Source: Paenibacillus peoriae (GTDB taxonomy: Bacteria; Bacillota; Bacilli; Paenibacillales; Paenibacillaceae). From it: a DNA stretch of 64,000 bases. The notes beneath the pieces were generated by a model. The model worked only from the letters and a program-made list of their open reading frames with translations, ran no database searches and had not been told where the DNA came from. Within the stretch, counting starts at the first letter, position 1; every line of letters begins with the position of its first letter. Both the position numbers and the translations under genes were made by a program. Shown piece by piece: positions 1-64,000 of the stretch. Where the stretch lies: positions 2,861,001 through 2,925,000 of the forward strand of contig NZ_CP092831.1 of NCBI RefSeq assembly GCF_022531965.1. The letters run 5' to 3'.

Positions 1-744
1 ATACGGAACGAAAGAGCGGATGCATCGTATGTGCATCTTTTTCAATTGGAGAAATATCCCTGGATTTTGAATGAAAGACAAATATATAGGTTTTTTTACA
101 AGATAGCAGAATTTATTGGACATGGAGATAAAAAAGGGAAGGCTCATGGTTACAGACACTATCTCATAACTCACATTGCAATCGAAACCGGGAACAGTGA
201 GTTAGCACGACTTGCTGCAGGTCATGAAAATCAAACCATGCTGAATCGATACTTACGAAGTAATCTCTCCCGTCAAGCATTGTTATTTGCTACTATTAAG
301 AAATATCAGGATGGTGAGATTGCGGGACGGTTTATTTGGCGAATCTTCGAAGCACTTGCCAGCGAACAAACTGAGCCTGACGAATTGATAAAAGCTTTGG
401 GATCTGAAGAGCTATCTTTAGATGAATTCTTTGCAAAATTCGGGCTTCCAGCTCCTACAGGTGTAGGAAGATGTTTAATACAGAGGGCTTGCCTTTTTGA
501 GGCAAAGTGTTTTTCCTGTCATCATTTCGCCATACGAAAAAGTGAAGCAGCACAGGCATTTCATACTTTGGCCAGATTAACCAAGGACATGTGGAACATG
601 ATGCGAGGCAGTCGGGATTTTACAACCAAAAACGCCAAGGCGGCCGGATTAGCTACGCAAATAGCGTTGCTTGGGGACATGATTCGGCATTTCGGCTATA
701 GTGACGAACAGATTCAAATAGAGGTTATCAGTCGACTAGTCTGA
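1..744 (+). CDS. Tyrosine recombinase, C-terminal part (TnpA-like), cut by window edge
   Basis: The reading frame is open to base 1, so the gene starts outside the window; a GTG at 31 is only an internal possibility. The visible part carries the C-terminal catalytic half of a tyrosine recombinase: an H-G-Y-R box near 145-156, then A-A-G-H and a tyrosine in N-R-Y-L about ten residues later. After the catalytic part comes a Cys/His cluster (C-L-F-E-A-K-C-F-S-C-H-H) that could bind zinc. It is followed after 25 bp by a second, larger recombinase and then a small coiled-coil protein. This order is that of the Tn554 transposition genes tnpA-tnpB-tnpC, which work together on site-specific insertion. 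The family is clear; assignment to Tn554 rather than another multi-recombinase element is inferred from gene order. Confidence 0.7.
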   Translation: MRNERADASYVHLFQLEKYPWILNERQIYRFFYKIAEFIGHGDKKGKAHGYRHYLITHIAIETGNSELARLAAGHENQTMLNRYLRSNLSRQALLFATIKKYQDGEIAGRFIWRIFEALASEQTEPDELIKALGSEELSLDEFFAKFGLPAPTGVGRCLIQRACLFEAKCFSCHHFAIRKSEAAQAFHTLARLTKDMWNMMRGSRDFTTKNAKAAGLATQIALLGDMIRHFGYSDEQIQIEVISRLV

Positions 745-769
745 GCTTAGATTGGAAAGAGGTGAAATC

Positions 770-3145
770 GTGTCGCAAATATTAGCTTGGCAATCCCTGA
801 GATTTGGACCCATTACTGTAAGGCGAAAGGGACAATTCGAGAGTAGAGAGCATCTGACAAGATCGGAGTATGAACAATACAGATCGGCAGAGACTTGGGG
901 ACGGGTTGAACCTATTTTATCAAGCTCCTTAACGGATTTGGTACAACCCACAATATTTTTCAAGTTACCCGGCACCCAAAGAGATTACGTATTACTGCTT
1001 GCCTTTTTACAACGGATCAGTTTGCCTTTAGAGATCGTATTTCCAACCAAGACCGAATTCAATAAATTTCCTTTTCCCGAGTTACCGAATTTTGAGTACT
1101 TTGATGCGCTTTACGATAAATACTATCCGGTATTGTATCCGATGGATAGCGAAAAACAACTACAAAAGGCAAAGAAAAGGATTCCTTTGCTTCGAACTGT
1201 AGTTTGCTTATGGTTCGCAGGTTACGCCCTTAAGGAAGGGTTAGAGGGTAATCATATTATTACTTCCTCTGTATTAGCAAAAGCAAGTAAGATCGCTAAA
1301 TATCATAGAAGTAGTTTAACCCTCCTAGGTAAGATGTTAGCTAAAGAAACAGATTCCTTGATTGAAAATAAACCGGTCATACCTTGCGATGAAGCGGAAA
1401 GAAGTGTCTGGATAGCCGCGGGAATATATCCAACCCAAACGCCGTTTGAGGAGAGTCTCTATACCTTTGCATTTTCTTACTTGAGGCAACGTGTGAATAA
1501 TTCAATAACTGATGATTATTACGACGATGAAGGAAATTTACTTTTCAGATACGGTAAAAAAACTATCAGCATAAATTATTGGAAAGCGATAGTCAAGTAC
1601 ATCCGGTATTTTGCAATCAAATGTCGATCAAAAGGTCTTACTGACATAAGCGAGAATTCAATATCAGAAGTATACACAGAGATTTTTGGCCAGATGAAGG
1701 GACAAGAAGATAAGACGTTTTTCCGAGTGGCGCTTCGACATTGGCTTAGGTGGCTTATAAGAACTACAAATGCTTCATACAACATAGAACGGATTATGCC
1801 AAGACCTAGACGTGTTATGTCAAAAGATCATGGACGAGTATTTAGTATGTCCAAAGCTTATATTCTTGTGCAGACCTTAATGAACGATCAAACTCCTTTA
1901 ATTAACGAGAACATTCTGATGGACTTTCGTCATAGGCGGGCTTGCCTGTTGATGTTATCAACTGCAGCAAGGCCTCATGAAATAGTTAATTTGCTTCAGA
2001 ATGCTTTATTTATAGATTCGCAGGATAATTCCTGGATTCGTTTTCACAAAACCAAGACCATTCGCAATCAACCCGATCGAAACGGCTATGAATGGGTTCA
2101 TCACGCTCTAGTGAAGAGCGATGCTGCAAGATGGTTTAACGAATTGATTCATTTTGCCCCATCAGAACCTATATTTTTTCCAAGAGAGTGGGGTGGGGAT
2201 GGCCTTACGGAACTTCGTTTACTGGCTTCAAAACATAATGATGGCCCTATACGAACTAGCGGACTGTATAATTTTTTAACTCGCAATCAATCGAAGTTAT
2301 GGCCTGAACTTAGGAAGCCATATTTCACACCCCATAATCTAAGAGCGCTCCATCTTACTTATCGGCGTATCTTAGGAGACAATGATGAGCTACTAGAGAG
2401 GCAGGCAGGACATAGTCATCCTTCCTCAAAAAAGCCTTATACGGAAACAATGCCTGCAGAAGAAGTTGCAAAGTTTGGTCATCTACTTCAAAAAGGCGTT
2501 TGGAGAAAGAAACCGGAAGGGGAGGATGCTGATAAGACAGAAGGGGCTGGAATTTCGTCTACTGAATATGTAGCCATTGATGAGATAACCGAAATTTCAT
2601 CTAAGTTTGAGGTCACGCCTCAAAAGCTAGATGAAGCATATAAATTAACCCAGAAAATTATAGAGGAATCACCACGTTTCCAAGGTAAAGTTATTGATTT
2701 GGAAGATGAGTTACACGAGGTTAACGTAGGTGGTTATACGCATAATTGTAATGCACATGTCTTGCTAAACTGTGGTCATACACCCGGGCATTGTAGAGCA
2801 TGTGATGATTATAGTCCTGATGAGGGTACAGAAGATGCGCACAAGGCCGACATATTTCGTGAAATGTTGCATTATTACTATTGTCTCGATGCAGAGAAAA
2901 ATTTCAAGTCCACAGGACAACGAAAAATGGTTTTTCAGAAGGCTGAGGATATAAAGGAACGGTTGAACAAAACAGAAAGAAGTCTCTGGGTAAATAAATT
3001 TAAAATGCCGCCAAATGAGGCGAAAAAACTGCATTCATTGCTCTTTGAGAAAGCAAAGGCATACTTTCGTGAACAGTCTAAAGAGAAGCCTAATCCAACT
3101 AATGCAGAAGTGCTTTGTTATATTTTAAGTGGGGAGGTAAAGTAA
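770..3145 (+). CDS. Large tyrosine recombinase (TnpB-like)
   Basis: A protein of about 791 aa. I place the start at GTG 770 because AAAGAGGTG lies just upstream at a good distance; an in-frame TTG at 752 has no such site. The C-terminal half carries the tyrosine recombinase set: an arginine in A-A-R-P-H-E-I, then H-N-L-R (HxxR), A-G-H, and a tyrosine in K-P-Y-T-E. Beyond the catalytic domain is a Cys/His-rich stretch (C-N-A-H, N-C-G-H, C-R-A-C) that probably binds zinc, and a basic tail. It is larger than Tn554 TnpB (about 630 aa). It ends 1 bp before the next gene, so the three genes are almost certainly one transcript. It looks intact, and it would cut and join DNA at the element ends. Confidence 0.75.
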   Translation: MSQILAWQSLRFGPITVRRKGQFESREHLTRSEYEQYRSAETWGRVEPILSSSLTDLVQPTIFFKLPGTQRDYVLLLAFLQRISLPLEIVFPTKTEFNKFPFPELPNFEYFDALYDKYYPVLYPMDSEKQLQKAKKRIPLLRTVVCLWFAGYALKEGLEGNHIITSSVLAKASKIAKYHRSSLTLLGKMLAKETDSLIENKPVIPCDEAERSVWIAAGIYPTQTPFEESLYTFAFSYLRQRVNNSITDDYYDDEGNLLFRYGKKTISINYWKAIVKYIRYFAIKCRSKGLTDISENSISEVYTEIFGQMKGQEDKTFFRVALRHWLRWLIRTTNASYNIERIMPRPRRVMSKDHGRVFSMSKAYILVQTLMNDQTPLINENILMDFRHRRACLLMLSTAARPHEIVNLLQNALFIDSQDNSWIRFHKTKTIRNQPDRNGYEWVHHALVKSDAARWFNELIHFAPSEPIFFPREWGGDGLTELRLLASKHNDGPIRTSGLYNFLTRNQSKLWPELRKPYFTPHNLRALHLTYRRILGDNDELLERQAGHSHPSSKKPYTETMPAEEVAKFGHLLQKGVWRKKPEGEDADKTEGAGISSTEYVAIDEITEISSKFEVTPQKLDEAYKLTQKIIEESPRFQGKVIDLEDELHEVNVGGYTHNCNAHVLLNCGHTPGHCRACDDYSPDEGTEDAHKADIFREMLHYYYCLDAEKNFKSTGQRKMVFQKAEDIKERLNKTERSLWVNKFKMPPNEAKKLHSLLFEKAKAYFREQSKEKPNPTNAEVLCYILSGEVK

Positions 3146-3146
3146 A

Positions 3147-3611
3147 TTGGCTCGTCCGGTTTCTTTCAGTAGCAGCGACTTGGCATGGGAATGTGCACAA
3201 GTAAAAAGAAAGCTTTTAAATGATGTCAAAAAGGGGCGATTATCGCGTCTTTCAAAATCAGATGTGTACGATATGATTGCAAAACGCCCGCGAATCAGAT
3301 TGAAAAGCTCGCGAATCAGATTGAAAAGCTCGCGAATGTTGTGGACGGGTTCCTATAAGGAATATTTGGAAAAATGGTTCACCAAATTGAATGAGGAAAT
3401 ACAATTAATCCTAGACTCGGCCTCTGAAGGAGAACCAACGATTACAAGTCCTGAGATTGTAGCCCAGGAGCACCGGGAATTGCAAGCCAAGGTTACTCAT
3501 TTAACACAGCTTATAAGTACGTATAAAGATGCTTTGGACGAATTACGCATAGAGAACGGACAGTACCGAGAATTAATCAGCCAGCGTTTCGGAGATATTG
3601 ACTTATTCTAA
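3147..3611 (+). CDS. Small coiled-coil transposition accessory protein (TnpC-like)
   Basis: A 154-aa protein starting at TTG 3147, with GGGGAGGT 5-12 bases upstream. Basic N-terminal half; the C-terminal half (about residues 105-150) has hydrophobic heptads typical of a coiled coil. Its place directly behind two tyrosine recombinases matches Tn554 tnpC, which affects orientation and frequency of insertion. I rely on position, size and predicted shape rather than on a motif. Residues about 49-62 are a perfect 7-residue tandem repeat produced by a 21-bp DNA duplication, which is odd for a conserved region and may be a slip that damaged the protein. Confidence 0.5.
   Translation: MARPVSFSSSDLAWECAQVKRKLLNDVKKGRLSRLSKSDVYDMIAKRPRIRLKSSRIRLKSSRMLWTGSYKEYLEKWFTKLNEEIQLILDSASEGEPTITSPEIVAQEHRELQAKVTHLTQLISTYKDALDELRIENGQYRELISQRFGDIDLF
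3289..3330. repeat. 21-bp perfect tandem duplication inside the tnpC-like gene
   Basis: The unit CGCGAATCAGATTGAAAAGCT occurs twice in a row and a third copy begins (CGCGAAT). It keeps the reading frame and adds R-I-R-L-K-S-S twice. Read in another frame the same DNA gives a classic coiled-coil heptad (N-Q-I-E-K-L-A), but that frame stops at once downstream, so the frame used by the gene is the one open on both sides. Confidence 0.9.
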
Positions 3612-3965
3612 TGATCCTGAATGTCCCGTGTACTGATACCCTTCGCATACATATGTGCTCCTCAATGCCGGTCACATTCGTTTGATTTTTCTTCACGACT
3701 ACAGGTTCAAATTCTACATCACCGTATTCGGAGGTTACGGTTTTCTTACTGTTGTAGCCGTCGCGGCTGTTTCTCGTTTGTTTGTTTTTACATCATGTTT
3801 CTCATAACCGGGATGCGTATCCAGTTCGGCTTCTAATGCTTCTTGAAGTACATCTGCAAATAATTCCTTTAATGTCCATTGAATATCTTCTGCCGATTGA
3901 AAATTATGCTCTTTTACGAATTGACGTAATTCTTGTTTTGACAATAATCCGCTTCAGGTCACCAT
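3611..3965 (-). pseudogene. IS256-family (Mutator) transposase remnant
   Basis: Reading leftwards from about 3965, an ATG behind GGAGGA opens a frame that meets TGA after three codons and then continues as the typical N-terminus of IS256 transposases: K-E-H-N-F-Q-S-A-E-D-I, then L-K-E-L-F-A-D and L-E-A-E-L-D. After a frameshift near 3760 the family sequence resumes (R-D-G-Y-N-S-K-K-T-V, then E-F-E-P-V-V-V-K-K). A second shift near 3640 gives M-Y-A-K-G-I-S-T-R-D-I-Q. The rest of the roughly 390-aa protein, including the DDE catalytic core, is gone. This is a dead 5' fragment. Confidence 0.72.
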
Positions 3966-4047
3966 GTGCTTATTCCTCCAACTTTGATCTAGTAGTCAGT
4001 ATTGACAAATTTATCTCAGTTGAAGTAAAGATTATGTCCAAACTAAA

Positions 4048-4554
4048 TTGTTACTTCAAGCCTTGTACGGAATTGAATTACAAATGGGTGAATCTCTCCC
4101 GGAGCGACTATTCTTTGGTGTGACGGTTCACTCGCAATTAATGAAAGCAGGCCGCGTGATAGATTTGAGGGCTGAACGCATTCTTATCATTGGAAATAAA
4201 ACTGTATTTCATGAATATATCCAATCGTTATCGAGAATTGGTAATTTGTTAGAGAAGAAGATCATTGTTGTTTATCTTGGAAGTTTTCCAGGACCGGATA
4301 AACGATTTTTTCTTCGGCAAATCCAAGATAAATTTGATAAAAATGGTCTTCAGATTGAAGTTCAGTTTTGGGGCGACATCGATTGGGGAGGGTTCCAAAT
4401 ATTCCGGCATTTGCAAAAATCAGTGTTTCCACAACTACGACCCTATCGTATGGATAAGACTACTTTCCATCAGCATTTGGATTGGGCAGAAACCTTCACT
4501 GCAGATTATCAAGTCAAATTGGAGCAGCTACTGGAAAACACGGATAATTCCTAG
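4048..4554 (+). pseudogene. C-terminal fragment resembling Wadjet JetD (DUF2220 TOPRIM-like domain)
   Basis: About 168 aa that read like the C-terminal TOPRIM-type domain of JetD, the nuclease subunit of the Wadjet anti-plasmid system. The diagnostic stretch is W-G-D-I-D-W-G-G-F-Q-I (Asp110 and Asp112 in this frame), followed by a Met-Asp-Lys-Thr-Thr-Phe segment. The upstream strand that in the family carries a conserved Glu-Asn pair reads I-I-G-N-K-T-V-F here: the acidic residue is Gly49 (GGA, one base from GAA). The N-terminal half is absent and there is no JetA, JetB or JetC nearby, so this is a remnant. It sits directly behind an IS256 remnant and a Tn554-like element. Family assignment is by eye; DUF2399-type proteins are an alternative. 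Confidence 0.55.
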
Positions 4555-4702
4555 TTTCACGGATTAATTCGAGAGATGTTGTGTACGGGCAAGCGTTTAG
4601 AGCAAGAAGCTATACTATTATAAACTGTATTTCAGCCACTGGTTGTTGCCGAATTCTATAAGATTCGTGGTAATACTTTGTATTGACAGTGTATTTCACA
4701 AT

Positions 4703-4727
4703 AGCCGCGACTTTTGCGGCTTTTTTC
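4703..4727 (+). terminator. Rho-independent terminator
   Basis: AGCCGC pairs with GCGGCT around a 7-base loop, followed directly by a T run. It would end any transcript from the recombinase/JetD-like side. Confidence 0.7.
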
Positions 4728-4998
4728 ATTTATTGTTATTAGTTGTTTTCTTGGACTGGGACAAAAATCAAAATTGAGCCTTCTATTTTTACCATAAAAA
4801 TGCAAGTAAATCCGTAACTGGCCGATCAAGGAAACAAGGTTGTTACCAGGTTGGTGTAGAGCAAGGTAACGTCTGGGTATCTTGGCGGCTTATTTAAATG
4901 GGGGATGAAGAGCCAGTTGCAGACTACATTCTCAGTTCCCGGCTACAGCAAGCGATCAAAGCGTGATCGTGTGCTGACACCGGCGGTTACTCCTATTC

Positions 4999-5406
4999 GT
5001 GGTTGGTGGAAATTTCTCTTACGGGGTCACCGCTTGCGGCATGTTGTTAATCGGGGTCGGGACCGGTTTATTCCTTACCCCCAATACGACGGAGATCATG
5101 TCAAGCGTTCCAGAGCAAAGCCGCGGGGTGGCGAATGGACTGCGGTCCATGCTATATAACTTGGGTCAAGTGCTGAGTACGGCTCTTTCTTTAACCATCG
5201 TCGGCGCAGCGCTGCCAGCCCACCTGAAGAACGTGCTGTATTCCGGAAAGAACAATGTGATTTCTGCCGTTGATTTTGCTTTCGTCATTCACGGTTACCG
5301 CTGGGTCATCATCGCACTAATAGGGACTTCTCTACTCGCTCTTGCTGCCTCGTGGTTCCGTCCGCAACAGAAAAAAGCTTACGAAAGCTCTTCAGCGGCC
5401 TCTTGA
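4999..5406 (+). pseudogene. C-terminal remnant of a DHA2-type (14-TM) MFS drug exporter
   Basis: The frame from 4999 encodes the last three or four membrane segments of an EmrB/QacA-type transporter. Visible are G-V-G-T-G-L-F-L-T-P-N, the conserved loop P-E-Q-S-R-G-V-A-N-G-L-R, and a last helix (A-L-I-G-T-S-L-L-A-L-A-A) with a basic tail. About 135 of the usual 470-500 residues remain, with no start of its own, so it is a 5'-deleted pseudogene. The DNA here is visibly GC-richer than its neighbours. It lies just upstream of the biosynthetic operon and could be what is left of its exporter, but that is a guess. Confidence 0.65.
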
Positions 5407-5677
5407 CTTTGACGCATTGATGCCGCGTCAATCCGTCCGATCCTCATCGATCGGTCCTGCGGCTGCCGCCATAACCCCAGCGCGTCCGGTAAGCCCAAAC
5501 TTCTGGAGCTAGCGATATATATCCGGCGGGTAGTGGAGCGTTGACGATAATATTGCTTACCAACCTGTAACTAAAGAAGTTTTTATTAGAAGGATACCTT
5601 TTTACTTCTACAAACCCGATACACCTCAAAAAATGTAGGTGGCTTCCTTGCTATAATACGTTGCTCTCATTTTAAGA
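5407..5677. other. Gene-free stretch with one hairpin
   Basis: No coding signal recognised. TTGACGC and GCGTCAA form a 7-bp hairpin just after the exporter tail (about 5410-5433) without a T run. A TATAAT at 5652-5657 is a possible -10 box, but no convincing -35 stands in front of it. Confidence 0.4.
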
Positions 5678-5754
5678 TTTCCAGCCTGATAAAAATTTCA
5701 AGTAAAGTAGAACTTATGACCTATTGGAATTATTTTCATATTACTGTATTATCA
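5678..5754 (+). repeat. 77-bp imperfect direct repeat, upstream copy
   Basis: Starts TTTCCAGCCTGAT and runs through AAAGTAGAAC and CCTATTGGAATTATTT to TATTATCA. A second copy in the same orientation lies at 43767-43844, behind the operon and ahead of the secreted-protein gene; I count roughly five in six bases identical. The core TATTGGAATTATTT is fully shared. It is either a shared control element or a scar of the event that placed the operon here. Confidence 0.8.
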
Positions 5755-5766
5755 TTGAGTGTAAAC

Positions 5767-5898
5767 ATGATCGATCAGGACTTTTTAAAAGAACACATAA
5801 AGGATAAATACGGATACGAAAGACTCATCACTTATTTCTCAAGACATGAAGTAATTGGGGAAGAAATTTTTCCGTATCTTGGTACTGCCATTCACTAA
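5767..5898 (+). CDS. Unrecognised 43-residue reading frame at a junction
   Basis: Opens with ATG 5767 and reads M-I-D-Q-D-F-L-K-E-H-I-K, then K-Y-G-Y-E-R-L-I-T-Y-F-S and E-E-I-F-P-Y-L-G, ending at 5898. The composition is that of a real soluble protein rather than random sequence, but I do not recognise the family and no good ribosome site precedes it. It abuts the point where the aminotransferase homology begins in another frame. It is best read as the 5' scrap of some other gene joined to a truncated one. Confidence 0.25.
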   Translation: MIDQDFLKEHIKDKYGYERLITYFSRHEVIGEEIFPYLGTAIH

Positions 5899-6805
5899 AC
5901 GGACTGGTATATTTGCGTTTATGGGAGGATTTCACGGAATGTCGCTGGGGAGTCTGGCTGTTACCAGCAACATTCAGAAAAGATCTTCCTCCGGCATAGC
6001 ATTATCCGATGTTACCTTTTTCCCATACTCCGAGAGTCCAATTGACTCATTCGATACTATTGAATACATGGAAGCCGTTCTAAACGACGGTCACTCGGGA
6101 ATCGAAAAACCGGCGGCTATTATATTTGAAACCATTCAGGCGGAAGGCGGCGTAAATATAGCTTCACCCGAATGGATGCTCAGGCTGAGGGAACTTAGCG
6201 ACAGACACGGTATTCTACTGATTTGCGATGACATTCAGGTTGGCTGCGGACGCACCGGACCGTTCTTTTCATTTGAACGTGCCGGGATGATCCCTGATAT
6301 TGTACTGCTTTCCAAGTCAATCAGCGGGTATGGCCTTCCCATGTCTATTCTGCTGATGAAACCGGAACTTGATGTCTGGAAGCCTGGTGAGCATAACGGT
6401 ACGTTCCGGGGAAACCAGCTTGCTTTCATTGGAGCTACAGCTGCGTTGGAATATTGGGAAATGAATAATTTGGAACAGTCTGTGAAATATAAGGAAGCAT
6501 TTGTAAGAGAATATTTAACCAAGCAGATTTTGTCATTACATAAGGGCCTGACCATTCGGGGTGCAGGTTTGATTTGGGGTATTGATTTTTCCAATGTGGA
6601 GGATGAGCGAATCACGCAAAAAGTAGTAGAGGAATGTTACCAAAACGGTTTAATCATCGAAAGCGCAGGAAGAAAAGACAGTGTTATAAAACTTATGCCT
6701 CCGTTAACCATCGAGCTTGAACTTTTGCAGCAGGGTTGTTCAATTATCAGACAAGCTATTCAAGAGAATATAAATAAAGTATTGGAGGTCGAAAGTTATG
6801 GATAA
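5855..6805 (+). pseudogene. Diaminobutyrate--2-oxoglutarate aminotransferase, N-truncated (EctB-like)
   Basis: A class III PLP aminotransferase of the EctB / DABA-aminotransferase type, which makes L-2,4-diaminobutyrate from aspartate semialdehyde. Family sequence begins only at R-T-G-I-F-A-F (near 5899). It runs through G-G-F-H-G-M-S-L-G, I-C-D-D-I-Q-V-G-C-G-R-T-G (the Asp that holds the PLP ring nitrogen), the Schiff-base lysine in L-S-K-S-I-S-G-Y-G (Lys154 from TTG 5855), and G-E-H-N-G-T-F-R-G-N. Roughly the first 110 residues, including the phosphate-binding part, are missing, so activity is doubtful. Its last codons overlap the ATG of the PKS-NRPS gene by 8 bp, with GGAGG inside its end, so it was once the first gene of the operon. 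A product such as Dab would fit a cationic residue in the peptide. Confidence 0.8.
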
Positions 6806-9800
6806 AATCGCCATTATAGGAATAGGATGCCGTTTGCCAGGAGGAATAAGGGGGCCTGAGGAGTTCTGGGAAGCATTGACTGCGGGAAAAGATATGACTT
6901 CCGATTTACCCGAAGGCCGCTGGGATTTAGAAAAGTTTTATGATCCTGACAAATCAAAGCCAGGCAAGCATTACACCTGTCATGGTGGATTTTTAGATAA
7001 AATAGATGAGTTTGACCCTTTGTTTTTTGGTATTTCTCCAAGGGAAGCGGCCTTTCTTGATCCACAGCAAAGACTGATGCTGGAGACATCATGGGAAGCA
7101 ATGGAAGATGGAGGCTTGGATCCGGCCAAGCTAGCAGGAACCAATACCGGTGTCTTTGTAGCGGGCTTCACCCTTGACTATCAAGCAATACAATTTAAAA
7201 ACGAATCGGTTGAAAGTTTAGATACACATTCGGCAACGGGTATGATGATGACAATGTTGTCCAACAGGATTTCATATATATATGATTTCAGAGGTCCAAG
7301 TTTGTCTGTAGATACAGCGTGTTCGGGCTCTTTGGTTGCAACACACCTTGCATGCGGGAGTTTATTGAATAATGAATGTAATCTCGCAATAGCAGGCGGA
7401 GTAAGTGTTATAGCTACACCTGAGTATACCATAGCGGAAAGTAAGGGTGGTTTTTTATCTCCCGATGGACGGTGCAAAACTTTCGATTCCAGTGCAAACG
7501 GCTATGCAAGAGGAGAAGGAGCCGGCGTTGTGGTTTTAAAACGCCTGTCAGATGCTATCGAAGACGGAGATAGGATTTATGCCGTAATAAGTGGATCGGG
7601 TGTAAACCAGGACGGCCACACAGACGGGATTACTGTTCCAAACGGGCAGGCTCAGGAAAACTTAATGAAGGAGGTATACAAAAAGGCAGGAATATCACCT
7701 TCAGATATAACATATATTGAAGCTCACGGCACCGGCACTCCGGTTGGAGACCCTATTGAGGCTAATGCAATAGCACGAGTGGTTTCAACAGACAGGCCAA
7801 AAGATAAAAAGTGTATTGTCGGATCTGTTAAGACAAACATTGCCCACCTTGAGGCCGCTGCAGGAGTTGCCGCACTGATAAAAGCTTCACTAATCATAAA
7901 GCATAAGCAAATACCTCCACATCTGCACTTTAAGAATCCAAACCCTAAAATTCCCTTTGACGATTTATGTATACGAATTCCTCAGACCCTGGAGCCTTTG
8001 CCGCAACCCGCATTGGTTGGCATAAATTCATTCGGTTTTGGAGGAACAAATGCCCATATCCTCTTGGAGGAAGCTACAGATCTCCAAAAACAGGGTACTC
8101 CTGAAGTTAATGTAAATACCGGATGGCCATATATGATTCCCATATCTGCGCGCTCAGAAAAGGCGCTAAAAAACTATGCGCAAAAGTATGTTGATTTTAT
8201 TAATGGAAGTGGAGAAAGTATTTCTTTATATGATATTGGAAGCATGATGAGCAAAAAGCGCACCCATCATGACTATAGACTAGCGGTTTCGGCATCTTCA
8301 AAGGAAGAACTTGCAGGAAACCTGGAAGCGTATATTAAAGGACAAGCACGCCAGGGGATGTCTGCGGGAAATGTTGAGGCAGGAAAGTACAATAAAGCTG
8401 TTTTTGTATATACAGGTATGGGGCCCATATGGTGGGCTATGGGCAGACAGCTCCTTGAAAAAGACCCTGTGTTTAGAAATATGATAGAAAAATGCGATAA
8501 ACTTACACGTCAGTATGCTGGATGGTCTCTACTGGAGGAACTTCTCGCCGATGAGGAGAATTCACGTCTGGACCAGCCCCAGTTTGCTCAACCTGCCAAT
8601 TTTGCTGTTCAGGTGGGTTTGACTGAAGTATGGAAATCCTTGGGTATTATACCCCATGCGGTGGTAGGACACAGTGTTGGAGAAGTGGCTTCTACATATG
8701 TTGCAGGAATTTACAGCCTTGAAGATGCCATGTTGGTAAGTATTCACAGAAGCCGTGCACAGCAAAAAGCAGTAAACAAGGGCACAATGCTGGCGGTAGG
8801 TTTACCAGAAAAAGAAGTTGTGGCCCTGCTGGATGAGAACATAAAAGGTGTTTCAATGGCAGCAATCAATAGCCCAAATTCGGTAACTTTGTCAGGTGAT
8901 CCTGATGCCCTTGAGCAGATCCAAAAACAGTTGCAGGATAAGGGGGTTTTTGCGCGGCTTTTAAAGGTCAATGTAGCGTATCACAGTTACCAAATGGAAC
9001 CATATGAGCAGGAGCTATTGGAGGCATTAAAAGGAATAAAGTCCCAGCCTGCCGGGATACCGATATATTCCACGGTTACAGGGAAAATGCTGACGGGTAC
9101 AGAGTGTGATGGACATTACTGGTATAAAAATGTAAGAGAGCCGGTACGTTTTGAAGCAGCAATGTATGAAATGATTTCGTTGAATTATAACTTATTTATT
9201 GAGGTGGGCCCTCACCCTGTTTTAGCAGCTTCTATTTCTGATTGTCTGTCAGCTAAAAACGTTGAAGGTAAGAAGTTGTTCTCTATAAAAAGAAATGAAA
9301 ACGAACAGGTTTCAATACTGGAGAACTTAGGGAATCTATATGCACTGGGATACCCTATAGATTGGAACAAGATTTACCGGTACCAAGGTGAGTTTGTAAG
9401 TCTCCCTCTTTATCCATGGCAATGGGATAAATACTGGATGGAAACGCAGGAATCAAGTGAATTTAGGCAGGGAAAAAATAAGCACAAGTTTTTAGGACGC
9501 CGTTTGAAAACTTCCAGCCCTATATGGGAGATTGAACTTAATACTACCTATATGACGTATCTTTCTGATCATAAAATACAAGGTATAGAAGTTTTCCCCG
9601 GAGCAGGGTATGTAGAGCTGGGAATGGCTTGTGCCAGAAGCTATTTTGGAGAGGGTTTTTATACAGTTGAAGATATAAAGTTTGAAAATGCTTTATTTTT
9701 AAATCAAGGAGTATCACCTGTGGTGCAGGTGGTTTTGGATCCAAAAACCGCAAAATTCGAGATTTCAAGCAGGATACCGGGACAAGATAAGACTTGGACA

Positions 9801-12215
9801 TGCAATGCATCCGGCACAATAAGAAAACGGCAAAACATAAAGATCACTGCTAAAGATGAGTTGATTCAAATACTTGGCAATTGTACCAAAGAATACGGAA
9901 AAGAAGTATGTTATAAAACCTTCTATCAAATGGGTTTCCATTATGGTCCTTATTTCCAAGGTATAGACAAGATATGGAAAGGCGATAACGAAGCTCTTGG
10001 CAGGATTGAGATCCCTAAAATACTGGAGATTGATAGCTCTATCTACGGTCTTCACCCGGCGGTATTGGACGCCTGTTTCCAGGTTACCATTGCGGCAGTT
10101 GCACCACTTAATGAAGATGAAAATAACGAAGGCCAATCATTCCTACCTGTAGGAATAGACAGGGTGCAGCTTTATGGAAGGCCGGAGCCTGTCATGCTTT
10201 GTCATACGCAGATGGTAGATAGGAAAGATAATAATTTGAACGCCAACATCCGTCTATATAGTGAGGACGGAAATCTAATCGCCGAAATACTGGGCATAAG
10301 AACTAAGGAACTTGGAAATAGTGGAGGGTCTGATGCTGGAAGAGTTAAGGATTATCTTTATGAGATAAACTGGGAGCTTCTAAAAAGTGAAGAAGTTGAT
10401 ACCCGCACAGCTGCTGCTAACTCTGGAGCATGGCTTATTTTTGTGGATCATAAAGCAGCAGGAAAAGAACTGGCAAATCTCCTTGAAAAAAGGGGAGAAG
10501 AATGCTTTATGGTATATCCTGGTGAGAATTTTGGTTGGCAGTATGAAGAGCGTGAGATATATATAAACCCTCGAAGCATTGAGGATCTTAGAGCGTTGTT
10601 TGATGAATTCTCAAAAATTAAAACGAAGCTAACAGGTATTGTATATATGTGGAGCCTCAATATCCTTGAGATCCAGGAAGTTAGCAATACAGCTATAGAA
10701 AAAGCTTGTTTTGAAAACCTGTTTGTATTAAAACACCTGGTACAAGCAACCACAAATCTGGGATTAAATTTTAAGCTGTGGGTTATTACAAGAGGAGCCC
10801 AAATGATCAACAGGGCTACTCCAAATTCTGCATTCTTACAGTCGTTGGTATGGGGCCTTGGCACCGTCATAGGTTACCATGAGTTGCCTTCAAATTGGGG
10901 AGGCCTTGTAGACCTTGACATAGAGGCCAATGCGGGTGAAATGGAAATGCTGTTAAAAGAAGTCTTAGGTAATGGAGAGAACCAAATTGCTTTCCGTAAT
11001 GGGAATAGACTTGCAGCAAGAATCGATAAACTGCGGATTGATATGCAGCATCAAGTACCCGTACATCTTCGCCCCGATGGAAGTTATGTTATTACAGGTG
11101 CTTTTGGTGGCATAGGTATGATTACAGCCCAGTGGATGGTTGCCAAGGGAGCAAGACATCTGGTACTGCTTGGACGCGGAGAATTTCCAAAACGTTCTGA
11201 ATGGAACAATGTAGAGCCAGGCAGCAGCCTTGCAGAGAGGATTGAGTTTGTTCGTAAGCTGGAGTCCCAGGGGGCAACAGTATATATTGGATCAGTGGAT
11301 GTAACTGATGAGGAAAAGCTTGCTGGATTTTTTAAAGATTTTGATAAGGAAGAAAGGCCTCCTATTCGAGGTGTTGTACATTCTGCTGGTATTACGGATG
11401 ATCAATTTCTTGAGGTTAGTAAAGATGAGACTTTTTATAGGGTCCTTTCGCCTAAGGTAAATGGTGCATGGAACCTTCACCGTATGACAGAGGGACGGCC
11501 TATTGACTTCTTTATTTTATTTTCTTCAGTTGCTTCTGTATTTGGTTCACCAGGCCAGGGAGCATATGCAACTGGGAATGCCTTTTTGGACTCACTTGCA
11601 CATTACCGTTTATCGAGAGGACTTCCTGCACTGAGTATCAATTGGGGACCATGGTCAGAGGTTGGAATGGCTGCAAGGTTTATGGAACGTGATCCGGAGT
11701 ATTATATACAAAAATCCATAGAATCTGTAACGGTAGAAAAGGGAATTAGGGCTATGGAGCACCTTGTTGGAGAAGCTGTTGCACAGTCTGTGGTTCTACC
11801 TATACTCTCGTGGCAAACGTTTTGGGAAAAATGGTTCTCACCCATGAGTTCTCCACATGTGCTTAAAACTCTTTTGCAAGATGAGTCAGGACAACAAGAG
11901 AATATAAATAAATCAAAGGTGGATGTTGATATCCTGGAGGATATTATTTCATCTCCAATACAGAGCAGGCAGAATATCGTTGAAATGCATATTAAAACAA
12001 TAGTAGCGAAGGTTTTGCGTTATAATCCTGAGGATCTAAGTACCAAACAACCACTAACTGTTTTTGGGATGGATTCATTAATGGCCACCGAAATAAAAAA
12101 CAGGATGGAGGTTGCCTTTAAAACACCTGTTTCCATAGTAGAACTTCTTAAGGGTTCCAGCATATACGATCTTTCCGAGCAAATGATATCAAAGCTATAC
12201 GAATCGGGAAAGATT
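6798..12215 (+). other. PKS module: KS-AT-DH-KR-ACP, no loading module
   Basis: The protein begins directly with an active-looking KS, so its acyl starter must be delivered by another enzyme; no CoA ligase or loading ACP is in the window. The AT substrate-loop motif reads V-A-Y-H-S, closer to malonyl-type HAFHS than to methylmalonyl YASHS, so I favour malonyl-CoA. KR plus DH without ER predicts one round of extension to an alpha,beta-unsaturated (or, if DH is skipped, beta-hydroxy) acyl group, which the following C domain joins to X1. Confidence 0.8.
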
Positions 12216-15200
12216 TCAGAACAGGGTTCCCTAAATATGGGTAAGGCTGAGCTTGAAAGAATACCTAAAGTTTCTGAAAAAGAGTACTATGAAACCTCAT
12301 CTGCACAAAAGATGATGTATATCATTAATAATCTTGAGGGTAACAACATTGGGTATAACATACCTGTGGGAATTTTATTTGAAGGTGGGATTGAAAGGGT
12401 TGCCCTTGGGGAAGCATTAAAAACATTGATACAAAGGCATGAAGCATTTAGGACATCCTTTGAGATGATTGATGGGGAGCTTGTGCAAAGGATACAAGAT
12501 GAAGTTGATTTTACTATAGAATATTTTGAGTCTGAGGAAGACGGAGTAGAGAAAATAATCGATGAATTTGTAAGACCGTTCGATTTAAGCAAAGCACCCT
12601 TAATAAGAGTAGGTCTTATAGAAATCCATGCTAGCAGGCAAATACTTTTGCTTGATGTACATCATATAGTCTCGGATGGAACTTCAATAATCAGGACTTT
12701 TGATGAAATAGTTTCTATATTAAGTGGTGAAAGCCTTCCGGCAATGGAGGTGCAATATAAGGATTTTGCCCAGTGGCAGAATGGCTTGTTTAGCACTGAG
12801 GTTTACAAAAAGCAGGAAGAATACTGGCTTAATAGGTTCAAGGGTGAAATTCCTATCCTTGATATGCCTACAGATTATCCTAGGCCTGTCCTTCAAAGCT
12901 TTGAAGGAAATAGGTTGCTATTTGATTTAGACAGTCATTTGATGGATAAATTAAATGTACTTTCCTCCCAAACAGGAGCCACCGTGTATATGATACTTCT
13001 TGCGGCATTAAATACACTAATGTATAAATACTCAGGACAGGAAGACATAATTATTGGTACTCCTATAGCGGCAAGAACTCATTTTGATACTGAAAGAATA
13101 CTGGGGATGTTTATAAATACCCTGGCATTAAGGAATTTCCCAGAGGGAAATAAGGCCTTTACTGAGTTCTTGGAAGAAGTAAAAGAAAGCTCCTTAGAAG
13201 CATATGAAAATCAGGAATACAGGTTTGATCAGTTTGTGACAAAACTTAACGTAAAGAGAGATTCAAGCAGAAATCCTTTATTTACTGTTATGTTTAATAT
13301 TGTTCCTTCTGATGAGCATATTATGGAACATCGTGGTGAATTAAAGTATTCCAAATATCCGGTTGAAAGTAAAACATCAAAATTTGACCTAACATTCCAG
13401 TTGATACCAGATGGTCATAATATAATATTATGGATGGAATATGCTACACGTCTGTTTAAGAAGGAGACGGTAGAAAGGCTTGTTCAGCATTACTTTAATA
13501 TCCTTGAAGAGATAACCTCAAACCCTGAAAAAAAACTATCAGAAATCAATATGTTATCCCAAGAAGAAAAGGAGCGAATAATATACGGCTTTAACGATAC
13601 GAAGGTTGAATTTGAACATCACCTGACGGTACACCACCTGTTTGAGCAGCAGACGAAAGTACGTCCAGACAATATAGCAGTAGCGTATGAAGGCCGTAGA
13701 TTTACATATGGCCAGATCAACCAAAGGGCAAACAGGATAGCAAGGTACATGCTAAAGGCTGGCACTGGTAGAGAAGAAGCCGTAGTTGTCATGCTGGAGA
13801 GGGGACCCTTATTTGTAGAATCGGTACTTGGTATATGGAAAGCAGGGGGGGCTTACATACCTGTAAATCCAAAATACCCTACACAAAGGGTGCTTGATAT
13901 ATTTAAGGAATCTAAAGCTGCCTATGTGTTGACCTTATCAGATTATGTGACCCAGCAGCTTAGTGAGAACTATAAAGGCCGAATTATATACCTTGACCAG
14001 TGTGAAAAAGAGATTGAGGCTGAAAGTGGCGAAAACCTAGATCTAGATATAGACATAAATAGTTTGGCCTATGTTATATATACATCTGGTTCAACTGGTG
14101 TACCAAAGGGAGCTATGATAGAGCATCTTGGCATGATAAACCACATCCATGCGGAAATAAAGGAACTTTGTATAACTAACATCAGCATAATATCCCAGAA
14201 CTCGCCTCAATACTTTGATGTATCTGTATGGCAGTTCTTTGCAGCCCTAACCATAGGAGCTCAAATTATCATCTATCCAGATGAAATAGTAAAGGATGTT
14301 GCAAGGTTTACGAATCGGATCATAGAAGATGGCATAACGGTCCTTGAGGTGGTACCTTCATACCTTGCTTTAATGCTTGAGTATGTGGAAAATACAGGGA
14401 ATAAACTGGAAAAACTTCATTACTTGCTGATAACGGGAGAAACCGTAAAATCCGGCATAGTAAGGAAATGGTTTGACCTATGTCCAAATACTAAAGTAGT
14501 TAATGCCTACGGACCTGCAGAGGCAGCGGACGATATTACTCTATATACTATGGAAGCTGCTCATGAAGGAGAGAACATTCCTGTAGGCAAGCCTATACAA
14601 AATATGAATCTATATATAACAGATAAAAACATGAACCTGTGCCCTATCGGAGTAAAAGGAGAGATCTGCGTCTCTGGAACAGGTGTAGGAAGGGGTTATT
14701 TAAATGACCCTGAAAAAACAGCCCATGTATTCCTTGAAGATCCTTTCAGAGAAGAAAAGGGGATAAGGCTGTACAAAACAGGAGACCTGGGAAGATGGCT
14801 GCCTGACGGGAATATCGAATTCCTGGGCAGAATAGACCATCAGGTTAAGATCCGCGGATACCGAATAGAGCTTGGAGAAATAGAAGCTCAGCTTCTAAAA
14901 CATTCTTCAATAAAAGAAGTTGTGGCAGCAACAAGGGAAGACCCCCAAGGGAACAAGTACATCTGTGCATATATAGTTGGAGAAAGTGAATTGACAATAC
15001 CGGAATTAAGGGAGTATCTCTCCAAAGATCTGCCAGACTACATGATCCCTTCATATTTTGTACAGTTGGAAAAACTGCCTTTATCAGCGAATGGCAAGGT
15101 AGATAGAAATGCCCTGCCTGCCCCTGATGGAAATATTAATACAGGGGTAGACTATGCTGCACCATTCGGTGAAATTGAGGAGAAGCTTGTACTGATATGG

Positions 15201-15437
15201 AGCCAAATCCTTGGAGTCCAGAAGATTGGAGTAAATGATAACTTCTTTGAATTAGGAGGAGACTCATTAAAGGCAACCAATCTTGTATCAAGGGTTCATA
15301 AAGAATTTGACATAGAATTTGCATTAAAAGAAGTGTTTATGGGTCCTACAATTTCGGCAATAGCAAAAAGTATTAAAAATAGACTTAACGATACAGTGGA
15401 AATCGAAGAAATTTTAAGCATGATTGAAAATCTATAA
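6798..15437 (+). CDS. Hybrid PKS-NRPS: KS-AT-DH-KR-ACP-C-A-PCP
   Basis: A 2879-aa megasynthase that starts the assembly line. Domains by residue: KS 1-430 (Cys175 in D-T-A-C-S-G-S, His310, His350), AT about 530-820 (Ser626 in G-H-S-V-G-E), DH about 895-1175 (His925 in H-x3-G-x4-P, Asp1091 in L-D-A-C-F-Q), KR with its structural half from about 1195 and the catalytic half 1425-1650 (G-A-F-G-G-I-G; Tyr1590), ACP about 1735-1805 (Ser1760 in G-M-D-S-L), C about 1830-2255 (HHIVSDG 1955-1961), A about 2265-2775, PCP about 2785-2860 (Ser2823). All catalytic residues are present. No enoyl reductase or methyltransferase is seen. The start is ATG 6798 behind GGAGG, inside the end of the aminotransferase gene. 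The short acidic C-terminus (E-I-E-E-I-L-S-M-I) could dock with the basic helix at the start of the next enzyme. Confidence 0.95.
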   Translation: MDKIAIIGIGCRLPGGIRGPEEFWEALTAGKDMTSDLPEGRWDLEKFYDPDKSKPGKHYTCHGGFLDKIDEFDPLFFGISPREAAFLDPQQRLMLETSWEAMEDGGLDPAKLAGTNTGVFVAGFTLDYQAIQFKNESVESLDTHSATGMMMTMLSNRISYIYDFRGPSLSVDTACSGSLVATHLACGSLLNNECNLAIAGGVSVIATPEYTIAESKGGFLSPDGRCKTFDSSANGYARGEGAGVVVLKRLSDAIEDGDRIYAVISGSGVNQDGHTDGITVPNGQAQENLMKEVYKKAGISPSDITYIEAHGTGTPVGDPIEANAIARVVSTDRPKDKKCIVGSVKTNIAHLEAAAGVAALIKASLIIKHKQIPPHLHFKNPNPKIPFDDLCIRIPQTLEPLPQPALVGINSFGFGGTNAHILLEEATDLQKQGTPEVNVNTGWPYMIPISARSEKALKNYAQKYVDFINGSGESISLYDIGSMMSKKRTHHDYRLAVSASSKEELAGNLEAYIKGQARQGMSAGNVEAGKYNKAVFVYTGMGPIWWAMGRQLLEKDPVFRNMIEKCDKLTRQYAGWSLLEELLADEENSRLDQPQFAQPANFAVQVGLTEVWKSLGIIPHAVVGHSVGEVASTYVAGIYSLEDAMLVSIHRSRAQQKAVNKGTMLAVGLPEKEVVALLDENIKGVSMAAINSPNSVTLSGDPDALEQIQKQLQDKGVFARLLKVNVAYHSYQMEPYEQELLEALKGIKSQPAGIPIYSTVTGKMLTGTECDGHYWYKNVREPVRFEAAMYEMISLNYNLFIEVGPHPVLAASISDCLSAKNVEGKKLFSIKRNENEQVSILENLGNLYALGYPIDWNKIYRYQGEFVSLPLYPWQWDKYWMETQESSEFRQGKNKHKFLGRRLKTSSPIWEIELNTTYMTYLSDHKIQGIEVFPGAGYVELGMACARSYFGEGFYTVEDIKFENALFLNQGVSPVVQVVLDPKTAKFEISSRIPGQDKTWTCNASGTIRKRQNIKITAKDELIQILGNCTKEYGKEVCYKTFYQMGFHYGPYFQGIDKIWKGDNEALGRIEIPKILEIDSSIYGLHPAVLDACFQVTIAAVAPLNEDENNEGQSFLPVGIDRVQLYGRPEPVMLCHTQMVDRKDNNLNANIRLYSEDGNLIAEILGIRTKELGNSGGSDAGRVKDYLYEINWELLKSEEVDTRTAAANSGAWLIFVDHKAAGKELANLLEKRGEECFMVYPGENFGWQYEEREIYINPRSIEDLRALFDEFSKIKTKLTGIVYMWSLNILEIQEVSNTAIEKACFENLFVLKHLVQATTNLGLNFKLWVITRGAQMINRATPNSAFLQSLVWGLGTVIGYHELPSNWGGLVDLDIEANAGEMEMLLKEVLGNGENQIAFRNGNRLAARIDKLRIDMQHQVPVHLRPDGSYVITGAFGGIGMITAQWMVAKGARHLVLLGRGEFPKRSEWNNVEPGSSLAERIEFVRKLESQGATVYIGSVDVTDEEKLAGFFKDFDKEERPPIRGVVHSAGITDDQFLEVSKDETFYRVLSPKVNGAWNLHRMTEGRPIDFFILFSSVASVFGSPGQGAYATGNAFLDSLAHYRLSRGLPALSINWGPWSEVGMAARFMERDPEYYIQKSIESVTVEKGIRAMEHLVGEAVAQSVVLPILSWQTFWEKWFSPMSSPHVLKTLLQDESGQQENINKSKVDVDILEDIISSPIQSRQNIVEMHIKTIVAKVLRYNPEDLSTKQPLTVFGMDSLMATEIKNRMEVAFKTPVSIVELLKGSSIYDLSEQMISKLYESGKISEQGSLNMGKAELERIPKVSEKEYYETSSAQKMMYIINNLEGNNIGYNIPVGILFEGGIERVALGEALKTLIQRHEAFRTSFEMIDGELVQRIQDEVDFTIEYFESEEDGVEKIIDEFVRPFDLSKAPLIRVGLIEIHASRQILLLDVHHIVSDGTSIIRTFDEIVSILSGESLPAMEVQYKDFAQWQNGLFSTEVYKKQEEYWLNRFKGEIPILDMPTDYPRPVLQSFEGNRLLFDLDSHLMDKLNVLSSQTGATVYMILLAALNTLMYKYSGQEDIIIGTPIAARTHFDTERILGMFINTLALRNFPEGNKAFTEFLEEVKESSLEAYENQEYRFDQFVTKLNVKRDSSRNPLFTVMFNIVPSDEHIMEHRGELKYSKYPVESKTSKFDLTFQLIPDGHNIILWMEYATRLFKKETVERLVQHYFNILEEITSNPEKKLSEINMLSQEEKERIIYGFNDTKVEFEHHLTVHHLFEQQTKVRPDNIAVAYEGRRFTYGQINQRANRIARYMLKAGTGREEAVVVMLERGPLFVESVLGIWKAGGAYIPVNPKYPTQRVLDIFKESKAAYVLTLSDYVTQQLSENYKGRIIYLDQCEKEIEAESGENLDLDIDINSLAYVIYTSGSTGVPKGAMIEHLGMINHIHAEIKELCITNISIISQNSPQYFDVSVWQFFAALTIGAQIIIYPDEIVKDVARFTNRIIEDGITVLEVVPSYLALMLEYVENTGNKLEKLHYLLITGETVKSGIVRKWFDLCPNTKVVNAYGPAEAADDITLYTMEAAHEGENIPVGKPIQNMNLYITDKNMNLCPIGVKGEICVSGTGVGRGYLNDPEKTAHVFLEDPFREEKGIRLYKTGDLGRWLPDGNIEFLGRIDHQVKIRGYRIELGEIEAQLLKHSSIKEVVAATREDPQGNKYICAYIVGESELTIPELREYLSKDLPDYMIPSYFVQLEKLPLSANGKVDRNALPAPDGNINTGVDYAAPFGEIEEKLVLIWSQILGVQKIGVNDNFFELGGDSLKATNLVSRVHKEFDIEFALKEVFMGPTISAIAKSIKNRLNDTVEIEEILSMIENL
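12280..15370 (+). other. NRPS module 1 (C-A-PCP), substrate unassigned (X1)
   Basis: Specificity residues read by eye against PheA: D-V-W-E-L-T-A-D-D-K. The code fits none I know. Glu at position 278 and two Asp at 330/331 line the pocket with acid, which suggests a basic side chain such as a diamino acid; with an EctB-like gene next door, diaminobutyrate is a reasonable guess but not shown. The core motif Y-T-S-G-S-T-G-V-P-K-G is intact and the PCP reads G-G-D-S-L. Confidence 0.6.
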
Positions 15438-15479
15438 ATAGGAATTAAAAGAGATGAAATAGAGAAGAGGGACGAAGTT

Positions 15480-18400
15480 ATGGATAATTTGATGAAAAGA
15501 ATAGAATCTCTTTCTCCAGAAAAAAGAAAGCTATTTGAGACGATGCTAAAAGAAAAAGGAAAAGATGTTTCAAAATATACGCCAAATGCCTTTTCTGGAA
15601 TACCTTCTGCCAGAGAGCAGGAATTTTACCCTATGTCATCTGCCCAGAAAAGGCTGTATATACTAAACGAGCTTGAAGGAGCAGGTACTGCATATAACAT
15701 GCCAGGCGTCGTACTGCTGGAAGGAAACATTGATGCAGTACGCTTCGAACAGGCATTCAAGGAGCTAGTAAAAAGACATGAGGCTCTGCGCACATCATTT
15801 CATATGGTTGAGGGTGAACCAGTACAAAAGGTTCATGATTACGTGGATTTCAGTATTACGTACCTGGAACTGGATGAAGAAAAAGCAGCAGAAATAGTCA
15901 AAGAATTCATAACGCCCTTTGATCTTAGCCAAGTTCCATTACTGAGAGTAGGACTTGTAAAAACGAACGAAGACAGGCGTGTTATGATGTTTGACATGCA
16001 CCACATAGTATCAGATGGTATATCAGTCAATATACTTATGAGTGAGTTTTTGGATTTGTACCAAGGGAAGACCCTTTTGCCACTACGGATACAGTACAAG
16101 GATTTTTCTGTATGGCAGAAGGAGATGTTTGCCGGAGACTCAATAAAGAAGCAGGAAGAATACTGGCTCCAGACATTTAAGGGTGATATACCGGTACTGG
16201 ATATGCCTACTGACTATCCAAGACCGGCGGTACAAAGTTTTGAAGGAGATGCTGTAAGCTTTGAAAAAAAACCTGAACTTTCAGTCAAACTAAATAAGCT
16301 TGCAACAGATAATGGAGCTACCTTATACATGGTACTGATGGCTGCATATAACGTACTCCTGTCCAGATACACTGGACAGGAAGACATCATAGTTGGAAGT
16401 CCTGTAGCCGGAAGGCCCCATGCTGACCTGCAGGGTATCATTGGTATGTTTATAAATACCTTGGCCATAAGGAACTATCCTGAGGGAGAAAAGACCTTCG
16501 TCCAATTCTTGCAGGAAGTAAGGGAAAATGCGTTTTTGGCTTTTGAAAATCAGAACTACCAGTTTGAAGAACTTGTAGAAAAACTTAATCTCATGAGGGA
16601 CATGAGCAGGAATCCTCTTTTTGACACTATGTTTGCACTGCGCACTTCAAACAAGACAGAATTTGCAGCATCGGGTATAAACTTCAAACAATACAACAAC
16701 TGGCTGGAAGGCAGAAAGGCAAAATTTGACCTTATGCTTGAAGTGGTAGAGGGTCCAGAAGGTATAACATTTAACCTTGAATATTGTACCAGGCTGTTTA
16801 AGAAGGAGACAATAAAAAGGTTTGGAACCCATTACATTTCCGTTCTTGAAGAGATAACGGCATGCCCTGAAAAAAGGTTGTGGGAAATTGATGTACTGTT
16901 ACAGGAAGAAAAACAGCAAATCCTATATACCTTTAACGCTACAGAGGCACAGTATCCTAAAAACAAGACTATCCATCAGCTTTTTGAAGAGCAGGCAGAG
17001 AAGAACCCTGATCATGTAGCTGTGGTATTTGAGGGTAAAAAGCTTACATATAGTGAACTCAATAAAAAATCAAATGGGTTGGCCCATGTATTAAGGGCTA
17101 AAGGAGTCAAACCGGACAGTATCGTAGGTATTCTGGCAGAACGCTCACTTGAGATGATAGTAGCAATCCTAGGGGTATTAAAAGCAGGAGGGGCATATCT
17201 TCCCATAGATCCAGATTATCCTGAGGAAAGAATAAGTCATATGCTGGAAGACAGCCGGGCAGTGATCCTGTTGACCCAATCACATTTTATAGACAAATAT
17301 ACATCAATAGGTACAGTAATAAATTTAGAAGATGAGCAGGAATATTCAGATGAACAATATAACTTATCGGAGGTAAATAAACCTTCCGATCTAGCTTACT
17401 TAATATATACCTCAGGCTCTACAGGTAAACCCAAAGGGGCAATGATAGAGCATAGAAACATAGTAAGGCTGTTATTTAACAGTAAAATGCAGTTTGATTT
17501 TAACGAAAATGATGTATGGACTATGTTTCATTCTATGAGTTTCGATTTTTCCGTATGGGAGATGTACGGGGCGTTGTTATATGGGGGCAGATTGGTGGTA
17601 GTTCCTAAAATGACAGCACGCAGCAATGTAGAGTATCTGAGACTTCTAAGGAATGAGAAGGTGACCGTATTAAATCAGACACCTTCAGCCTTCTATAATA
17701 TAGCCAATGAAGAAGTATCATATGAAGAAAAAGAACTTAAGATAAGATATGTCATATTCGGAGGGGAAGCATTAAAGCCTGCATTGTTGAAGGAATGGAG
17801 AAAGAAGTACCCGCAGACTAGACTCATCAATATGTATGGAATAACCGAGACAACAGTGCATGTCACATATAAAGAGATAGAAGAGGAAGAAATTAGATCT
17901 AATGTGAGCAGCATAGGAAGGCCTATACCAACCCTTACAACATATGTAATGGATAAGAACATGAAAGTTGTTCCCATTGGAGTAGCCGGAGAGCTTTGTG
18001 TAGGAGGAGACGGAGTTTGCAGAGGATATCTTGGAAGACCGGAGCTTACAAAGGAAAAGTTCGTTCAAAATCCGTACAAGCCGGAAGAGAGGTTATATAG
18101 ATCTGGAGACCTGGTCCGGTTATTATCTGATGGAGAAATGGAATACCTGGGTAGAATAGACCACCAGGTAAAGATAAGAGGCTTTAGGATAGAGCTTGGT
18201 GAAATAGAAGCACAACTGCTAAAGCATCCTTCAATTGAGGAATCTTTGGTGATTGCAAAGGAAGACCATCAGGGCAGTAAATACCTGTGTGCATATATAG
18301 CGGGAGAAAATGAGCTGACAATATCAGAACTAAGGGAGCATCTCTTAAAAGAACTGCCCGAATACATGGTACCATCATACTTTGTGCAGCTTGAAAAAAT

Positions 18401-21400
18401 GCCATTGACAGCTAATGGCAAGATAGACAGGAAGGCATTGCCTGAACCCGAAGGTAATATAAATACGGGAATAGAGTATGAAGCGCCTATAGGCGAATTT
18501 GAAGAGAAGCTTGCACTGATTTGGCAAGACATCCTTGGAATTAAGAAGATAGGAAGAAATGACAACTTCTTTATGTTAGGTGGACACTCTTTAAAGGCTA
18601 CAAGCCTTGTAGCGAGAATTCACAAAGAGTTCAATATAGACATGCCTCTTAAGGAAATATTTAAGGCTCCAATTATAGCGGAAATAGCAAGGTATATGAA
18701 GGAAGCAAAGGAGAGTATATATCAATCCATCCAAACTGCTAAAGAGATGGAATACTACCCTATGTCATCAGCCCAAAGAAGGCTGTATATATTAAATCAG
18801 TTTGAAGGAGCAGGGACAGCATACAATATGCCAGGCAGCTTGCTGGTTGAAGGCAGTATTGATCTGGAGCTTTTTCAGAAGACCTTCCAACAGCTTATAA
18901 ATAGGCATGAGACCCTTCGAACATCTTTCCATTTCATAGAGGGTGAACCCGTCCAGAAGATCAATGATCCTGTGGGTTTTAGTGTAGTGTATCTAGAATC
19001 TGACGAAGAAAAAGTGGGGGAAATCGTAAAAGAATTTATAAAGCCGTTTGATCTTGGAATTGCTCCGCTGCTAAGAGTAGGCCTTGTGAAAACGGGAAAA
19101 GACAAGCATGTCATGATGTTTGACATGCACCATATCATATCTGACGGTACGTCCATGGATATACTGGTACATGAGTTCATGGATATGTATGGAGGAAATA
19201 ACCCTTCTTCCCTCCGTATACAGTACAAGGACTATTCTGTTTGGCAGAAGGAACTATTTGCTGGGGACAAAATAAAGAAGCAGGAGGAATACTGGCTCCA
19301 GGAATTTAATGGAGAAATTCCTGTGCTGAATATGCCAGTAGATTACCAAAGGCCTGCGGTTCAAAGCTTTGACGGAGGTTTTATCCGTTTTGAAGCAGGC
19401 AGTGAGCTTACGGGAAAACTTATTAAGCTTGCAAGGGATAATGGGGCTACTCTTTACATGACATTGCTTGCTTCATACAACATACTGCTGTCTAAGTATA
19501 CGGGGCAGGAAGATATTATAGTGGGAAGCCCTATAGCTGGAAGACCTCATACAGATTTACAAGACATAATAGGTATGTTTGTAAATACTTTAGCCATGAG
19601 GAACTATCCCCAGGGAGAAAAGACCTTTGCTGAGTTTCTAAAGGAAGTAAGGGAAAACTCTATAAGGGCTTATGAAAATCAGGACTACCAGTTTGAAGAA
19701 CTGGTGGAAAAGCTTAATGTAAAGAGGGATATGAGCAGGAATCCTCTTTTTGATACTATGTTTGTATTGCAAAATACCGGCTCATCAGAATTGAAGATAG
19801 ATAGGCTTAAGTTTATACCCTATACAAATGAATTTAGAATATCCAAATTTGACTTGACATTAAATGCTCGGGAAACCCAGGAAGGTATTGCATTTGATTT
19901 GGAATATGCCACAAGGCTGTTCAAGAAAGAGACTGTAGAAAGGTTTGCAGCCCATTACCTTAATGTTCTGGAAGAGATAACGGTTTATCCTGGAAAAAGG
20001 TTGTCAGAAATTGATATGCTTTCACAGGAAGAAAAGCAGAAAATACTATATGACTTTAACGATACAAAGGTCCGGTATCCTAAGGATAAGACTATACATC
20101 AACTGTTTGAAGAGCAGGTAGAAAAGACACCCAATAATATTGCTGTAGTGTTTGAAGATAAACAGCTGACTTATAGGGAGCTAAACGAAAAGGCAAACCA
20201 ACTGGCCAGAAAATTAAGAGAAAAGGGAATAAAACCTGATAGTGTAGTGGGAATTATGGTAGAACGTTCCCCGGAAATGATCATAGGGATCATGGCTGTC
20301 CTAAAAGCTGGGGGGGCTTATTTACCCATAGCTCCTGAATACCCTGAAGACAGGATCCAGTTTATGCTTGATGACAGTGGCAGCCAAATTATTCTGATAC
20401 AGGATAAATTTATAAATGCTAAAGGTAGTTACAGAAATGCTGAATTTATTAGCATAGAAAATCAGGAACTATTTACTGGGGATGTATCAAATCCAAAGTT
20501 AATTAGTAAACCTGAAAACTTGGCTTATGTAATATATACATCCGGTTCTACCGGCAAACCCAAAGGGGTAATGATAGAGAACTACTCCGTAATCAACCGG
20601 ATCAACTGGATGCAGAAGCAATACCCGATAGCTGAAGGTGATGTGATCCTGCAGAAAACTCCCTATACCTTTGACGTATCGGTATGGGAATTATTGTGGT
20701 GGAGCTTTACTGGGGCCAAAGTCTGCCTGCTGATACCGGGAGGAGAAAAAAATCCGGAAGAAATCGTGAAGGCAATCGAAAAAAATAAAGTTACCACAAT
20801 GCACTTTGTACCATCCATGTTGAGTGTATTTTTAGAGTATGTAGAGGAAAAGGGGATAATAGAGGAAATAGCAAGCTTAAAGCAGGTATTTGCCAGTGGA
20901 GAAGCACTGAACCTGAAGCAAGTAGAAAAGTTCAACAAGCTGCTGTACAAAGAAAAAGGAACAAGCCTGCATAACCTGTACGGACCAACAGAAGCAACAG
21001 TAGATGTATCCTACTTTGGCTGCTCTACGGAAGAAGAATTGGAGCTTGTACCTATAGGAAAGCCCATAGATAACATTAAGTTGTATGTTGTCAGTAAGGA
21101 AAAGGGCCTGCAGCCGATAGGAGTAGCGGGAGAACTATGCATAGCAGGGGATGGACTGGCAAGAGGGTACTTGAACAGACCGGAACTTACAGAAGAAAAA
21201 TTCGCAGCAAACCCATTCGCACCGGGTGAAAGGATGTACAGGACAGGTGACCTGGCAAGGTGGCTGCCTGACGGCAACCTAGAATATCTGGGCAGGATCG
21301 ACCATCAGGTAAAGATAAGAGGCTACAGGATAGAACTGGGTGAAATAGAGAACCGGTTATTAAAGCATGAAGCAATAAAAGAAGCGGTGGTATTGGACAA

Positions 21401-24400
21401 AGAAGGAGCTGACGGAAATAAGTATCTTTGTGGATACGTCGTACCGGATCAAGAAATAACCGTACAGGGGATGAGGGAACACTTGTCAAAAGAGCTCCCG
21501 GACTACATGATCCCTTCCTACTTTGTGCGGATGGAAAAGCTGCCATTGACCCCTAATGGAAAAATAGACAGGAAAGCATTGCCTGTGCTCGATAGCAATG
21601 TTAATACCGGCGTAGAATACGTAGTACCTTCGGGAGAAATAGAGGAGAAACTTGCGCTGTTGTGGCGGGATATCCTTGGAATAGAGAAGGTAGGAAGAAA
21701 TGATAACTTTTTTATGCTTGGGGGACACTCGTTAAAGGCAACAAGCCTTGTAGCAAGAATTCACAAAGAGTTCAATATAGACATACCTCTTAAGGAAATA
21801 TTCAAGACACCAACCATCTTAGAAATTGCCAGATATATTAAAGACTCAAAGGAGAGCCTATATCAGTCAATCCAACCGGCAGGAGAAATGGAATACTACC
21901 CTATGTCATCTGCACAAAGAAGGCTGTATATACTAAACCAGCTTGAAGGGGCAGGGACAGCATACAACATGCCTGGTATTATGCTGCTGGAAGGAAGCAT
22001 TGATACAGCGCGTTTCCAGGAAGTCTTCAGGCAGTTGGTAAAAAGGCATGAGACTCTTAGAACATCGTTCCACATGATCGATGGTAACCCGGTCCAGAAG
22101 GTTCATGACCATGTGGAATTCAGCGTGATGTACTTTGAAACTAACGAAGAAAAAGCCGCAGAGTATGCTGGGGAATTTGCCAGACCTTTTGATCTTGGCA
22201 AGGCTCCTCTGCTAAGGGTAGAGCTTGTAAAAACGGGAGAAGACAGGCATCTTATGATGTTTGATATGCATCACATTATATCCGATGGTGTCTCCATGGA
22301 CATACTGATTCGTGAGTTTATGGATCTTTATGAAGGAAACAACCCTCCAGCACTTCGGATACAGTACAAGGACTACGCTGTATGGCAGAATAAACTGTTT
22401 GATGAGGGCGGAATTAGCAGCCAGGAGGAATACTGGCTCCAAGCATTCCAGGGAGAAATACCTGTACTGAATATGCCGCTAGACTATCCAAGGCCTGTAA
22501 TACAAAGCTTTGAAGGGGATTTTTTTAGCTTTGAAGCAGGCAGTGAGCTTACGAATAAATTAAACAAGCTTGCAAGGGATAATGGGGCTACGCTTTACAT
22601 GACACTGCTCGCGGCATACAACATATTGCTGTCTAAGCACACCGGACAGGAAGACATAATCGTTGGAAGCCCTATAGCCGGAAGGCCACATTCAGACCTG
22701 CAGGATATCCTTGGTATGTTTGTAAATACCTTGGCTATGAGAAATTACCCCAAGGGAGATAGTACCTTTGTAGAATTCTTGAATGAAGTAAGAGAAAACG
22801 CTCTAAGGGCTTATGACAATCAGGATTACCAATTTGAAGAACTGGTTGAGAAGCTTAACTTGAAGAGGGACATGAGCAGAAACCCACTGTTTGATACTAT
22901 GTTTACCATGCAAAATGCCTCTAAGGTAGAATTTGCAGTACCTGGTATAAGCTTCAGACCTTTTAATAACGGGCTAGAGTATAGAATATCAAAATTTGAC
23001 CTATCCATTGATGCAATAGAGCGTGAAGATGGTATGGCTTTTAGCTTTGAATATTGTACTCGGCTTTTCAAAAAAGAGACTATAAAAAGGTTGGCGGCTC
23101 ATTACCTTAACGTGTTGGAAGAGATAACCGCAAATCCGTTTAAAAGGTTGTCGGAAATAAATATGTTGTCCCAGGAGGAAAAACAGCAAATAATCTATGG
23201 CTTCAATGATACAAAAGTAGAATATCCTAAGGATAAGACCATACAAGAGCTATTTGAAGAACAAGTGGAAAAGACGCCTGATAACATAGCAGTAGTATTT
23301 GAAGATAAATACTTGACTTACGGAGAACTTAATGAAAAGGCCAATCAACTGGCTTGGATCTTAAGGGACAAGGGATTAAAACCTGACAGTGTAGTAGCTA
23401 TAATGGTAGACCGGTCCATAGAAATGATAATAGGTGTAATTGCTGTATTTAAAGCAGGAGGCGCGTATTTACCCATAGACACCGAATATCCTGAAGAACG
23501 AATCAGATATATGATCGATTACAGCTTGGCTGGAATTATTCTTACGCAAGAACATCATAAAGAAAAAATTAAATTTGATCTTGATATTATAAGCTTTGAT
23601 GACTGTGTGAATTACAACGGGAGAACAGAAAATCTTCCTGTCATTAATAAATCTTGTAATTTAGCATATGTCATTTATACATCAGGAACCACAGGAAAGC
23701 CAAAGGGGATCATGATAGAGCATAGAAGTCTTGTCAACATATCTTACGCATGGAAAAAGGAATATAGGCTTGCGGATATGGATGTAAAGCTGTTGCAAAT
23801 CGCAAGTTTTTCTTTTGATGTATTTGTGGGAGATGTTTCGAGAACGCTGCTCAACGGAGGCCAAATGGTTATTTGTTCATCCGAGGAGAGATACGATCCT
23901 GCACGATTATATTCACTTATTAAAACCCATAAAATAACCATCTTTGAATCCACACCGGCACTGATTATTCCTCTTATGGATTATATCCATGATAATGCTT
24001 TGATTATTGATAGCCTCAAGTTGCTTATACTTGGATCAGATACTCTCTCTGTGGAAGATTATGAAAGATTACAATCCTGGTATGGAGAGAAACTGCGGGT
24101 TGTTAATAGCTATGGGGTTACTGAGTCCACCATAGATTCCAGTTATTACGAAAAGAGACTGGGAAGCTATTTGGAATCCGGGAGTGTACCTATCGGAAAG
24201 CCAATGCAAAATATAAAATACTACGTTGTTGACAAACACTTGAGACCTCAGCCTACAGGGGTTTTGGGTGAGTTGTGCATAGGGGGAGAAGGGCTTGCAA
24301 GGGGATATCTAAACCGGCCCGAACTGACAGCTGAAAAATTTGTACCTAACCCGTTTATACCAGGGGAAAGGATGTATCGTACAGGGGATCTGGCCAGATG

Positions 24401-27400
24401 GCTGTCTGATGGGAATATGGAATTTTTAGGAAGAGTAGATCATCAGGTAAAGATAAGGGGATTTAGAATAGAGCTGGGGGAAATAGAAGCACAACTGCTA
24501 AAGCACGTTTCAATAAAGGAAGCAGTGGTTATTGCAAGGGAAGATCAGAAGGGAAACAAGTATCTGTGTGCCTATGTGGCAGGGGAAAATGAATTAACAA
24601 TAGCAGAACTAAGGGGACATCTCTTAAAGGACCTTCCAGACTATATGATACCATCCTATTTTATGCAGTTAAAAAAGCTGCCGCTGACTCCCAATGGCAA
24701 AATAGATAGGAAGGCATTGCCCGAACCTGACGGCAATATCGATGCTGGAATAGAGTATGTCGCACCCTTGGGTGAAGTGGAGGAGAAACTTGCGGGGTTG
24801 TGGCAGGATATCCTTAGTATAGAGAAAGTGGGAAGAAACGACAATTTCTTTGAGCTGGGGGGACATTCCTTAAGGGCAGCAAATCTTATTGCCAGGATTC
24901 ACAAAGAGTTCAATGTAAACATACCGCTTAAAGAAATATTTAAGAGCCCAAATATGTCTGAAGTTGCCGAGTGCATCAAGATTGCAAAGGAGAGTGTATT
25001 TCATTCTATTGGGCCGGCTGGGGAGATGGAGTACTATCCAATTTCATCCGCCCAGAAAAGGCTGTATATTCTAAACCAGCTTGACGCAGTTGGGATGGCA
25101 TACAACATGCCTGGTATTATGCTAATTGAAGGCAAACTCGATAAACTGCGCTTTGAACAGGCTTTTAGGGAGCTTGTTGACAGACATGAGTCTTTCCGTA
25201 CCTCATTCCATATGATAGATGGTAAACCGGTACAAAAGGTCCATAGCAATGTGGATTTTAGTGTTATGTATATGGAAACCGATGAGGAAAGAGCTGCGAA
25301 AATAGCCAGTGAATTTATTAGGACCTTTGACCTTGATGAGGCTCCTTTACTTAGGGTTGGGCTTATAAAAGTTGGAGAAGACAGATATATTATGATGTTT
25401 GATAAGCACCATATTATATCTGACGGGGTGTCTGACGACATACTGGTAAGAGAATTTATGAGCCTGTATGAAGGTAAGGAACTTCTGGAACTTAAGATTC
25501 AGTACAAGGATTTTTCCGTATGGCAGAACAGGCTGTTTGCTGATGGGACAATTAGTAAGCAGGAAGAATACTGGCTCCAAGTATTCAAAGGAGAAATTCC
25601 TTTGCTTAATATGCCGCTAGACTACCCTAGGCCAGCTATACAGAGTTTTGAGGGAGATGTGATCAGTTTCAAAGCAGGCAAGGAGCTTGCTGTTAAACTG
25701 AACAAACTTGCAGTGAATAATGGTGCCACGCTCTACATGGTACTTTTAGCTTCATACAATGTCCTTTTATCCAAGTACACCGGACAGGAAGATATTATAG
25801 TTGGAAGTCCCGTTGCAGGAAGGCCGCATACTGATCTTCAGGACGTTATTGGTATGTTTGTAAACACGCTAGCCATGAGGAATCACCCTCAAGGTGGAAA
25901 GACTTTTGTGGACTTCCTTAATGAAGTAAGAGAAAACTCCTTAAGGGCTTACGAAAACCAAGATTACCAATTTGAAGAACTGGTAGATAAGCTTAACCTG
26001 GAAAGGGATCTGGGCAGAAATCCACTTTTCGATACTATGTTTGTACTGCAAAATATCGAGGCATCAGAAGTGAAGATGGATGGGCTAAGGTTTATGCCCT
26101 ATGACAGTGAAGTAAGAATATCCAAGTTTGACTTGACTTTAAACGCTGAGGAAACAGAGGACGGTATTGCATTTGAATTGGAGTATGCTACCAGGTTGTT
26201 TAAGAAAGAGTCAGTTATAAGGCTTATTGCCCATTACCTTAATGTATTGGAAGAGGCAGCAGCCTTTCCTGAAAAAAGGCTATTAGAAATTGATATGCTG
26301 TCACAAGACGAAAAACATCAAATATTATATGAATTTAATAATACAAAAGCAGGATACCCTCGGGAAAAGACCATCCATCAGATTTTTGAGGAACAGGTGG
26401 AACGGACACCCAATAATATTGCTGTAGTGTTTGAAGATAAACAGCTGACTTATAGGGAGCTAAACGAAAAGGCAAACCAACTGGCCAGAAAATTAAGAGA
26501 AAAGGGAATAAAACCTGATAGTGTAGTGGGAATTATGGTAGAACGTTCCCCGGAAATGATCATAGGGATCATGGCTGTCCTAAAAGCTGGGGGGGCTTAT
26601 TTACCCATAGCTCCTGAATACCCTGAAGACAGGATCCAGTTTATGCTTGATGACAGTGGCAGCCAAATTATTCTGATACAGGATAAATTTATAAATGCTA
26701 AAGGTAGTTACAGAAATGCTGAATTTATTAGCATAGAAAATCAGGAACTATTTACTGGGGATGTATCAAATCCAAAGTTAATTAGTAAACCTGAAAACTT
26801 GGCTTATGTAATATATACATCCGGTTCTACCGGCAAACCCAAAGGGGTAATGATAGAGAACTACTCCGTAATCAACCGGATCAACTGGATGCAGAAGCAA
26901 TACCCGATAGCTGAAGGTGATGTGATCCTGCAGAAAACTCCCTATACCTTTGACGTATCGGTATGGGAATTATTGTGGTGGAGCTTTACTGGGGCCAAAG
27001 TCTGCCTGCTGATACCGGGAGGAGAAAAAAATCCGGAAGAAATCGTGAAGGCAATCGAAAAAAATAAAGTTACCACAATGCACTTTGTACCATCCATGTT
27101 GAGTGTATTTTTAGAGTATGTAGAGGAAAAGGGGATAATAGAGGAAATAGCAAGCTTAAAGCAGGTATTTGCCAGTGGAGAAGCACTGAACCTGAAGCAA
27201 GTAGAAAAGTTCAACAAGCTGCTGTACAAAGAAAAAGGAACAAGCCTGCATAACCTGTACGGACCAACAGAAGCAACAGTAGATGTATCCTACTTTGGCT
27301 GCTCTACGGAAGAAGAATTGGAGCTTGTACCTATAGGAAAGCCCATAGATAACATTAAGTTGTATGTTGTCAGTAAGGAAAAGGGCCTGCAGCCGATAGG

Positions 27401-30400
27401 AGTAGCGGGAGAACTATGTATAGCAGGGGATGGACTGGCAAGAGGGTACTTGAACAGACCGGAACTTACAGAAGAAAAATTCGCAGCAAACCCATTCGCA
27501 CCGGGTGAAAGGATGTACAGGACAGGTGACCTGGCAAGGTGGCTGCCTGACGGCAACCTAGAATACCTGGGCAGGATCGACCATCAGGTAAAGATAAGAG
27601 GCTACAGGATAGAACTGGGTGAAATAGAGAACCGGTTATTAAAGCATGAAACAATAAAAGAAGCAGTGGTATTGGACAAAGAAGGAGCTGACGGAAATAA
27701 GTATCTTTGTGCGTACGTCGTACCGGATCAAGAAATAACCGTACAGGGGATGAGGGAACACTTGTCAAAAGAGCTCCCGGACTACATGATCCCTTCTTAC
27801 TTTATGCAGATGGAAAAGCTGCCATTGACCCCTAATGGAAAAATAGACAGGAAAGCATTGCCCGAGCCTGACGGAAGTATGAGTACGGGAACAGAATATG
27901 TAGCGCCGCGGAATGAAGTGGAAGAGAAACTGGTTGAAATATGGCAGGAAGTGCTTGGAGCAAAACAGGTAGGAATAAGGGACAACTTCTTTAAAATAGG
28001 CGGAGATTCTATACGTGCAATATCATTAGTCAGCACAATATGCAAAAAGTTGGATATAAACATCCAAATCAGGGATATATACATGAATCCTGATATTGAG
28101 AGATTGTCTGCATTCTTAAAAGTAAAAGATACGGAAGCTTTTAACAGTAAGATGGGTAAAGCAAGGGAAGAACTGGAGTTATTTAAACAGCGAATATTGA
28201 TGAATGAAACTCTCTCAGAAAAGTTACCTTCGGACATGGAAGATATATATCCGATGAGTCACATAGAGCTGGGTATGATTTATCATTCCAAAAAAGACTA
28301 TGAAAATGCAGTTTATCATGACCAATTTGCATTTCATCTGAATGACAAAGACTTTGATTTCCCAGCATTTAAAGAAGCGATGCTTCTAATGACGTCAAAA
28401 CATGATATTTTAAGGACGGTTTTTAATTTAGAGGATTTTGAAACTCCTGTGCAAATTGTTTACAAGGGCAGTAGTCTTGATATTGAGCAGATAGATATCA
28501 TGAATTTTAGCAGGACAGGGCAGGTTGAGTATATAAACAAATATTTGGAAAATGACAGAGCGAATCCGTTTGATATATCAAAGCCCCTTTGGAGGATAAG
28601 AATATTCAAACTTGACGCAAACCATATTTGTCTGGTTCTGATATTCCACCATGCTATCCTGGATGGCTGGAGTGTTGCTTCATTGATTACGGAAGTTTCA
28701 AACCTATACTCTAAGCTTAAGCAAGAAAAAGATTATATACCAACACGGCTTAAATGCAGCTATAAAGATTATATAGCAGACCAAATGACAATTAAGGACA
28801 ACCAGGAAGTAATTAATTATTGGAGAGAGGAATTAAGTGAATATAAAAGGTTGAATATGCCTGCAAATATTCATGGAAAAACAAAAAAATCTTATAAAGT
28901 AGACCATGTAACACGCCATTTAAGTCAGGAATTTTTAGGTGATTTAAGAAGTACTGCCAGAAGATATGATGTAAGCTTAAAGACACTTTGCTTTGCTGCA
29001 TACACTTATATGCTCAATATGCTTTCATACGAGGATGACTTTGTCGTAGGTTTGGTAGAAAATAACAGACCTGTATGCGAAGATGGAGATAAGATGCTGG
29101 GGTGCTTCTTAAATACGGTTCCCGTCAAAATGTGTTTTGATAAAATCGATATATGGGAGGAATTGATAAAAGTTGCAGAAAAGAAATTAATAAACTTAAA
29201 GCTTTATGGAAGACTGCCTTTATTTGAGATCATAAATATCCTGGGCGGAAAAGAAAACAAAGAGGAAAATCCTTTATTTGATACCATATTCAATTATGTG
29301 GATTTTCATATATATAACGAGATAATAAACAAAGAAATCGGTGATGTTAAAGATAGAATTTCAGTTGATGAATATGAAGCAACCAATACAAGTCTTGACT
29401 TTACAGTAAGTAATACATTCGATGATCTTAATATAAGCTTGATCTACTCGGACAAAGTATTGGAAAGAAAACAGGCAGAAGAGTGTATAGACTATTTTAT
29501 TAATATTTTAAATATGTTTATCCATAACCCCAAAGGGTCAGTTGACAAGCTTATTATATTAAGTCATGAAGAAAGAAAGCAGTTGCTGATAGACTTTAAT
29601 GATACTAAGAAAGACTATCCGCAGGACAAAACCATACATGAGCTGTTTGCTGAGCAGGTGGAAAGGACACCTGACAACATAGCTGTGGTATATGAAGACA
29701 AGCACTTGACTTACAGGGAATTGAACGGAAAGGCAAATCATTTGGCCAGAGTATTGAGGAACAAAGGGGTAAAGCCTGACCGTATTGTAGGAATTATGGC
29801 CGAACGTTCATTTGAGATGATTGTGGGGATATTTGCCATATTGAAAGCTGGAGGGGCGTATCTGCCGATAGATCCTAATTATCCTGATACAAGGATAAAG
29901 TATTTGTTGGACGATAGTGGTTCCCAGATCCTTTTGACCTCCAGGACCTTTATGGAAAATAAGCAGATTGATGCGGATATTATATATCTGGAGGAAGAAT
30001 ATTTAAATGAAGAGAACTCAAAGCTTGAAAATGTAAACAAACCCTCGGACCTTGCGTACGTCATTTATACATCAGGTTCGACAGGGAAGCCCAAAGGTGG
30101 AATGATTGAGCATACTAGCGTTGTAAACATAATTACAGCCCTCCAGGCCATGTATCCGCTTAAAGCGGAAGACGCTTTTCTATTTAAAACAACTTATACC
30201 TTTGACGTATCCGTAGCTGAGATATTTGGCTGGTTCCTCAACGGAGGAAAGCTTGTAATATCACGCCAAGGTGTGGAAAAGGAAGCTATGGAGTTAGTAG
30301 AGGTAATAAACAAGCATAAGATAACCCATGTAAACTTTGTACCATCAATGCTGAATATAATGGTACAAACTTTAAAAGATAATGGTATAAAACTGCCATC

Positions 30401-32798
30401 AACTCTCAGGTATATTTTTGCTGCTGGAGAAGCGCTGCCCAAAAAGCTTGTCCATGAGCTTTTCGATGTCTCAGAGAACACATCTCTGGAAAATATCTAT
30501 GGGCCTACAGAGTCCACGATATATGCAGCGGGTTACAGTATAACAAAGAAAATAGCAGAAGAACTTATAACAGTACCTATAGGGAAAGCTTTACAGAATG
30601 TATACCTTTATATACTGGACAAGCACAACCAATTAACTCCTGTAGGAGTGGCCGGTGAACTTGTGATAGGTGGAAGCGGTCTTGCAAGGGGCTATTTGAA
30701 TAGACCTGAACTGACAGCAGAAAAATTTGTACCTAACCCGTTTATTCCCGGCGAAAAAGTGTACCGCACAGGGGACTTAGTAAGGCGGCTTCCTGATGGG
30801 AACATCGAATTCATGGGCAGGATCGACCACCAGGTAAAGATAAGAGGCTTTAGAATAGAGCTTGGAGAAATTGAAGCACATCTGGTGAAGCACACTGCTA
30901 TTAAGGAAGCAGTGGTTATTGCAAAGGAAGAGCAGCAAGGGAAGAAGTACCTGTGTGCATATATTGTAGGGGAAAATGAATTGACCATTTCCGAGCTAAG
31001 GGAGCATCTCTTAAACGAACTACCTGACTACATGGTACCAGCATATTTCATGCAGCTGGAACAGCTGCCATTTAATGCCAACGGTAAAATTGATCGGAAA
31101 GCATTGCCTGAACCACAGGGGAATATTAATACCGGAGTAGAGCATGTAGTTCCTAGAAACGAAAGAGAAGAAATACTGGCCAAAGTATGGGAAGACGTAC
31201 TAAAAACTGAAAACATCGGGGTAAAAGATAATTTCTTCAGCCTTGGAGGAGACTCAATAAAAGCCATACAGGTAATGTCGCGTCTTAACGTCCATGGGCT
31301 AAAGCTCGAAATGCGGGACTTATTCAAACATCCTGTAATTGAGGAACTCGTCGAATATATACAATCTACAAGCCGAAGAATTCATCAAGGCCCGGTAGAA
31401 GGCATAGTACCGATAACACCTATACAAAGATGGTTGTATAAACAAGACAGCAAGGATATCCATCATTTTAATCAGGAAATAATGATATATGGGCGTAACG
31501 GATTTGAAGAAGCTATTATTCGAAAAGTATTGTCAAAGCTTGTAGAGCACCACGATATTTTTAGAACAGTGGTAAAAATAGAGGATCAAAATATACTCCA
31601 ATACAACAAAAACCTTGAAGGTGAACATTTTTCATTGGAAATTGTAGACCTTAGGGACAGCTATAATTACCGGGAAAAAATAGAGCTGGAAGCGTCGAGG
31701 ATTCAGAGGAGCATGGACTTGTATAACGGTCCTTTAGTTAAGGTTGGTCTGTTTAAGACTAAAGAAGGGGACCACCTGCTAATAGCTATTCACCACCTTG
31801 TAGTTGATGGGGTATCGTGGAGAATCATACTGGAAGATTTGGACATAGGATACAGACAGGCGCTAAACAATGATGAAATAAAATTCAGCAACAAGACCGA
31901 CTCTTTCAAAGATTGGGCACAGAGGCTTGATGAGTATGCCAATAGCCCTGAACTATTAAAAGAAATAAATTACTGGACCAATTTGGAAAAAACTGAAACA
32001 ATACCGCTTCCAAAAGACCGAGAGATTGAAGAAAGAAGGTATATGAATAACAATAGCGTCAAGATCGAGCTGAGTATTGAAGAGACTGAGAAGATGCTAA
32101 AGCGGGTAAACCATGCTTATAACACAGAAGTAAACGACATATTGCTTACCGCCTTGGGATTAGCAGTGAGGGAATGGACCGGAAATGATAAGGTTCTGAT
32201 CAGTCTGGAGGGGCACGGCAGGGAGGAAATCATTAAAGACATTGACATAAGCAGGACCGTGGGATGGTTCACCACCCAGTATCCCGTGGTGTTAGATGTC
32301 AGCGGACAACTCGATATTTCCCGCATGATCAAATCGGTAAAAGAAAACATCAGGCAGATACCTAACAAAGGGATAGGTTACGGCATACTAAAATATCTTA
32401 CCTTGCCGGAAAACAAAGCCGATTTAAATTTTAATCTAAACCCTGAAATAAGCTTCAATTACCTCGGTCAATTCAACCAGGATAATGTAGACAATTTATT
32501 TGGAGTGTCTGATATTCCTGCCGGAGAGTCTACAGGACCAAACTATAAAAGTGAGTATTGTATTGATATTAACGGCGGAACTGTAGAAGGCGGGAAGCTG
32601 GAATTAAACTTTAGCTACAACCAGGGCGAGTATGAGAAGAGTACTATTGAAGGGGTAGCGGTGAGTTTTAAAAAGCATTTAGTAAACATAATAACCCATT
32701 GTGCAGAAATGGACTATTCAGAAGCTACACTCAGTGATTTTACAGTAGACGATCTGAATATGGATGAGTTTGAAGACGTATTGAATAACTTCGAATAA
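15480..32798 (+). CDS. Five-module NRPS with terminal epimerase
   Basis: A 5772-aa synthetase in a single unbroken frame. Order: C-A(Thr)-PCP, C-A(Ser)-PCP, C-A(Orn)-PCP, C-A(Ser)-PCP, C*-A(X2)-PCP-E. Carrier serines are at residues 1037, 2084, 3130, 4177 and 5259; the last two lie in G-G-D-S-I, the form common before epimerases. Every C domain keeps HHxxxDG. The N-terminus (S-P-E-K-R-K-L-F-E-T-M-L) is a short basic helix often seen at the start of NRPS proteins. The C-terminus (D-D-L-N-M-D-E-F-E-D-V-L) looks like a donor communication domain matching the acceptor at the start of the next enzyme. ATG 15480 follows the previous stop by 42 bp. The adenylation domains of modules 3 and 5 are near-identical at DNA level. 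Confidence 0.95.
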   Translation: MDNLMKRIESLSPEKRKLFETMLKEKGKDVSKYTPNAFSGIPSAREQEFYPMSSAQKRLYILNELEGAGTAYNMPGVVLLEGNIDAVRFEQAFKELVKRHEALRTSFHMVEGEPVQKVHDYVDFSITYLELDEEKAAEIVKEFITPFDLSQVPLLRVGLVKTNEDRRVMMFDMHHIVSDGISVNILMSEFLDLYQGKTLLPLRIQYKDFSVWQKEMFAGDSIKKQEEYWLQTFKGDIPVLDMPTDYPRPAVQSFEGDAVSFEKKPELSVKLNKLATDNGATLYMVLMAAYNVLLSRYTGQEDIIVGSPVAGRPHADLQGIIGMFINTLAIRNYPEGEKTFVQFLQEVRENAFLAFENQNYQFEELVEKLNLMRDMSRNPLFDTMFALRTSNKTEFAASGINFKQYNNWLEGRKAKFDLMLEVVEGPEGITFNLEYCTRLFKKETIKRFGTHYISVLEEITACPEKRLWEIDVLLQEEKQQILYTFNATEAQYPKNKTIHQLFEEQAEKNPDHVAVVFEGKKLTYSELNKKSNGLAHVLRAKGVKPDSIVGILAERSLEMIVAILGVLKAGGAYLPIDPDYPEERISHMLEDSRAVILLTQSHFIDKYTSIGTVINLEDEQEYSDEQYNLSEVNKPSDLAYLIYTSGSTGKPKGAMIEHRNIVRLLFNSKMQFDFNENDVWTMFHSMSFDFSVWEMYGALLYGGRLVVVPKMTARSNVEYLRLLRNEKVTVLNQTPSAFYNIANEEVSYEEKELKIRYVIFGGEALKPALLKEWRKKYPQTRLINMYGITETTVHVTYKEIEEEEIRSNVSSIGRPIPTLTTYVMDKNMKVVPIGVAGELCVGGDGVCRGYLGRPELTKEKFVQNPYKPEERLYRSGDLVRLLSDGEMEYLGRIDHQVKIRGFRIELGEIEAQLLKHPSIEESLVIAKEDHQGSKYLCAYIAGENELTISELREHLLKELPEYMVPSYFVQLEKMPLTANGKIDRKALPEPEGNINTGIEYEAPIGEFEEKLALIWQDILGIKKIGRNDNFFMLGGHSLKATSLVARIHKEFNIDMPLKEIFKAPIIAEIARYMKEAKESIYQSIQTAKEMEYYPMSSAQRRLYILNQFEGAGTAYNMPGSLLVEGSIDLELFQKTFQQLINRHETLRTSFHFIEGEPVQKINDPVGFSVVYLESDEEKVGEIVKEFIKPFDLGIAPLLRVGLVKTGKDKHVMMFDMHHIISDGTSMDILVHEFMDMYGGNNPSSLRIQYKDYSVWQKELFAGDKIKKQEEYWLQEFNGEIPVLNMPVDYQRPAVQSFDGGFIRFEAGSELTGKLIKLARDNGATLYMTLLASYNILLSKYTGQEDIIVGSPIAGRPHTDLQDIIGMFVNTLAMRNYPQGEKTFAEFLKEVRENSIRAYENQDYQFEELVEKLNVKRDMSRNPLFDTMFVLQNTGSSELKIDRLKFIPYTNEFRISKFDLTLNARETQEGIAFDLEYATRLFKKETVERFAAHYLNVLEEITVYPGKRLSEIDMLSQEEKQKILYDFNDTKVRYPKDKTIHQLFEEQVEKTPNNIAVVFEDKQLTYRELNEKANQLARKLREKGIKPDSVVGIMVERSPEMIIGIMAVLKAGGAYLPIAPEYPEDRIQFMLDDSGSQIILIQDKFINAKGSYRNAEFISIENQELFTGDVSNPKLISKPENLAYVIYTSGSTGKPKGVMIENYSVINRINWMQKQYPIAEGDVILQKTPYTFDVSVWELLWWSFTGAKVCLLIPGGEKNPEEIVKAIEKNKVTTMHFVPSMLSVFLEYVEEKGIIEEIASLKQVFASGEALNLKQVEKFNKLLYKEKGTSLHNLYGPTEATVDVSYFGCSTEEELELVPIGKPIDNIKLYVVSKEKGLQPIGVAGELCIAGDGLARGYLNRPELTEEKFAANPFAPGERMYRTGDLARWLPDGNLEYLGRIDHQVKIRGYRIELGEIENRLLKHEAIKEAVVLDKEGADGNKYLCGYVVPDQEITVQGMREHLSKELPDYMIPSYFVRMEKLPLTPNGKIDRKALPVLDSNVNTGVEYVVPSGEIEEKLALLWRDILGIEKVGRNDNFFMLGGHSLKATSLVARIHKEFNIDIPLKEIFKTPTILEIARYIKDSKESLYQSIQPAGEMEYYPMSSAQRRLYILNQLEGAGTAYNMPGIMLLEGSIDTARFQEVFRQLVKRHETLRTSFHMIDGNPVQKVHDHVEFSVMYFETNEEKAAEYAGEFARPFDLGKAPLLRVELVKTGEDRHLMMFDMHHIISDGVSMDILIREFMDLYEGNNPPALRIQYKDYAVWQNKLFDEGGISSQEEYWLQAFQGEIPVLNMPLDYPRPVIQSFEGDFFSFEAGSELTNKLNKLARDNGATLYMTLLAAYNILLSKHTGQEDIIVGSPIAGRPHSDLQDILGMFVNTLAMRNYPKGDSTFVEFLNEVRENALRAYDNQDYQFEELVEKLNLKRDMSRNPLFDTMFTMQNASKVEFAVPGISFRPFNNGLEYRISKFDLSIDAIEREDGMAFSFEYCTRLFKKETIKRLAAHYLNVLEEITANPFKRLSEINMLSQEEKQQIIYGFNDTKVEYPKDKTIQELFEEQVEKTPDNIAVVFEDKYLTYGELNEKANQLAWILRDKGLKPDSVVAIMVDRSIEMIIGVIAVFKAGGAYLPIDTEYPEERIRYMIDYSLAGIILTQEHHKEKIKFDLDIISFDDCVNYNGRTENLPVINKSCNLAYVIYTSGTTGKPKGIMIEHRSLVNISYAWKKEYRLADMDVKLLQIASFSFDVFVGDVSRTLLNGGQMVICSSEERYDPARLYSLIKTHKITIFESTPALIIPLMDYIHDNALIIDSLKLLILGSDTLSVEDYERLQSWYGEKLRVVNSYGVTESTIDSSYYEKRLGSYLESGSVPIGKPMQNIKYYVVDKHLRPQPTGVLGELCIGGEGLARGYLNRPELTAEKFVPNPFIPGERMYRTGDLARWLSDGNMEFLGRVDHQVKIRGFRIELGEIEAQLLKHVSIKEAVVIAREDQKGNKYLCAYVAGENELTIAELRGHLLKDLPDYMIPSYFMQLKKLPLTPNGKIDRKALPEPDGNIDAGIEYVAPLGEVEEKLAGLWQDILSIEKVGRNDNFFELGGHSLRAANLIARIHKEFNVNIPLKEIFKSPNMSEVAECIKIAKESVFHSIGPAGEMEYYPISSAQKRLYILNQLDAVGMAYNMPGIMLIEGKLDKLRFEQAFRELVDRHESFRTSFHMIDGKPVQKVHSNVDFSVMYMETDEERAAKIASEFIRTFDLDEAPLLRVGLIKVGEDRYIMMFDKHHIISDGVSDDILVREFMSLYEGKELLELKIQYKDFSVWQNRLFADGTISKQEEYWLQVFKGEIPLLNMPLDYPRPAIQSFEGDVISFKAGKELAVKLNKLAVNNGATLYMVLLASYNVLLSKYTGQEDIIVGSPVAGRPHTDLQDVIGMFVNTLAMRNHPQGGKTFVDFLNEVRENSLRAYENQDYQFEELVDKLNLERDLGRNPLFDTMFVLQNIEASEVKMDGLRFMPYDSEVRISKFDLTLNAEETEDGIAFELEYATRLFKKESVIRLIAHYLNVLEEAAAFPEKRLLEIDMLSQDEKHQILYEFNNTKAGYPREKTIHQIFEEQVERTPNNIAVVFEDKQLTYRELNEKANQLARKLREKGIKPDSVVGIMVERSPEMIIGIMAVLKAGGAYLPIAPEYPEDRIQFMLDDSGSQIILIQDKFINAKGSYRNAEFISIENQELFTGDVSNPKLISKPENLAYVIYTSGSTGKPKGVMIENYSVINRINWMQKQYPIAEGDVILQKTPYTFDVSVWELLWWSFTGAKVCLLIPGGEKNPEEIVKAIEKNKVTTMHFVPSMLSVFLEYVEEKGIIEEIASLKQVFASGEALNLKQVEKFNKLLYKEKGTSLHNLYGPTEATVDVSYFGCSTEEELELVPIGKPIDNIKLYVVSKEKGLQPIGVAGELCIAGDGLARGYLNRPELTEEKFAANPFAPGERMYRTGDLARWLPDGNLEYLGRIDHQVKIRGYRIELGEIENRLLKHETIKEAVVLDKEGADGNKYLCAYVVPDQEITVQGMREHLSKELPDYMIPSYFMQMEKLPLTPNGKIDRKALPEPDGSMSTGTEYVAPRNEVEEKLVEIWQEVLGAKQVGIRDNFFKIGGDSIRAISLVSTICKKLDINIQIRDIYMNPDIERLSAFLKVKDTEAFNSKMGKAREELELFKQRILMNETLSEKLPSDMEDIYPMSHIELGMIYHSKKDYENAVYHDQFAFHLNDKDFDFPAFKEAMLLMTSKHDILRTVFNLEDFETPVQIVYKGSSLDIEQIDIMNFSRTGQVEYINKYLENDRANPFDISKPLWRIRIFKLDANHICLVLIFHHAILDGWSVASLITEVSNLYSKLKQEKDYIPTRLKCSYKDYIADQMTIKDNQEVINYWREELSEYKRLNMPANIHGKTKKSYKVDHVTRHLSQEFLGDLRSTARRYDVSLKTLCFAAYTYMLNMLSYEDDFVVGLVENNRPVCEDGDKMLGCFLNTVPVKMCFDKIDIWEELIKVAEKKLINLKLYGRLPLFEIINILGGKENKEENPLFDTIFNYVDFHIYNEIINKEIGDVKDRISVDEYEATNTSLDFTVSNTFDDLNISLIYSDKVLERKQAEECIDYFINILNMFIHNPKGSVDKLIILSHEERKQLLIDFNDTKKDYPQDKTIHELFAEQVERTPDNIAVVYEDKHLTYRELNGKANHLARVLRNKGVKPDRIVGIMAERSFEMIVGIFAILKAGGAYLPIDPNYPDTRIKYLLDDSGSQILLTSRTFMENKQIDADIIYLEEEYLNEENSKLENVNKPSDLAYVIYTSGSTGKPKGGMIEHTSVVNIITALQAMYPLKAEDAFLFKTTYTFDVSVAEIFGWFLNGGKLVISRQGVEKEAMELVEVINKHKITHVNFVPSMLNIMVQTLKDNGIKLPSTLRYIFAAGEALPKKLVHELFDVSENTSLENIYGPTESTIYAAGYSITKKIAEELITVPIGKALQNVYLYILDKHNQLTPVGVAGELVIGGSGLARGYLNRPELTAEKFVPNPFIPGEKVYRTGDLVRRLPDGNIEFMGRIDHQVKIRGFRIELGEIEAHLVKHTAIKEAVVIAKEEQQGKKYLCAYIVGENELTISELREHLLNELPDYMVPAYFMQLEQLPFNANGKIDRKALPEPQGNINTGVEHVVPRNEREEILAKVWEDVLKTENIGVKDNFFSLGGDSIKAIQVMSRLNVHGLKLEMRDLFKHPVIEELVEYIQSTSRRIHQGPVEGIVPITPIQRWLYKQDSKDIHHFNQEIMIYGRNGFEEAIIRKVLSKLVEHHDIFRTVVKIEDQNILQYNKNLEGEHFSLEIVDLRDSYNYREKIELEASRIQRSMDLYNGPLVKVGLFKTKEGDHLLIAIHHLVVDGVSWRIILEDLDIGYRQALNNDEIKFSNKTDSFKDWAQRLDEYANSPELLKEINYWTNLEKTETIPLPKDREIEERRYMNNNSVKIELSIEETEKMLKRVNHAYNTEVNDILLTALGLAVREWTGNDKVLISLEGHGREEIIKDIDISRTVGWFTTQYPVVLDVSGQLDISRMIKSVKENIRQIPNKGIGYGILKYLTLPENKADLNFNLNPEISFNYLGQFNQDNVDNLFGVSDIPAGESTGPNYKSEYCIDINGGTVEGGKLELNFSYNQGEYEKSTIEGVAVSFKKHLVNIITHCAEMDYSEATLSDFTVDDLNMDEFEDVLNNFE
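15620..18715 (+). other. NRPS module 2, predicted threonine
   Basis: Code D-F-W-N-I-G-M-V-H-K, the standard threonine code. Pocket segments are S-F-D-F-S-V-W-E, V-L-N-Q-T-P-S-A-F, V-I-F-G-G-E-A and N-M-Y-G-I-T-E-T-T-V-H. C domain HHIVSDG lies at residues 174-180. No epimerase, so the L form is expected. Confidence 0.85.
18745..21855 (+). other. NRPS module 3, predicted serine
   Basis: Code D-V-W-H-F-S-L-V-D-K, identical to the serine code of EntF. Nearly the whole A domain (20126-21583) recurs in module 5, and its carrier domain is nearly identical to that of module 7. Confidence 0.85.
21880..25000 (+). other. NRPS module 4, predicted ornithine
   Basis: Code D-V-G-E-I-G-S-I-D-K, identical to the ornithine code of gramicidin S synthetase. 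Dab-type codes (DVGEISSIDK) differ at one place, so Dab is the main alternative. No ornithine hydroxylase is in the window, so a free amine is expected and a hydroxamate siderophore is less likely. Confidence 0.82.
25020..28135 (+). other. NRPS module 5, predicted serine (copy of module 3 A domain)
   Basis: Code D-V-W-H-F-S-L-V-D-K again. The A domain is a near-perfect DNA copy of module 3's, while the C domain in front and the carrier domain behind (K-I-G-G-D-S-I-R) are different. The exchange was therefore confined to the A domain. Confidence 0.85.
28225..32790 (+). other. NRPS module 6, C*-A-PCP-E, D-residue X2 unassigned
   Basis: The C domain (28235-29560) starts I-Y-P-M-S-H-I-E-L-G-M-I-Y-H and keeps HHAILDG, but differs strongly from the other C domains of this protein. 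The A code is D-V-A-N-F-A-I-I-Y-K. It shares Asn278, Ala301 and Tyr331 with the alanine code DLFNNALTYK, so a small neutral residue is only a weak guess. The E domain (31395-32785) shows HHLVVDG, R-T-V-G-W-F-T and S-F-N-Y-L-G-Q-F, so X2 should be delivered as the D isomer. Confidence 0.7.
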
Positions 32799-32827
32799 AA
32801 AGAGTTTGTATTTAAGGAGGAGTACTT

Positions 32828-35800
32828 ATGAGTGATTTGAAGAAACAAAACATAAAAGATATGTACCGGCTCACTCCTATGCAGCAAGGGATATTGTACC
32901 ACTATATGATGGATAAAAATTCAGACGCCTACTTTGAGCAGATATCACTTTCTATAAAAGGCATCCTGGACATTGATTGTGTTGAAAAGAGCGTTAATAT
33001 CATTATTGAAAAGTATGACGCTTTGAGAACAATTTTTTTGTATGAAAATGTAGCCAAGCCCTTACAAGTAGTCATGAAGGAAAGAAAGCTGTCTGTCAGC
33101 TATGAGGATATTACCTCCCTTGCCGAAGAACTAAGGGATAGGTATATAGAAGAATACAGGGTTAAAGACAGAAAAAAGGGCTTTGACTTATCAAGGGATA
33201 TTTTAACAAGATTAAGTGTAATTAAAACAGGCTACCAATCTTATAACATGGTATGGAGCTTTCATCACATCATTATTGATGGGTGGAGTCTCGCAAATAT
33301 ATTTAGAGAATTTATGGAAAACTATGAAGCCCTGATGAATAGCCGGGAGCCGGAGTCAGGAAAGGTATATCCTTACAGCCGCTATATCAAATGGTTGGAA
33401 GGCAGAAATCAGAACGAGGCCGCAGATTACTGGGAAACCTATCTTAAAGGTTACGAGCATCAGACAGTCCTTCCCCAAAACGGCAGGTTTGCAAGTGATG
33501 ATTTCAGGATTGAAGAAACGGAGTTTAAAATATCTGAACAAATAACTAGCGATCTTGAGAAGTTTGCAGCCAAAAACAATACAACCATGAGTACCATTAT
33601 AAAGACCATATGGGGGATATTATTACAGCGGTATAACAATACCGATGATGTGGTGTTTGGTGAGGTGGTATCGGGAAGGCCTCATGAAATACAGGGAATT
33701 GAGAGCATGGTGGGTTTATTTATAAATACCGTTGCAGTAAGGGTGAGTTGTGATGAGGATAAAACTTTTACCGAACTGATCAAAGAGATGCAGCAATCGG
33801 TGCTTGAATCTGACCGGTACAGTTTCTATCCTCTGGCGGATGTGCAGTCAAAAACATGCTTGAAAGATGCCTTGATACATCATGTTATGGCTTTTGAAAA
33901 TTACCCTATGGATGAAGCGGTTAATGCTTCATCCAGTAATGGCATTTTAAATGTAGTTGGAATGGAAATATTCGAGCAGACGAATTATGATTTTGGGATA
34001 CTCGTTGATGGCGGTAAGGAATTATCTATTAAATTCAGTTACAACTCACTGGTATATGATGGTAATTTCATAGAAAAAATCAAGGGACATTTTCAGTCGG
34101 TAATAGAAATTGTAACCGATAATCCCGATATGCATATTAGGAATATTGATATACTCACCGAAGTGGAAAAGAAAGAAATAGTACACTGCTTCAATAATAC
34201 AACGGAGGAATACCACAGGGAAAAGACCATTCACCAACTATTTGAGGAACAAGCGGTGAAGACACCTGACAATGCGGCAGTGGTGTTTGAGGGTAAGCAG
34301 CTAACCTATAGGGAACTCAATGAGAAGTCAAATCAGCTTGCAAGAGTGTTGAGGGATAAGGGAGTTAAACCAGACAGCATAGTGGGTATTATGGTAGAAC
34401 GCTCACTGGAGATGGTCATAGGTATATTTGGCATACTTAAAGCCGGAGGGGCATATATGCCTATAGATCCTGACTACCCTAAGGCAAGAATCGAATATTT
34501 ACTCGAGGACAGCGAGATAGGGGTGCTGATTTCCCAAAAGCAATTCCTGGAGAAATTGGAGTTTTACGGGAAGTATATAGACATAGAAGATGAAAGCCTT
34601 TATGCCGGAAACCCTATGAACCTGGAAGTGGTATGTTCACCGCAAAATTTGGCATATATCATTTATACATCTGGGTCTACAGGAAAACCTAAAGGGGTTA
34701 TGGTAGAACATAAAGGGGTAGCAAATCTGGAGGCGTTTTTCAAGACCCGCTTAAATGTAAGTGAAAGCGATAGGATTATTCAATTTGCATCAATTTCATT
34801 CGACGCTGCAGTTTGGGAAATATTTATGGGACTATTGGCAGGAGCAACACTATATATATCTTCAGGCGATATTATCAATGACTATCGAAGATTTGAAGAA
34901 TACCTAAATGAAAATGAGATAACTATTGCTACTTTACCACCTCCGTATCTGGCAAATCTGGACCCGGAAAAAGTAACTTCCTTAAAGAAGGTAATTGCAG
35001 CAGGTTCGGCTTCCACTCTCGAACTTTTAAAGAAATGGAGCAACAGGATTTCATATATAAATGCTTATGGACCTACTGAGACAACCGTATGTGCAACGGT
35101 ATGGAAAGCAGATGATTGTGAGACGGCCGATAAGTCGGTACCTATTGGTAAACCTATTACCAATACCCGGGTGTTTATAGTTGATGAAAACAATAATCTT
35201 AAGCCCATAGGTGTTGAGGGTGAACTCTGTGTTTCCGGGGCAGGATTGGCGAGAGGATACTTGAAAAAACCGGAACTTACCAGGGAAAAGTTTGTACCGA
35301 ACCCATTTATGCCTGGAGAACTGATGTATAAAACAGGAGATCTTGCAAAGTGGCTTCCTGACGGGAATATTGCATTTGCCGGCAGAAAAGACCACCAGGT
35401 TAAAATAAGAGGGTATAGAATCGAGCTTGAGGAAATAGAAGCAGCCCTTTTGAAGCATGCTGATATAAATGAGGCGGTGGTCATTGACCGGGAGGATTCA
35501 AGTGTAGGCAGGTATCTTTGCGCTTATATAGTGTCTGACCGAGAAGTGACAGTGACCGAAATAAGGGAGCTTATATCTAAAGAGCTGCCCGATTATATGA
35601 TTCCATCCTATTTTATGAGGATAGCAAAAGTACCGTTAACCATAAATGGAAAATTGGACAGAAAGGCGCTGCTGCTGCCTGATGGAAGAATAAATACAGG
35701 AACAGAGTATGCAGCGCCTTCAGGTGAAGTGGAGGAAAGGCTTGCGCTGCTGTGGCAGGACATCCTTGGAATAGAGAAGGTAGGAAGAAATGATAACTTC

Positions 35801-38800
35801 TTTATGCTCGGAGGACACTCGTTAAAGGCAACAAGCCTTGTAGCAAGAATTCACAAAGAGTTCAATGTAGACATACCTCTTAAGGAAATATTCAAGACAC
35901 CAACCATCTTAGAAATTGCCAGCTACATTGAAGACTCAAAGGAGAGCCTATATCAGTCCATTCAACGTGCTGGGGATATGGAATATTATCCCATGTCATC
36001 CGCCCAGAAAAGACTATATATATTAAACCAGCTTGAAGGAGCTGGAATCGCCTACAATATACCTGGCATAATATTGCTGGAAGGTACTGTTGATAAAGCA
36101 CGTTTTGAGCAGGCTTTTCATAGTCTGATAGAAAGGCATGAGAGCTTTCGAACCTCCTTCCATATGATCGAGGAAGAGCTGTCTCAGAAAGTCCATGACA
36201 AGGCGGACCTAAGTATCATGTACCTGGAAACCAGTGAAGAGAAGGTTCCCGAAATAGTGGAGAAATTCATAAGGCCCTTTGACCTTGGAAAGGCTCCACT
36301 ATTAAGAGTTGGACTTGTAAAGATTGGAGAAGCCAGACATATTATGGTGTTTGACATGCATCATATCATATCGGATGGAGTGTCCAACGACATACTGGTA
36401 AGAGAGTTTATAAGCTTATATGAAGGGAAAATACTTCCTCCACTGCGTATACAGTACAAGGACTACTCAGTTTGGCAGAGGGAATTGTTTGCAGGAGCTG
36501 CCATAAGTAAGCAGGAGGAATTCTGGCTCCAGACCTTTCAGGGAGAGATCCCTGTGCTGGATTTATCCACCGACTACCCAAGACCCGCAGTACAAAGCTT
36601 TGAAGGAGACTACATCAGCTTTGAAGCTGATAGCGAGCTTGCGGTTAGACTTAACAAGCTTGGATCAGACAATGGAGCTACATTATATATGACGCTTCTT
36701 GCTGCATACAATGTGCTGTTATCTAGATACACTGGACAGGAAGATATTATTGTGGGAAGTCCTATAGCTGGAAGGCCTCATGCTGACCTTCAAGACATCA
36801 TAGGTATGTTTGTAAACACTCTGGCCATGAGAAACCACCCGCAAGGAGAAAAGACTTTTATTGAATTCTTGAAAGAAGTTAAAGAAAATGCTTTGAAAGC
36901 ATACGACAATCAGGACTATCAGTTTGAAGAATTAGTGGATAAGCTGGACATAAGGAGGGATATGAGCAGGAATCCCCTCTTTGATACCATGTTTGCCATA
37001 TACAATGTTGGAAAAGCAGAGCTCATAACGTCTGATCTAAGCTTCAAGCCGTACAACAAAGGGATAGAAGGCAGAATATCAAAATTTGACATCACCTTAA
37101 ATGCATTTGAGACTGAGGATGGTATAGCCTTTGAACTCGAATACTGTACAAGACTGTTTAAGAAAGAAACAGTTGAAAGACTTGGGGCTCATTACATCAA
37201 TTTGCTGGAAGAAATTGCAGCATACCCCGAAAAAAGGCTTTATGAAATCGAAATGTTATCACAGGAAGAAAAACAGCAAGTATTATACAGCTTTAACGAT
37301 ACTGCTCTCGAATATCCCCTGGATAAAACCATACACCAAATGTTTGAGGAGCAAGTGAAAAAGACTCCTGATCATATTGCAGTGGTTTTTGAAGGTAAAC
37401 AATTAACCTACCGAGAACTGAATCAAAAGGCAAACCAATTGGCCAGGGCATTAAGAGAAAAGGGAGTAAAGCCTGATGATATTGTAGGCATAATGGTGGA
37501 CCGCTCGCCTGAAATGGTTATAGGTATAATGTCAGTAATCAAGGCTGGGGGGGCGTACCTTCCTGTAGATCCTAATTATCCATTGGAAAGAAAAAGGTAT
37601 ATGATGGAGGACAGCAAGGCCAAAATTTTACTCACCCAAAATCATCTTATGGATCGTGATGATTTCGATGGTGAGATTATTGATTTATCTGATTATGATT
37701 ATAATTTTATAAACGATGTGAATATAAAATGTATAAATAAGCCTGGTGATACAGCGTACATCATCTATACCTCTGGCTCAACGGGAAACCCTAAAGGTGT
37801 TTGCATTGATAATAAGAGTGTATTAAACCTGGTAGAGGGTCTGTTCCAGAGAATATATAGCAAATATGAATCACCGTTGAATGTTTGCCTCATTGCCCCT
37901 TATGTTTTTGATGCTTCGGTGCAGCAGATTTTCGCAGCACTGCTAATGGGGCATGCATTGTACATTGTACCGGAGGAAGCAAGGAAAGACGGTAAAAAGC
38001 TGCTGGACTTCTATAGTGAAAATAGGATTGATATTTCGGATGGAACGCCCATACACGTAAATATGATGTTAAATTCTCCTCCTATAGATAATAACCTAAA
38101 AGTGAGACATTTTATTATAGGCGGAGATGTTCTTCCATTTGATGCAGTAAAAGACTTCCTAAGCAGATTTGAGGATGTGCAACCTTGCATCACAAATGTT
38201 TATGGTCCTACCGAATGCTGTGTGGATTCTACGGAATATTTGATTACTGCGGCGGGGCTTAGTGGATTGGATAATATCCCCATAGGCCGTCCTTTGCCAA
38301 ACACCAGAGCATATATACTTGGTAAGAAATTAGAAGTAAATCCTATAGGTATCGCTGGGGAATTATATATATCTGGGGATGGTCTTGCCAAAGGCTATTT
38401 AAACAAGACGGGGCTTACTGCAGAAAGATTTGTATCTAACCCGTTTATAAAGGGAGAAAGAATGTATCGTACTGGGGACTTGGCAAGATGGCTGCCTGAC
38501 GGGAATATAGAATTTTTAGGCAGGATGGACCACCAGATAAAGATAAGGGGATTTAGAATAGAACTTGGAGAAATAGAGGCTCAGCTATTAAGACATGCTT
38601 CAATAAAAGAAGCTGTGGTTATTGTAAAGGAAGACCAACAGAAGAACAAGGATCTGTGTGCATATTTCGTTGGGGAAAATGAACTGACAATAACTGAACT
38701 AAGGGAATGCCTTTCAAAAGAATTGCCCGAGTATATGATCCCGGCATACTTCATGCAGCTGGATGAAATGCCTTTGACAGCCAATGGTAAGATAGACCGG

Positions 38801-41800
38801 AAGAACTTGCCCCACCCTGCTGCTCATTTAAATACTGGAGTAGAGTATGAAGCACCTTCAGGTGAAGTGGAAGAGAAGCTTGTACAATTGTGGCAGGATA
38901 TCCTGGGGGTTGAGAAAATAGGGAGAAATGATAATTTCTTTGTGCTTGGGGGGCACTCATTAAAAGCAATAAACTTTGCAGCCAAAATTCACAAAGAGTT
39001 CAATGTAAATATATCTCTTAAGGAGATATTCAAGCTGCCGACAATTGCAGAAATTGCCAAGTACATCCAGGAAGCCCAAGAGAGTATTTATCAATCTATC
39101 CAGCCCACTGGAGAAATGGAATACTATCCTATGTCGTCTTCCCAAAGAAGGCTGTATATATTAAATCAGCTTGAAGGAGCAAGGGTGGCATACAATATGC
39201 CAGAGTTTATGTTGTTAGAAGGCAGTATTGATATAGAACGTTTTGAGAAAGCCTTAGATCAGCTGGTAAAAAGGCATGAGGCTTTCCGGACCTCCTTCCA
39301 TATGGTAGATGGTGAACCGGTGCAGAAGGTCCATGATGAGGTGGAATTTAGTATCATGTACATGGAAACCGGCGAAGAAAAAGCCTCAGAAGCAGCAAAT
39401 GAATTCATAAGGCCATTTGACCTTGGCAAGGCTCCTTTACTAAGAGCAGGGCTCGTAAAAATTAGAGAAGACAGGCATGTCATGATGCTTGATAAACACC
39501 ATATCATATCTGATGGGGTGTCGGATGAAATACTGGTAAGAGAATTCATAAGCTTGTATGAAGGAATGAATCTTCCAGCACTTCAGATTCAGTACAAGGA
39601 CTATTCCGTATGGCAGAATAAATTGTTTGCTGACGGCACAATCAGTAAACAAGAAGAATACTGGCTCCAGGCATTTAGGGGAGAAATACCAGTACTTGAT
39701 ATGCCGGTAGACTACCCAAGGCCGGCTATACAGAGTTTTGAAGGCGATATGGTCAGTTTTGAAACAGGCCGGGAACTTGCACATAAACTGAACAAGCTTG
39801 CCGTGGATCATGGAGCAACACTGTATATGGTGCTTCTAGCTTCATACAATGTGCTTCTTTTCAAATACACCGGACAGGAAGATGTCGTAATTGGAAGCCC
39901 TATAGCAGGAAGGCCACATACAGATTTGCAGGACATCATAGGCATGTTTGTCAATACCCTAGCTATGAGGAATTACCCTCAAGGTAAAAAGAATTTCAGC
40001 GAGTTTTTGATGGTAGTAAAAGAAAACGCTCTAAGGGCTTATGAAAACCAGGATTACCCATTTGAGGAACTTGTGGAGAAGCTTAGCATTAAGCGGGATT
40101 TGAGCAGAAATCCGCTGTTTGATACTATGTTTGTCTTGCAAAATAAAGAGGCATCAGAATTTAAGATGAATGGGCTAAGGTTCATGCCCTATGATAATGA
40201 GTTCAGGGCGTCCAAATTTGATTTGACCCTAAACGCCCAAGAGACCCAGAATAATATTGTATTTGGGTTAAAGTATGCTACTCGTCTGTTTAAGAAAGAG
40301 ACAATAGAAAAACTTGGGGTCCATTTCATCAATGTACTGGAAGAGATCACAGCTTACCCCGAAAAGATGCTGTCCGAAATAAATATACTATCTCAGGATG
40401 AAAAACAGCAAATACTAAATAGTTTTAATGATACAAAGGCAGAATACCCTAGGGATAAGACTCTACATGAGCTGTTCCAAGACCAAGTGGAAAGGACACC
40501 TGATAATGTAGCTGTAGTGTTTGAGGACAAGCAATTAACCTACAGGCAGCTCAATGAAAAGGCAAATCAGCTTGCCAGAGCACTAAGAAGTAATGGTGTA
40601 AAGCAAAACAGCATAGTTGGAATAATGGTAGAAAGATCCGTAGATATGCAGGTTGGAATACTGGGGATTTTAAAAGCAGGAGGTGTCTATTTACCAATTT
40701 CAACCAAACTTCCTGAACTAAGAATAAAAAAATTACTGGAAGATAGTAATGCAACTATGCTGTTGACGCAATCACATTTAGCGGATAAAGCAGAGTTTTA
40801 CGGTAATATATTACTGCTTGATTCCCCTGAAATATACATTGGAAGTGCTGAAAACCTTGATAAAATAAATAAACCAGAGGACTTAGCTTATATCATTTAT
40901 ACATCGGGATCTACTGGAGTTCCGAAGGGTTCAATGATAGAGCATCGAAGTGTAGTTAACTTGGTTTATGGACTAAGAAAGCTTGTCTATGAAAATTATG
41001 ATAATTATTTAAATGTTGCCCTTGTGTCCCCTTACTTTTTTGACGCATCTGTAAAACAAATATTTGCGGCTTCTCTCCTTGGCCATACGCTGTTTATAGT
41101 TCCTGAGGATACAAGGCTAGATGGTGAGGGCCTTCTAAAGTACTATAACAGGAATTCAATTGCTGTTTCAGACGGAACACCAGCACATATAAAGCTTTTA
41201 ACAAATACTGCCAGGCCTGGCGAAAGTCTTTCAGTTATGCAGTTTATTATCGGAGGGGAAGAACTTTCATGTAAAGGTATACAAGGTTTCTATGATCGGT
41301 TTAAAGATAATAACCCTACTATAACAAACGTTTATGGTCCAACAGAATGCTGCGTAGATTCAACTTATTACCATTTAAGCCGTGAGAAGGTGAGAAATCT
41401 AACAAGTATACCTATAGGTATGCCATTGCAGAATTATAAGATATATATACTTAATGAAGACATGAATATCTTACCGGTTAATACAACTGGTGAAATATAT
41501 ATATCTGGAGATGGGCTGGCAAAAGGCTATTTGAACAAACTTGAATTGACTACGGAAAAATTTGTAGCTAATCCTTTCAGCTCTGGAGAAAGAATGTATC
41601 GTACCGGTGATCTTGGAAGGTGGCTTCCTGACGGAAACATCGAATTTATAGGCAGAGTAGACCATCAGGTAAAGATTAGGGGCTTTAGGATAGAGCTTGG
41701 GGAAATAGAAGTGCAGCTATTAAAGCATCCTTCAATAAAAGAAGCTGCGGTAATTGCAAAGACAGACCAGGAGGGCAACAAGTATTTGTGTGCTTATATA

Positions 41801-42937
41801 GCAGGGGAAAGTGAATCTACAATATCAGATTTAAGGGCGCTTCTCTTAAAAGAACTTCCCGATTACATGATACCACAATACTTTGTTCAGCTGGAAAAGC
41901 TGCCTTTGACAGCCAATGGCAAAATAGATCGGAATAATTTACCCCAAAATGACGGTACTTTAGCTACATCAGTAGAGTATGTAGAGCCTTGCGGTGAAGT
42001 TGAGGAGAAGCTTGCACTGCTGTGGCATGATGCCCTTGGAGTACAAAAAATTGGTGTGAATGATAACTTCTTTGAACTGGGAGGATACTCACTGAAGGCA
42101 ATATCCCTTATAAGCAGAATTTATGAACAGTTAAATGTTGAGGTACCACTAAAAGACTTTTATATGGCCCCAACCATAAAGGAAATTGCCCGTTTTATAC
42201 ACAATACGTACGCCAATGATTATATTACACCAAGTCCGGCAATTCATTTTAATTCAGCAATGGAGAGTCTTATGTTTGCATTCCCTCCAGGAGGAGGAAA
42301 TGGAATAGCTTATGGTAGTTTATCAAAACAAATGAATGCTTATTCCATATATTCCTTTGACTTTATAGAAAATGAGAGCAGGATGGAGGAGTATGTGAAG
42401 GCAATTACTTCTGTCAAACCCGAGGGCCCATATATTCTATTTGGTTACTCGGCAGGAGGTAATCTGGCATTTGAAGTTGCTAAAGTATTAATTGAAACTG
42501 GACATCATGTATCCGATATAATCTTTCTGGATTCGGCTAAATCATTTGTCCTTATTGAGGAAGAAAGCGAAGATGCTAAGAAACTTGCTGAGCAACAGGA
42601 TAAAGAATTTATAGAAGAAAATGAGAAACTTATAAAAGGCATGTTTGGAGATAACCAGGCAGTTATTGAAAAGGCCATTGAAAGAATGAGAAATTATCAT
42701 AAATACACTAGAAGTGTTATAAACTCGGGACAGATAAACTCCAATATCCATCTTATTATATCACAGCAGCAAGACAATGAAGGTGAAGCTGATTTATGTG
42801 AAGGATGGAGAGAGGCAACAACGGGAGAGTTCAAAGTATATAACGGATTTGGCAGTCATTTTGATATGTTAAGTACAGGATATATAGATAAAAATGCGGC
42901 TATTATTAAAGAAATATTGGAAGAGATCAACCAATAG
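32828..42937 (+). CDS. Three-module NRPS with terminal thioesterase
   Basis: A 3369-aa terminating synthetase: C-A(Phe)-PCP, C-A(Gln)-PCP, C-A(Glu)-PCP-TE. Carrier serines are 998, 2044 and 3088 (the last as G-G-Y-S-L rather than G-G-H-S-L). The first C domain (N-I-K-D-M-Y-R-L-T-P-M-Q-Q-G, then HHIIIDG) has the look of a D-donor-accepting C domain with an acceptor communication stretch, which fits the epimerase at the end of the preceding protein. The TE (about 3140-3369) shows Ser3208 in G-Y-S-A-G-G, Asp3235 and His3344, so release by hydrolysis or ring closure is possible. ATG 32828 follows AAGGAGG, 29 bp after the previous gene. Confidence 0.95.
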   Translation: MSDLKKQNIKDMYRLTPMQQGILYHYMMDKNSDAYFEQISLSIKGILDIDCVEKSVNIIIEKYDALRTIFLYENVAKPLQVVMKERKLSVSYEDITSLAEELRDRYIEEYRVKDRKKGFDLSRDILTRLSVIKTGYQSYNMVWSFHHIIIDGWSLANIFREFMENYEALMNSREPESGKVYPYSRYIKWLEGRNQNEAADYWETYLKGYEHQTVLPQNGRFASDDFRIEETEFKISEQITSDLEKFAAKNNTTMSTIIKTIWGILLQRYNNTDDVVFGEVVSGRPHEIQGIESMVGLFINTVAVRVSCDEDKTFTELIKEMQQSVLESDRYSFYPLADVQSKTCLKDALIHHVMAFENYPMDEAVNASSSNGILNVVGMEIFEQTNYDFGILVDGGKELSIKFSYNSLVYDGNFIEKIKGHFQSVIEIVTDNPDMHIRNIDILTEVEKKEIVHCFNNTTEEYHREKTIHQLFEEQAVKTPDNAAVVFEGKQLTYRELNEKSNQLARVLRDKGVKPDSIVGIMVERSLEMVIGIFGILKAGGAYMPIDPDYPKARIEYLLEDSEIGVLISQKQFLEKLEFYGKYIDIEDESLYAGNPMNLEVVCSPQNLAYIIYTSGSTGKPKGVMVEHKGVANLEAFFKTRLNVSESDRIIQFASISFDAAVWEIFMGLLAGATLYISSGDIINDYRRFEEYLNENEITIATLPPPYLANLDPEKVTSLKKVIAAGSASTLELLKKWSNRISYINAYGPTETTVCATVWKADDCETADKSVPIGKPITNTRVFIVDENNNLKPIGVEGELCVSGAGLARGYLKKPELTREKFVPNPFMPGELMYKTGDLAKWLPDGNIAFAGRKDHQVKIRGYRIELEEIEAALLKHADINEAVVIDREDSSVGRYLCAYIVSDREVTVTEIRELISKELPDYMIPSYFMRIAKVPLTINGKLDRKALLLPDGRINTGTEYAAPSGEVEERLALLWQDILGIEKVGRNDNFFMLGGHSLKATSLVARIHKEFNVDIPLKEIFKTPTILEIASYIEDSKESLYQSIQRAGDMEYYPMSSAQKRLYILNQLEGAGIAYNIPGIILLEGTVDKARFEQAFHSLIERHESFRTSFHMIEEELSQKVHDKADLSIMYLETSEEKVPEIVEKFIRPFDLGKAPLLRVGLVKIGEARHIMVFDMHHIISDGVSNDILVREFISLYEGKILPPLRIQYKDYSVWQRELFAGAAISKQEEFWLQTFQGEIPVLDLSTDYPRPAVQSFEGDYISFEADSELAVRLNKLGSDNGATLYMTLLAAYNVLLSRYTGQEDIIVGSPIAGRPHADLQDIIGMFVNTLAMRNHPQGEKTFIEFLKEVKENALKAYDNQDYQFEELVDKLDIRRDMSRNPLFDTMFAIYNVGKAELITSDLSFKPYNKGIEGRISKFDITLNAFETEDGIAFELEYCTRLFKKETVERLGAHYINLLEEIAAYPEKRLYEIEMLSQEEKQQVLYSFNDTALEYPLDKTIHQMFEEQVKKTPDHIAVVFEGKQLTYRELNQKANQLARALREKGVKPDDIVGIMVDRSPEMVIGIMSVIKAGGAYLPVDPNYPLERKRYMMEDSKAKILLTQNHLMDRDDFDGEIIDLSDYDYNFINDVNIKCINKPGDTAYIIYTSGSTGNPKGVCIDNKSVLNLVEGLFQRIYSKYESPLNVCLIAPYVFDASVQQIFAALLMGHALYIVPEEARKDGKKLLDFYSENRIDISDGTPIHVNMMLNSPPIDNNLKVRHFIIGGDVLPFDAVKDFLSRFEDVQPCITNVYGPTECCVDSTEYLITAAGLSGLDNIPIGRPLPNTRAYILGKKLEVNPIGIAGELYISGDGLAKGYLNKTGLTAERFVSNPFIKGERMYRTGDLARWLPDGNIEFLGRMDHQIKIRGFRIELGEIEAQLLRHASIKEAVVIVKEDQQKNKDLCAYFVGENELTITELRECLSKELPEYMIPAYFMQLDEMPLTANGKIDRKNLPHPAAHLNTGVEYEAPSGEVEEKLVQLWQDILGVEKIGRNDNFFVLGGHSLKAINFAAKIHKEFNVNISLKEIFKLPTIAEIAKYIQEAQESIYQSIQPTGEMEYYPMSSSQRRLYILNQLEGARVAYNMPEFMLLEGSIDIERFEKALDQLVKRHEAFRTSFHMVDGEPVQKVHDEVEFSIMYMETGEEKASEAANEFIRPFDLGKAPLLRAGLVKIREDRHVMMLDKHHIISDGVSDEILVREFISLYEGMNLPALQIQYKDYSVWQNKLFADGTISKQEEYWLQAFRGEIPVLDMPVDYPRPAIQSFEGDMVSFETGRELAHKLNKLAVDHGATLYMVLLASYNVLLFKYTGQEDVVIGSPIAGRPHTDLQDIIGMFVNTLAMRNYPQGKKNFSEFLMVVKENALRAYENQDYPFEELVEKLSIKRDLSRNPLFDTMFVLQNKEASEFKMNGLRFMPYDNEFRASKFDLTLNAQETQNNIVFGLKYATRLFKKETIEKLGVHFINVLEEITAYPEKMLSEINILSQDEKQQILNSFNDTKAEYPRDKTLHELFQDQVERTPDNVAVVFEDKQLTYRQLNEKANQLARALRSNGVKQNSIVGIMVERSVDMQVGILGILKAGGVYLPISTKLPELRIKKLLEDSNATMLLTQSHLADKAEFYGNILLLDSPEIYIGSAENLDKINKPEDLAYIIYTSGSTGVPKGSMIEHRSVVNLVYGLRKLVYENYDNYLNVALVSPYFFDASVKQIFAASLLGHTLFIVPEDTRLDGEGLLKYYNRNSIAVSDGTPAHIKLLTNTARPGESLSVMQFIIGGEELSCKGIQGFYDRFKDNNPTITNVYGPTECCVDSTYYHLSREKVRNLTSIPIGMPLQNYKIYILNEDMNILPVNTTGEIYISGDGLAKGYLNKLELTTEKFVANPFSSGERMYRTGDLGRWLPDGNIEFIGRVDHQVKIRGFRIELGEIEVQLLKHPSIKEAAVIAKTDQEGNKYLCAYIAGESESTISDLRALLLKELPDYMIPQYFVQLEKLPLTANGKIDRNNLPQNDGTLATSVEYVEPCGEVEEKLALLWHDALGVQKIGVNDNFFELGGYSLKAISLISRIYEQLNVEVPLKDFYMAPTIKEIARFIHNTYANDYITPSPAIHFNSAMESLMFAFPPGGGNGIAYGSLSKQMNAYSIYSFDFIENESRMEEYVKAITSVKPEGPYILFGYSAGGNLAFEVAKVLIETGHHVSDIIFLDSAKSFVLIEEESEDAKKLAEQQDKEFIEENEKLIKGMFGDNQAVIEKAIERMRNYHKYTRSVINSGQINSNIHLIISQQQDNEGEADLCEGWREATTGEFKVYNGFGSHFDMLSTGYIDKNAAIIKEILEEINQ
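32860..35950 (+). other. NRPS module 7, predicted phenylalanine
   Basis: Code D-A-W-T-I-A-A-V-C-K, the standard phenylalanine code of the gramicidin/tyrocidine type. The carrier domain is almost the same DNA as that of module 3. Confidence 0.88.
35975..39085 (+). other. NRPS module 8, predicted glutamine
   Basis: Code D-A-Q-D-I-G-V-V-D-K, one conservative change from the lichenysin glutamine code DAQDLGVVDK. Segments used: F-D-A-S-V-Q-Q, D-I-S-D-G-T-P-I-H, F-I-I-G-G-D and N-V-Y-G-P-T-E-C-C-V-D. Glutamate is the alternative. Confidence 0.75.
39110..42210 (+). other. NRPS module 9, predicted glutamate
   Basis: Code D-A-K-D-I-G-V-V-D-K, one conservative change from the surfactin glutamate code DAKDLGVVDK. 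It differs from module 8 only at position 239 (Lys for Gln) in the pocket, so the two A domains are close sisters with different predicted substrates. Confidence 0.77.
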
Positions 42938-42960
42938 TTCAGATATAAGGGGTAGATATA

Positions 42961-43683
42961 ATGGATAAGATTAAATTGTTTTGTCTGCCGTATGCAGGAG
43001 GTTCTGCAGCAGTATATAAATATTGGGAACAATACTTGCATGATAGGATTGAGCTTTTCCCGATTGAGCTTGCGGGAAGAGGCAGCAGGATTGGTGAACC
43101 GTTTTACGGAAGTGTTGAGGAAGCGCTTGAAGATATACACCGTATTATCATAAGCAACCTTGAAGAACAACCTTATGCGTTGTTTGGCCACAGTATGGGC
43201 AGTGTACTTGTATATGAACTTGCCTATAGAATAAAGGAGCTCGGACATCCATATCCTGTCCATATGTTTATTTCCGGCAGATATCCTCCGGGTTTTGTAA
43301 GTAAGAAGAAGGTACTCTATGATTTGCCGGATAAGGAGTTTGTGGATGAGGTATTTAAGCTGGGAGGCACGCCCAAAGAGGTTCTGAAAAGCAATGAATT
43401 AATGGAGTTGTTTTTACCGATACTCAGAGCGGATTTTAGAATTACTGACACATACAGGCACATTGAAAAAAACGCTAAGCTTGACTGCGATATAAGTGTA
43501 TTGTGGGGAAAAAGAGAAAAGGGAGCCACTATTTTTGACGTTGCAAAATGGCATGATTATACGTCCAAAAGTTGTAAAATTCATATGTTTGACGGGGATC
43601 ATTTTTTTATACACGATTACAAAAAGGATGTAGCAGCAATAATAAATAGTAGTCTCATCGACTTTGCAGACAATGGTATGTGA
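42961..43683 (+). CDS. Type II thioesterase of the biosynthetic operon
   Basis: A 240-aa stand-alone alpha/beta-hydrolase thioesterase. These enzymes clear misloaded or stalled groups from carrier domains of NRPS and PKS lines. Visible: an N-terminal F-C-L-P-Y-A-G-G-S-A, the nucleophile Ser78 in G-H-S-M-G-S, R-Y-P-P-G in the lid region, and the histidine near the end in D-G-D-H-F-F-I-H. Length is normal for the family. ATG 42961 lies 23 bp after the last NRPS with an AGGGG ribosome site, so it is the last gene of the operon. Confidence 0.93.
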   Translation: MDKIKLFCLPYAGGSAAVYKYWEQYLHDRIELFPIELAGRGSRIGEPFYGSVEEALEDIHRIIISNLEEQPYALFGHSMGSVLVYELAYRIKELGHPYPVHMFISGRYPPGFVSKKKVLYDLPDKEFVDEVFKLGGTPKEVLKSNELMELFLPILRADFRITDTYRHIEKNAKLDCDISVLWGKREKGATIFDVAKWHDYTSKSCKIHMFDGDHFFIHDYKKDVAAIINSSLIDFADNGM

Positions 43684-43717
43684 AGACTGAAGTTTATTTA
43701 AAATTTAATATGAAATC

Positions 43718-43768
43718 AAGAGGCTAAGTTTTTAGGTTGACTTTAATGACCTGTAGACTTAGCCTCTT
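43718..43768 (+). terminator. Two-tier hairpin ending the biosynthetic operon
   Basis: AAGAGGCTAAGT pairs with ACTTAGCCTCTT (12 bp) and a shorter AGGT/ACCT stem sits inside. The T run after it is short and mixed (CTTTCC), so termination may be weak. It overlaps the start of the second 77-bp repeat copy. Confidence 0.6.
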
Positions 43769-43844
43769 TCCAGTCTAATCAAAAATTTCAAGAAAGTAGA
43801 ACCTACGTCCTATTGGAATTATTTCCATGTTTCTTTATTACCAG
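43767..43844 (+). repeat. 77-bp imperfect direct repeat, downstream copy
   Basis: Matches 5678-5754 in the same orientation, beginning TTTCCAGTCTAATC. This copy holds the clean inverted repeat TGGAA-N4-TTCCA, which is broken by one base in the other copy. It lies about 145 bp ahead of the secreted-protein gene. Confidence 0.8.
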
Positions 43845-43859
43845 AATTGTAATCATTTG

Positions 43860-43873
43860 TTTAAGCGCTTTAA
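43860..43873 (+). promoter_or_regulatory. Possible catabolite-response (cre) site
   Basis: TTTAAGCGCTTTAA matches 11 of 14 positions of the Bacillus ideal TGAAAGCGCTTTCA and is itself nearly palindromic. Carbon control of a chitin-binding secreted enzyme would make sense. No strong promoter boxes could be fixed beside it. Confidence 0.4.
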
Positions 43874-43920
43874 TTATGGAATGAACTTGAAGTTTTTGTG
43901 AAAACAAAGGGGGGGAAATA

Positions 43921-43986
43921 GTGCTGATAAATGTTGAAAATGAGCAACACAGGAAAATATCAGAAGAAAAATACAAGGAGGTTTGA
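43921..43986 (+). CDS. 21-residue upstream reading frame ahead of the secreted protein
   Basis: GTG 43921 follows a G-rich site (GGGGGGG, about 4 bases of spacing) and gives V-L-I-N-V-E-N-E-Q-H-R-K, then I-S-E-E-K-Y-K-E-V, with TGA at 43984-43986. The AAGGAGG of the next gene lies within its last codons and its stop is 2 bp before the next ATG. That is the layout of translational coupling or a leader peptide. No family is recognised. Confidence 0.45.
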   Translation: MLINVENEQHRKISEEKYKEV

Positions 43987-43988
43987 AA

Positions 43989-44741
43989 ATGACTAGCAAA
44001 AAGTTTTCTTTTAAAGCCACATCACTTTTGGTAGTTTTAGCAGTATTCTTATCCACCTTTTGCGCAGTCTTGCCGGTGAGCGCAGCCGCTAGGGGAGCAT
44101 GGGCACCAAATACTGCCTATGCAGTAAATGATACAGTAACATATAGTGGAAGTACTTATACCTGTCGTCAGGCACATACTTCCCTCGTAGGTTGGGAACC
44201 ACCTATTGTTCCTGCTTTATGGGAGAAAGGCGGCAGCGGAACTACGCCACCTACAACACCGCCAACAACGCCACCAACAGGTCCTTCAGTAACAAAGCCT
44301 TCCGAAGTTCCAAGCCACATATGGACATACACAATGAATGCGGGCGATAAATTCGGTAAAGGCGGAGATTTTGCTTTATTGCTGAGTGCTGTGATCAAAA
44401 AGGAAAGCAGCTTTGGAGCAGGCTTACCAGGCAGTCCATCAGCCGGCGACGGATTGATGCAGGTAGAACCAAACACACGTAATGCTTATTTATCTCAATT
44501 CAGTTCAAAATTTGTCCCTGCTTATAATCACGGCAGTGAACAAGATCAGGTATACTTGGGCGCCCTGATTTTAAATGAAAAGATTATTAAATTCGGCAAT
44601 ATATATAACGGCTTATTACACTATAACGGAGGAGATTACTGGTATCCGGGAGCTACAGATTCTTATGGCCGTCCTATTCTGGCCAATCAATATGCAGATG
44701 CAGTTTACTCTACTTATAAGGGCTATGGCGGTAAGAACTAA
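43989..44741 (+). CDS. Secreted chitin-binding, lysozyme-like (SLT-type) protein
   Basis: About 250 aa. ATG 43989 is chosen because AAGGAGG at 43975-43981 is 7 bp away; a TTG at 43983 is too close. Residues 1-33 are a Sec signal peptide (K-K-F-S-F-K, hydrophobic core, then V-S-A-A-A). Next is a small aromatic-rich module typical of CBM5/12 chitin-binding domains (W-A-P-N-T-A-Y, V-T-Y-S-G-S-T-Y, W-E). A Thr/Pro linker follows, then a lysozyme-like transglycosylase fold: the Glu in V-I-K-K-E-S-S-F, the G-D-G-L-M-Q-V-E strand, and L-H-Y-N-G-G. It should bind chitin or cell wall outside the cell and cut glycan chains. It stands alone between two hairpins. Whether it acts on chitin or peptidoglycan is open. 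Confidence 0.8.
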   Translation: MTSKKFSFKATSLLVVLAVFLSTFCAVLPVSAAARGAWAPNTAYAVNDTVTYSGSTYTCRQAHTSLVGWEPPIVPALWEKGGSGTTPPTTPPTTPPTGPSVTKPSEVPSHIWTYTMNAGDKFGKGGDFALLLSAVIKKESSFGAGLPGSPSAGDGLMQVEPNTRNAYLSQFSSKFVPAYNHGSEQDQVYLGALILNEKIIKFGNIYNGLLHYNGGDYWYPGATDSYGRPILANQYADAVYSTYKGYGGKN

Positions 44742-44765
44742 GGTGGATTTTAAAAAAAGATAAGC

Positions 44766-44808
44766 AAAATCGGGCTGAAAAATGCGTTTTTTCAGCCCGA
44801 TTTTTTTA
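44766..44808 (+). terminator. Strong terminator of the secreted-protein gene
   Basis: AAATCGGGCTGAAAAA pairs with TTTTTTCAGCCCGATTT around TGCG, then more T. The next IS element starts directly at the end of the T run. Confidence 0.9.
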
Positions 44809-45639
44809 GGGCCTGTACGCAAACTGTACAACTCGTAGAAATCTAGTAAAATAAGGCACATGAGACGAAGATACGAGTTAACGGATGAAGAATGGAATAT
44901 AGTTGACCCCCTGTTGCCCCCAGCCCGAAAAAAACAGGGAGGACGTCCGCGCAAGGATCGGCGCCAGATGCTCAATGCCGTGCTTTGGGTTGCTCGAACG
45001 GGCGCGCCATGGCGGGATTTACCGAGTTACTATGGCCCTTGGTTTTCAGCCTACAGCTTTTTCTGGCGGCTACAAAAAGCGAATATTTGGGGTGAAATAC
45101 TGAAGCATGTCGCCATCGAGCCGGATTGGGAGCAGGTCATGGTCGATGCCACCATCGTCCGCGTCCATCAACATGGAGCGGGCGCAAAAGGGGGCAGGAC
45201 CGGCAAGCAATCGGACGTTCGCGCGGAGGATTAACTACCAAAATTCATGCGATGGTGGATGCGCTCGGCTATCCGCTGCGTTTCGAATTGACGCCAGGAC
45301 AAGACCACGATTCTGTCACCGGCTATCGCCTTCTTCATGAACTGGACTTCTGCCCGGGCGAAGTGTTGGCTGATCGCGCCTACGATACCAATGCCATTCT
45401 GGAGCTTTTGCAAAGCCGAGCGATCACTCCGGTTATCCCAAGCAAACGCAATCGGCGGGTAAAGCGCCCGTTAGATTCTGAAACGTATAAAGAGCGACAC
45501 TTAATTGAATGCTTTTTCAACAAAGTAAAAAACTATCGACGCTTGGCCACTCGCTATGAAAAAACAGCGAACATGTTCATGGCTTTTTTGACGCTGCTTT
45601 CAATTCGTTTATGGCTCAAATAGGTTTGCGTACAGGCCC
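44809..45639 (+). mobile_element. IS5-family insertion sequence (IS427-type), complete
   Basis: 831 bp bounded by perfect 15-bp inverted ends, GGGCCTGTACGCAAA on the left and its complement at 45625-45639, with TA on each side as the likely target duplication. It holds one transposase split over two frames. Higher GC than its surroundings. Confidence 0.88.
44860..45623 (+). CDS. IS5-family transposase in two frames (-1 shift)
   Basis: The first frame starts at ATG 44860 (L-T-D-E-E-W-N-I-V-D-P-L-L-P) and ends at 45234; it carries the first DDE aspartate (M-V-D-A-T-I-V). The second frame, shifted by -1, carries G-R-S-R-G-G-L-T-T-K-I-H, the second aspartate (L-A-D-R-A-Y-D) and the glutamate (H-L-I-E-C-F-F-N-K-V-K). 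Family sequence passes from one to the other around 45186-45195, where GCAAAAGGGGGC offers a place for the ribosome to slip back one base. In this IS group a programmed shift is known, so the element may be active; a plain deletion is the alternative. Confidence 0.85.
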
Positions 45640-45759
45640 TAGAGAATTGTACAATTAAATTTTTGAATAAGAACAAAGAGAAGGTTCTAAAACAGGCATT
45701 CTCTCTAAAAAATATGTACAATATACTATTTGTGAAAAGTTATGTAGATACTCGAGCAT

Positions 45760-46137
45760 TTGAAGTCCAAAGAAGAAGCGGTTATTATCAACACGACTTC
45801 GTCACTTGGATTCGTGCCACTGGCGGGTGCTGCTGTTTATAGTGCGACGAAAGCAGCGCTCCATTCCTATACGCTATCCCAACGGTACATGCTTAAAGAC
45901 ACATCGGTGAAAATCCTGGAAATTGCGCCGCCAGGGGTTCAAACGTATTTCAATAACGATCCGAGCTCTATGCTACTAGCATCATTCATTGATGAAACGA
46001 TGAAGGTACTTGGTACGGATGCGGACGAGGTTCTAGTGGAAGAAGCGAAAGTATTTCGAAACAACCCGGGCCCGAACGAAGGTATTTTTGTGAACCAGTT
46101 AAACAATATGATGTTTGAGCCGCCAAAGGGTCATTAA
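45760..46137 (+). pseudogene. Short-chain dehydrogenase, C-terminal fragment
   Basis: About 125 aa from the second half of an SDR oxidoreductase. The catalytic Ser (N-T-T-S-S-L-G) and Y-S-A-T-K are present and the tail resembles DltE-type proteins (A-P-P-G-V-Q-T, then N-P-G-P-N-E-G). The N-terminal NAD-binding G-x3-G-x-G half is missing and no start codon has a ribosome site, so it is 5'-deleted. It sits between two IS elements. Confidence 0.75.
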
Positions 46138-46313
46138 TCCGTTTAATACTTAGCGTATATTTTCGTTAATTATCTCAACTCGCTTTTAGAAAATCCTTGA
46201 TTATCAAGGGCGTGTACATCGAAGACATGTAAACAACGTATTCGCCTTGACAATGAGCCTCGTGGCATCGGAGTCTAAACACGTGCGCCGATGCCCATAG
46301 GACACGGTTTACC

Positions 46314-47919
46314 TAGGGCTTGCTGAACGAATCAAAACTCCAACAGGCACAAGGGTTTAGGGCCTCTTATGTCGAAGGAAAACGGGGCAGCCCCGTGAAA
46401 AACCGTGCACTTGGAGGCGTCAGGATTGTATCAGCGAACCGAGAACCAGATGAACCTGCCCGTCGACTTTTTTCTGCCGTTCGGCGGAAAGCTCGCAGAA
46501 GATAACCGCTGGGTGCTGCTGGCCCAGATGATTCCGTGGTGGATGCTCGAAGAGAAGTATGCGAAAAACTTCAAGAAAAGCCTCAAGGGCCAAAAAGCCG
46601 TTTCGATCCGTATCGCGCTCGGCGCACTCATCATCCAGGAGCGGCTTGGCACCGATGATCGGGAGACACTTCGTCAGATTCTGGAGAACCCGTATCTGCA
46701 GTACTTCCTCGGTCTGCCGGAATATCGGTACCGCCGTCCGTTTCATCATTCTCTCATGACGCATTTCCGCAAGCGATTGGGTGGCGAAATTCTGGATGAA
46801 GTGAATGAATGGATCGCTCTGGAAGAAGCGCGCAAGTGTCGGATGATTCATCGGACGACGATGAACCTGGCAGCGGAACTGACGCAGCGTCCGGTAAGCC
46901 TTCAGAAACGCAGCCACAGCAGATGGAACTGACGAACGAGGGCGAACTGCTGCTGGACGCTACCTGCGCGCCGGCGGATATCGCCTACCCGACGGATTTG
47001 TCGTTACTGAATCAGGCCAGAGAAAAGCTGGAGAAGATCATCGACATCCTGCACGAACCGGAACGTGGAAAGACCCGCAAGCCCAGAACATACCGAGAGC
47101 GTGCCCGCAAAGCCTATCTGGCGGTTGCCAAGCAGCGGCGCGTGAAGCCGCGCGCGATACGAAAAGCGATCGGCAAGCAGCTCAGGTTCGTTTCCCGTGA
47201 TCTGCGCATGATCGCCGAACTCGCCGATATGACGAGCGGCCTGCCGCGGCGTTTGTACAAGGAACTGCTGGTCATTCAAGAGCTTTATCGTCAGCAGCAA
47301 ACGATGTATGACAAGCGGACACACAGCATATCGGATCGGATTGTCAGTATCGCACAGCCACATGTCAGACCGATCGTGCGCGGCAAAGCCAGGGCAAACG
47401 TCGAGTTCGGAGAGAAGCTGGCGATTAGCGTGGTGAACGGCTACGCTTTCCGCGAGCATCTGTCGTGGGATAGCTACAACGAAGGGCAGACATTGCAGGA
47501 CGCCGTAGAGCGTTACCGCGCCAGATTTGGTTATTATCCCAAAGCGGTGCTGGCCGACCAGATCTACCGAACCCGCGACAACTTGCGCTTCTGCAAAGAG
47601 GGAATTCGCTTAAGCGGACCGCAGTTGGGTCGTCCGTCAGCCGATCAGCAGGAGAAAAAGAAAATCGCCAAGACGGATGCAGCCGCACGCAATGCGGTGG
47701 AAGGCAAGTTCGGCGAAGGCAAGCGCAGTTATGGGTTTGGCCGTATTCGAGCACACCTTCAGACGACGAGCGAGACCGTGATCGGGCTGCAACTGCTGGT
47801 GATGAACCTCGAAAAGAGACTTCGGGTTCTCTTTTTGTCTATTTTGCAATGGCTGTGGTTGAGACTCGCGGTCCGCTTGCTCGTTCCACTGTAAAATGTG
47901 ACCCGTTCAGCAAGCCCTA
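46314..47919 (+). mobile_element. IS5-type insertion sequence with InsH-like transposase
   Basis: About 1.6 kb bounded by 16-bp inverted ends, TAGGGCTTGCTGAACG at 46314-46329 and its complement at 47904-47919. TA at both outer edges may belong to the target duplication. Distinctly GC-richer than the neighbouring DNA. A worn second copy of its right end is found at 48514-48642. Confidence 0.85.
46426..47894 (+). pseudogene. IS5-type transposase with a frameshift
   Basis: I place the start at TTG 46426, 8 bp after GGAGG; it reads like relatives (E-N-Q-M-N-L-P-V-D-F-F-L-P-F-G-G). The frame runs to 46932, but family sequence moves by -1 near 46830-46845 into the frame ending at 47894. That second part holds the DDE residues: L-L-L-D-A-T-C-A, V-L-A-D-Q-I-Y and V-E-G-K-F-G-E-G-K-R. 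No clear slippery run is present at the switch, so a single-base deletion is more likely than programmed shifting. Confidence 0.8.
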
Positions 47920-47998
47920 CCTAGCAAGGTTATCCGATGCCTCTCATTGTAAAGGCACCACTACGCTGAATACGTTGTTTACAGAGTTAAGATATCCC

Positions 47999-48042
47999 GT
48001 AAACAAAGTAACATTATCGGTGAAATTCGTTACTTTGTTTAC
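47999..48042. repeat. Perfect 14-bp inverted repeat
   Basis: GTAAACAAAGTAAC and GTTACTTTGTTTAC are separated by 16 bases. The arms are AT-rich with no T run beyond, so it looks more like an operator or element end than a terminator. The gap between the IS5-type right end and the IS66 fragment contains no gene. Confidence 0.8.
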
Positions 48043-48116
48043 TATTAATAGCATGGTTTAAGCTAGTCAAGATAAAGTTAAAATGTTGGCGGATCGCCAA
48101 TAGGACTAATGACAAA

Positions 48117-48461
48117 TTGAAGGTGAAATTGCATATCGACAGCGGACACGATGCCGGGGCGATGTGGTTTGCGTACTCGACCGTCTATTCTTCACCGGAC
48201 GGAAGCGGCTGGTATTCGCTCGTTATCATTGAAAAAAATGGTTTTTTTTTCAATGCGCCACACGGAGCAAAAGCCTGTGCAACGATCTACAGTGTCATTG
48301 AAACAGCGAAGAAAAACGGGCTAAATCCTTTCAAGTATTTGACGGACCTGCTCGAACAGCTTCCGCAGCTTGCGAATCCGAAAGATCCGGTTGAGCTAGA
48401 CGAATTGTTGCCATGGTCGCCTTCGCTCCCACTGACGTGCCGCCTATTTCAATCAAACTAA
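48117..48461 (+). pseudogene. IS66-family transposase, C-terminal fragment
   Basis: Ends with the typical IS66 TnpC tail: A-P-H-G-A-K-A-C-A-T-I-Y-S-V-I-E-T-A-K, N-G-L-N-P-F-K-Y-L, L-L-P-W-S. The acidic residue in V-I-E-T-A-K is the last DDE residue. The upstream 30 residues fit the family poorly and most of the roughly 500-aa protein is gone. An imperfect hairpin (GCCCTCA...TGGGGGC) follows at about 48472-48499. Confidence 0.7.
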
Positions 48462-48513
48462 GACTAACAGGCCCTCATCTTGGGAACAAGGTGGGGGCTA
48501 TTTTGCGCTTACA

Positions 48514-48642
48514 CAACTGCTGGTGATGAACCTGAAAAGAGACTTCGGGGTCTCTTTTTGCCTCTTTTGCAATGGTTTTTGTCAAGGCTCGCCGTTCATT
48601 TGCTCGTAACATCGTAAAACATGATCCGCTAAGAAAGCCCTA
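48514..48642 (+). repeat. Degenerate second copy of the right end of the 46314-47919 element
   Basis: CAACTGCTGGTGATGAACCT at the start and AAAGCCCTA at the end line up with 47790-47919, including the terminal repeat region. Many substitutions and small gaps show it is older than the complete copy. Confidence 0.8.
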
Positions 48643-48839
48643 ATTATCAAGATTCAATGTGATGTCTGAAAAGAAAATTGAATTTACCTAAGAATGGATA
48701 TAAAAAAAGAGGGAGTGAAGCCCAGCAACTATTTCATACCACTTATTATCATTTTGCTGTATATAATTCTAAGTCATGAAATTGAACCGATTTGCTGATA
48801 TAATCAATTTATAGTTCTCTCAGAAAGGTCCGTGACATA

Positions 48840-51003
48840 TTGAAACTTATTATTGCGGAAAAACCGGATCAAGGGGCGAAGTTGGCTTCACCTTTTAAAC
48901 ATAAAAAAACAACAAGGGTATATTGAAATCTCACCGAACGATACATTTCCAAAAGGAGCCCTAGTGACTTGGGCTGTTGGTCATGTTTGCGAATTGGTGC
49001 CTCCAGAGGAATACGATCCTAGTCTTAAGAAGTGGAGTCTAGACACTTTGCCGATATTACCCGAATAATTTAGACATCGCGTTTCTCCTTCTAAAGCCAA
49101 GCAATTTCAAGTGATTAAATCCCTTTTAATGCGTCCAGATATCAAAGAAATCGTCCATGCCGGGGATGCCGGGAGGGAAGGAGAGTACATAGTCCGCATA
49201 GCGGTTCAGCTTGTTGGAGTGAACAAACCTATGAAACGGCTATGGATATCATCGTTAACACCCAAAGCCGTCGAACAAGGTTTTATGAATTTGAAAGGTG
49301 AAGAGGATACCCGGTCCTTATATTATGAAGCCGTTAGCCGTTCTTGCGCTGATTGGCTCGTAGGAATGAATGGTTCACGGGTATATTCACTTCTGTTCCA
49401 GCGTAGAGGAATTAGAGAAGTATTCTCAACTGGGCGTGTACAAAGTCCGACATTGGCGCTAATCGTAGCACGCGAGAAAGAAATTCAGAATTTCAAACCG
49501 GAACCGTTCTGGGAATTAAAAGCCAAATTCCTAATAAATGATACTGTCTATGAAGGCACATGGTTTCGGGAGGAGCAAACACGGTTTGCAAGTCGGGATG
49601 AAGCGGAGTCCGTCAAAAGAAACTGTGAAAATAAGCTGGCATCAGTCAATGAAATTGAGAGAGAGCGAAAAGAATTTCAACCGCCACAGCTCTTTAACTT
49701 ATCTTCATTGCAAGCAGTTGCCAATCAAATTTATAAATATTCGCCTCAAAATTGTTTAAATGCGCTGCAGCAGCTTTATCTGGAAGGATACATTTCCTAT
49801 CCGAGATCGGATTCGGCTTATGTAACACCTGAAGAAGCCAGGCAATTTCCTGAGATTCTTTCAAAGTTAAGTCGTCAAGAATCATTCAAGGATTTCTTTC
49901 CTTTGCCCATACAATCTATTGCCAATAATAAGAGATTTGTCAATGCGGCAAAAGTAAGTGATCACTATGCGATCATTCCAACAGAAGTGATCCCCCAAAT
50001 CGGACGATTGAAACCAGAAGAGCGTAATTTATACGAGCTGATTGTCAAGAGGCTGATAGCTGCGCATTATGATAAGGCTATTATTGATTATTCGCGCTTA
50101 ATTACAGTCGTAGGTGATCAAGAAACATTTCTCACCAAAGGAAGACTTATTGTGCAGGAAGGTTGGCGAAAAGTTCTGTATGATTCTGATTCTCAGGAAG
50201 AATCCGAACCAGATGTATTACCTCCATTGGAGCAAGGCGACTCAGGAACAGTTGAAGAATTACTTGTAAAAGAAGGAAAAACTCAGGCTCCAAAGCGATA
50301 CACCGAAGGGCAATTGATTACTTTAATGAAGACGGCTGGAAAGCATCTTGAAGACACAGAGTTAGAGAAAATTCTTGAAAAAACAGAAGGATTGGGCACG
50401 GAGGCCACGCGTGCCGGTATCATCTCAGTTCTTAAAGACCGCAAGTATATTGAGGTAAAGAAAAACATGGTTTATGCTACAAGCAAGGGGATTGTATTGA
50501 TCGATGCTTTAGGCGACAACATATTAGCATCCGCAGAAATGACAGCCAAGTGGGAACAACGACTTCATGATGTCGGGCAAGGCAATGCGTCCCCGCAATC
50601 GTTTATGGAGCAGGCTAAAAGATTGTCGCAAAAAATTGTCGATGATGCAATTCGAAACTCGATGACTTGGACTTTTACAGCAAAAAGTATGGAGAGTAAA
50701 GAGCAGACTGAAAAAGCGGATAAGGTTTCTGGAGGTTTAGGTCTTGGTCCGTGTCCGAAATGCAAAGAGGATGTTATAGATAAAGGGGCGGCTTATAGTT
50801 GCTCGGCAAGGCCGCGATGCGATTTTTCATTTTCTAAAAAAGTATTGGGTAAAACCATAACAGAAACGCAGATCAAGAGGTTTTTGGGGAAAGGGAGGAC
50901 AAACCTTATTAAGGGATTCAAAAAAGGTGACAAAACTTTCGAGGCCGCACTTGTCTGGAAAAAGGAAGAAGGTAGGGTCGGTTTTGAATTTAAACCGAAG
51001 TAA
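48840..51003 (+). pseudogene. topB: DNA topoisomerase III, broken by a frameshift and a stop
   Basis: A type IA topoisomerase of about 720 codons that would relax and unlink DNA. It starts at TTG 48840 (M-K-L-I-I-A-E-K-P-D-Q-G), then shifts frame in a run of seven A at 48903-48909 (six would keep the frame). It continues as K-K-Q-Q-G-Y-I-E-I-S-P-N-D-T-F and meets TAA at 49066-49068, and goes on in the same frame after the stop: the TOPRIM part H-A-G-D-A-G-R-E-G-E-Y, the active-site tyrosine in I-S-Y-P-R-S-D-S (49798-49800), and a C-terminal C-P-K-C zinc-type region. From 49111 on the frame is intact. A restart would lack the first TOPRIM glutamate (A-E-K), so no active enzyme is expected. Confidence 0.85.
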
Positions 51004-51108
51004 GGATATTATCTTGACAAGACTAGGTAAAATAATTAAATTAAACGTATGACTATGAATCATTATGCGAGATGTGACAAGAGTTGCATCGAGCTCTAGC
51101 CAGGCGGC

Positions 51109-51184
51109 AAAAGAGCACTTGTAAGATTTCATTACAGGATTCAATCGAGTCCCGTATGATTTCTTTTAAGTTGCTCTTTTTTTA
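51109..51184 (+). terminator. Long-loop hairpin with T run after topB
   Basis: AAAAGAGCA pairs with TGCTCTTTT across about 54 bases, followed by further T. Plausible terminator with a large loop. Confidence 0.45.
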
Positions 51185-51203
51185 TTGAAAAGCGTGCGTC
51201 ATT

Positions 51204-51809
51204 ATGACTCAAGTACTACAACTCAAAATGTATAAATATGCATTTGATTCTATGTATCCTTTAACTGGTTTAATCCAGCTCTCTAAAAGACGAAAAAATC
51301 CCTATGCGAGGAGTGAAGTTATGAAGTTATTAGATGTCGTTGGATTAAACGGAGTAGGACATATAAAAGGTTTTTTCACAACATGCATATGCGAACTTTC
51401 CATTAAAGAAAAAAGGGAAAGTTATAGGACAGCATTTGCGCCTAACACAATCAAGGGCCAATATGTTGATGGAACAAAGGAAAGTCAAGTTTCCCCAGAT
51501 GGCTATACTCTAGATATTGCTTATATGTCCCGGCCGGGAAATGATGAGAAACAATTGGATTTAATTTTTGATTACCAAAATAATGTAAAAATGTACCCGG
51601 AGTTTCAACAGTATCTCCGTGAATATCAGCCGCCCTTGCTAGCAGTCTGGGGTGAAAATGATGTTTCCTTTATTCCGGCTGGTGCTGAGGCTTTTAAGAA
51701 AGATTTACCTAAAGCCGAGATTCATTTATTAGATACTGGGCACTTTGCATTGGAAACACATGCATATGAAAATGGAGAACTAATGTTGGATTTTTTAGGA
51801 AAACAATAG
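51204..51809 (+). pseudogene. Alpha/beta hydrolase (epoxide-hydrolase type), C-terminal half
   Basis: From about residue 75 the protein is the cap and C-terminal half of an alpha/beta hydrolase: V-S-P-D-G-Y-T-L-D-I-A-Y, then L-L-A-V-W-G-E-N-D with the catalytic Asp region and D-T-G-H-F-A-L-E with the catalytic His. The N-terminal half with the nucleophile elbow is gone and is replaced by unrelated sequence that may come from another gene. It cannot be an active hydrolase as it stands. Confidence 0.65.
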
Positions 51810-51964
51810 AATTTGAAGATTCAAAAGTTGGTAAATCCCGGATGGTTTCTACCGTCATTTCTTGTTATAGGAATTGATTTTTTTAATGTTAACTAGGATT
51901 TATGTTCATATTAATTGATGTATTGAGAGGTAAATTGAATTTAGAAGGGTGACAGGTCAGTCTC

Positions 51965-52330
51965 ATGGAGAATTCAGGAGCTAAAAATGCGAAATTGTTT
52001 AATTCCACAAAGACCATGATCGGTGGTTTAGTTATGCTCATTATTGCAATGGGAATCGGACGTTTTTCATATACTTCCATACTTCCATTGATGCAATCAC
52101 AAGCTCATCTATCCGCTACGGAATCCGGATATTTGGCAGGGAGTAATAACTTGGGTTACCTTATCGCTGCCTTTGGTGCAGGTTTCATAACCTGGGGATC
52201 CCGAAGAGCCTATCACTACTTCTTGCCACTTTAGTGCTTGTTGTTGCTGCTATAATATTGCTATCCGGTGCAGTCATTTCAAGTCAAAAAGGAGCGATAG
52301 GAAATTTAAACCATGCTCGTATTCATCCTA
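51965..52330 (+). pseudogene. YbfB/YjiJ-family MFS transporter, N-terminal fragment
   Basis: Starts at ATG 51965 (M-E-N-S-G-A-K-N) and shows the first helix with the family mark A-M-G-I-G-R-F-S-Y-T, then Y-L-A-G-S-N-N-L-G-Y in the second. The frame ends at 52234. In another frame the next membrane segment continues (L-V-L-V-V-A-A-I-I-L-L), so a frameshift near 52205-52215 broke it, and the remaining 300 or so residues are absent. Confidence 0.68.
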
Positions 52331-52451
52331 ATCAAGAGCTTAGTTAGATCCTGGGTAATTTACATTGGAACCAGATACAAATGGAATTGGTGAATTAATT
52401 TTGAATTAACCGTTAGATATATAAATTGATTCCTTTATTGGAGGAATAGAA

Positions 52452-52797
52452 ATGCAAATAGGTTTTTTGATTCTGGTATTGGAGGCATTACTGTATTGTA
52501 TGATACATTAAAAGTTTTACCTAATGAAGATTATATGTATTACGCAGATACAATAAATGTTCCATATGGGCACAAAACGAAAGATGAAGTTAAAAAGTAT
52601 GTTTTAGATGCTATAGAAATTATTAGCCAGCAAAAAGTAAAAGCGATAGTGATTGCTTGTAATACTGCCACAAGCGCAGCAATCGAAGAAATAAGGGCAA
52701 AATACAGTATTCAAATCATTGGTATGGAGCCTGCCGTAAAACCAGCTGTTAAAACAAAAAAAATATAGATAAACGAGTTTTAGTAACTGCTACTGCT
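52452..52797 (+). pseudogene. murI: Glutamate racemase, N-terminal part with two frameshifts
   Basis: ATG 52452 follows TTGGAGGAA. After I-G-F-F the family reads D-S-G-I-G-G-I-T-V-L; here one T is missing from a T run (six present), so the frame changes near 52462. The main part (V-L-P-N-E-D-Y-M-Y-Y-A-D, then I-A-C-N-T-A-T-S-A with the catalytic Cys) follows up to 52768. A run of eight A then shifts the frame again. R-V-L-V-T-A-T-A-L-T follows and runs straight into a different enzyme. The second half of the racemase, with its second catalytic Cys, is lost. The enzyme normally makes D-Glu for peptidoglycan; another copy must exist elsewhere. Confidence 0.8.
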
Positions 52798-53855
52798 TTG
52801 ACGCGTGCTCTTAAAATTCGATACCCGATTTTTCAAGCGCCGATGGCTGGTGGCGTTTCGACGCCCGAATTAGTAGAGGCTGTTTCAAATGCCGGTGGGC
52901 TAGGCAACCTAGGGGGCGGATACTTAACACCGGAGCAGCTCCGTAGCGAGATCCAAAAGATCAAGCAACGAACGGACCAGCCTTTTGGAGTAAACTTGTT
53001 TGTGCCTGAGCAATCAGAAGATTCGGAAGAAGCAATTTACCGGATGACAGATTATCTGAATAAATACCGCATCAAACTTGGCACGGCTCAAAATCCATCT
53101 CTTATGAAGTTTTCAGAATCATTTGAGGAGCAGCTACAGGTAGTGTTGGAGGAGCGTGTACCTGTATTTAGTTTCACTTTTGGCGTACCATCCCAAGACG
53201 TGATCCAAACCATGAAACAGCATGGAATATTCATCATTGGAACTGCAACAACTGTTGATGAAGCCAAGCAATTGGAAGCAGCTGGCGCAGATGCAATTGT
53301 GGCTCAAGGGAGCGAAGCAGGCGGGCATAGGGGGACCTTCATGAAAGACCCTTCCCATGCTTTGATAGGCACTATGGCTATTGTTCCGCAGATCGTTGAC
53401 CATGTGTCGATCCCGGTCATCGCAGCAGGAGGAATCATGGATGGGCGTGGACTTGTAGCAAGCCTTACATTAGGAGCCGCCGCAGTACAGATGGGCACTG
53501 CGTTTCTAGCCTGCCCCGAGAGCGGCGCCCATGAAACGTACAACCAGAAAATCCTCTCGTCAAATGAGGACTCCACTGAAATTACACGTGCTTACTCTGG
53601 AAGAGCTTCAAGAGGCATTCAAACAAAATTTATGATTGACATGCATCAGTACCCCGGAACATCCCGACTTACCCCATTCAAAACGCGATGACCCGGGACA
53701 TTCGTCAGGCAGCTGCAAAAGCGAACGACCCCGAGTATATGTCACTTTGGGCGGGCCAAGGTCTTCGGTTAGCAGGCGACCAACCTGCCGCTTCAATTGT
53801 AAAACAAACCATTGATCAAGCCAGTGTTCTTGTCCGGAAATTTTCTTTTATTTAG
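52798..53855 (+). pseudogene. Nitronate monooxygenase (NPD family) with C-terminal frameshift
   Basis: An FMN-dependent nitronate monooxygenase, TIM-barrel type. Visible: I-F-Q-A-P-M-A-G-G-V-S-T-P at the N-terminus, G-F-G-type loop G-N-L-G-G-G-Y, and the FMN-site G-S-E-A-G-G-H-R-G-T. The sequence starts in the middle of a murI remnant with no ribosome site, so its own first codons are lost. Near 53665 a one-base shift ends the frame at 53691; the missing tail (I-Q-N-A-M-T-R-D-I-R, then A-S-I-V-K-Q-T-I-D) continues in the next frame to TAG 53853-53855. Dead gene. Confidence 0.8.
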
Positions 53856-53909
53856 AATGGGTGATAATAAATAGGGAAAAATAATTTTCATTAAAGGGAG
53901 GAAGTTAAA

Positions 53910-54302
53910 ATGCCATTACTTCGTTTTGATCTTATTAAAGGACGAGATAAAGCAAGCCTGAAAAAACTTTTGGATGTTGCTCACCAAGTTGTTGTGGAAG
54001 CTTTTGACGTTCCAGAGCGAGATCGTTACCAAATCATTCACGAACACCCGGCGGACCATATGATTATTGAGGATACTGGGCTAGGATTTAACCGTACCGA
54101 TAGTCTAGTTATTCTCTCCATAATAAGCAAAGCCCGGCCAAAAGAGAAGAAACAAAAGCTCTATTCCTTGCTGGCTGAAAGGTTAGAAGCTGAATGCGGC
54201 ATCGCACCAACCGATTTAATGGTATCTATTGTTGAAAATAATGATGATGATTGGAGTTTTGGACTGGGGGAGGCACAATTTTTGACCGGTAAGTTAAGCT
54301 GA
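53910..54302 (+). CDS. Tautomerase-family protein (YusQ-like)
   Basis: A 130-aa protein of the 4-oxalocrotonate tautomerase superfamily. It begins M-P-L-L-R-F-D, giving the N-terminal proline that acts as general base after removal of Met, and carries two fused beta-alpha-beta units. ATG 53910 is preceded by AAAGGGAGG. It is the first intact gene after a long stretch of broken ones and stands alone, ended by a strong hairpin at 54349. The natural substrate of this subgroup is unknown. Confidence 0.85.
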
Positions 54303-54348
54303 TTCAATGCTAGTCGTTTCGATCTTAATCGGTAATATCTCTAATTCT

Positions 54349-54391
54349 AATCGCCCTTCAACTGGCCTGGTAGGCTAGTTGAAGGGCGATT
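54349..54391. terminator. Strong hairpin between convergent genes
   Basis: AATCGCCCTTCAACT pairs with AGTTGAAGGGCGATT. It lies between the tautomerase gene (+) and the acetyltransferase gene (-), close to their 3' ends, and could serve both. Confidence 0.85.
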
Positions 54392-54459
54392 TCCATGAGG
54401 TTTGGTATTGAGATGGTAAAATAGGCTTATGGATGGTCCAAAATTACAATTACATCCAA

Positions 54460-55011
54460 TCATTCTGATGTGTAACAACCCAATTCATAGTAAGTATTAT
54501 TGTTGTAATCAAAGCTTTTAATCACGTCAAGACCAAGCTTTTTGGTGTGGGCAGCGTATGATCTGTGATTGATGTGGTTTATAAAAGTTATCAATATCGG
54601 ATATTTTTTACTCATTTGCATTCTGGAAAAATCAAAAACCTTTCGGAGTACTACCGTCCCCCTGTAATCCATATCAATGCAAATTGGCCCATACTGATAA
54701 GTGTTTTCAGTAGAAAGCGTAGTTCCCTTATATTCTGTATCTTTCAAATCGTCAATCATAAATTGAAAAAAAGGCCACTTAGCCCAATACTTCCATGAGG
54801 CAGCCATCACATAAGCAACAATCTTCTGGTCATGACATGCAATTGTAATTCCATTTTCTTTTTCAATTAATTCCTTAAATTGTTCTTCTGTAAATAAGGT
54901 TGTTACGAAGCCATCAGGTTTGTCTTTTTCACTAATGGTTGTAATGTGATATTTTTTTTGTAATTCCACTATAGCAGATATATCATCAACAGTAGCGTTT
55001 CTATAAATCAT
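54460..55011 (-). CDS. GNAT-family N-acetyltransferase
   Basis: A 183-aa protein with an early G-N-A-T-like start (I-Y-R-N-A-T-V-D-D-I-S-A-I-V-E-L), a central strand I-V-A-Y-V-M-A-A-S-W, and G-P-I-C-I-D-M-D-Y-R-G-T-V-V-L-R in the acetyl-CoA-binding place, where family members usually show Q/R-x-x-G-x-G/A. That motif is only partly conserved (R-G-T-V-V). ATG (complement of 55009-55011) follows AGGAGG. Substrate unknown. Intact and alone on this strand. Confidence 0.75.
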   Translation of the reverse strand: MIYRNATVDDISAIVELQKKYHITTISEKDKPDGFVTTLFTEEQFKELIEKENGITIACHDQKIVAYVMAASWKYWAKWPFFQFMIDDLKDTEYKGTTLSTENTYQYGPICIDMDYRGTVVLRKVFDFSRMQMSKKYPILITFINHINHRSYAAHTKKLGLDVIKSFDYNNNTYYELGCYTSE

Positions 55012-55404
55012 TGTTATCCTCCTATATGAAATGAGCTTAAAAAAACTTTACTTCAGCATTCGACATATTGCAACCATTTTAAGTTGTAGGTTTTTGCGAG
55101 AGGAAGGCTACACTATGATCAGGAGAGCGTTAACAGGGGGAGAGCGACTGGAATTTCTATTATCCTACCTGTCTTACAAGGGAACATTGGAAAAGTTTTT
55201 TAACAATTTTCCCAGGAGGGAGAGGATTTTCAGATCGACCCACTGCAGATTAGTGTAGCCCCTGACGAATAAGCAAATGGAGTTAGTTATTAGATCGCGG
55301 CGGGTAAAAGAAAATAAAGTTTTAGACTGACGATGCTTCATTAAGCTAACGGGCAAAATTTCAATGCTAAGTGTATAATTTAGAAGACGTAAAGAATCTA
55401 ATTT
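55012..55404. other. Gene-free stretch, possible worn coding remnant
   Basis: Short frames occur (one from ATG 55115 with G-T-L-E-K-F-F-N-N-F, another ending D-F-Q-I-D-P-L-Q-I-S-V-A), which together may be one decayed gene with a frameshift near 55210; I do not recognise it. At 55335-55357 the sequence TTCATTAAGCTAACGGGC resembles other intergenic pieces of this window. Confidence 0.35.
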
Positions 55405-55414
55405 GGAGGCTTCT

Positions 55415-56197
55415 ATGATTAGAGATCGTTGGTTTACAGTGCAACGGATTGATGATAATACATGCGCAATTAGTGAATACGGACATTGGGAGAAAGTACA
55501 TTCATTTTTATTATTGGGAGATCAAGAAGGGGTATTAATTGATACAGGGCTTGGGATTGATAGTATCAAAAGAATAACAGAGCAGTTGACATCTTTACCT
55601 CTAAAAGTTATTACGACACATGTCCACACTGACCACATAGGTAACCATGGCGAATTTGAACGGATCTTTGTCCATAAAGGAGATGAAGACTGGCTAATTA
55701 ACGGGATTCAAGGCTTAACAATAGAGCAAATCAGGAAGAATATTAGAAGAGATATAACCTTGCCTACTCCAGAAAGGTTTAATCCGGATACATACCAACC
55801 CTTTAAAGGAAAGCCGACAGGTTTGTTGAAGGATGGTGATATATTCGATCTAGGGGACAGAAGATTAATTATATATCACACTCCAGGACATTCTCCTGGC
55901 CATATTTCAGTTTTCGATGAAACAAAAGGGTATTTATTTACTGGCGATCTGCTCTATGATGAAGTGCCAATATATGCCTTTTATCCTTCAACGAACCCTG
56001 TTGATTTAGTGAATTCATTAGAAAAGATTGCAAGAATACCCAACGTCAAAATGGTATACGGTTCTCACAATACATTAGGACTTAATCCAATAATTTTAGA
56101 TGAAGTAAAAATTGCAGTTAAATTTCTGAGGGAACATGATCTCGTCAAATTTGGAACTGGGATTCATAAATTCAACGGATTTAGTGTTCAGTTCTAA
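55415..56197 (+). CDS. Metallo-beta-lactamase-fold hydrolase
   Basis: A protein of about 260 aa. ATG 55415 is chosen because TTGGAGG ends 5-6 bp upstream; a TTG at 55403 lies inside that site. It holds the metal ligands of the fold: H-V-H-T-D-H (HxHxDH), the His in H-T-P-G-H-S-P-G, the Asp in F-T-G-D-L-L-Y, and the last His in G-S-H-N-T. Glyoxalase-II-like or quorum-lactone-hydrolase-like members share this pattern; the true substrate cannot be read. Its last codons and 3' flank are partly duplicated at 59311-59422. Confidence 0.85.
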   Translation: MIRDRWFTVQRIDDNTCAISEYGHWEKVHSFLLLGDQEGVLIDTGLGIDSIKRITEQLTSLPLKVITTHVHTDHIGNHGEFERIFVHKGDEDWLINGIQGLTIEQIRKNIRRDITLPTPERFNPDTYQPFKGKPTGLLKDGDIFDLGDRRLIIYHTPGHSPGHISVFDETKGYLFTGDLLYDEVPIYAFYPSTNPVDLVNSLEKIARIPNVKMVYGSHNTLGLNPIILDEVKIAVKFLREHDLVKFGTGIHKFNGFSVQF

Positions 56198-56248
56198 TAA
56201 TCTTGTCAAACTAACGGGAAACGTTAGCTCAATAAAATAGCGACAGTC
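56136..56248 (+). repeat. 113-bp repeat, first copy (3' end of the metallo-hydrolase gene and flank)
   Basis: Runs from ATGATCTCGTC in the last 20 codons to CGACAGTC after the stop, and includes the small hairpin CTAACG-GGAAA-CGTTAG at 56211-56227. A near copy lies at 59311-59422. Confidence 0.88.
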
Positions 56249-56271
56249 TAGGACTTTATTTCGTGTTATTA

Positions 56272-56304
56272 GGTCAATCAGAGATTTCTGGTTGGCCTTT
56301 TTTC
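56272..56304 (+). terminator. Terminator after the metallo-hydrolase gene
   Basis: GGTCAATCAGA pairs imperfectly with TTCTGGTTGGCC and is followed by six T. Confidence 0.7.
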
Positions 56305-56332
56305 TTAGGCATCATATGATGGCGGTAGCCGA

Positions 56333-56382
56333 GAGAACGTTGACTTTATTGGGGCGGGCCCCGTCGTGAAAACAGTTCTCTA
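56333..56382 (+). ncRNA. Candidate guide (bridge) RNA hairpin of an IS110 remnant
   Basis: AGAGAAC (56333-56339) and GTTCTCT (56376-56382) pair perfectly, with an inner GGGGC/GCCCC stem. It lies about 115-160 bases ahead of an IS110-type transposase start, which is where IS110-family elements encode their bridge/seek RNA. Function is inferred from position only; the element is dead. Confidence 0.4.
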
Positions 56383-56495
56383 ACTGCCCTCAATGACCAT
56401 GTTTGAGCTGGTTGAGACAGGGATCTCGTATCACAAGCGAAGCTATGGGGGAACCATCGTGGGAGTGGCCGCAACTTTAATATTAGGGAGTGTGT

Positions 56496-56679
56496 TATGG
56501 AGCCGGTTGTAGGATTAGATGTGGATTAGTTTCCTATTTTAATACGCGAGGAGTGCAAGCATTTTATAATCAATCCACTTCAAACTAAATGTGCGAGAAA
56601 CACGCAACTGCGAAAAGTAAAAACCAACACTGCAGATGTCAAAAGATTGAATTTATCAATAAATAGGCAAAATGAATAA
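56496..56679 (+). pseudogene. IS110-family transposase remnant (N-terminal RuvC-like part)
   Basis: ATG 56496 opens M-E-P-V-V-G-L-D-V-D and stops, which is the usual IS110 start with the first catalytic Asp. A deletion follows, and after a frame change near 56563 the family sequence resumes: F-I-I-N-P-L-Q-T-K, then T-Q-L-R-K-V-K-T-N-T-A-D-V, equivalent to the third/fourth acidic block (K-T-D-x-x-D), ending at TAA 56677. The remainder of the roughly 400-aa enzyme is missing. Confidence 0.72.
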
Positions 56680-56785
56680 AGTCCCTGGACTCTTAATGCG
56701 ATGTGCATGCGGATCGGGGACTTATCATGTGAAATACTCAATATAAGCGGTTTGCTTAATTTTTTAAAAAAACACTTAAAAACAC

Positions 56786-56814
56786 TTAACAAAAAGCGTT
56801 AAATTGCTTATAAT
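56786..56814 (+). promoter_or_regulatory. Promoter with overlapping operator for the DeoR-HAD operon
   Basis: TTAACA (56786-56791), 17-bp spacer, TATAAT (56809-56814). TTAAC-N7-GTTAA (56786-56802) is an inverted repeat over the -35 box, and AACACTTAA occurs twice just upstream. This fits self-repression by the DeoR-type protein. Confidence 0.65.
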
Positions 56815-56862
56815 GAATATAGGGAAAGGGGGAGGGATTATATTCACCAAGAGGAACGACTT

Positions 56863-57609
56863 TTGAAAATTTTGGAGTATCTCCAAAGCCGTAACCAATT
56901 ATCAAATTCGGAAATTTGCGATTTATTGAACATCTCGAGAGATACGGCAAGAAGGGATATTATTAAGCTTGTTCATGAAGGGGGGGTTATCAGAACCCAT
57001 GGAGGTATTGCCTTACCCTTATTAAAAGAAGAAATAAGAGCCTACAAGGAACGTGTAACCTCAGCAACAAAGCAAAAGATGCTTATTGCAAAAGCAGCTT
57101 CTGAGCATATCGCTGACGGAGATGTATGCTTCATGGATGTATCGACTACCATTCAACTGCTCTGTGGGCAATTGGACAAGAATCTGACGGTTTACACACA
57201 CTCGTTGGATAATGCAGAAGCTTTATCAGCAAAAAGTGAAATTAACATAAATTTGCTCGGGGGCAAATTTAATCATGAAAACCGTTTTTTTTATGACTAC
57301 GACACGGCTATGCAGTTGAACGATGTTTTTTTTGACAAAGCTTTTTTAGGAGCTGCCGCCATTATGGAAGACGGAGTGTATTTTGCGAACCGTGATGATG
57401 CTTTAGTTAAAAAGCTGGTATCGAGGCGTGCCAGAGAAGTATTTTTACTTGCCGATTTCAAAAAATTTAATTTAACAAGCCCGTTTAAAGGTCTGAATTT
57501 TTCCGAAATTGATATTCTAATTACAAATCAGGATGCCCCGAAGCATTCATTGCTGATGTTGCAGGATAGCGGAGTAGAAGTTATCAAGGTGCTTGAGGAA
57601 GAAAAGTGA
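56863..57609 (+). CDS. DeoR-family transcriptional regulator
   Basis: A 248-aa repressor with an N-terminal winged helix-turn-helix (L-S-N-S-E-I-C-D-L-L-N-I-S-R-D-T-A-R-R-D-I, then R-T-H-G-G) and a C-terminal sugar-phosphate sensing domain (D-V-S-T-T, N-L-L-G-G-K, F-L-A-D-F-K-K-F). Such proteins usually respond to a phosphorylated sugar. TTG 56863 is the first standard start. The in-frame codons before it (I-H-Q-E-E-R-L-L) match the family's usual extra N-terminal residues and begin at ATT 56842, 5 bp after GGGGGAGGG, so a rare ATT start is possible. It overlaps or abuts the HAD gene, a common partner pair. Confidence 0.88.
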   Translation: MKILEYLQSRNQLSNSEICDLLNISRDTARRDIIKLVHEGGVIRTHGGIALPLLKEEIRAYKERVTSATKQKMLIAKAASEHIADGDVCFMDVSTTIQLLCGQLDKNLTVYTHSLDNAEALSAKSEININLLGGKFNHENRFFYDYDTAMQLNDVFFDKAFLGAAAIMEDGVYFANRDDALVKKLVSRRAREVFLLADFKKFNLTSPFKGLNFSEIDILITNQDAPKHSLLMLQDSGVEVIKVLEEEK

Positions 57610-57635
57610 TAAAAAATCGCAAGGGAGCATGGGCC

Positions 57636-58439
57636 ATGATACAAGCAATCTTTAGCGATATTGACGGGACGTTGTTAAATTCAAAACATCAAATTACATT
57701 CGACACCAAAAATACAATCCAAAAGGTTGTGGGAGGAAATATCCCTTTTGTACTCGTTTCAGCGAGAATGCCAAGCAGCATTTTTCCTCTTCAGCAAGAG
57801 CTCAATATTAACGCTCCCGTCATTTGTTATAGCGGTGGTCTAATATTGGGCTGTAATAGGGAAATCCTCCATAGCATCTGTTTATCGAAAAAGAGCATTA
57901 AACAAATATACGATATTGTATCGGATCATTATCCTTCTATTAGTTTTAACTTATATGGCTATGACCAGTGGATCGTTGATAACACTCAAAATCCTTGGGT
58001 AATTCAGGAAGCGGGAATTATTAATGGCTCTCCCATACAGAGGGTGCTTTCCTCATATATAGAAGAAGATCATGATACTCACAAAATTTTATGCATGGGA
58101 CCTCCCGAAGACGTTGAGCGGCTTGTACAACAAATCAAAAATGAAGTTACTGGTATCAGTGTCTATAAATCCAAGGGAACCTATCTGGAAATTATGGATG
58201 AGATGGTGTCCAAATCGTATGCCATTCAGGAACTCGAGGGGATATTTAATATTACTTATCGTGAATCGATGGCCATTGGAGACAACTATAATGACATGGA
58301 TATGATTTTGTACGCAGGCCTAGGAATTGCAATGGGGAATGCGCCAGAGGAAGTTAAGAAAATTGCCGACTGGGTCACATCGAGTAATGATGAAGACGGT
58401 TTGAAAATAGGCTTGGAGAAATACATTTTGTCCGTTTGA
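57636..58439 (+). CDS. HAD-superfamily phosphatase, Cof type
   Basis: A 267-aa Cof-type HAD hydrolase (class IIB). Motif I is F-S-D-I-D-G-T-L-L with the nucleophile Asp, motif II is V-S-A-R, and motif III/IV is M-A-I-G-D-N-Y-N-D-M-D-M; the I-A-M-G-N-A end is typical. It should remove phosphate from a sugar phosphate or similar small molecule. I choose ATG 57636 because the family starts at M-I-Q-A-I-F-S-D; an in-frame GTG at 57606 overlaps the regulator's stop. Co-transcription with the DeoR gene suggests that the enzyme and the regulator respond to the same metabolite. Confidence 0.88.
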   Translation: MIQAIFSDIDGTLLNSKHQITFDTKNTIQKVVGGNIPFVLVSARMPSSIFPLQQELNINAPVICYSGGLILGCNREILHSICLSKKSIKQIYDIVSDHYPSISFNLYGYDQWIVDNTQNPWVIQEAGIINGSPIQRVLSSYIEEDHDTHKILCMGPPEDVERLVQQIKNEVTGISVYKSKGTYLEIMDEMVSKSYAIQELEGIFNITYRESMAIGDNYNDMDMILYAGLGIAMGNAPEEVKKIADWVTSSNDEDGLKIGLEKYILSV

Positions 58440-58592
58440 AATGATCCAGTGACATTGGATATCCAAACACCAAAAAAATGTAGGCATTAGAAATAGAACA
58501 GAGGGGGACACATAACCCTGAGGATACTGAGTTTATATCTCCTCGGTCTGCGAGTGACGAGAACGGTAGAAAAAGAAAAGCAGAGTGAGACG

Positions 58593-58635
58593 ACAAAAAG
58601 AGATCAACGTGTTCCGACCGTTGATCTCTTTTTGT
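58593..58635 (+). terminator. Strong terminator downstream of the DeoR-HAD operon
   Basis: ACAAAAAGAGATCAACG pairs with CGTTGATCTCTTTTTGT around a 9-base loop (TGTTCCGAC). Confidence 0.88.
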
Positions 58636-59481
58636 TGTGCTCAATCAGCACGACAGATTACAAAAGAGATGAGGAAAGTTAGGTTGGGAGTTTGGTCGTC
58701 TGGATTTGTAGTGAAGAGCTTATTTACCTGTAATGCAGAAGAGCAGAAGGGATTAGTGATGCACGTTCTTATTATGGGCATCAAAAGTCAAGTTTAATGA
58801 ATATATAAGTATACTAAATATCACATTCACATAGGAAATAATACGAAAAGGTCCCTAAATATCCATTTTTCATCAGCAAGATCAGAAAATAATTTGGCAA
58901 AGTTCATTTACTTCTAGATGGAGGTGAGTTGCATTTTGTATTAGGTGTGTTTTTAAATAATATTCTCCAGCTAATTGACAATTTATCATTTGTCGGGTGA
59001 CAAGAACATTGTTACATTCCCGATAGGATTTCATCGAAGGCGACAGACGCCCTTTTATTAAACTAAAGGGCAGGATAGTCAATTTTTTCGCGAATACTTT
59101 ACATTTGAAAGATATTTGCGAAATTCGTAGATAAGAGGTTATGAGAAAGTAATGTAAAATAGATATTAATTGTAATTTGCAAGAAATATGTCGTACCGTT
59201 CGGCACAATAGCATGCAGCGCTTCCATGAGCTTGAGTGAGGAAACTAAATCATTTCCAGGGAGCTTAATGATTAAGTGGATCAATTCGAAAGATCCCAGG
59301 AAATAAAGAAATGATCTCGCCAAATTTGGAACTGGGATTCATAAATTCAACGGATTAGCATTCAGTTCTAATAATCTTGTCCAACTCACGGGAAACGTTA
59401 GTTCAATAAAATAGCGACAGTCGGTAAGAAGTTCTCTTGTTTTCAACTATCCATTCCCCTTTATATATTAATACCAATTAC
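58636..59481. other. Gene-free stretch with repeats
   Basis: No reading frame here looks like a real protein. It holds a hairpin GCCCTTT/AAAGGGC (about 59049-59071) within TATTAAACTAAAGGGCAGGAT, similar to the piece at 55335, and the second copy of the 113-bp repeat at 59311-59422. Confidence 0.5.
59311..59422 (+). repeat. 113-bp repeat, second copy
   Basis: Lines up with 56136-56248 with few changes, from ATGATCTCGCC to CGACAGTC, including the last 19 or so codons of the metallo-hydrolase but no other part of that gene. A gene scrap rather than a gene. Confidence 0.88.
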
Positions 59482-59514
59482 AAAAAAGTCCCAAAAACAA
59501 ATGTTTTTGAGACT
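59482..59514 (-). terminator. Terminator for the leftward MFS gene
   Basis: AGTCCCAAAAACA and TGTTTTTGAGACT pair, with an A run on the + strand at 59482-59487 that is the T run for leftward transcription. Confidence 0.8.
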
Positions 59515-59553
59515 GGGTTAAAAACCAAGTATTCTTGTTTACTGACTGGTATC

Positions 59554-60774
59554 CTATGCTACATATTCATTTTTTCCTGCGCCTATACCCGTGATAAAGA
59601 TAATAACAGAAGTTAAAACTAACATCAGTAAGGAAGTATTCCAATTATGTGTCACATCATGCAACCATCCAAATAAGACAGGGCCGATAGCAGACAAAAG
59701 ATAACCTAATGATTGAGCCATACCGGATAATTCTGCTGCCTCATTCGTATCTTGAGTACGTAAACTAAAAAACATCATAGCTAAACTAAAGGCAAATCCC
59801 ACTCCAATTCCAACCACAATTATCCATATTGGAATAAGGATCGTGCTTCCGTGTAAGATACCGAATACCCCTCCAATAAGCAAGATGACTGAAACCAGTA
59901 CTAATGGATGCTGCTTCTTTAAACGTCCAGCTAAAATAGAGACAATAAACGTAGTAGGAAGCATAGCAAATTGCATTAAAGACAACATCCAGCCAGCTTC
60001 ATGAGTGTTCAGCCCTTTTTGTTCAAGAATTTCAGGAAGCCACGTTATCATGGTATAAAAGATTAAGGATTGAAAACCCATAAATAACGTGACATTCCAT
60101 GCTAGTTTAGAATGCCATAAGTTTATAGATTTAACTTTCTTTTTAGTTTGTACAAATCTAATAGATTTATGTTGATTTTGTATTAGTGGTAACCAAAAGA
60201 AAAGTGTAAGAAGAGATAAGATTCCCCAGCATCCGAGACCTCCTGACCATCCTAACCCTGATATTGAGGAGATGGGGATACTTATACCGGATCCAATAGC
60301 TCCACATAAATTCATAGAGACTATATAAATCCCTGTTATCATTCCTACATTTTGTGCAAAGTTATGTTTAATGAGACTGGGGAGTAATACATTACCAATG
60401 GCAATACATGAACCAATTAAGATTGTTCCTATAAATAAGGTTATTACACCACCAAAAGAACGTATTCCGAATCCAATGGTTAATAAGATTAAAGAAATAA
60501 ATAGGATAAACTCCGTACTAAAACGTTGAGCTAACTTAGGGGCAAAAGGGGATAAGAATGCAAAAGTAAGTAAAGGTACTGTAGTTATTGTCCCTGCTAG
60601 TATACTAGATATGCCTAAACTGTCACGTATAGAATTTATTAGTGGACCCACTGAAGTTAGTGGGGCTCTGAGATTGGCTCCCATTAGGATGATACCTATA
60701 ATAAGTAATCCTATTCTAGGCTTTAGATCCGGTTTCGGTTGTCCTAGTTGATTGGTTTTTTGTGAAATACCCAT
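59554..60774 (-). CDS. MFS transporter, CynX/NimT family
   Basis: A 406-aa, 12-helix transporter. The first helix carries the family mark M-G-A-N-L-R-A-P-L-T-S-V-G-P, and helices follow at the usual spacing with a central basic loop (Q-N-Q-H-K-S-I-R, then K-K-K-V-K-S). CynX/YeaN-type members export or import small organic anions. GGAGG stands 13 bases before the ATG. It is the last gene of a leftward group (cupin, DapA-like, MFS) divergent from the LysR gene, so it probably carries the substrate or product of the DapA-like enzyme. Confidence 0.87.
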   Translation of the reverse strand: MGISQKTNQLGQPKPDLKPRIGLLIIGIILMGANLRAPLTSVGPLINSIRDSLGISSILAGTITTVPLLTFAFLSPFAPKLAQRFSTEFILFISLILLTIGFGIRSFGGVITLFIGTILIGSCIAIGNVLLPSLIKHNFAQNVGMITGIYIVSMNLCGAIGSGISIPISSISGLGWSGGLGCWGILSLLTLFFWLPLIQNQHKSIRFVQTKKKVKSINLWHSKLAWNVTLFMGFQSLIFYTMITWLPEILEQKGLNTHEAGWMLSLMQFAMLPTTFIVSILAGRLKKQHPLVLVSVILLIGGVFGILHGSTILIPIWIIVVGIGVGFAFSLAMMFFSLRTQDTNEAAELSGMAQSLGYLLSAIGPVLFGWLHDVTHNWNTSLLMLVLTSVIIFITGIGAGKNEYVA

Positions 60775-60975
60775 GATCGCTATAGATCCTCCGTATTTAA
60801 TACTAAAGCTTTTCTAAATTAGGTAATCAATTCATTTATTGTTTGAATTGCCACACTTCCATATTGTTCCACAATAGTAACCGTAAAGCAGAGAACATAA
60901 TAAAATGTTGTTTTCTACTTGACGGTTACTTTTAAACATTTTAATTAAATTAAGCGAATTTTTGGACTTCTCCCG

Positions 60976-61773
60976 TTAGTTAATAGGAGAACGACAAGCC
61001 CCTACTTTTATACCTAAAGAATTATAGTGATTTTTTATGTTTATGATGGCTTGACCACTTGTAACTTTATTAATTAATTGTTTTATCTTCCAAAGGTCTA
61101 CTGGTTTATTCATTAATAAGTCATTAAAAATTTGTTTGATTTCTTGTGGGTAAACATTTCCTACCATACTAGAAAGTCCATTACATCCATTCATTATCTT
61201 TTCTATAAGATTTACATCTCCACCAGCGAACATGATGAAATCATCTGGTAAGTCAGTATTATGGTGACGTTTGGCATCACTCTCTTCTTTAAGTCCTACA
61301 AGGTTAGAGTACTTCTGGTTAATAACAGTCTTTAATGATTCAGCACTTAGCTCAAATCCTGTTCGGAAAGGATTATTATAAAGGACAACGTTTTTGGTGG
61401 TATGTTGTAGCAGCTCATTGATATAAGAAATAGCTTGTTGTTGTGTCGGCTGAATGTAAGGTGGAAACTGAATTAGAATAGAATCAAAAACAGATTCCTC
61501 AAGCTTTTTAACCAGTTTTATTGCATTTCTTGTTGTTGTAGCTGATACGCCAAACATCAGTTCAACATTTTCAAATTTTTGTTGATTAAAATAATCAATA
61601 ATATGGATACGCTCTTCAATGCTCATTGAATTTTGTTCGCCTGTCGTAGCAGACACAAGTAGTGAATCTATCCCGTTATCTGTTAAATGTTTAACAATAG
61701 GATTGAATCCTTCTAAATATAAGCTCTCATCATCACGAAAGGGAGTTGGAATAGCAACATTAAAATTTTTCAT
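60976..61773 (-). CDS. DapA/NanA-family lyase or synthase, slightly short
   Basis: A 265-aa member of the dihydrodipicolinate synthase / N-acetylneuraminate lyase family (Schiff-base TIM barrel). Visible: A-I-P-T-P-F near the start, S-A-T-T-G-E-Q (pyruvate-carboxylate site), L-Y-N-N-P-F (Tyr of the proton relay), V-G-L-K-E-E-S (Schiff-base Lys) and F-A-G-G-D. The ATG follows GGAGG. The family usually has about 290 aa; this one stops right after G-A-C-R-S-P-I-N, lacking the last helix, at a CTAACGGG piece seen elsewhere in intergenic DNA. Not the housekeeping dapA by context; a catabolic role with the neighbouring transporter is likely. Confidence 0.82.
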   Translation of the reverse strand: MKNFNVAIPTPFRDDESLYLEGFNPIVKHLTDNGIDSLLVSATTGEQNSMSIEERIHIIDYFNQQKFENVELMFGVSATTTRNAIKLVKKLEESVFDSILIQFPPYIQPTQQQAISYINELLQHTTKNVVLYNNPFRTGFELSAESLKTVINQKYSNLVGLKEESDAKRHHNTDLPDDFIMFAGGDVNLIEKIMNGCNGLSSMVGNVYPQEIKQIFNDLLMNKPVDLWKIKQLINKVTSGQAIINIKNHYNSLGIKVGACRSPIN

Positions 61774-61946
61774 CAGTTATATCCTCCAGTGTATATACAT
61801 TACAAGAACTATTTGTACATAACGTCAAATACTAAATCCTTTCAGATAATTTTTAAAAGGTATATTTGAATGACTAAATTGTTCTATGTTCATGTTGTTT
61901 AAAGTTTGGTTACATTCTTCAGGCCAAAAGTATTAGCTAATCTTTT

Positions 61947-62480
61947 CTAGTTATTCTTTATTTGTGTATCTGGTTTGACTATGTGACGAGGTGTATTACC
62001 CACCGGTTTCTCTAAAAACCAAGTGCCCATTGAAGTAAGAACCGGTACATTTTGAAACGTGTAAATAATAGCATCCTCTGTTTGCTAAGTGTTGCAATGC
62101 TCATGAGCAGAGCAAGGAGGAGCTAAGAATAGGTCGCCTTTTTTCAATTCAATCTTTTCTCCATCCACGATACTATAACCCTCGCCCTGAAATACTAGAT
62201 TGAGAGCTACATTAGTATGACGATGAGCTTTATTATGCCCACCAGGTTTAAAAATGTGGACGACTACTTTCATAGTTGATGAAGTTCCATGCGTATCCCC
62301 TGTATGATTATGAATGAGTGACAATGTTCCACGGCCACTTTAAAGAAAGCCTTCCGATACAGATTAATTGAGTAATGGATAAATGTCTTTCCATTTCCAT
62401 GAACATGCTCGAACGGCAGGCTTACTACTCTTTATTAAAAACTCACTGTAGTAGATAATCTCTGTTTTTTGACTACCCAT
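61947..62480 (-). pseudogene. Cupin-domain protein with three in-frame stops
   Basis: Leftward from ATG (complement of 62478-62480, behind GGGGGTGAT) one frame encodes a cupin of about 178 codons: S-W-K-W-K-D-I-Y-P-L-L, S-L-I-H-N-H-T-G-D-T-H-G, the metal-site H-R-H-T-N (as H-K-A-H-R-H), G-D-L-F-L-A-P-P and H-E-H, then V-P-V-L-T-S-M-G-T-W-F. The frame is never lost, but stops interrupt it twice between 62340 and 62366 and once at 62085. Without a change in frame this is decay by point mutation. Relatives are gentisate-dioxygenase-like cupins acting in small-acid breakdown. Confidence 0.78.
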
Positions 62481-62608
62481 CTTATCACCCCCACAAAATT
62501 TTTACACAGTTTAAAGAATTTATACTTTTAGGATTAAATGGATCTCTGTGCAACTAATAGTCTAAGACAGTTCAATCAATAGTACAATTCAATTATTTAT
62601 ATAATAAC

Positions 62609-62625
62609 CATAGGTTTAAACTATG
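62609..62625 (+). promoter_or_regulatory. LysR-type recognition box
   Basis: CATAG-N7-CTATG is a perfect inverted repeat holding the classic ATAG-N7-CTAT (T-N11-A). TATAAT at 62627-62632 follows at once. It lies between the divergent LysR and cupin genes, so it should bind the LysR protein and give self-control. Confidence 0.7.
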
Positions 62626-62653
62626 ATATAATGTGTAATATCTAAGATTGTTT

Positions 62654-62666
62654 ATAGTATTCCTAT
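62654..62666 (+). promoter_or_regulatory. Second LysR-type half-site pair
   Basis: ATAG-N5-CTAT, centred about 43 bp (four helix turns) from the first box. A tight box plus a looser one is the usual recognition/activation pair of LysR regulators. Confidence 0.5.
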
Positions 62667-62738
62667 TGAAATTCATGTTAATAAACTTGCAAAATGTAAA
62701 GGTAGGAACTATTACCGTTTAAATCAGGAGGCTTAAGA

Positions 62739-63653
62739 ATGGAGTTAAGACAACTTGAATATTTTTACGCTGTGTGCCAAGAGCTACATTTTACAAGAGC
62801 AGCAGAAAAGGTAGGGATTTCTCAACCTTCTTTAAGTCAACAAATTCGTTTGTTAGAACATGAAATTGGCACACTTTTATTTGATCGCATTGGTAAAAAG
62901 ACGGCTCTTACGGAATCAGGGGAATTACTCTTAAAGTATACACGTAACATTTTTCATGAACTGGAACAGGCAAAAACCTCAATAGATGAACTAAATGGCC
63001 TTCAAAGAGGAACCATTTCTATAGGCACCTTGTTAACCGTTGAAAATTACCTCATTCCGCCCACATTACGTAGTTTTCATCATCTATATCCTGGTGTTAA
63101 GATATCTGTGTTTGGATTACGTACTGGGGATATTCAAAAACAACTGTTAGAAAATAAGCTGGATATAGGCATTGTTTTTTTACCTATGAAAGGGGATGAA
63201 TTAGAAACCATTTCTTTATATAGAGAGGAAATGGCGTTTGCAGTGCCTGTTGGACACCCGTTAGAGAATCAGGATAAATTAGGTATAGAAGTCTTGCAAA
63301 CAACACCTTCCATCTTACTTCCTGAACAATATTTTATAAGACAGCTTATAAATAAAGCTTGTAAAGATGTGGGGTTTATTCCAGAACCGGTCTTTGAAAT
63401 TACAACCATGCAATCTTTAATTAATATGGTTATAGATAGGATAGGGGTAACTATATTACCGCGACCTTACTTAGAGTACCTTAACCATCCTCGTATCAGA
63501 ATTATTCCCATTTTAAATGTTAATCTTGCTCGATATATAGGAATTATCTACAGGAAAGATAAATACCTGAGTGCTGCGACACGTATTTTTATTAATACTC
63601 TAAAAGAGACTTCACTCCATTTGACTCAGAATTTTATGAAAGGCACTGATTAA
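62739..63653 (+). CDS. LysR-family transcriptional regulator
   Basis: A 304-aa protein with the LysR N-terminal helix-turn-helix (M-E-L-R-Q-L-E-Y-F, then F-T-R-A-A-E-K-V-G-I-S-Q-P-S-L-S-Q-Q-I) and a full periplasmic-binding-type effector domain (G-T-I-S-I-G, D-I-G-I-V-F-L-P, G-V-T-I-L-P-R). Length is normal. ATG 62739 follows AGGAGG. It is divergent from the cupin/DapA-like/MFS group and very likely controls it; CynR-type regulators pair with CynX transporters in the same way. Confidence 0.9.
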   Translation: MELRQLEYFYAVCQELHFTRAAEKVGISQPSLSQQIRLLEHEIGTLLFDRIGKKTALTESGELLLKYTRNIFHELEQAKTSIDELNGLQRGTISIGTLLTVENYLIPPTLRSFHHLYPGVKISVFGLRTGDIQKQLLENKLDIGIVFLPMKGDELETISLYREEMAFAVPVGHPLENQDKLGIEVLQTTPSILLPEQYFIRQLINKACKDVGFIPEPVFEITTMQSLINMVIDRIGVTILPRPYLEYLNHPRIRIIPILNVNLARYIGIIYRKDKYLSAATRIFINTLKETSLHLTQNFMKGTD

Positions 63654-64000
63654 ACAGTCCACTCATTTTATTAATCTTTATTTATATACTACTGGACATA
63701 TAAAAGAAAGAAGCTACGACGGTCAGTTCTTTTTTGGATTGGAAAAGTCAGAGGGAATAGCTTCAGGTGCTATTAATATGTAAAGAGAACGGAAAAGTCA
63801 CCATTTCAAAAATAATAAGGTCACCTTGAATCACTCATTGAATCGTATCAAAGGGCAATCGCGTAGGTAAAGATGCGTACGAAAAACCGTATTGTGATGG
63901 TGGGCAGACTTGAATTATCTCGATTCAGATATGAATTTGACTTTTGAGAAAATAATGAGGTTTATACTAGATGCCATCGCTCCATTTAAGAAGGAATGAC
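63654..64000. other. No gene recognised to the window edge
   Basis: No frame longer than a few dozen codons looks coding. A short piece near 63860-63915 (E-K-P-Y-C-D-G-G) faintly recalls a CDGSH iron-sulfur motif but is too short to call. Confidence 0.4.

Follow-up and report, generated by a model that had tools for sequence, protein, structure and literature searches.

A PKS-NRPS line of three synthetases, probably mobile between Paenibacillus species, and its predicted acyl-nonapeptide product

The DNA analyzed here is a 64,000-nt window from Paenibacillus peoriae (assembly GCF_022531965.1, contig NZ_CP092831.1, positions 2,861,001-2,925,000, forward strand). Window positions 5855-43683 hold, on the plus strand, a truncated aminotransferase gene, genes for three full-length synthetases (S1, S2 and S3) and a type II thioesterase gene (Table 1). 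The architecture is a single KS-AT-DH-KR-ACP module followed by NRPS modules in a 1+5+3 split. In this genome (G000), the frames of the three synthetases and of the thioesterase run open over 37 kb. Pfam searches on protein pieces found KS, AT, DH, KR, ACP, C, A and PCP domains in S1. By the same searches, S2 closes with a condensation-family (epimerization) domain and S3 with a thioesterase, which has the motif GYSAG; for the inner modules of both proteins, assignment was by motifs. The catalytic motifs we searched for are present in the KS, AT, DH, KR and ACP, in 10 C/E domains and in nine NRPS carriers. An earlier note had described this module order, its frames, the intact synthetases with their catalytic residues and the truncated first gene. 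Reading frames, Pfam and motifs bear it out, and profile matches and relatives identify the first gene as an EctB-family aminotransferase without about its first 125 residues.

Table 1. Features of the line and its flanks, in window coordinates
Feature	Position	Strand	Basis or remark
Left flanking repeat, remnant	5642..5753	+	P. macerans DNA matches it at 92% upstream of the left CBM-SLT gene
EctB-type diaminobutyrate--2-oxoglutarate aminotransferase, N-terminally truncated	5855..6805	+	Matches to two ectB-type profiles begin only at positions 122 and 126
S1, 2879 aa: KS-AT-DH-KR-ACP-C-A1(Dab predicted)-PCP	6798..15437	+	Pfam domains, A code
S2, 5772 aa: A2(Thr) A3(Ser) A4(Orn) A5(Ser) A6(Gly)-E, predicted substrates	15480..32798	+	Motifs, Pfam, codes
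Ser module 3 A core	20126..21583	+	Near-identical to module 5 A core
Ser module 5 A core	26405..27862	+	Partner of module 3 tract
S3, 3369 aa: A7(Phe) A8(Gln) A9(Glu)-TE, predicted substrates	32828..42937	+	Motifs, Pfam, codes
Module 7 A core, Phe code	34450..35770	+	Different Tyr-type core in P. macerans
Stand-alone (type II) thioesterase, 240 aa	42961..43683	+	
CBM5/12-SLT lytic-transglycosylase-like gene	43983..44741	+	Right-hand copy of flanking pair

We extracted the nine A-domain codes against the GrsA core. Seven of the nine agree with the earlier residue calls, and the other two, A1 (DVWELTADDK) and A6 (DVANFAIIYK), are those that had been left open as fitting no standard substrate. 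We revise that verdict, as A1 resembles the Dab pocket of PvdL and A6 the Gly pocket of LgrA module 2. The codes, sought as words in the literature, gave no match, nor did they in the main text of PMC12283262, so the Dab and Gly calls rest on the PvdL and LgrA alignments. The predicted product is acyl-Dab-Thr-Ser-Orn-Ser-Gly-Phe-Gln-Glu, an N-acylated nonapeptide.

Read from the printed alignment, the A1 pocket is one residue apart from that of PvdL (DIWELTADDK), and the latter code is also carried by P0006, which has the order PKS-C-A-PCP-E and shares 50% identity with S1. PvdL ranks behind 9n1u, an NRPS whose substrate is not named and the top match of the A1 pocket region. In the polymyxin line of the P. 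peoriae genome, the six Dab modules carry DVGEISSIDK or DVGEISAIDK, a type of code unlike that of A1, against DVGEIGSIDK in A4. Because the A1 code is so close to the PvdL pocket and an EctB-type gene adjoins S1, Dab is the likely substrate. A structure prediction of A1 made without an alignment had a mean pLDDT of 40 and was set aside.

The solved pocket region closest to A6 is that of LgrA module 2 (DIANLCIIYK), and Gly is its likely substrate. LgrA module 2 ends in C-A-PCP-E, as S2 does, and loads Gly though an E domain follows; outside this module, neither the LgrA line nor its product is related to those described here. An intact-looking E domain behind a Gly module is odd all the same and counts against a Gly-based explanation. 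A less likely alternative makes residue 6 D-Ala or some other chiral amino acid, whose configuration the terminal E domain of S2 would set and a D-specific C domain opening S3 would accept. The E domain retains HHLVVDG and EGHGRE, and the condensation domain that opens S3 stands apart, with 18-25% identity to the other nine C/E domains and a start motif that we take to be of the D-donor type; Asn278 and Tyr331 of the A6 pocket also occur in Ala codes. Against a chiral residue stand the LgrA pocket, the nearest among solved structures, and the P. macerans pocket, which reads DVTNFAIIYK with Thr at position 239. With Gly preferred, the D-configuration that the earlier note had given residue 6 goes beyond the domain evidence and is doubtful; epimerization may instead affect residue 5.

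An alpha,beta-unsaturated acyl chain is the expected output of the single PKS module of S1, formed either by adding one malonate to a fatty acyl group supplied in trans or by iterative polyene synthesis. The polyketide had been described as one-round, which the domains do not establish: a single extension cannot be assumed, and iterative polyene formation is possible. Under such a scheme, to which we give somewhat less than even credence, several KS-AT-DH-KR rounds would build a conjugated polyene from malonate, as in polycyclic tetramate synthases. Neither the line nor the listed ORFs upstream of the intact P. macerans EctB gene include a loading domain, acyl ligase or starter gene. In a tree of KSs chosen by similarity to S1 and by length, a set that leaves aside characterized reference KSs, the S1 KS belongs to a 74-member clade (support 1.0), every member coming from a one-KS protein, and all 216 KSs from multi-KS proteins sit outside it. 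This clade includes the tetramate-synthase-like P0110, which has a TE motif and an Orn code, DVGEIGSIDK, that is also the code of A4. On the other side, 67 of the 74 members come from loci beyond those we characterized and 21 one-KS tips lie outside the clade; tree position is not proof of iteration, and KSs using a fatty acyl starter could also group there.

Polycyclic tetramate macrolactam synthases (HSAF/FtdB type) have an ornithine-activating A domain. They are iterative, single-module enzymes of the order KS-AT-DH-KR-ACP-C-A-PCP-TE (PMC10308959, seen in extract). S1 shares with them the single KS-AT-DH-KR-ACP directly before C-A-PCP and the KS clade of P0110, but it ends after the PCP with no TE behind its NRPS module, is predicted to activate Dab rather than Orn, and is followed by eight more NRPS modules. 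The line as a whole couples a cis-AT PKS module to an NRPS chain that ends in a TE and is a hybrid type I PKS-NRPS. From the PKS module the chain would pass to Dab on S1. S2 would then add Thr-Ser-Orn-Ser-Gly and S3 Phe-Gln-Glu, and the S3 thioesterase would release the product as a free acid or a ring, while the stand-alone thioesterase would edit stalled carriers. With a mono-enoyl C10:1 chain and Phe at residue 7, the calculated [M+H]+ is 1121.584 for the linear and 1103.573 for the cyclic form; each CH2 changes it by 14.016, Tyr in P. macerans adds 15.995, and in a polyene, which should absorb in the UV, every further double bond takes away 2.016.

Lines of the iturin, mycosubtilin and paenilipoheptin type resemble this one in their PKS head, Bacillales host, lipopeptide logic and thioesterase release. 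They differ in that S1 has neither the acyl ligase nor the in-line aminotransferase domain expected of a first synthetase of the iturin family, the aminotransferase here being a separate EctB-type enzyme, and in that our nine modules follow another order. PmxA/B/E of the same genome share Dab (predicted here) at position 1 and Thr at position 2. Beyond residue 2 the module orders do not overlap, and the Dab code type, the PKS head and the predicted C-terminal Glu set the present line apart.

The P. polymyxa group has several lipopeptides whose genes are only partly assigned, which lends something to the idea that the line belongs, under another annotation, to an already named Paenibacillus metabolite (e.g., paenilipoheptin, jolipeptin or gavaserin). 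We consider this very improbable. For the idea there is also a P. polymyxa "NRPS, T1PKS" cluster that a listing in PMC7773762 names paenibacterin; against it, the iturin-like heptapeptide line of E681 has a different order, (mal)+(pk)+Ser-Orn-Phe-Val-Phe-Phe-Glu, in an extract of PMC4397504. The only Paenibacillus match in a literature search for the residue order was a P. polymyxa antiSMASH prediction, "(pk-ala) + (thr-ser-orn-ala-ala) + (phe-ala-ala)", in Table 1 of PMC11350920, where the part available gives no product or comment. It has the same 1+5+3 split and identical residues at positions 2, 3, 4 and 7, and its five "ala" positions are Dab, Ser, Gly, Gln and Glu in the window. The earlier statement that no lipopeptide of this order is described thus stands for the product, for which we found none in the literature searched, but the order itself had already appeared as a prediction. 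In the metabolite table of P. ottowii LIS04 (an extract of PMC11381237), none of the five formulas listed as undetermined has the predicted 12 N, and LIS04 may not carry the line; one of them, peak 19, is C56H98N16O13, the formula given as [M+H]+ for polymyxin B in the available part of PMC11350920.

The line has relatives in other species. In P. macerans its DNA is 96-97% identical, compared to only 79-82% for the rpoB region, and in three other species the values are 99.7-99.9% and 93%. Near-identical spans reach 37.1 kb in G025, 15.2 and 16.4 kb in P. ottowii and 14.4 kb in BJ-4. Given the P. macerans values, the line has likely moved horizontally between species. A plasmid search with the EctB-S1 DNA gave no match. 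The CBM-SLT gene flanks the line on both sides in P. macerans and also in G045, there at contig breaks; P. ottowii has a copy on the left side only. In the P. peoriae genome, the DNA from a flanking MFS gene to EctB codon 125, the presumed operon-promoter region, has been replaced. We dropped the MFS gene as an exporter for the line: only a fragment remains in P. peoriae, the P. ottowii gene lies in two frames, and the listed P. macerans upstream ORFs contain none. On balance, we regard the locus as a three-synthetase Paenibacillus PKS-NRPS line, likely spread horizontally, that would make the acyl-nonapeptide predicted above.

Between P. macerans, whose frames are open, and the window, omega is 0.14 for EctB, 0.16 for S1 and 0.20 for S2. 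The S3 value of 0.32 was not used: its alignment contains two stops and 95 indel events, which we attribute to an exchanged A core, as the reading frame in P. macerans is open. Among near-identical copies the nonsynonymous share is high (17 of 25 changes between S1 and its G025 copy), so recent purifying selection is not supported at that distance.

The exchanged core lies in module 7, which is Phe-type in the window and Tyr-type in P. macerans; the two lineages differ here by a natural A-core exchange, and either type may be the older one. Apart from the P. macerans copy itself, no donor of the whole Tyr-type core was found in G000, G019, G025 and G077, and long partial matches (>300 bases) in these four genomes reach at most 80%. 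Within S2, the two Ser A cores share an exact run of up to 1014 bp, and by this near-identity they form a gene-conversion or duplication tract.

The EctB truncation is a local lesion. Homology to the intact protein begins at 5892, which corresponds to codon 125 in P. ottowii. The copies in P. ottowii MS2379 and P. macerans MER 50.2 are full length, whereas the window copy matches the ectB-type profiles only in part. EctB is damaged in three of five carriers examined, each time differently: truncated in G000, deleted except for 20 codons in G025, and interrupted by a stop at codon 8 in G045, where the frame is otherwise open and a slightly shorter EctB could start later. The P. peoriae genome also holds a polymyxin cluster and a second full-length ectB, and a second ectB is present in G019, G025 and G045 as well; in P. 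macerans, none was found at E <= 1e-60 and the in-operon copy is intact. The in-operon lesions thus occur in three of four genomes with a second ectB and in zero of one without. The in-operon EctB presumably supplied Dab, and in P. peoriae the second copy would likely replace it.

These lesions also bear on whether the line is silent in the P. peoriae strain, its promoter and precursor lost with the EctB start and upstream DNA and its synthetases young, undrifted pseudogenes. The different EctB lesions of three carriers and the G025 indels that split S2 and S3 speak for this. We nevertheless think it unlikely, because the P. peoriae frames remain open over their whole 37 kb, all three genomes with lesions own a second full-length ectB, so that Dab need not be limiting, and G045 may still make a shorter EctB.

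A broader reading can be offered, tentatively. A nonapeptide line of Paenibacillus may have acquired a tetramate-type iterative polyene synthase as its head, and its polyenoyl-Dab lipopeptides would form a class yet to be isolated; the line would move as a block between duplicated lytic-transglycosylase genes, shed EctB where the host makes Dab for polymyxin, and change its product by A-core exchange (Phe versus Tyr at residue 7). It would then offer a testable, uncharacterized lipopeptide with calculated masses and a tetramate-type PKS head serving a peptide chain. The near-identical synthetases with their clean module 7 A-core exchange would amount to a natural NRPS-engineering experiment, whose breakpoints could be compared with those of engineered swaps. 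Finally, the confinement of in-operon EctB lesions to genomes with a second ectB suggests that host precursor supply may shape mobile clusters.

The five same-strand genes of the line lie within window 5855-43683, in a genome that is a single contig of 5.84 Mb. As the earlier note had proposed, they form a real PKS-NRPS line with nine NRPS modules, with domains recovered by Pfam and the S2 and S3 modules placed by motif positions, in a 1+5+3 arrangement over synthetases S1, S2 and S3. In the PKS module of S1, KS motif DTACSGS and AT motif GHSVG are both present, alongside DH motifs HKIQGIEVFP and LDACFQ, KR motifs TGAFGGIG and TDD, and ACP motif GMDSL; a C/E histidine motif and a carrier serine were located for each S2 and S3 module.

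Genes, adenylation codes (A1-A9, chain order) and neighboring features; positions are window positions unless marked
Feature	Position	Size or code	Content
EctB-family aminotransferase		316 aa	first gene of the line
S1		2879 aa	KS-AT-DH-KR-ACP-C-A-PCP (Pfam on protein pieces)
S2		5772 aa	five modules (motif positions); C-terminal condensation-family domain (Pfam on protein pieces)
S3		3369 aa	three modules (motif positions); terminal thioesterase (Pfam on protein pieces)
Stand-alone thioesterase		240 aa	last gene of the line
A1		DVWELTADDK
A2		DFWNIGMVHK	presumably Thr
A3 and A5		DVWHFSLVDK (identical)	presumably Ser
A4		DVGEIGSIDK	presumably Orn
A6		DVANFAIIYK
A7		DAWTIAAVCK	presumably Phe
A8		DAQDIGVVDK	presumably Gln
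A9		DAKDIGVVDK	presumably Glu
Start of the window	1-4964		99% identical in P. ottowii
Recombinase-like ORFs	31-3611		two successive ORFs resembling tyrosine recombinases, with weak phage-integrase matches, plus a small third one; arranged presumably like a Tn554-type transposition trio
JetD fragment	4048-4554		C-terminal fragment of Wadjet JetD protein (PADLOC JetD1, E 3e-39)
MFS transporter fragment	4988-5549		P. ottowii copy itself in two frames
Left-flank remnant	5642-5753	112 bases
Transposase remnants	45126-47894		two, adjoining the line (DDE_Tnp_1; DUF772/DDE_Tnp_1_2)
Transposase-region DNA	45845-47633		joined to the line at 43841 in G025 and P. ottowii
DNA topoisomerase III ORF	49111-51003		about 86 profile positions missing at the start
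Two giant NRPS frames	G000:C1:2499000-2542000 and 2739000-2781000 (window's genome)	14,093 and 14,084 aa	match patterns alike

Of the 77 loci kept in one scan of genome contigs, three match S1 over its whole length at 97-100% identity (best segment), namely those of P. ottowii MS2379, Paenibacillus sp. BJ-4 and P. macerans MER 50.2; no other exceeds 49%. The full 3001-base PKS query occurs at ~100% in 4 of 75 Paenibacillus genomes, the window genome included; in 19 others it is matched only in part, the longest match covering ~960 bases at 67%. The 90% clusters of S1 and S3 hold 132 and 130 member sequences. The rpoB region of the window genome is 93% identical to those of P. ottowii, BJ-4 and G025 (a further carrier species), against 99.7-99.9% for the line, compared over 15.2 and 16.4 kb, 14.4 kb and 37.1 kb, respectively; for P. 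macerans, the values are 79-82% and 96-97%. This disparity argues that the distribution of the line is not one of ordinary descent, and that a line common to at least five species has likely moved recently.

In P. macerans, two copies of a CBM5/12-SLT lytic-transglycosylase-like gene (CBM-SLT; segments 86-97% identical) flank the line, one immediately upstream of EctB and the other immediately past the thioesterase; homology with the window stops just beyond the right copy (44807). BJ-4 has parts of both copies, interrupted by contig ends, P. ottowii the left copy only, and the window the right copy plus the left-flank remnant. At E <= 1e-30, the gene is found in only 5 of 75 Paenibacillus genomes, three of them line carriers. 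From one complete case and one interrupted by contig ends, we infer a transfer unit running from CBM-SLT to CBM-SLT, possibly moved by repeat recombination. To the right of 43841, the P. ottowii DNA continues directly with transposase sequence from window 45845; G025 has the identical junction and neither CBM-SLT copy, which suggests a common deletion or insertion. Just upstream of the line in G025 (locus L105), the short start of an ORF, presumably TnsA-like, lies near the last 20 codons of the deleted ectB, a hint of a Tn7-like element end.

The first gene is truncated, as had been noted: counted on the P. ottowii protein, EctB homology in the window begins only at codon 125, and the DNA between the MFS gene and that codon has been replaced. 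In-operon EctB is down to its last 20 codons in G025, with a different sequence joined there, and has a stop at codon 8 in BJ-4, the rest of the frame being open; P. ottowii and P. macerans keep it intact. A search at E <= 1e-60 finds only the in-operon ectB in P. macerans, and at least one further full-length ectB in each of the other four carrier genomes. Lesions thus occur in three of four genomes with a spare and in none of one without, and we hypothesize that the two go together, a sample of five genomes being too small for testing.

Comparison of the window with P. macerans gives omega values of 0.14 (EctB), 0.16 (S1) and 0.20 (S2), and these frames are open in P. macerans, indicating that the line stayed functional across that divergence. 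The small thioesterase has two nonsynonymous and no synonymous changes. Closer comparisons of S1 give small, less clear numbers (9 synonymous and 6 nonsynonymous against P. ottowii, 8 and 17 against G025). Indels that may be real or sequencing errors split S2 and S3 in G025. The P. ottowii frames of S1, S3 and the thioesterase are open; S2 is spread there over several contigs and is open at both ends, the parts examined. The line is probably working in relatives with intact genes; its function in the window strain is uncertain.

The P. macerans codes equal those of the window except at A6 (DVTNFAIIYK) and A7 (DGTITAEVAK, which we take to specify Tyr). Across S3 residues ~541-981, protein identity falls to 26-70% between blocks of 94-100%; the exchanged stretch starts before motif A3 and ends just before the carrier. 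This is a natural A-core replacement in module 7. The A cores of the two S2 Ser modules share a near-identical tract (20126-21583 vs 26405-27862) that contains a 1014-base exact run and is flanked by 55-83% identity; like the S3 stretch, it begins upstream of motif A3 and ends before the carrier.

Standard codes are present in seven of the nine adenylation domains. The remaining two, A1 and A6, had been said to fit no standard substrate, and they do fall outside the seven, but matching their pocket regions against solved structures, with residues taken from alignments, found close pockets. The closest to A6 is LgrA module 2 (DIANLCIIYK), which we take to be a Gly-loading module followed by an E domain. 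PvdL (DIWELTADDK), presumably Dab-specific, is the second-best match to A1, and the EctB-type gene of the same operon favors Dab as the predicted substrate. The best match is another NRPS, 9n1u, and a close analogue of Dab, for example Dap, may be loaded instead; Dap and Dab codes are close to one another according to PMC12283262. The polymyxin line of the same genome (4,989,514-5,030,482, genome coordinates) has six modules that read either DVGEISSIDK or DVGEISAIDK; four of these fit the PmxE order Dab-Thr-Dab-Dab-Dab as printed in PMC4397504. With these six Dab-module codes as a control, A4, with Gly at position 301, reads as Orn type. On sequence grounds, the substrate predictions for the line are revised relative to the first reading.

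Seven C domains group together at 46-75% identity. Three domains stand apart at 18-25%: the E domain, the C domain that precedes A6 and the one that opens S3. The carrier ahead of the A6 C domain shows GGDSI, as does the carrier ahead of the E domain. Epimerization may thus affect residue 5 or residue 6.

The line shows no starter or loading gene, and the ORFs listed upstream of P. macerans EctB include none either. We placed the S1 KS in a tree of 311 domains (S1 plus motif-found KSs of 119 proteins and 74 loci), a set collected by similarity to S1 and not a census. It groups with proteins P0002-P0004 (support 0.97), joined next by P0006 and P0096 (0.98); all of these lie in a clade of 74 (support 1.0) drawn entirely from one-KS proteins. 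All 216 KSs of multi-KS proteins fall outside, with 21 one-KS tips. One clade member, the tetramate-synthase-like P0110, combines an Orn code with a TE motif. PMC10308959 reports a large single-module clade that has no characterized members and is classed as tetramate-type iterative. Of the earlier note's one-round polyketide, the single PKS module stands, but these findings make its iterative use plausible without proving it.

Literature searches found no product with the predicted residue order, consistent with the claim that no such lipopeptide had been described, but a prediction is already in print. Table 1 of PMC11350920 gives '(pk-ala) + (thr-ser-orn-ala-ala) + (phe-ala-ala)' from antiSMASH 4 twice for P. 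polymyxa. Its agreement in the 1+5+3 split and four residues makes it very likely that the line had been detected by software and not studied. A 'NRPS, T1PKS' cluster of P. polymyxa is called paenibacterin in PMC7773762. For the line as a whole, the mode of its PKS head can be put to the test, and the evolutionary record is informative.
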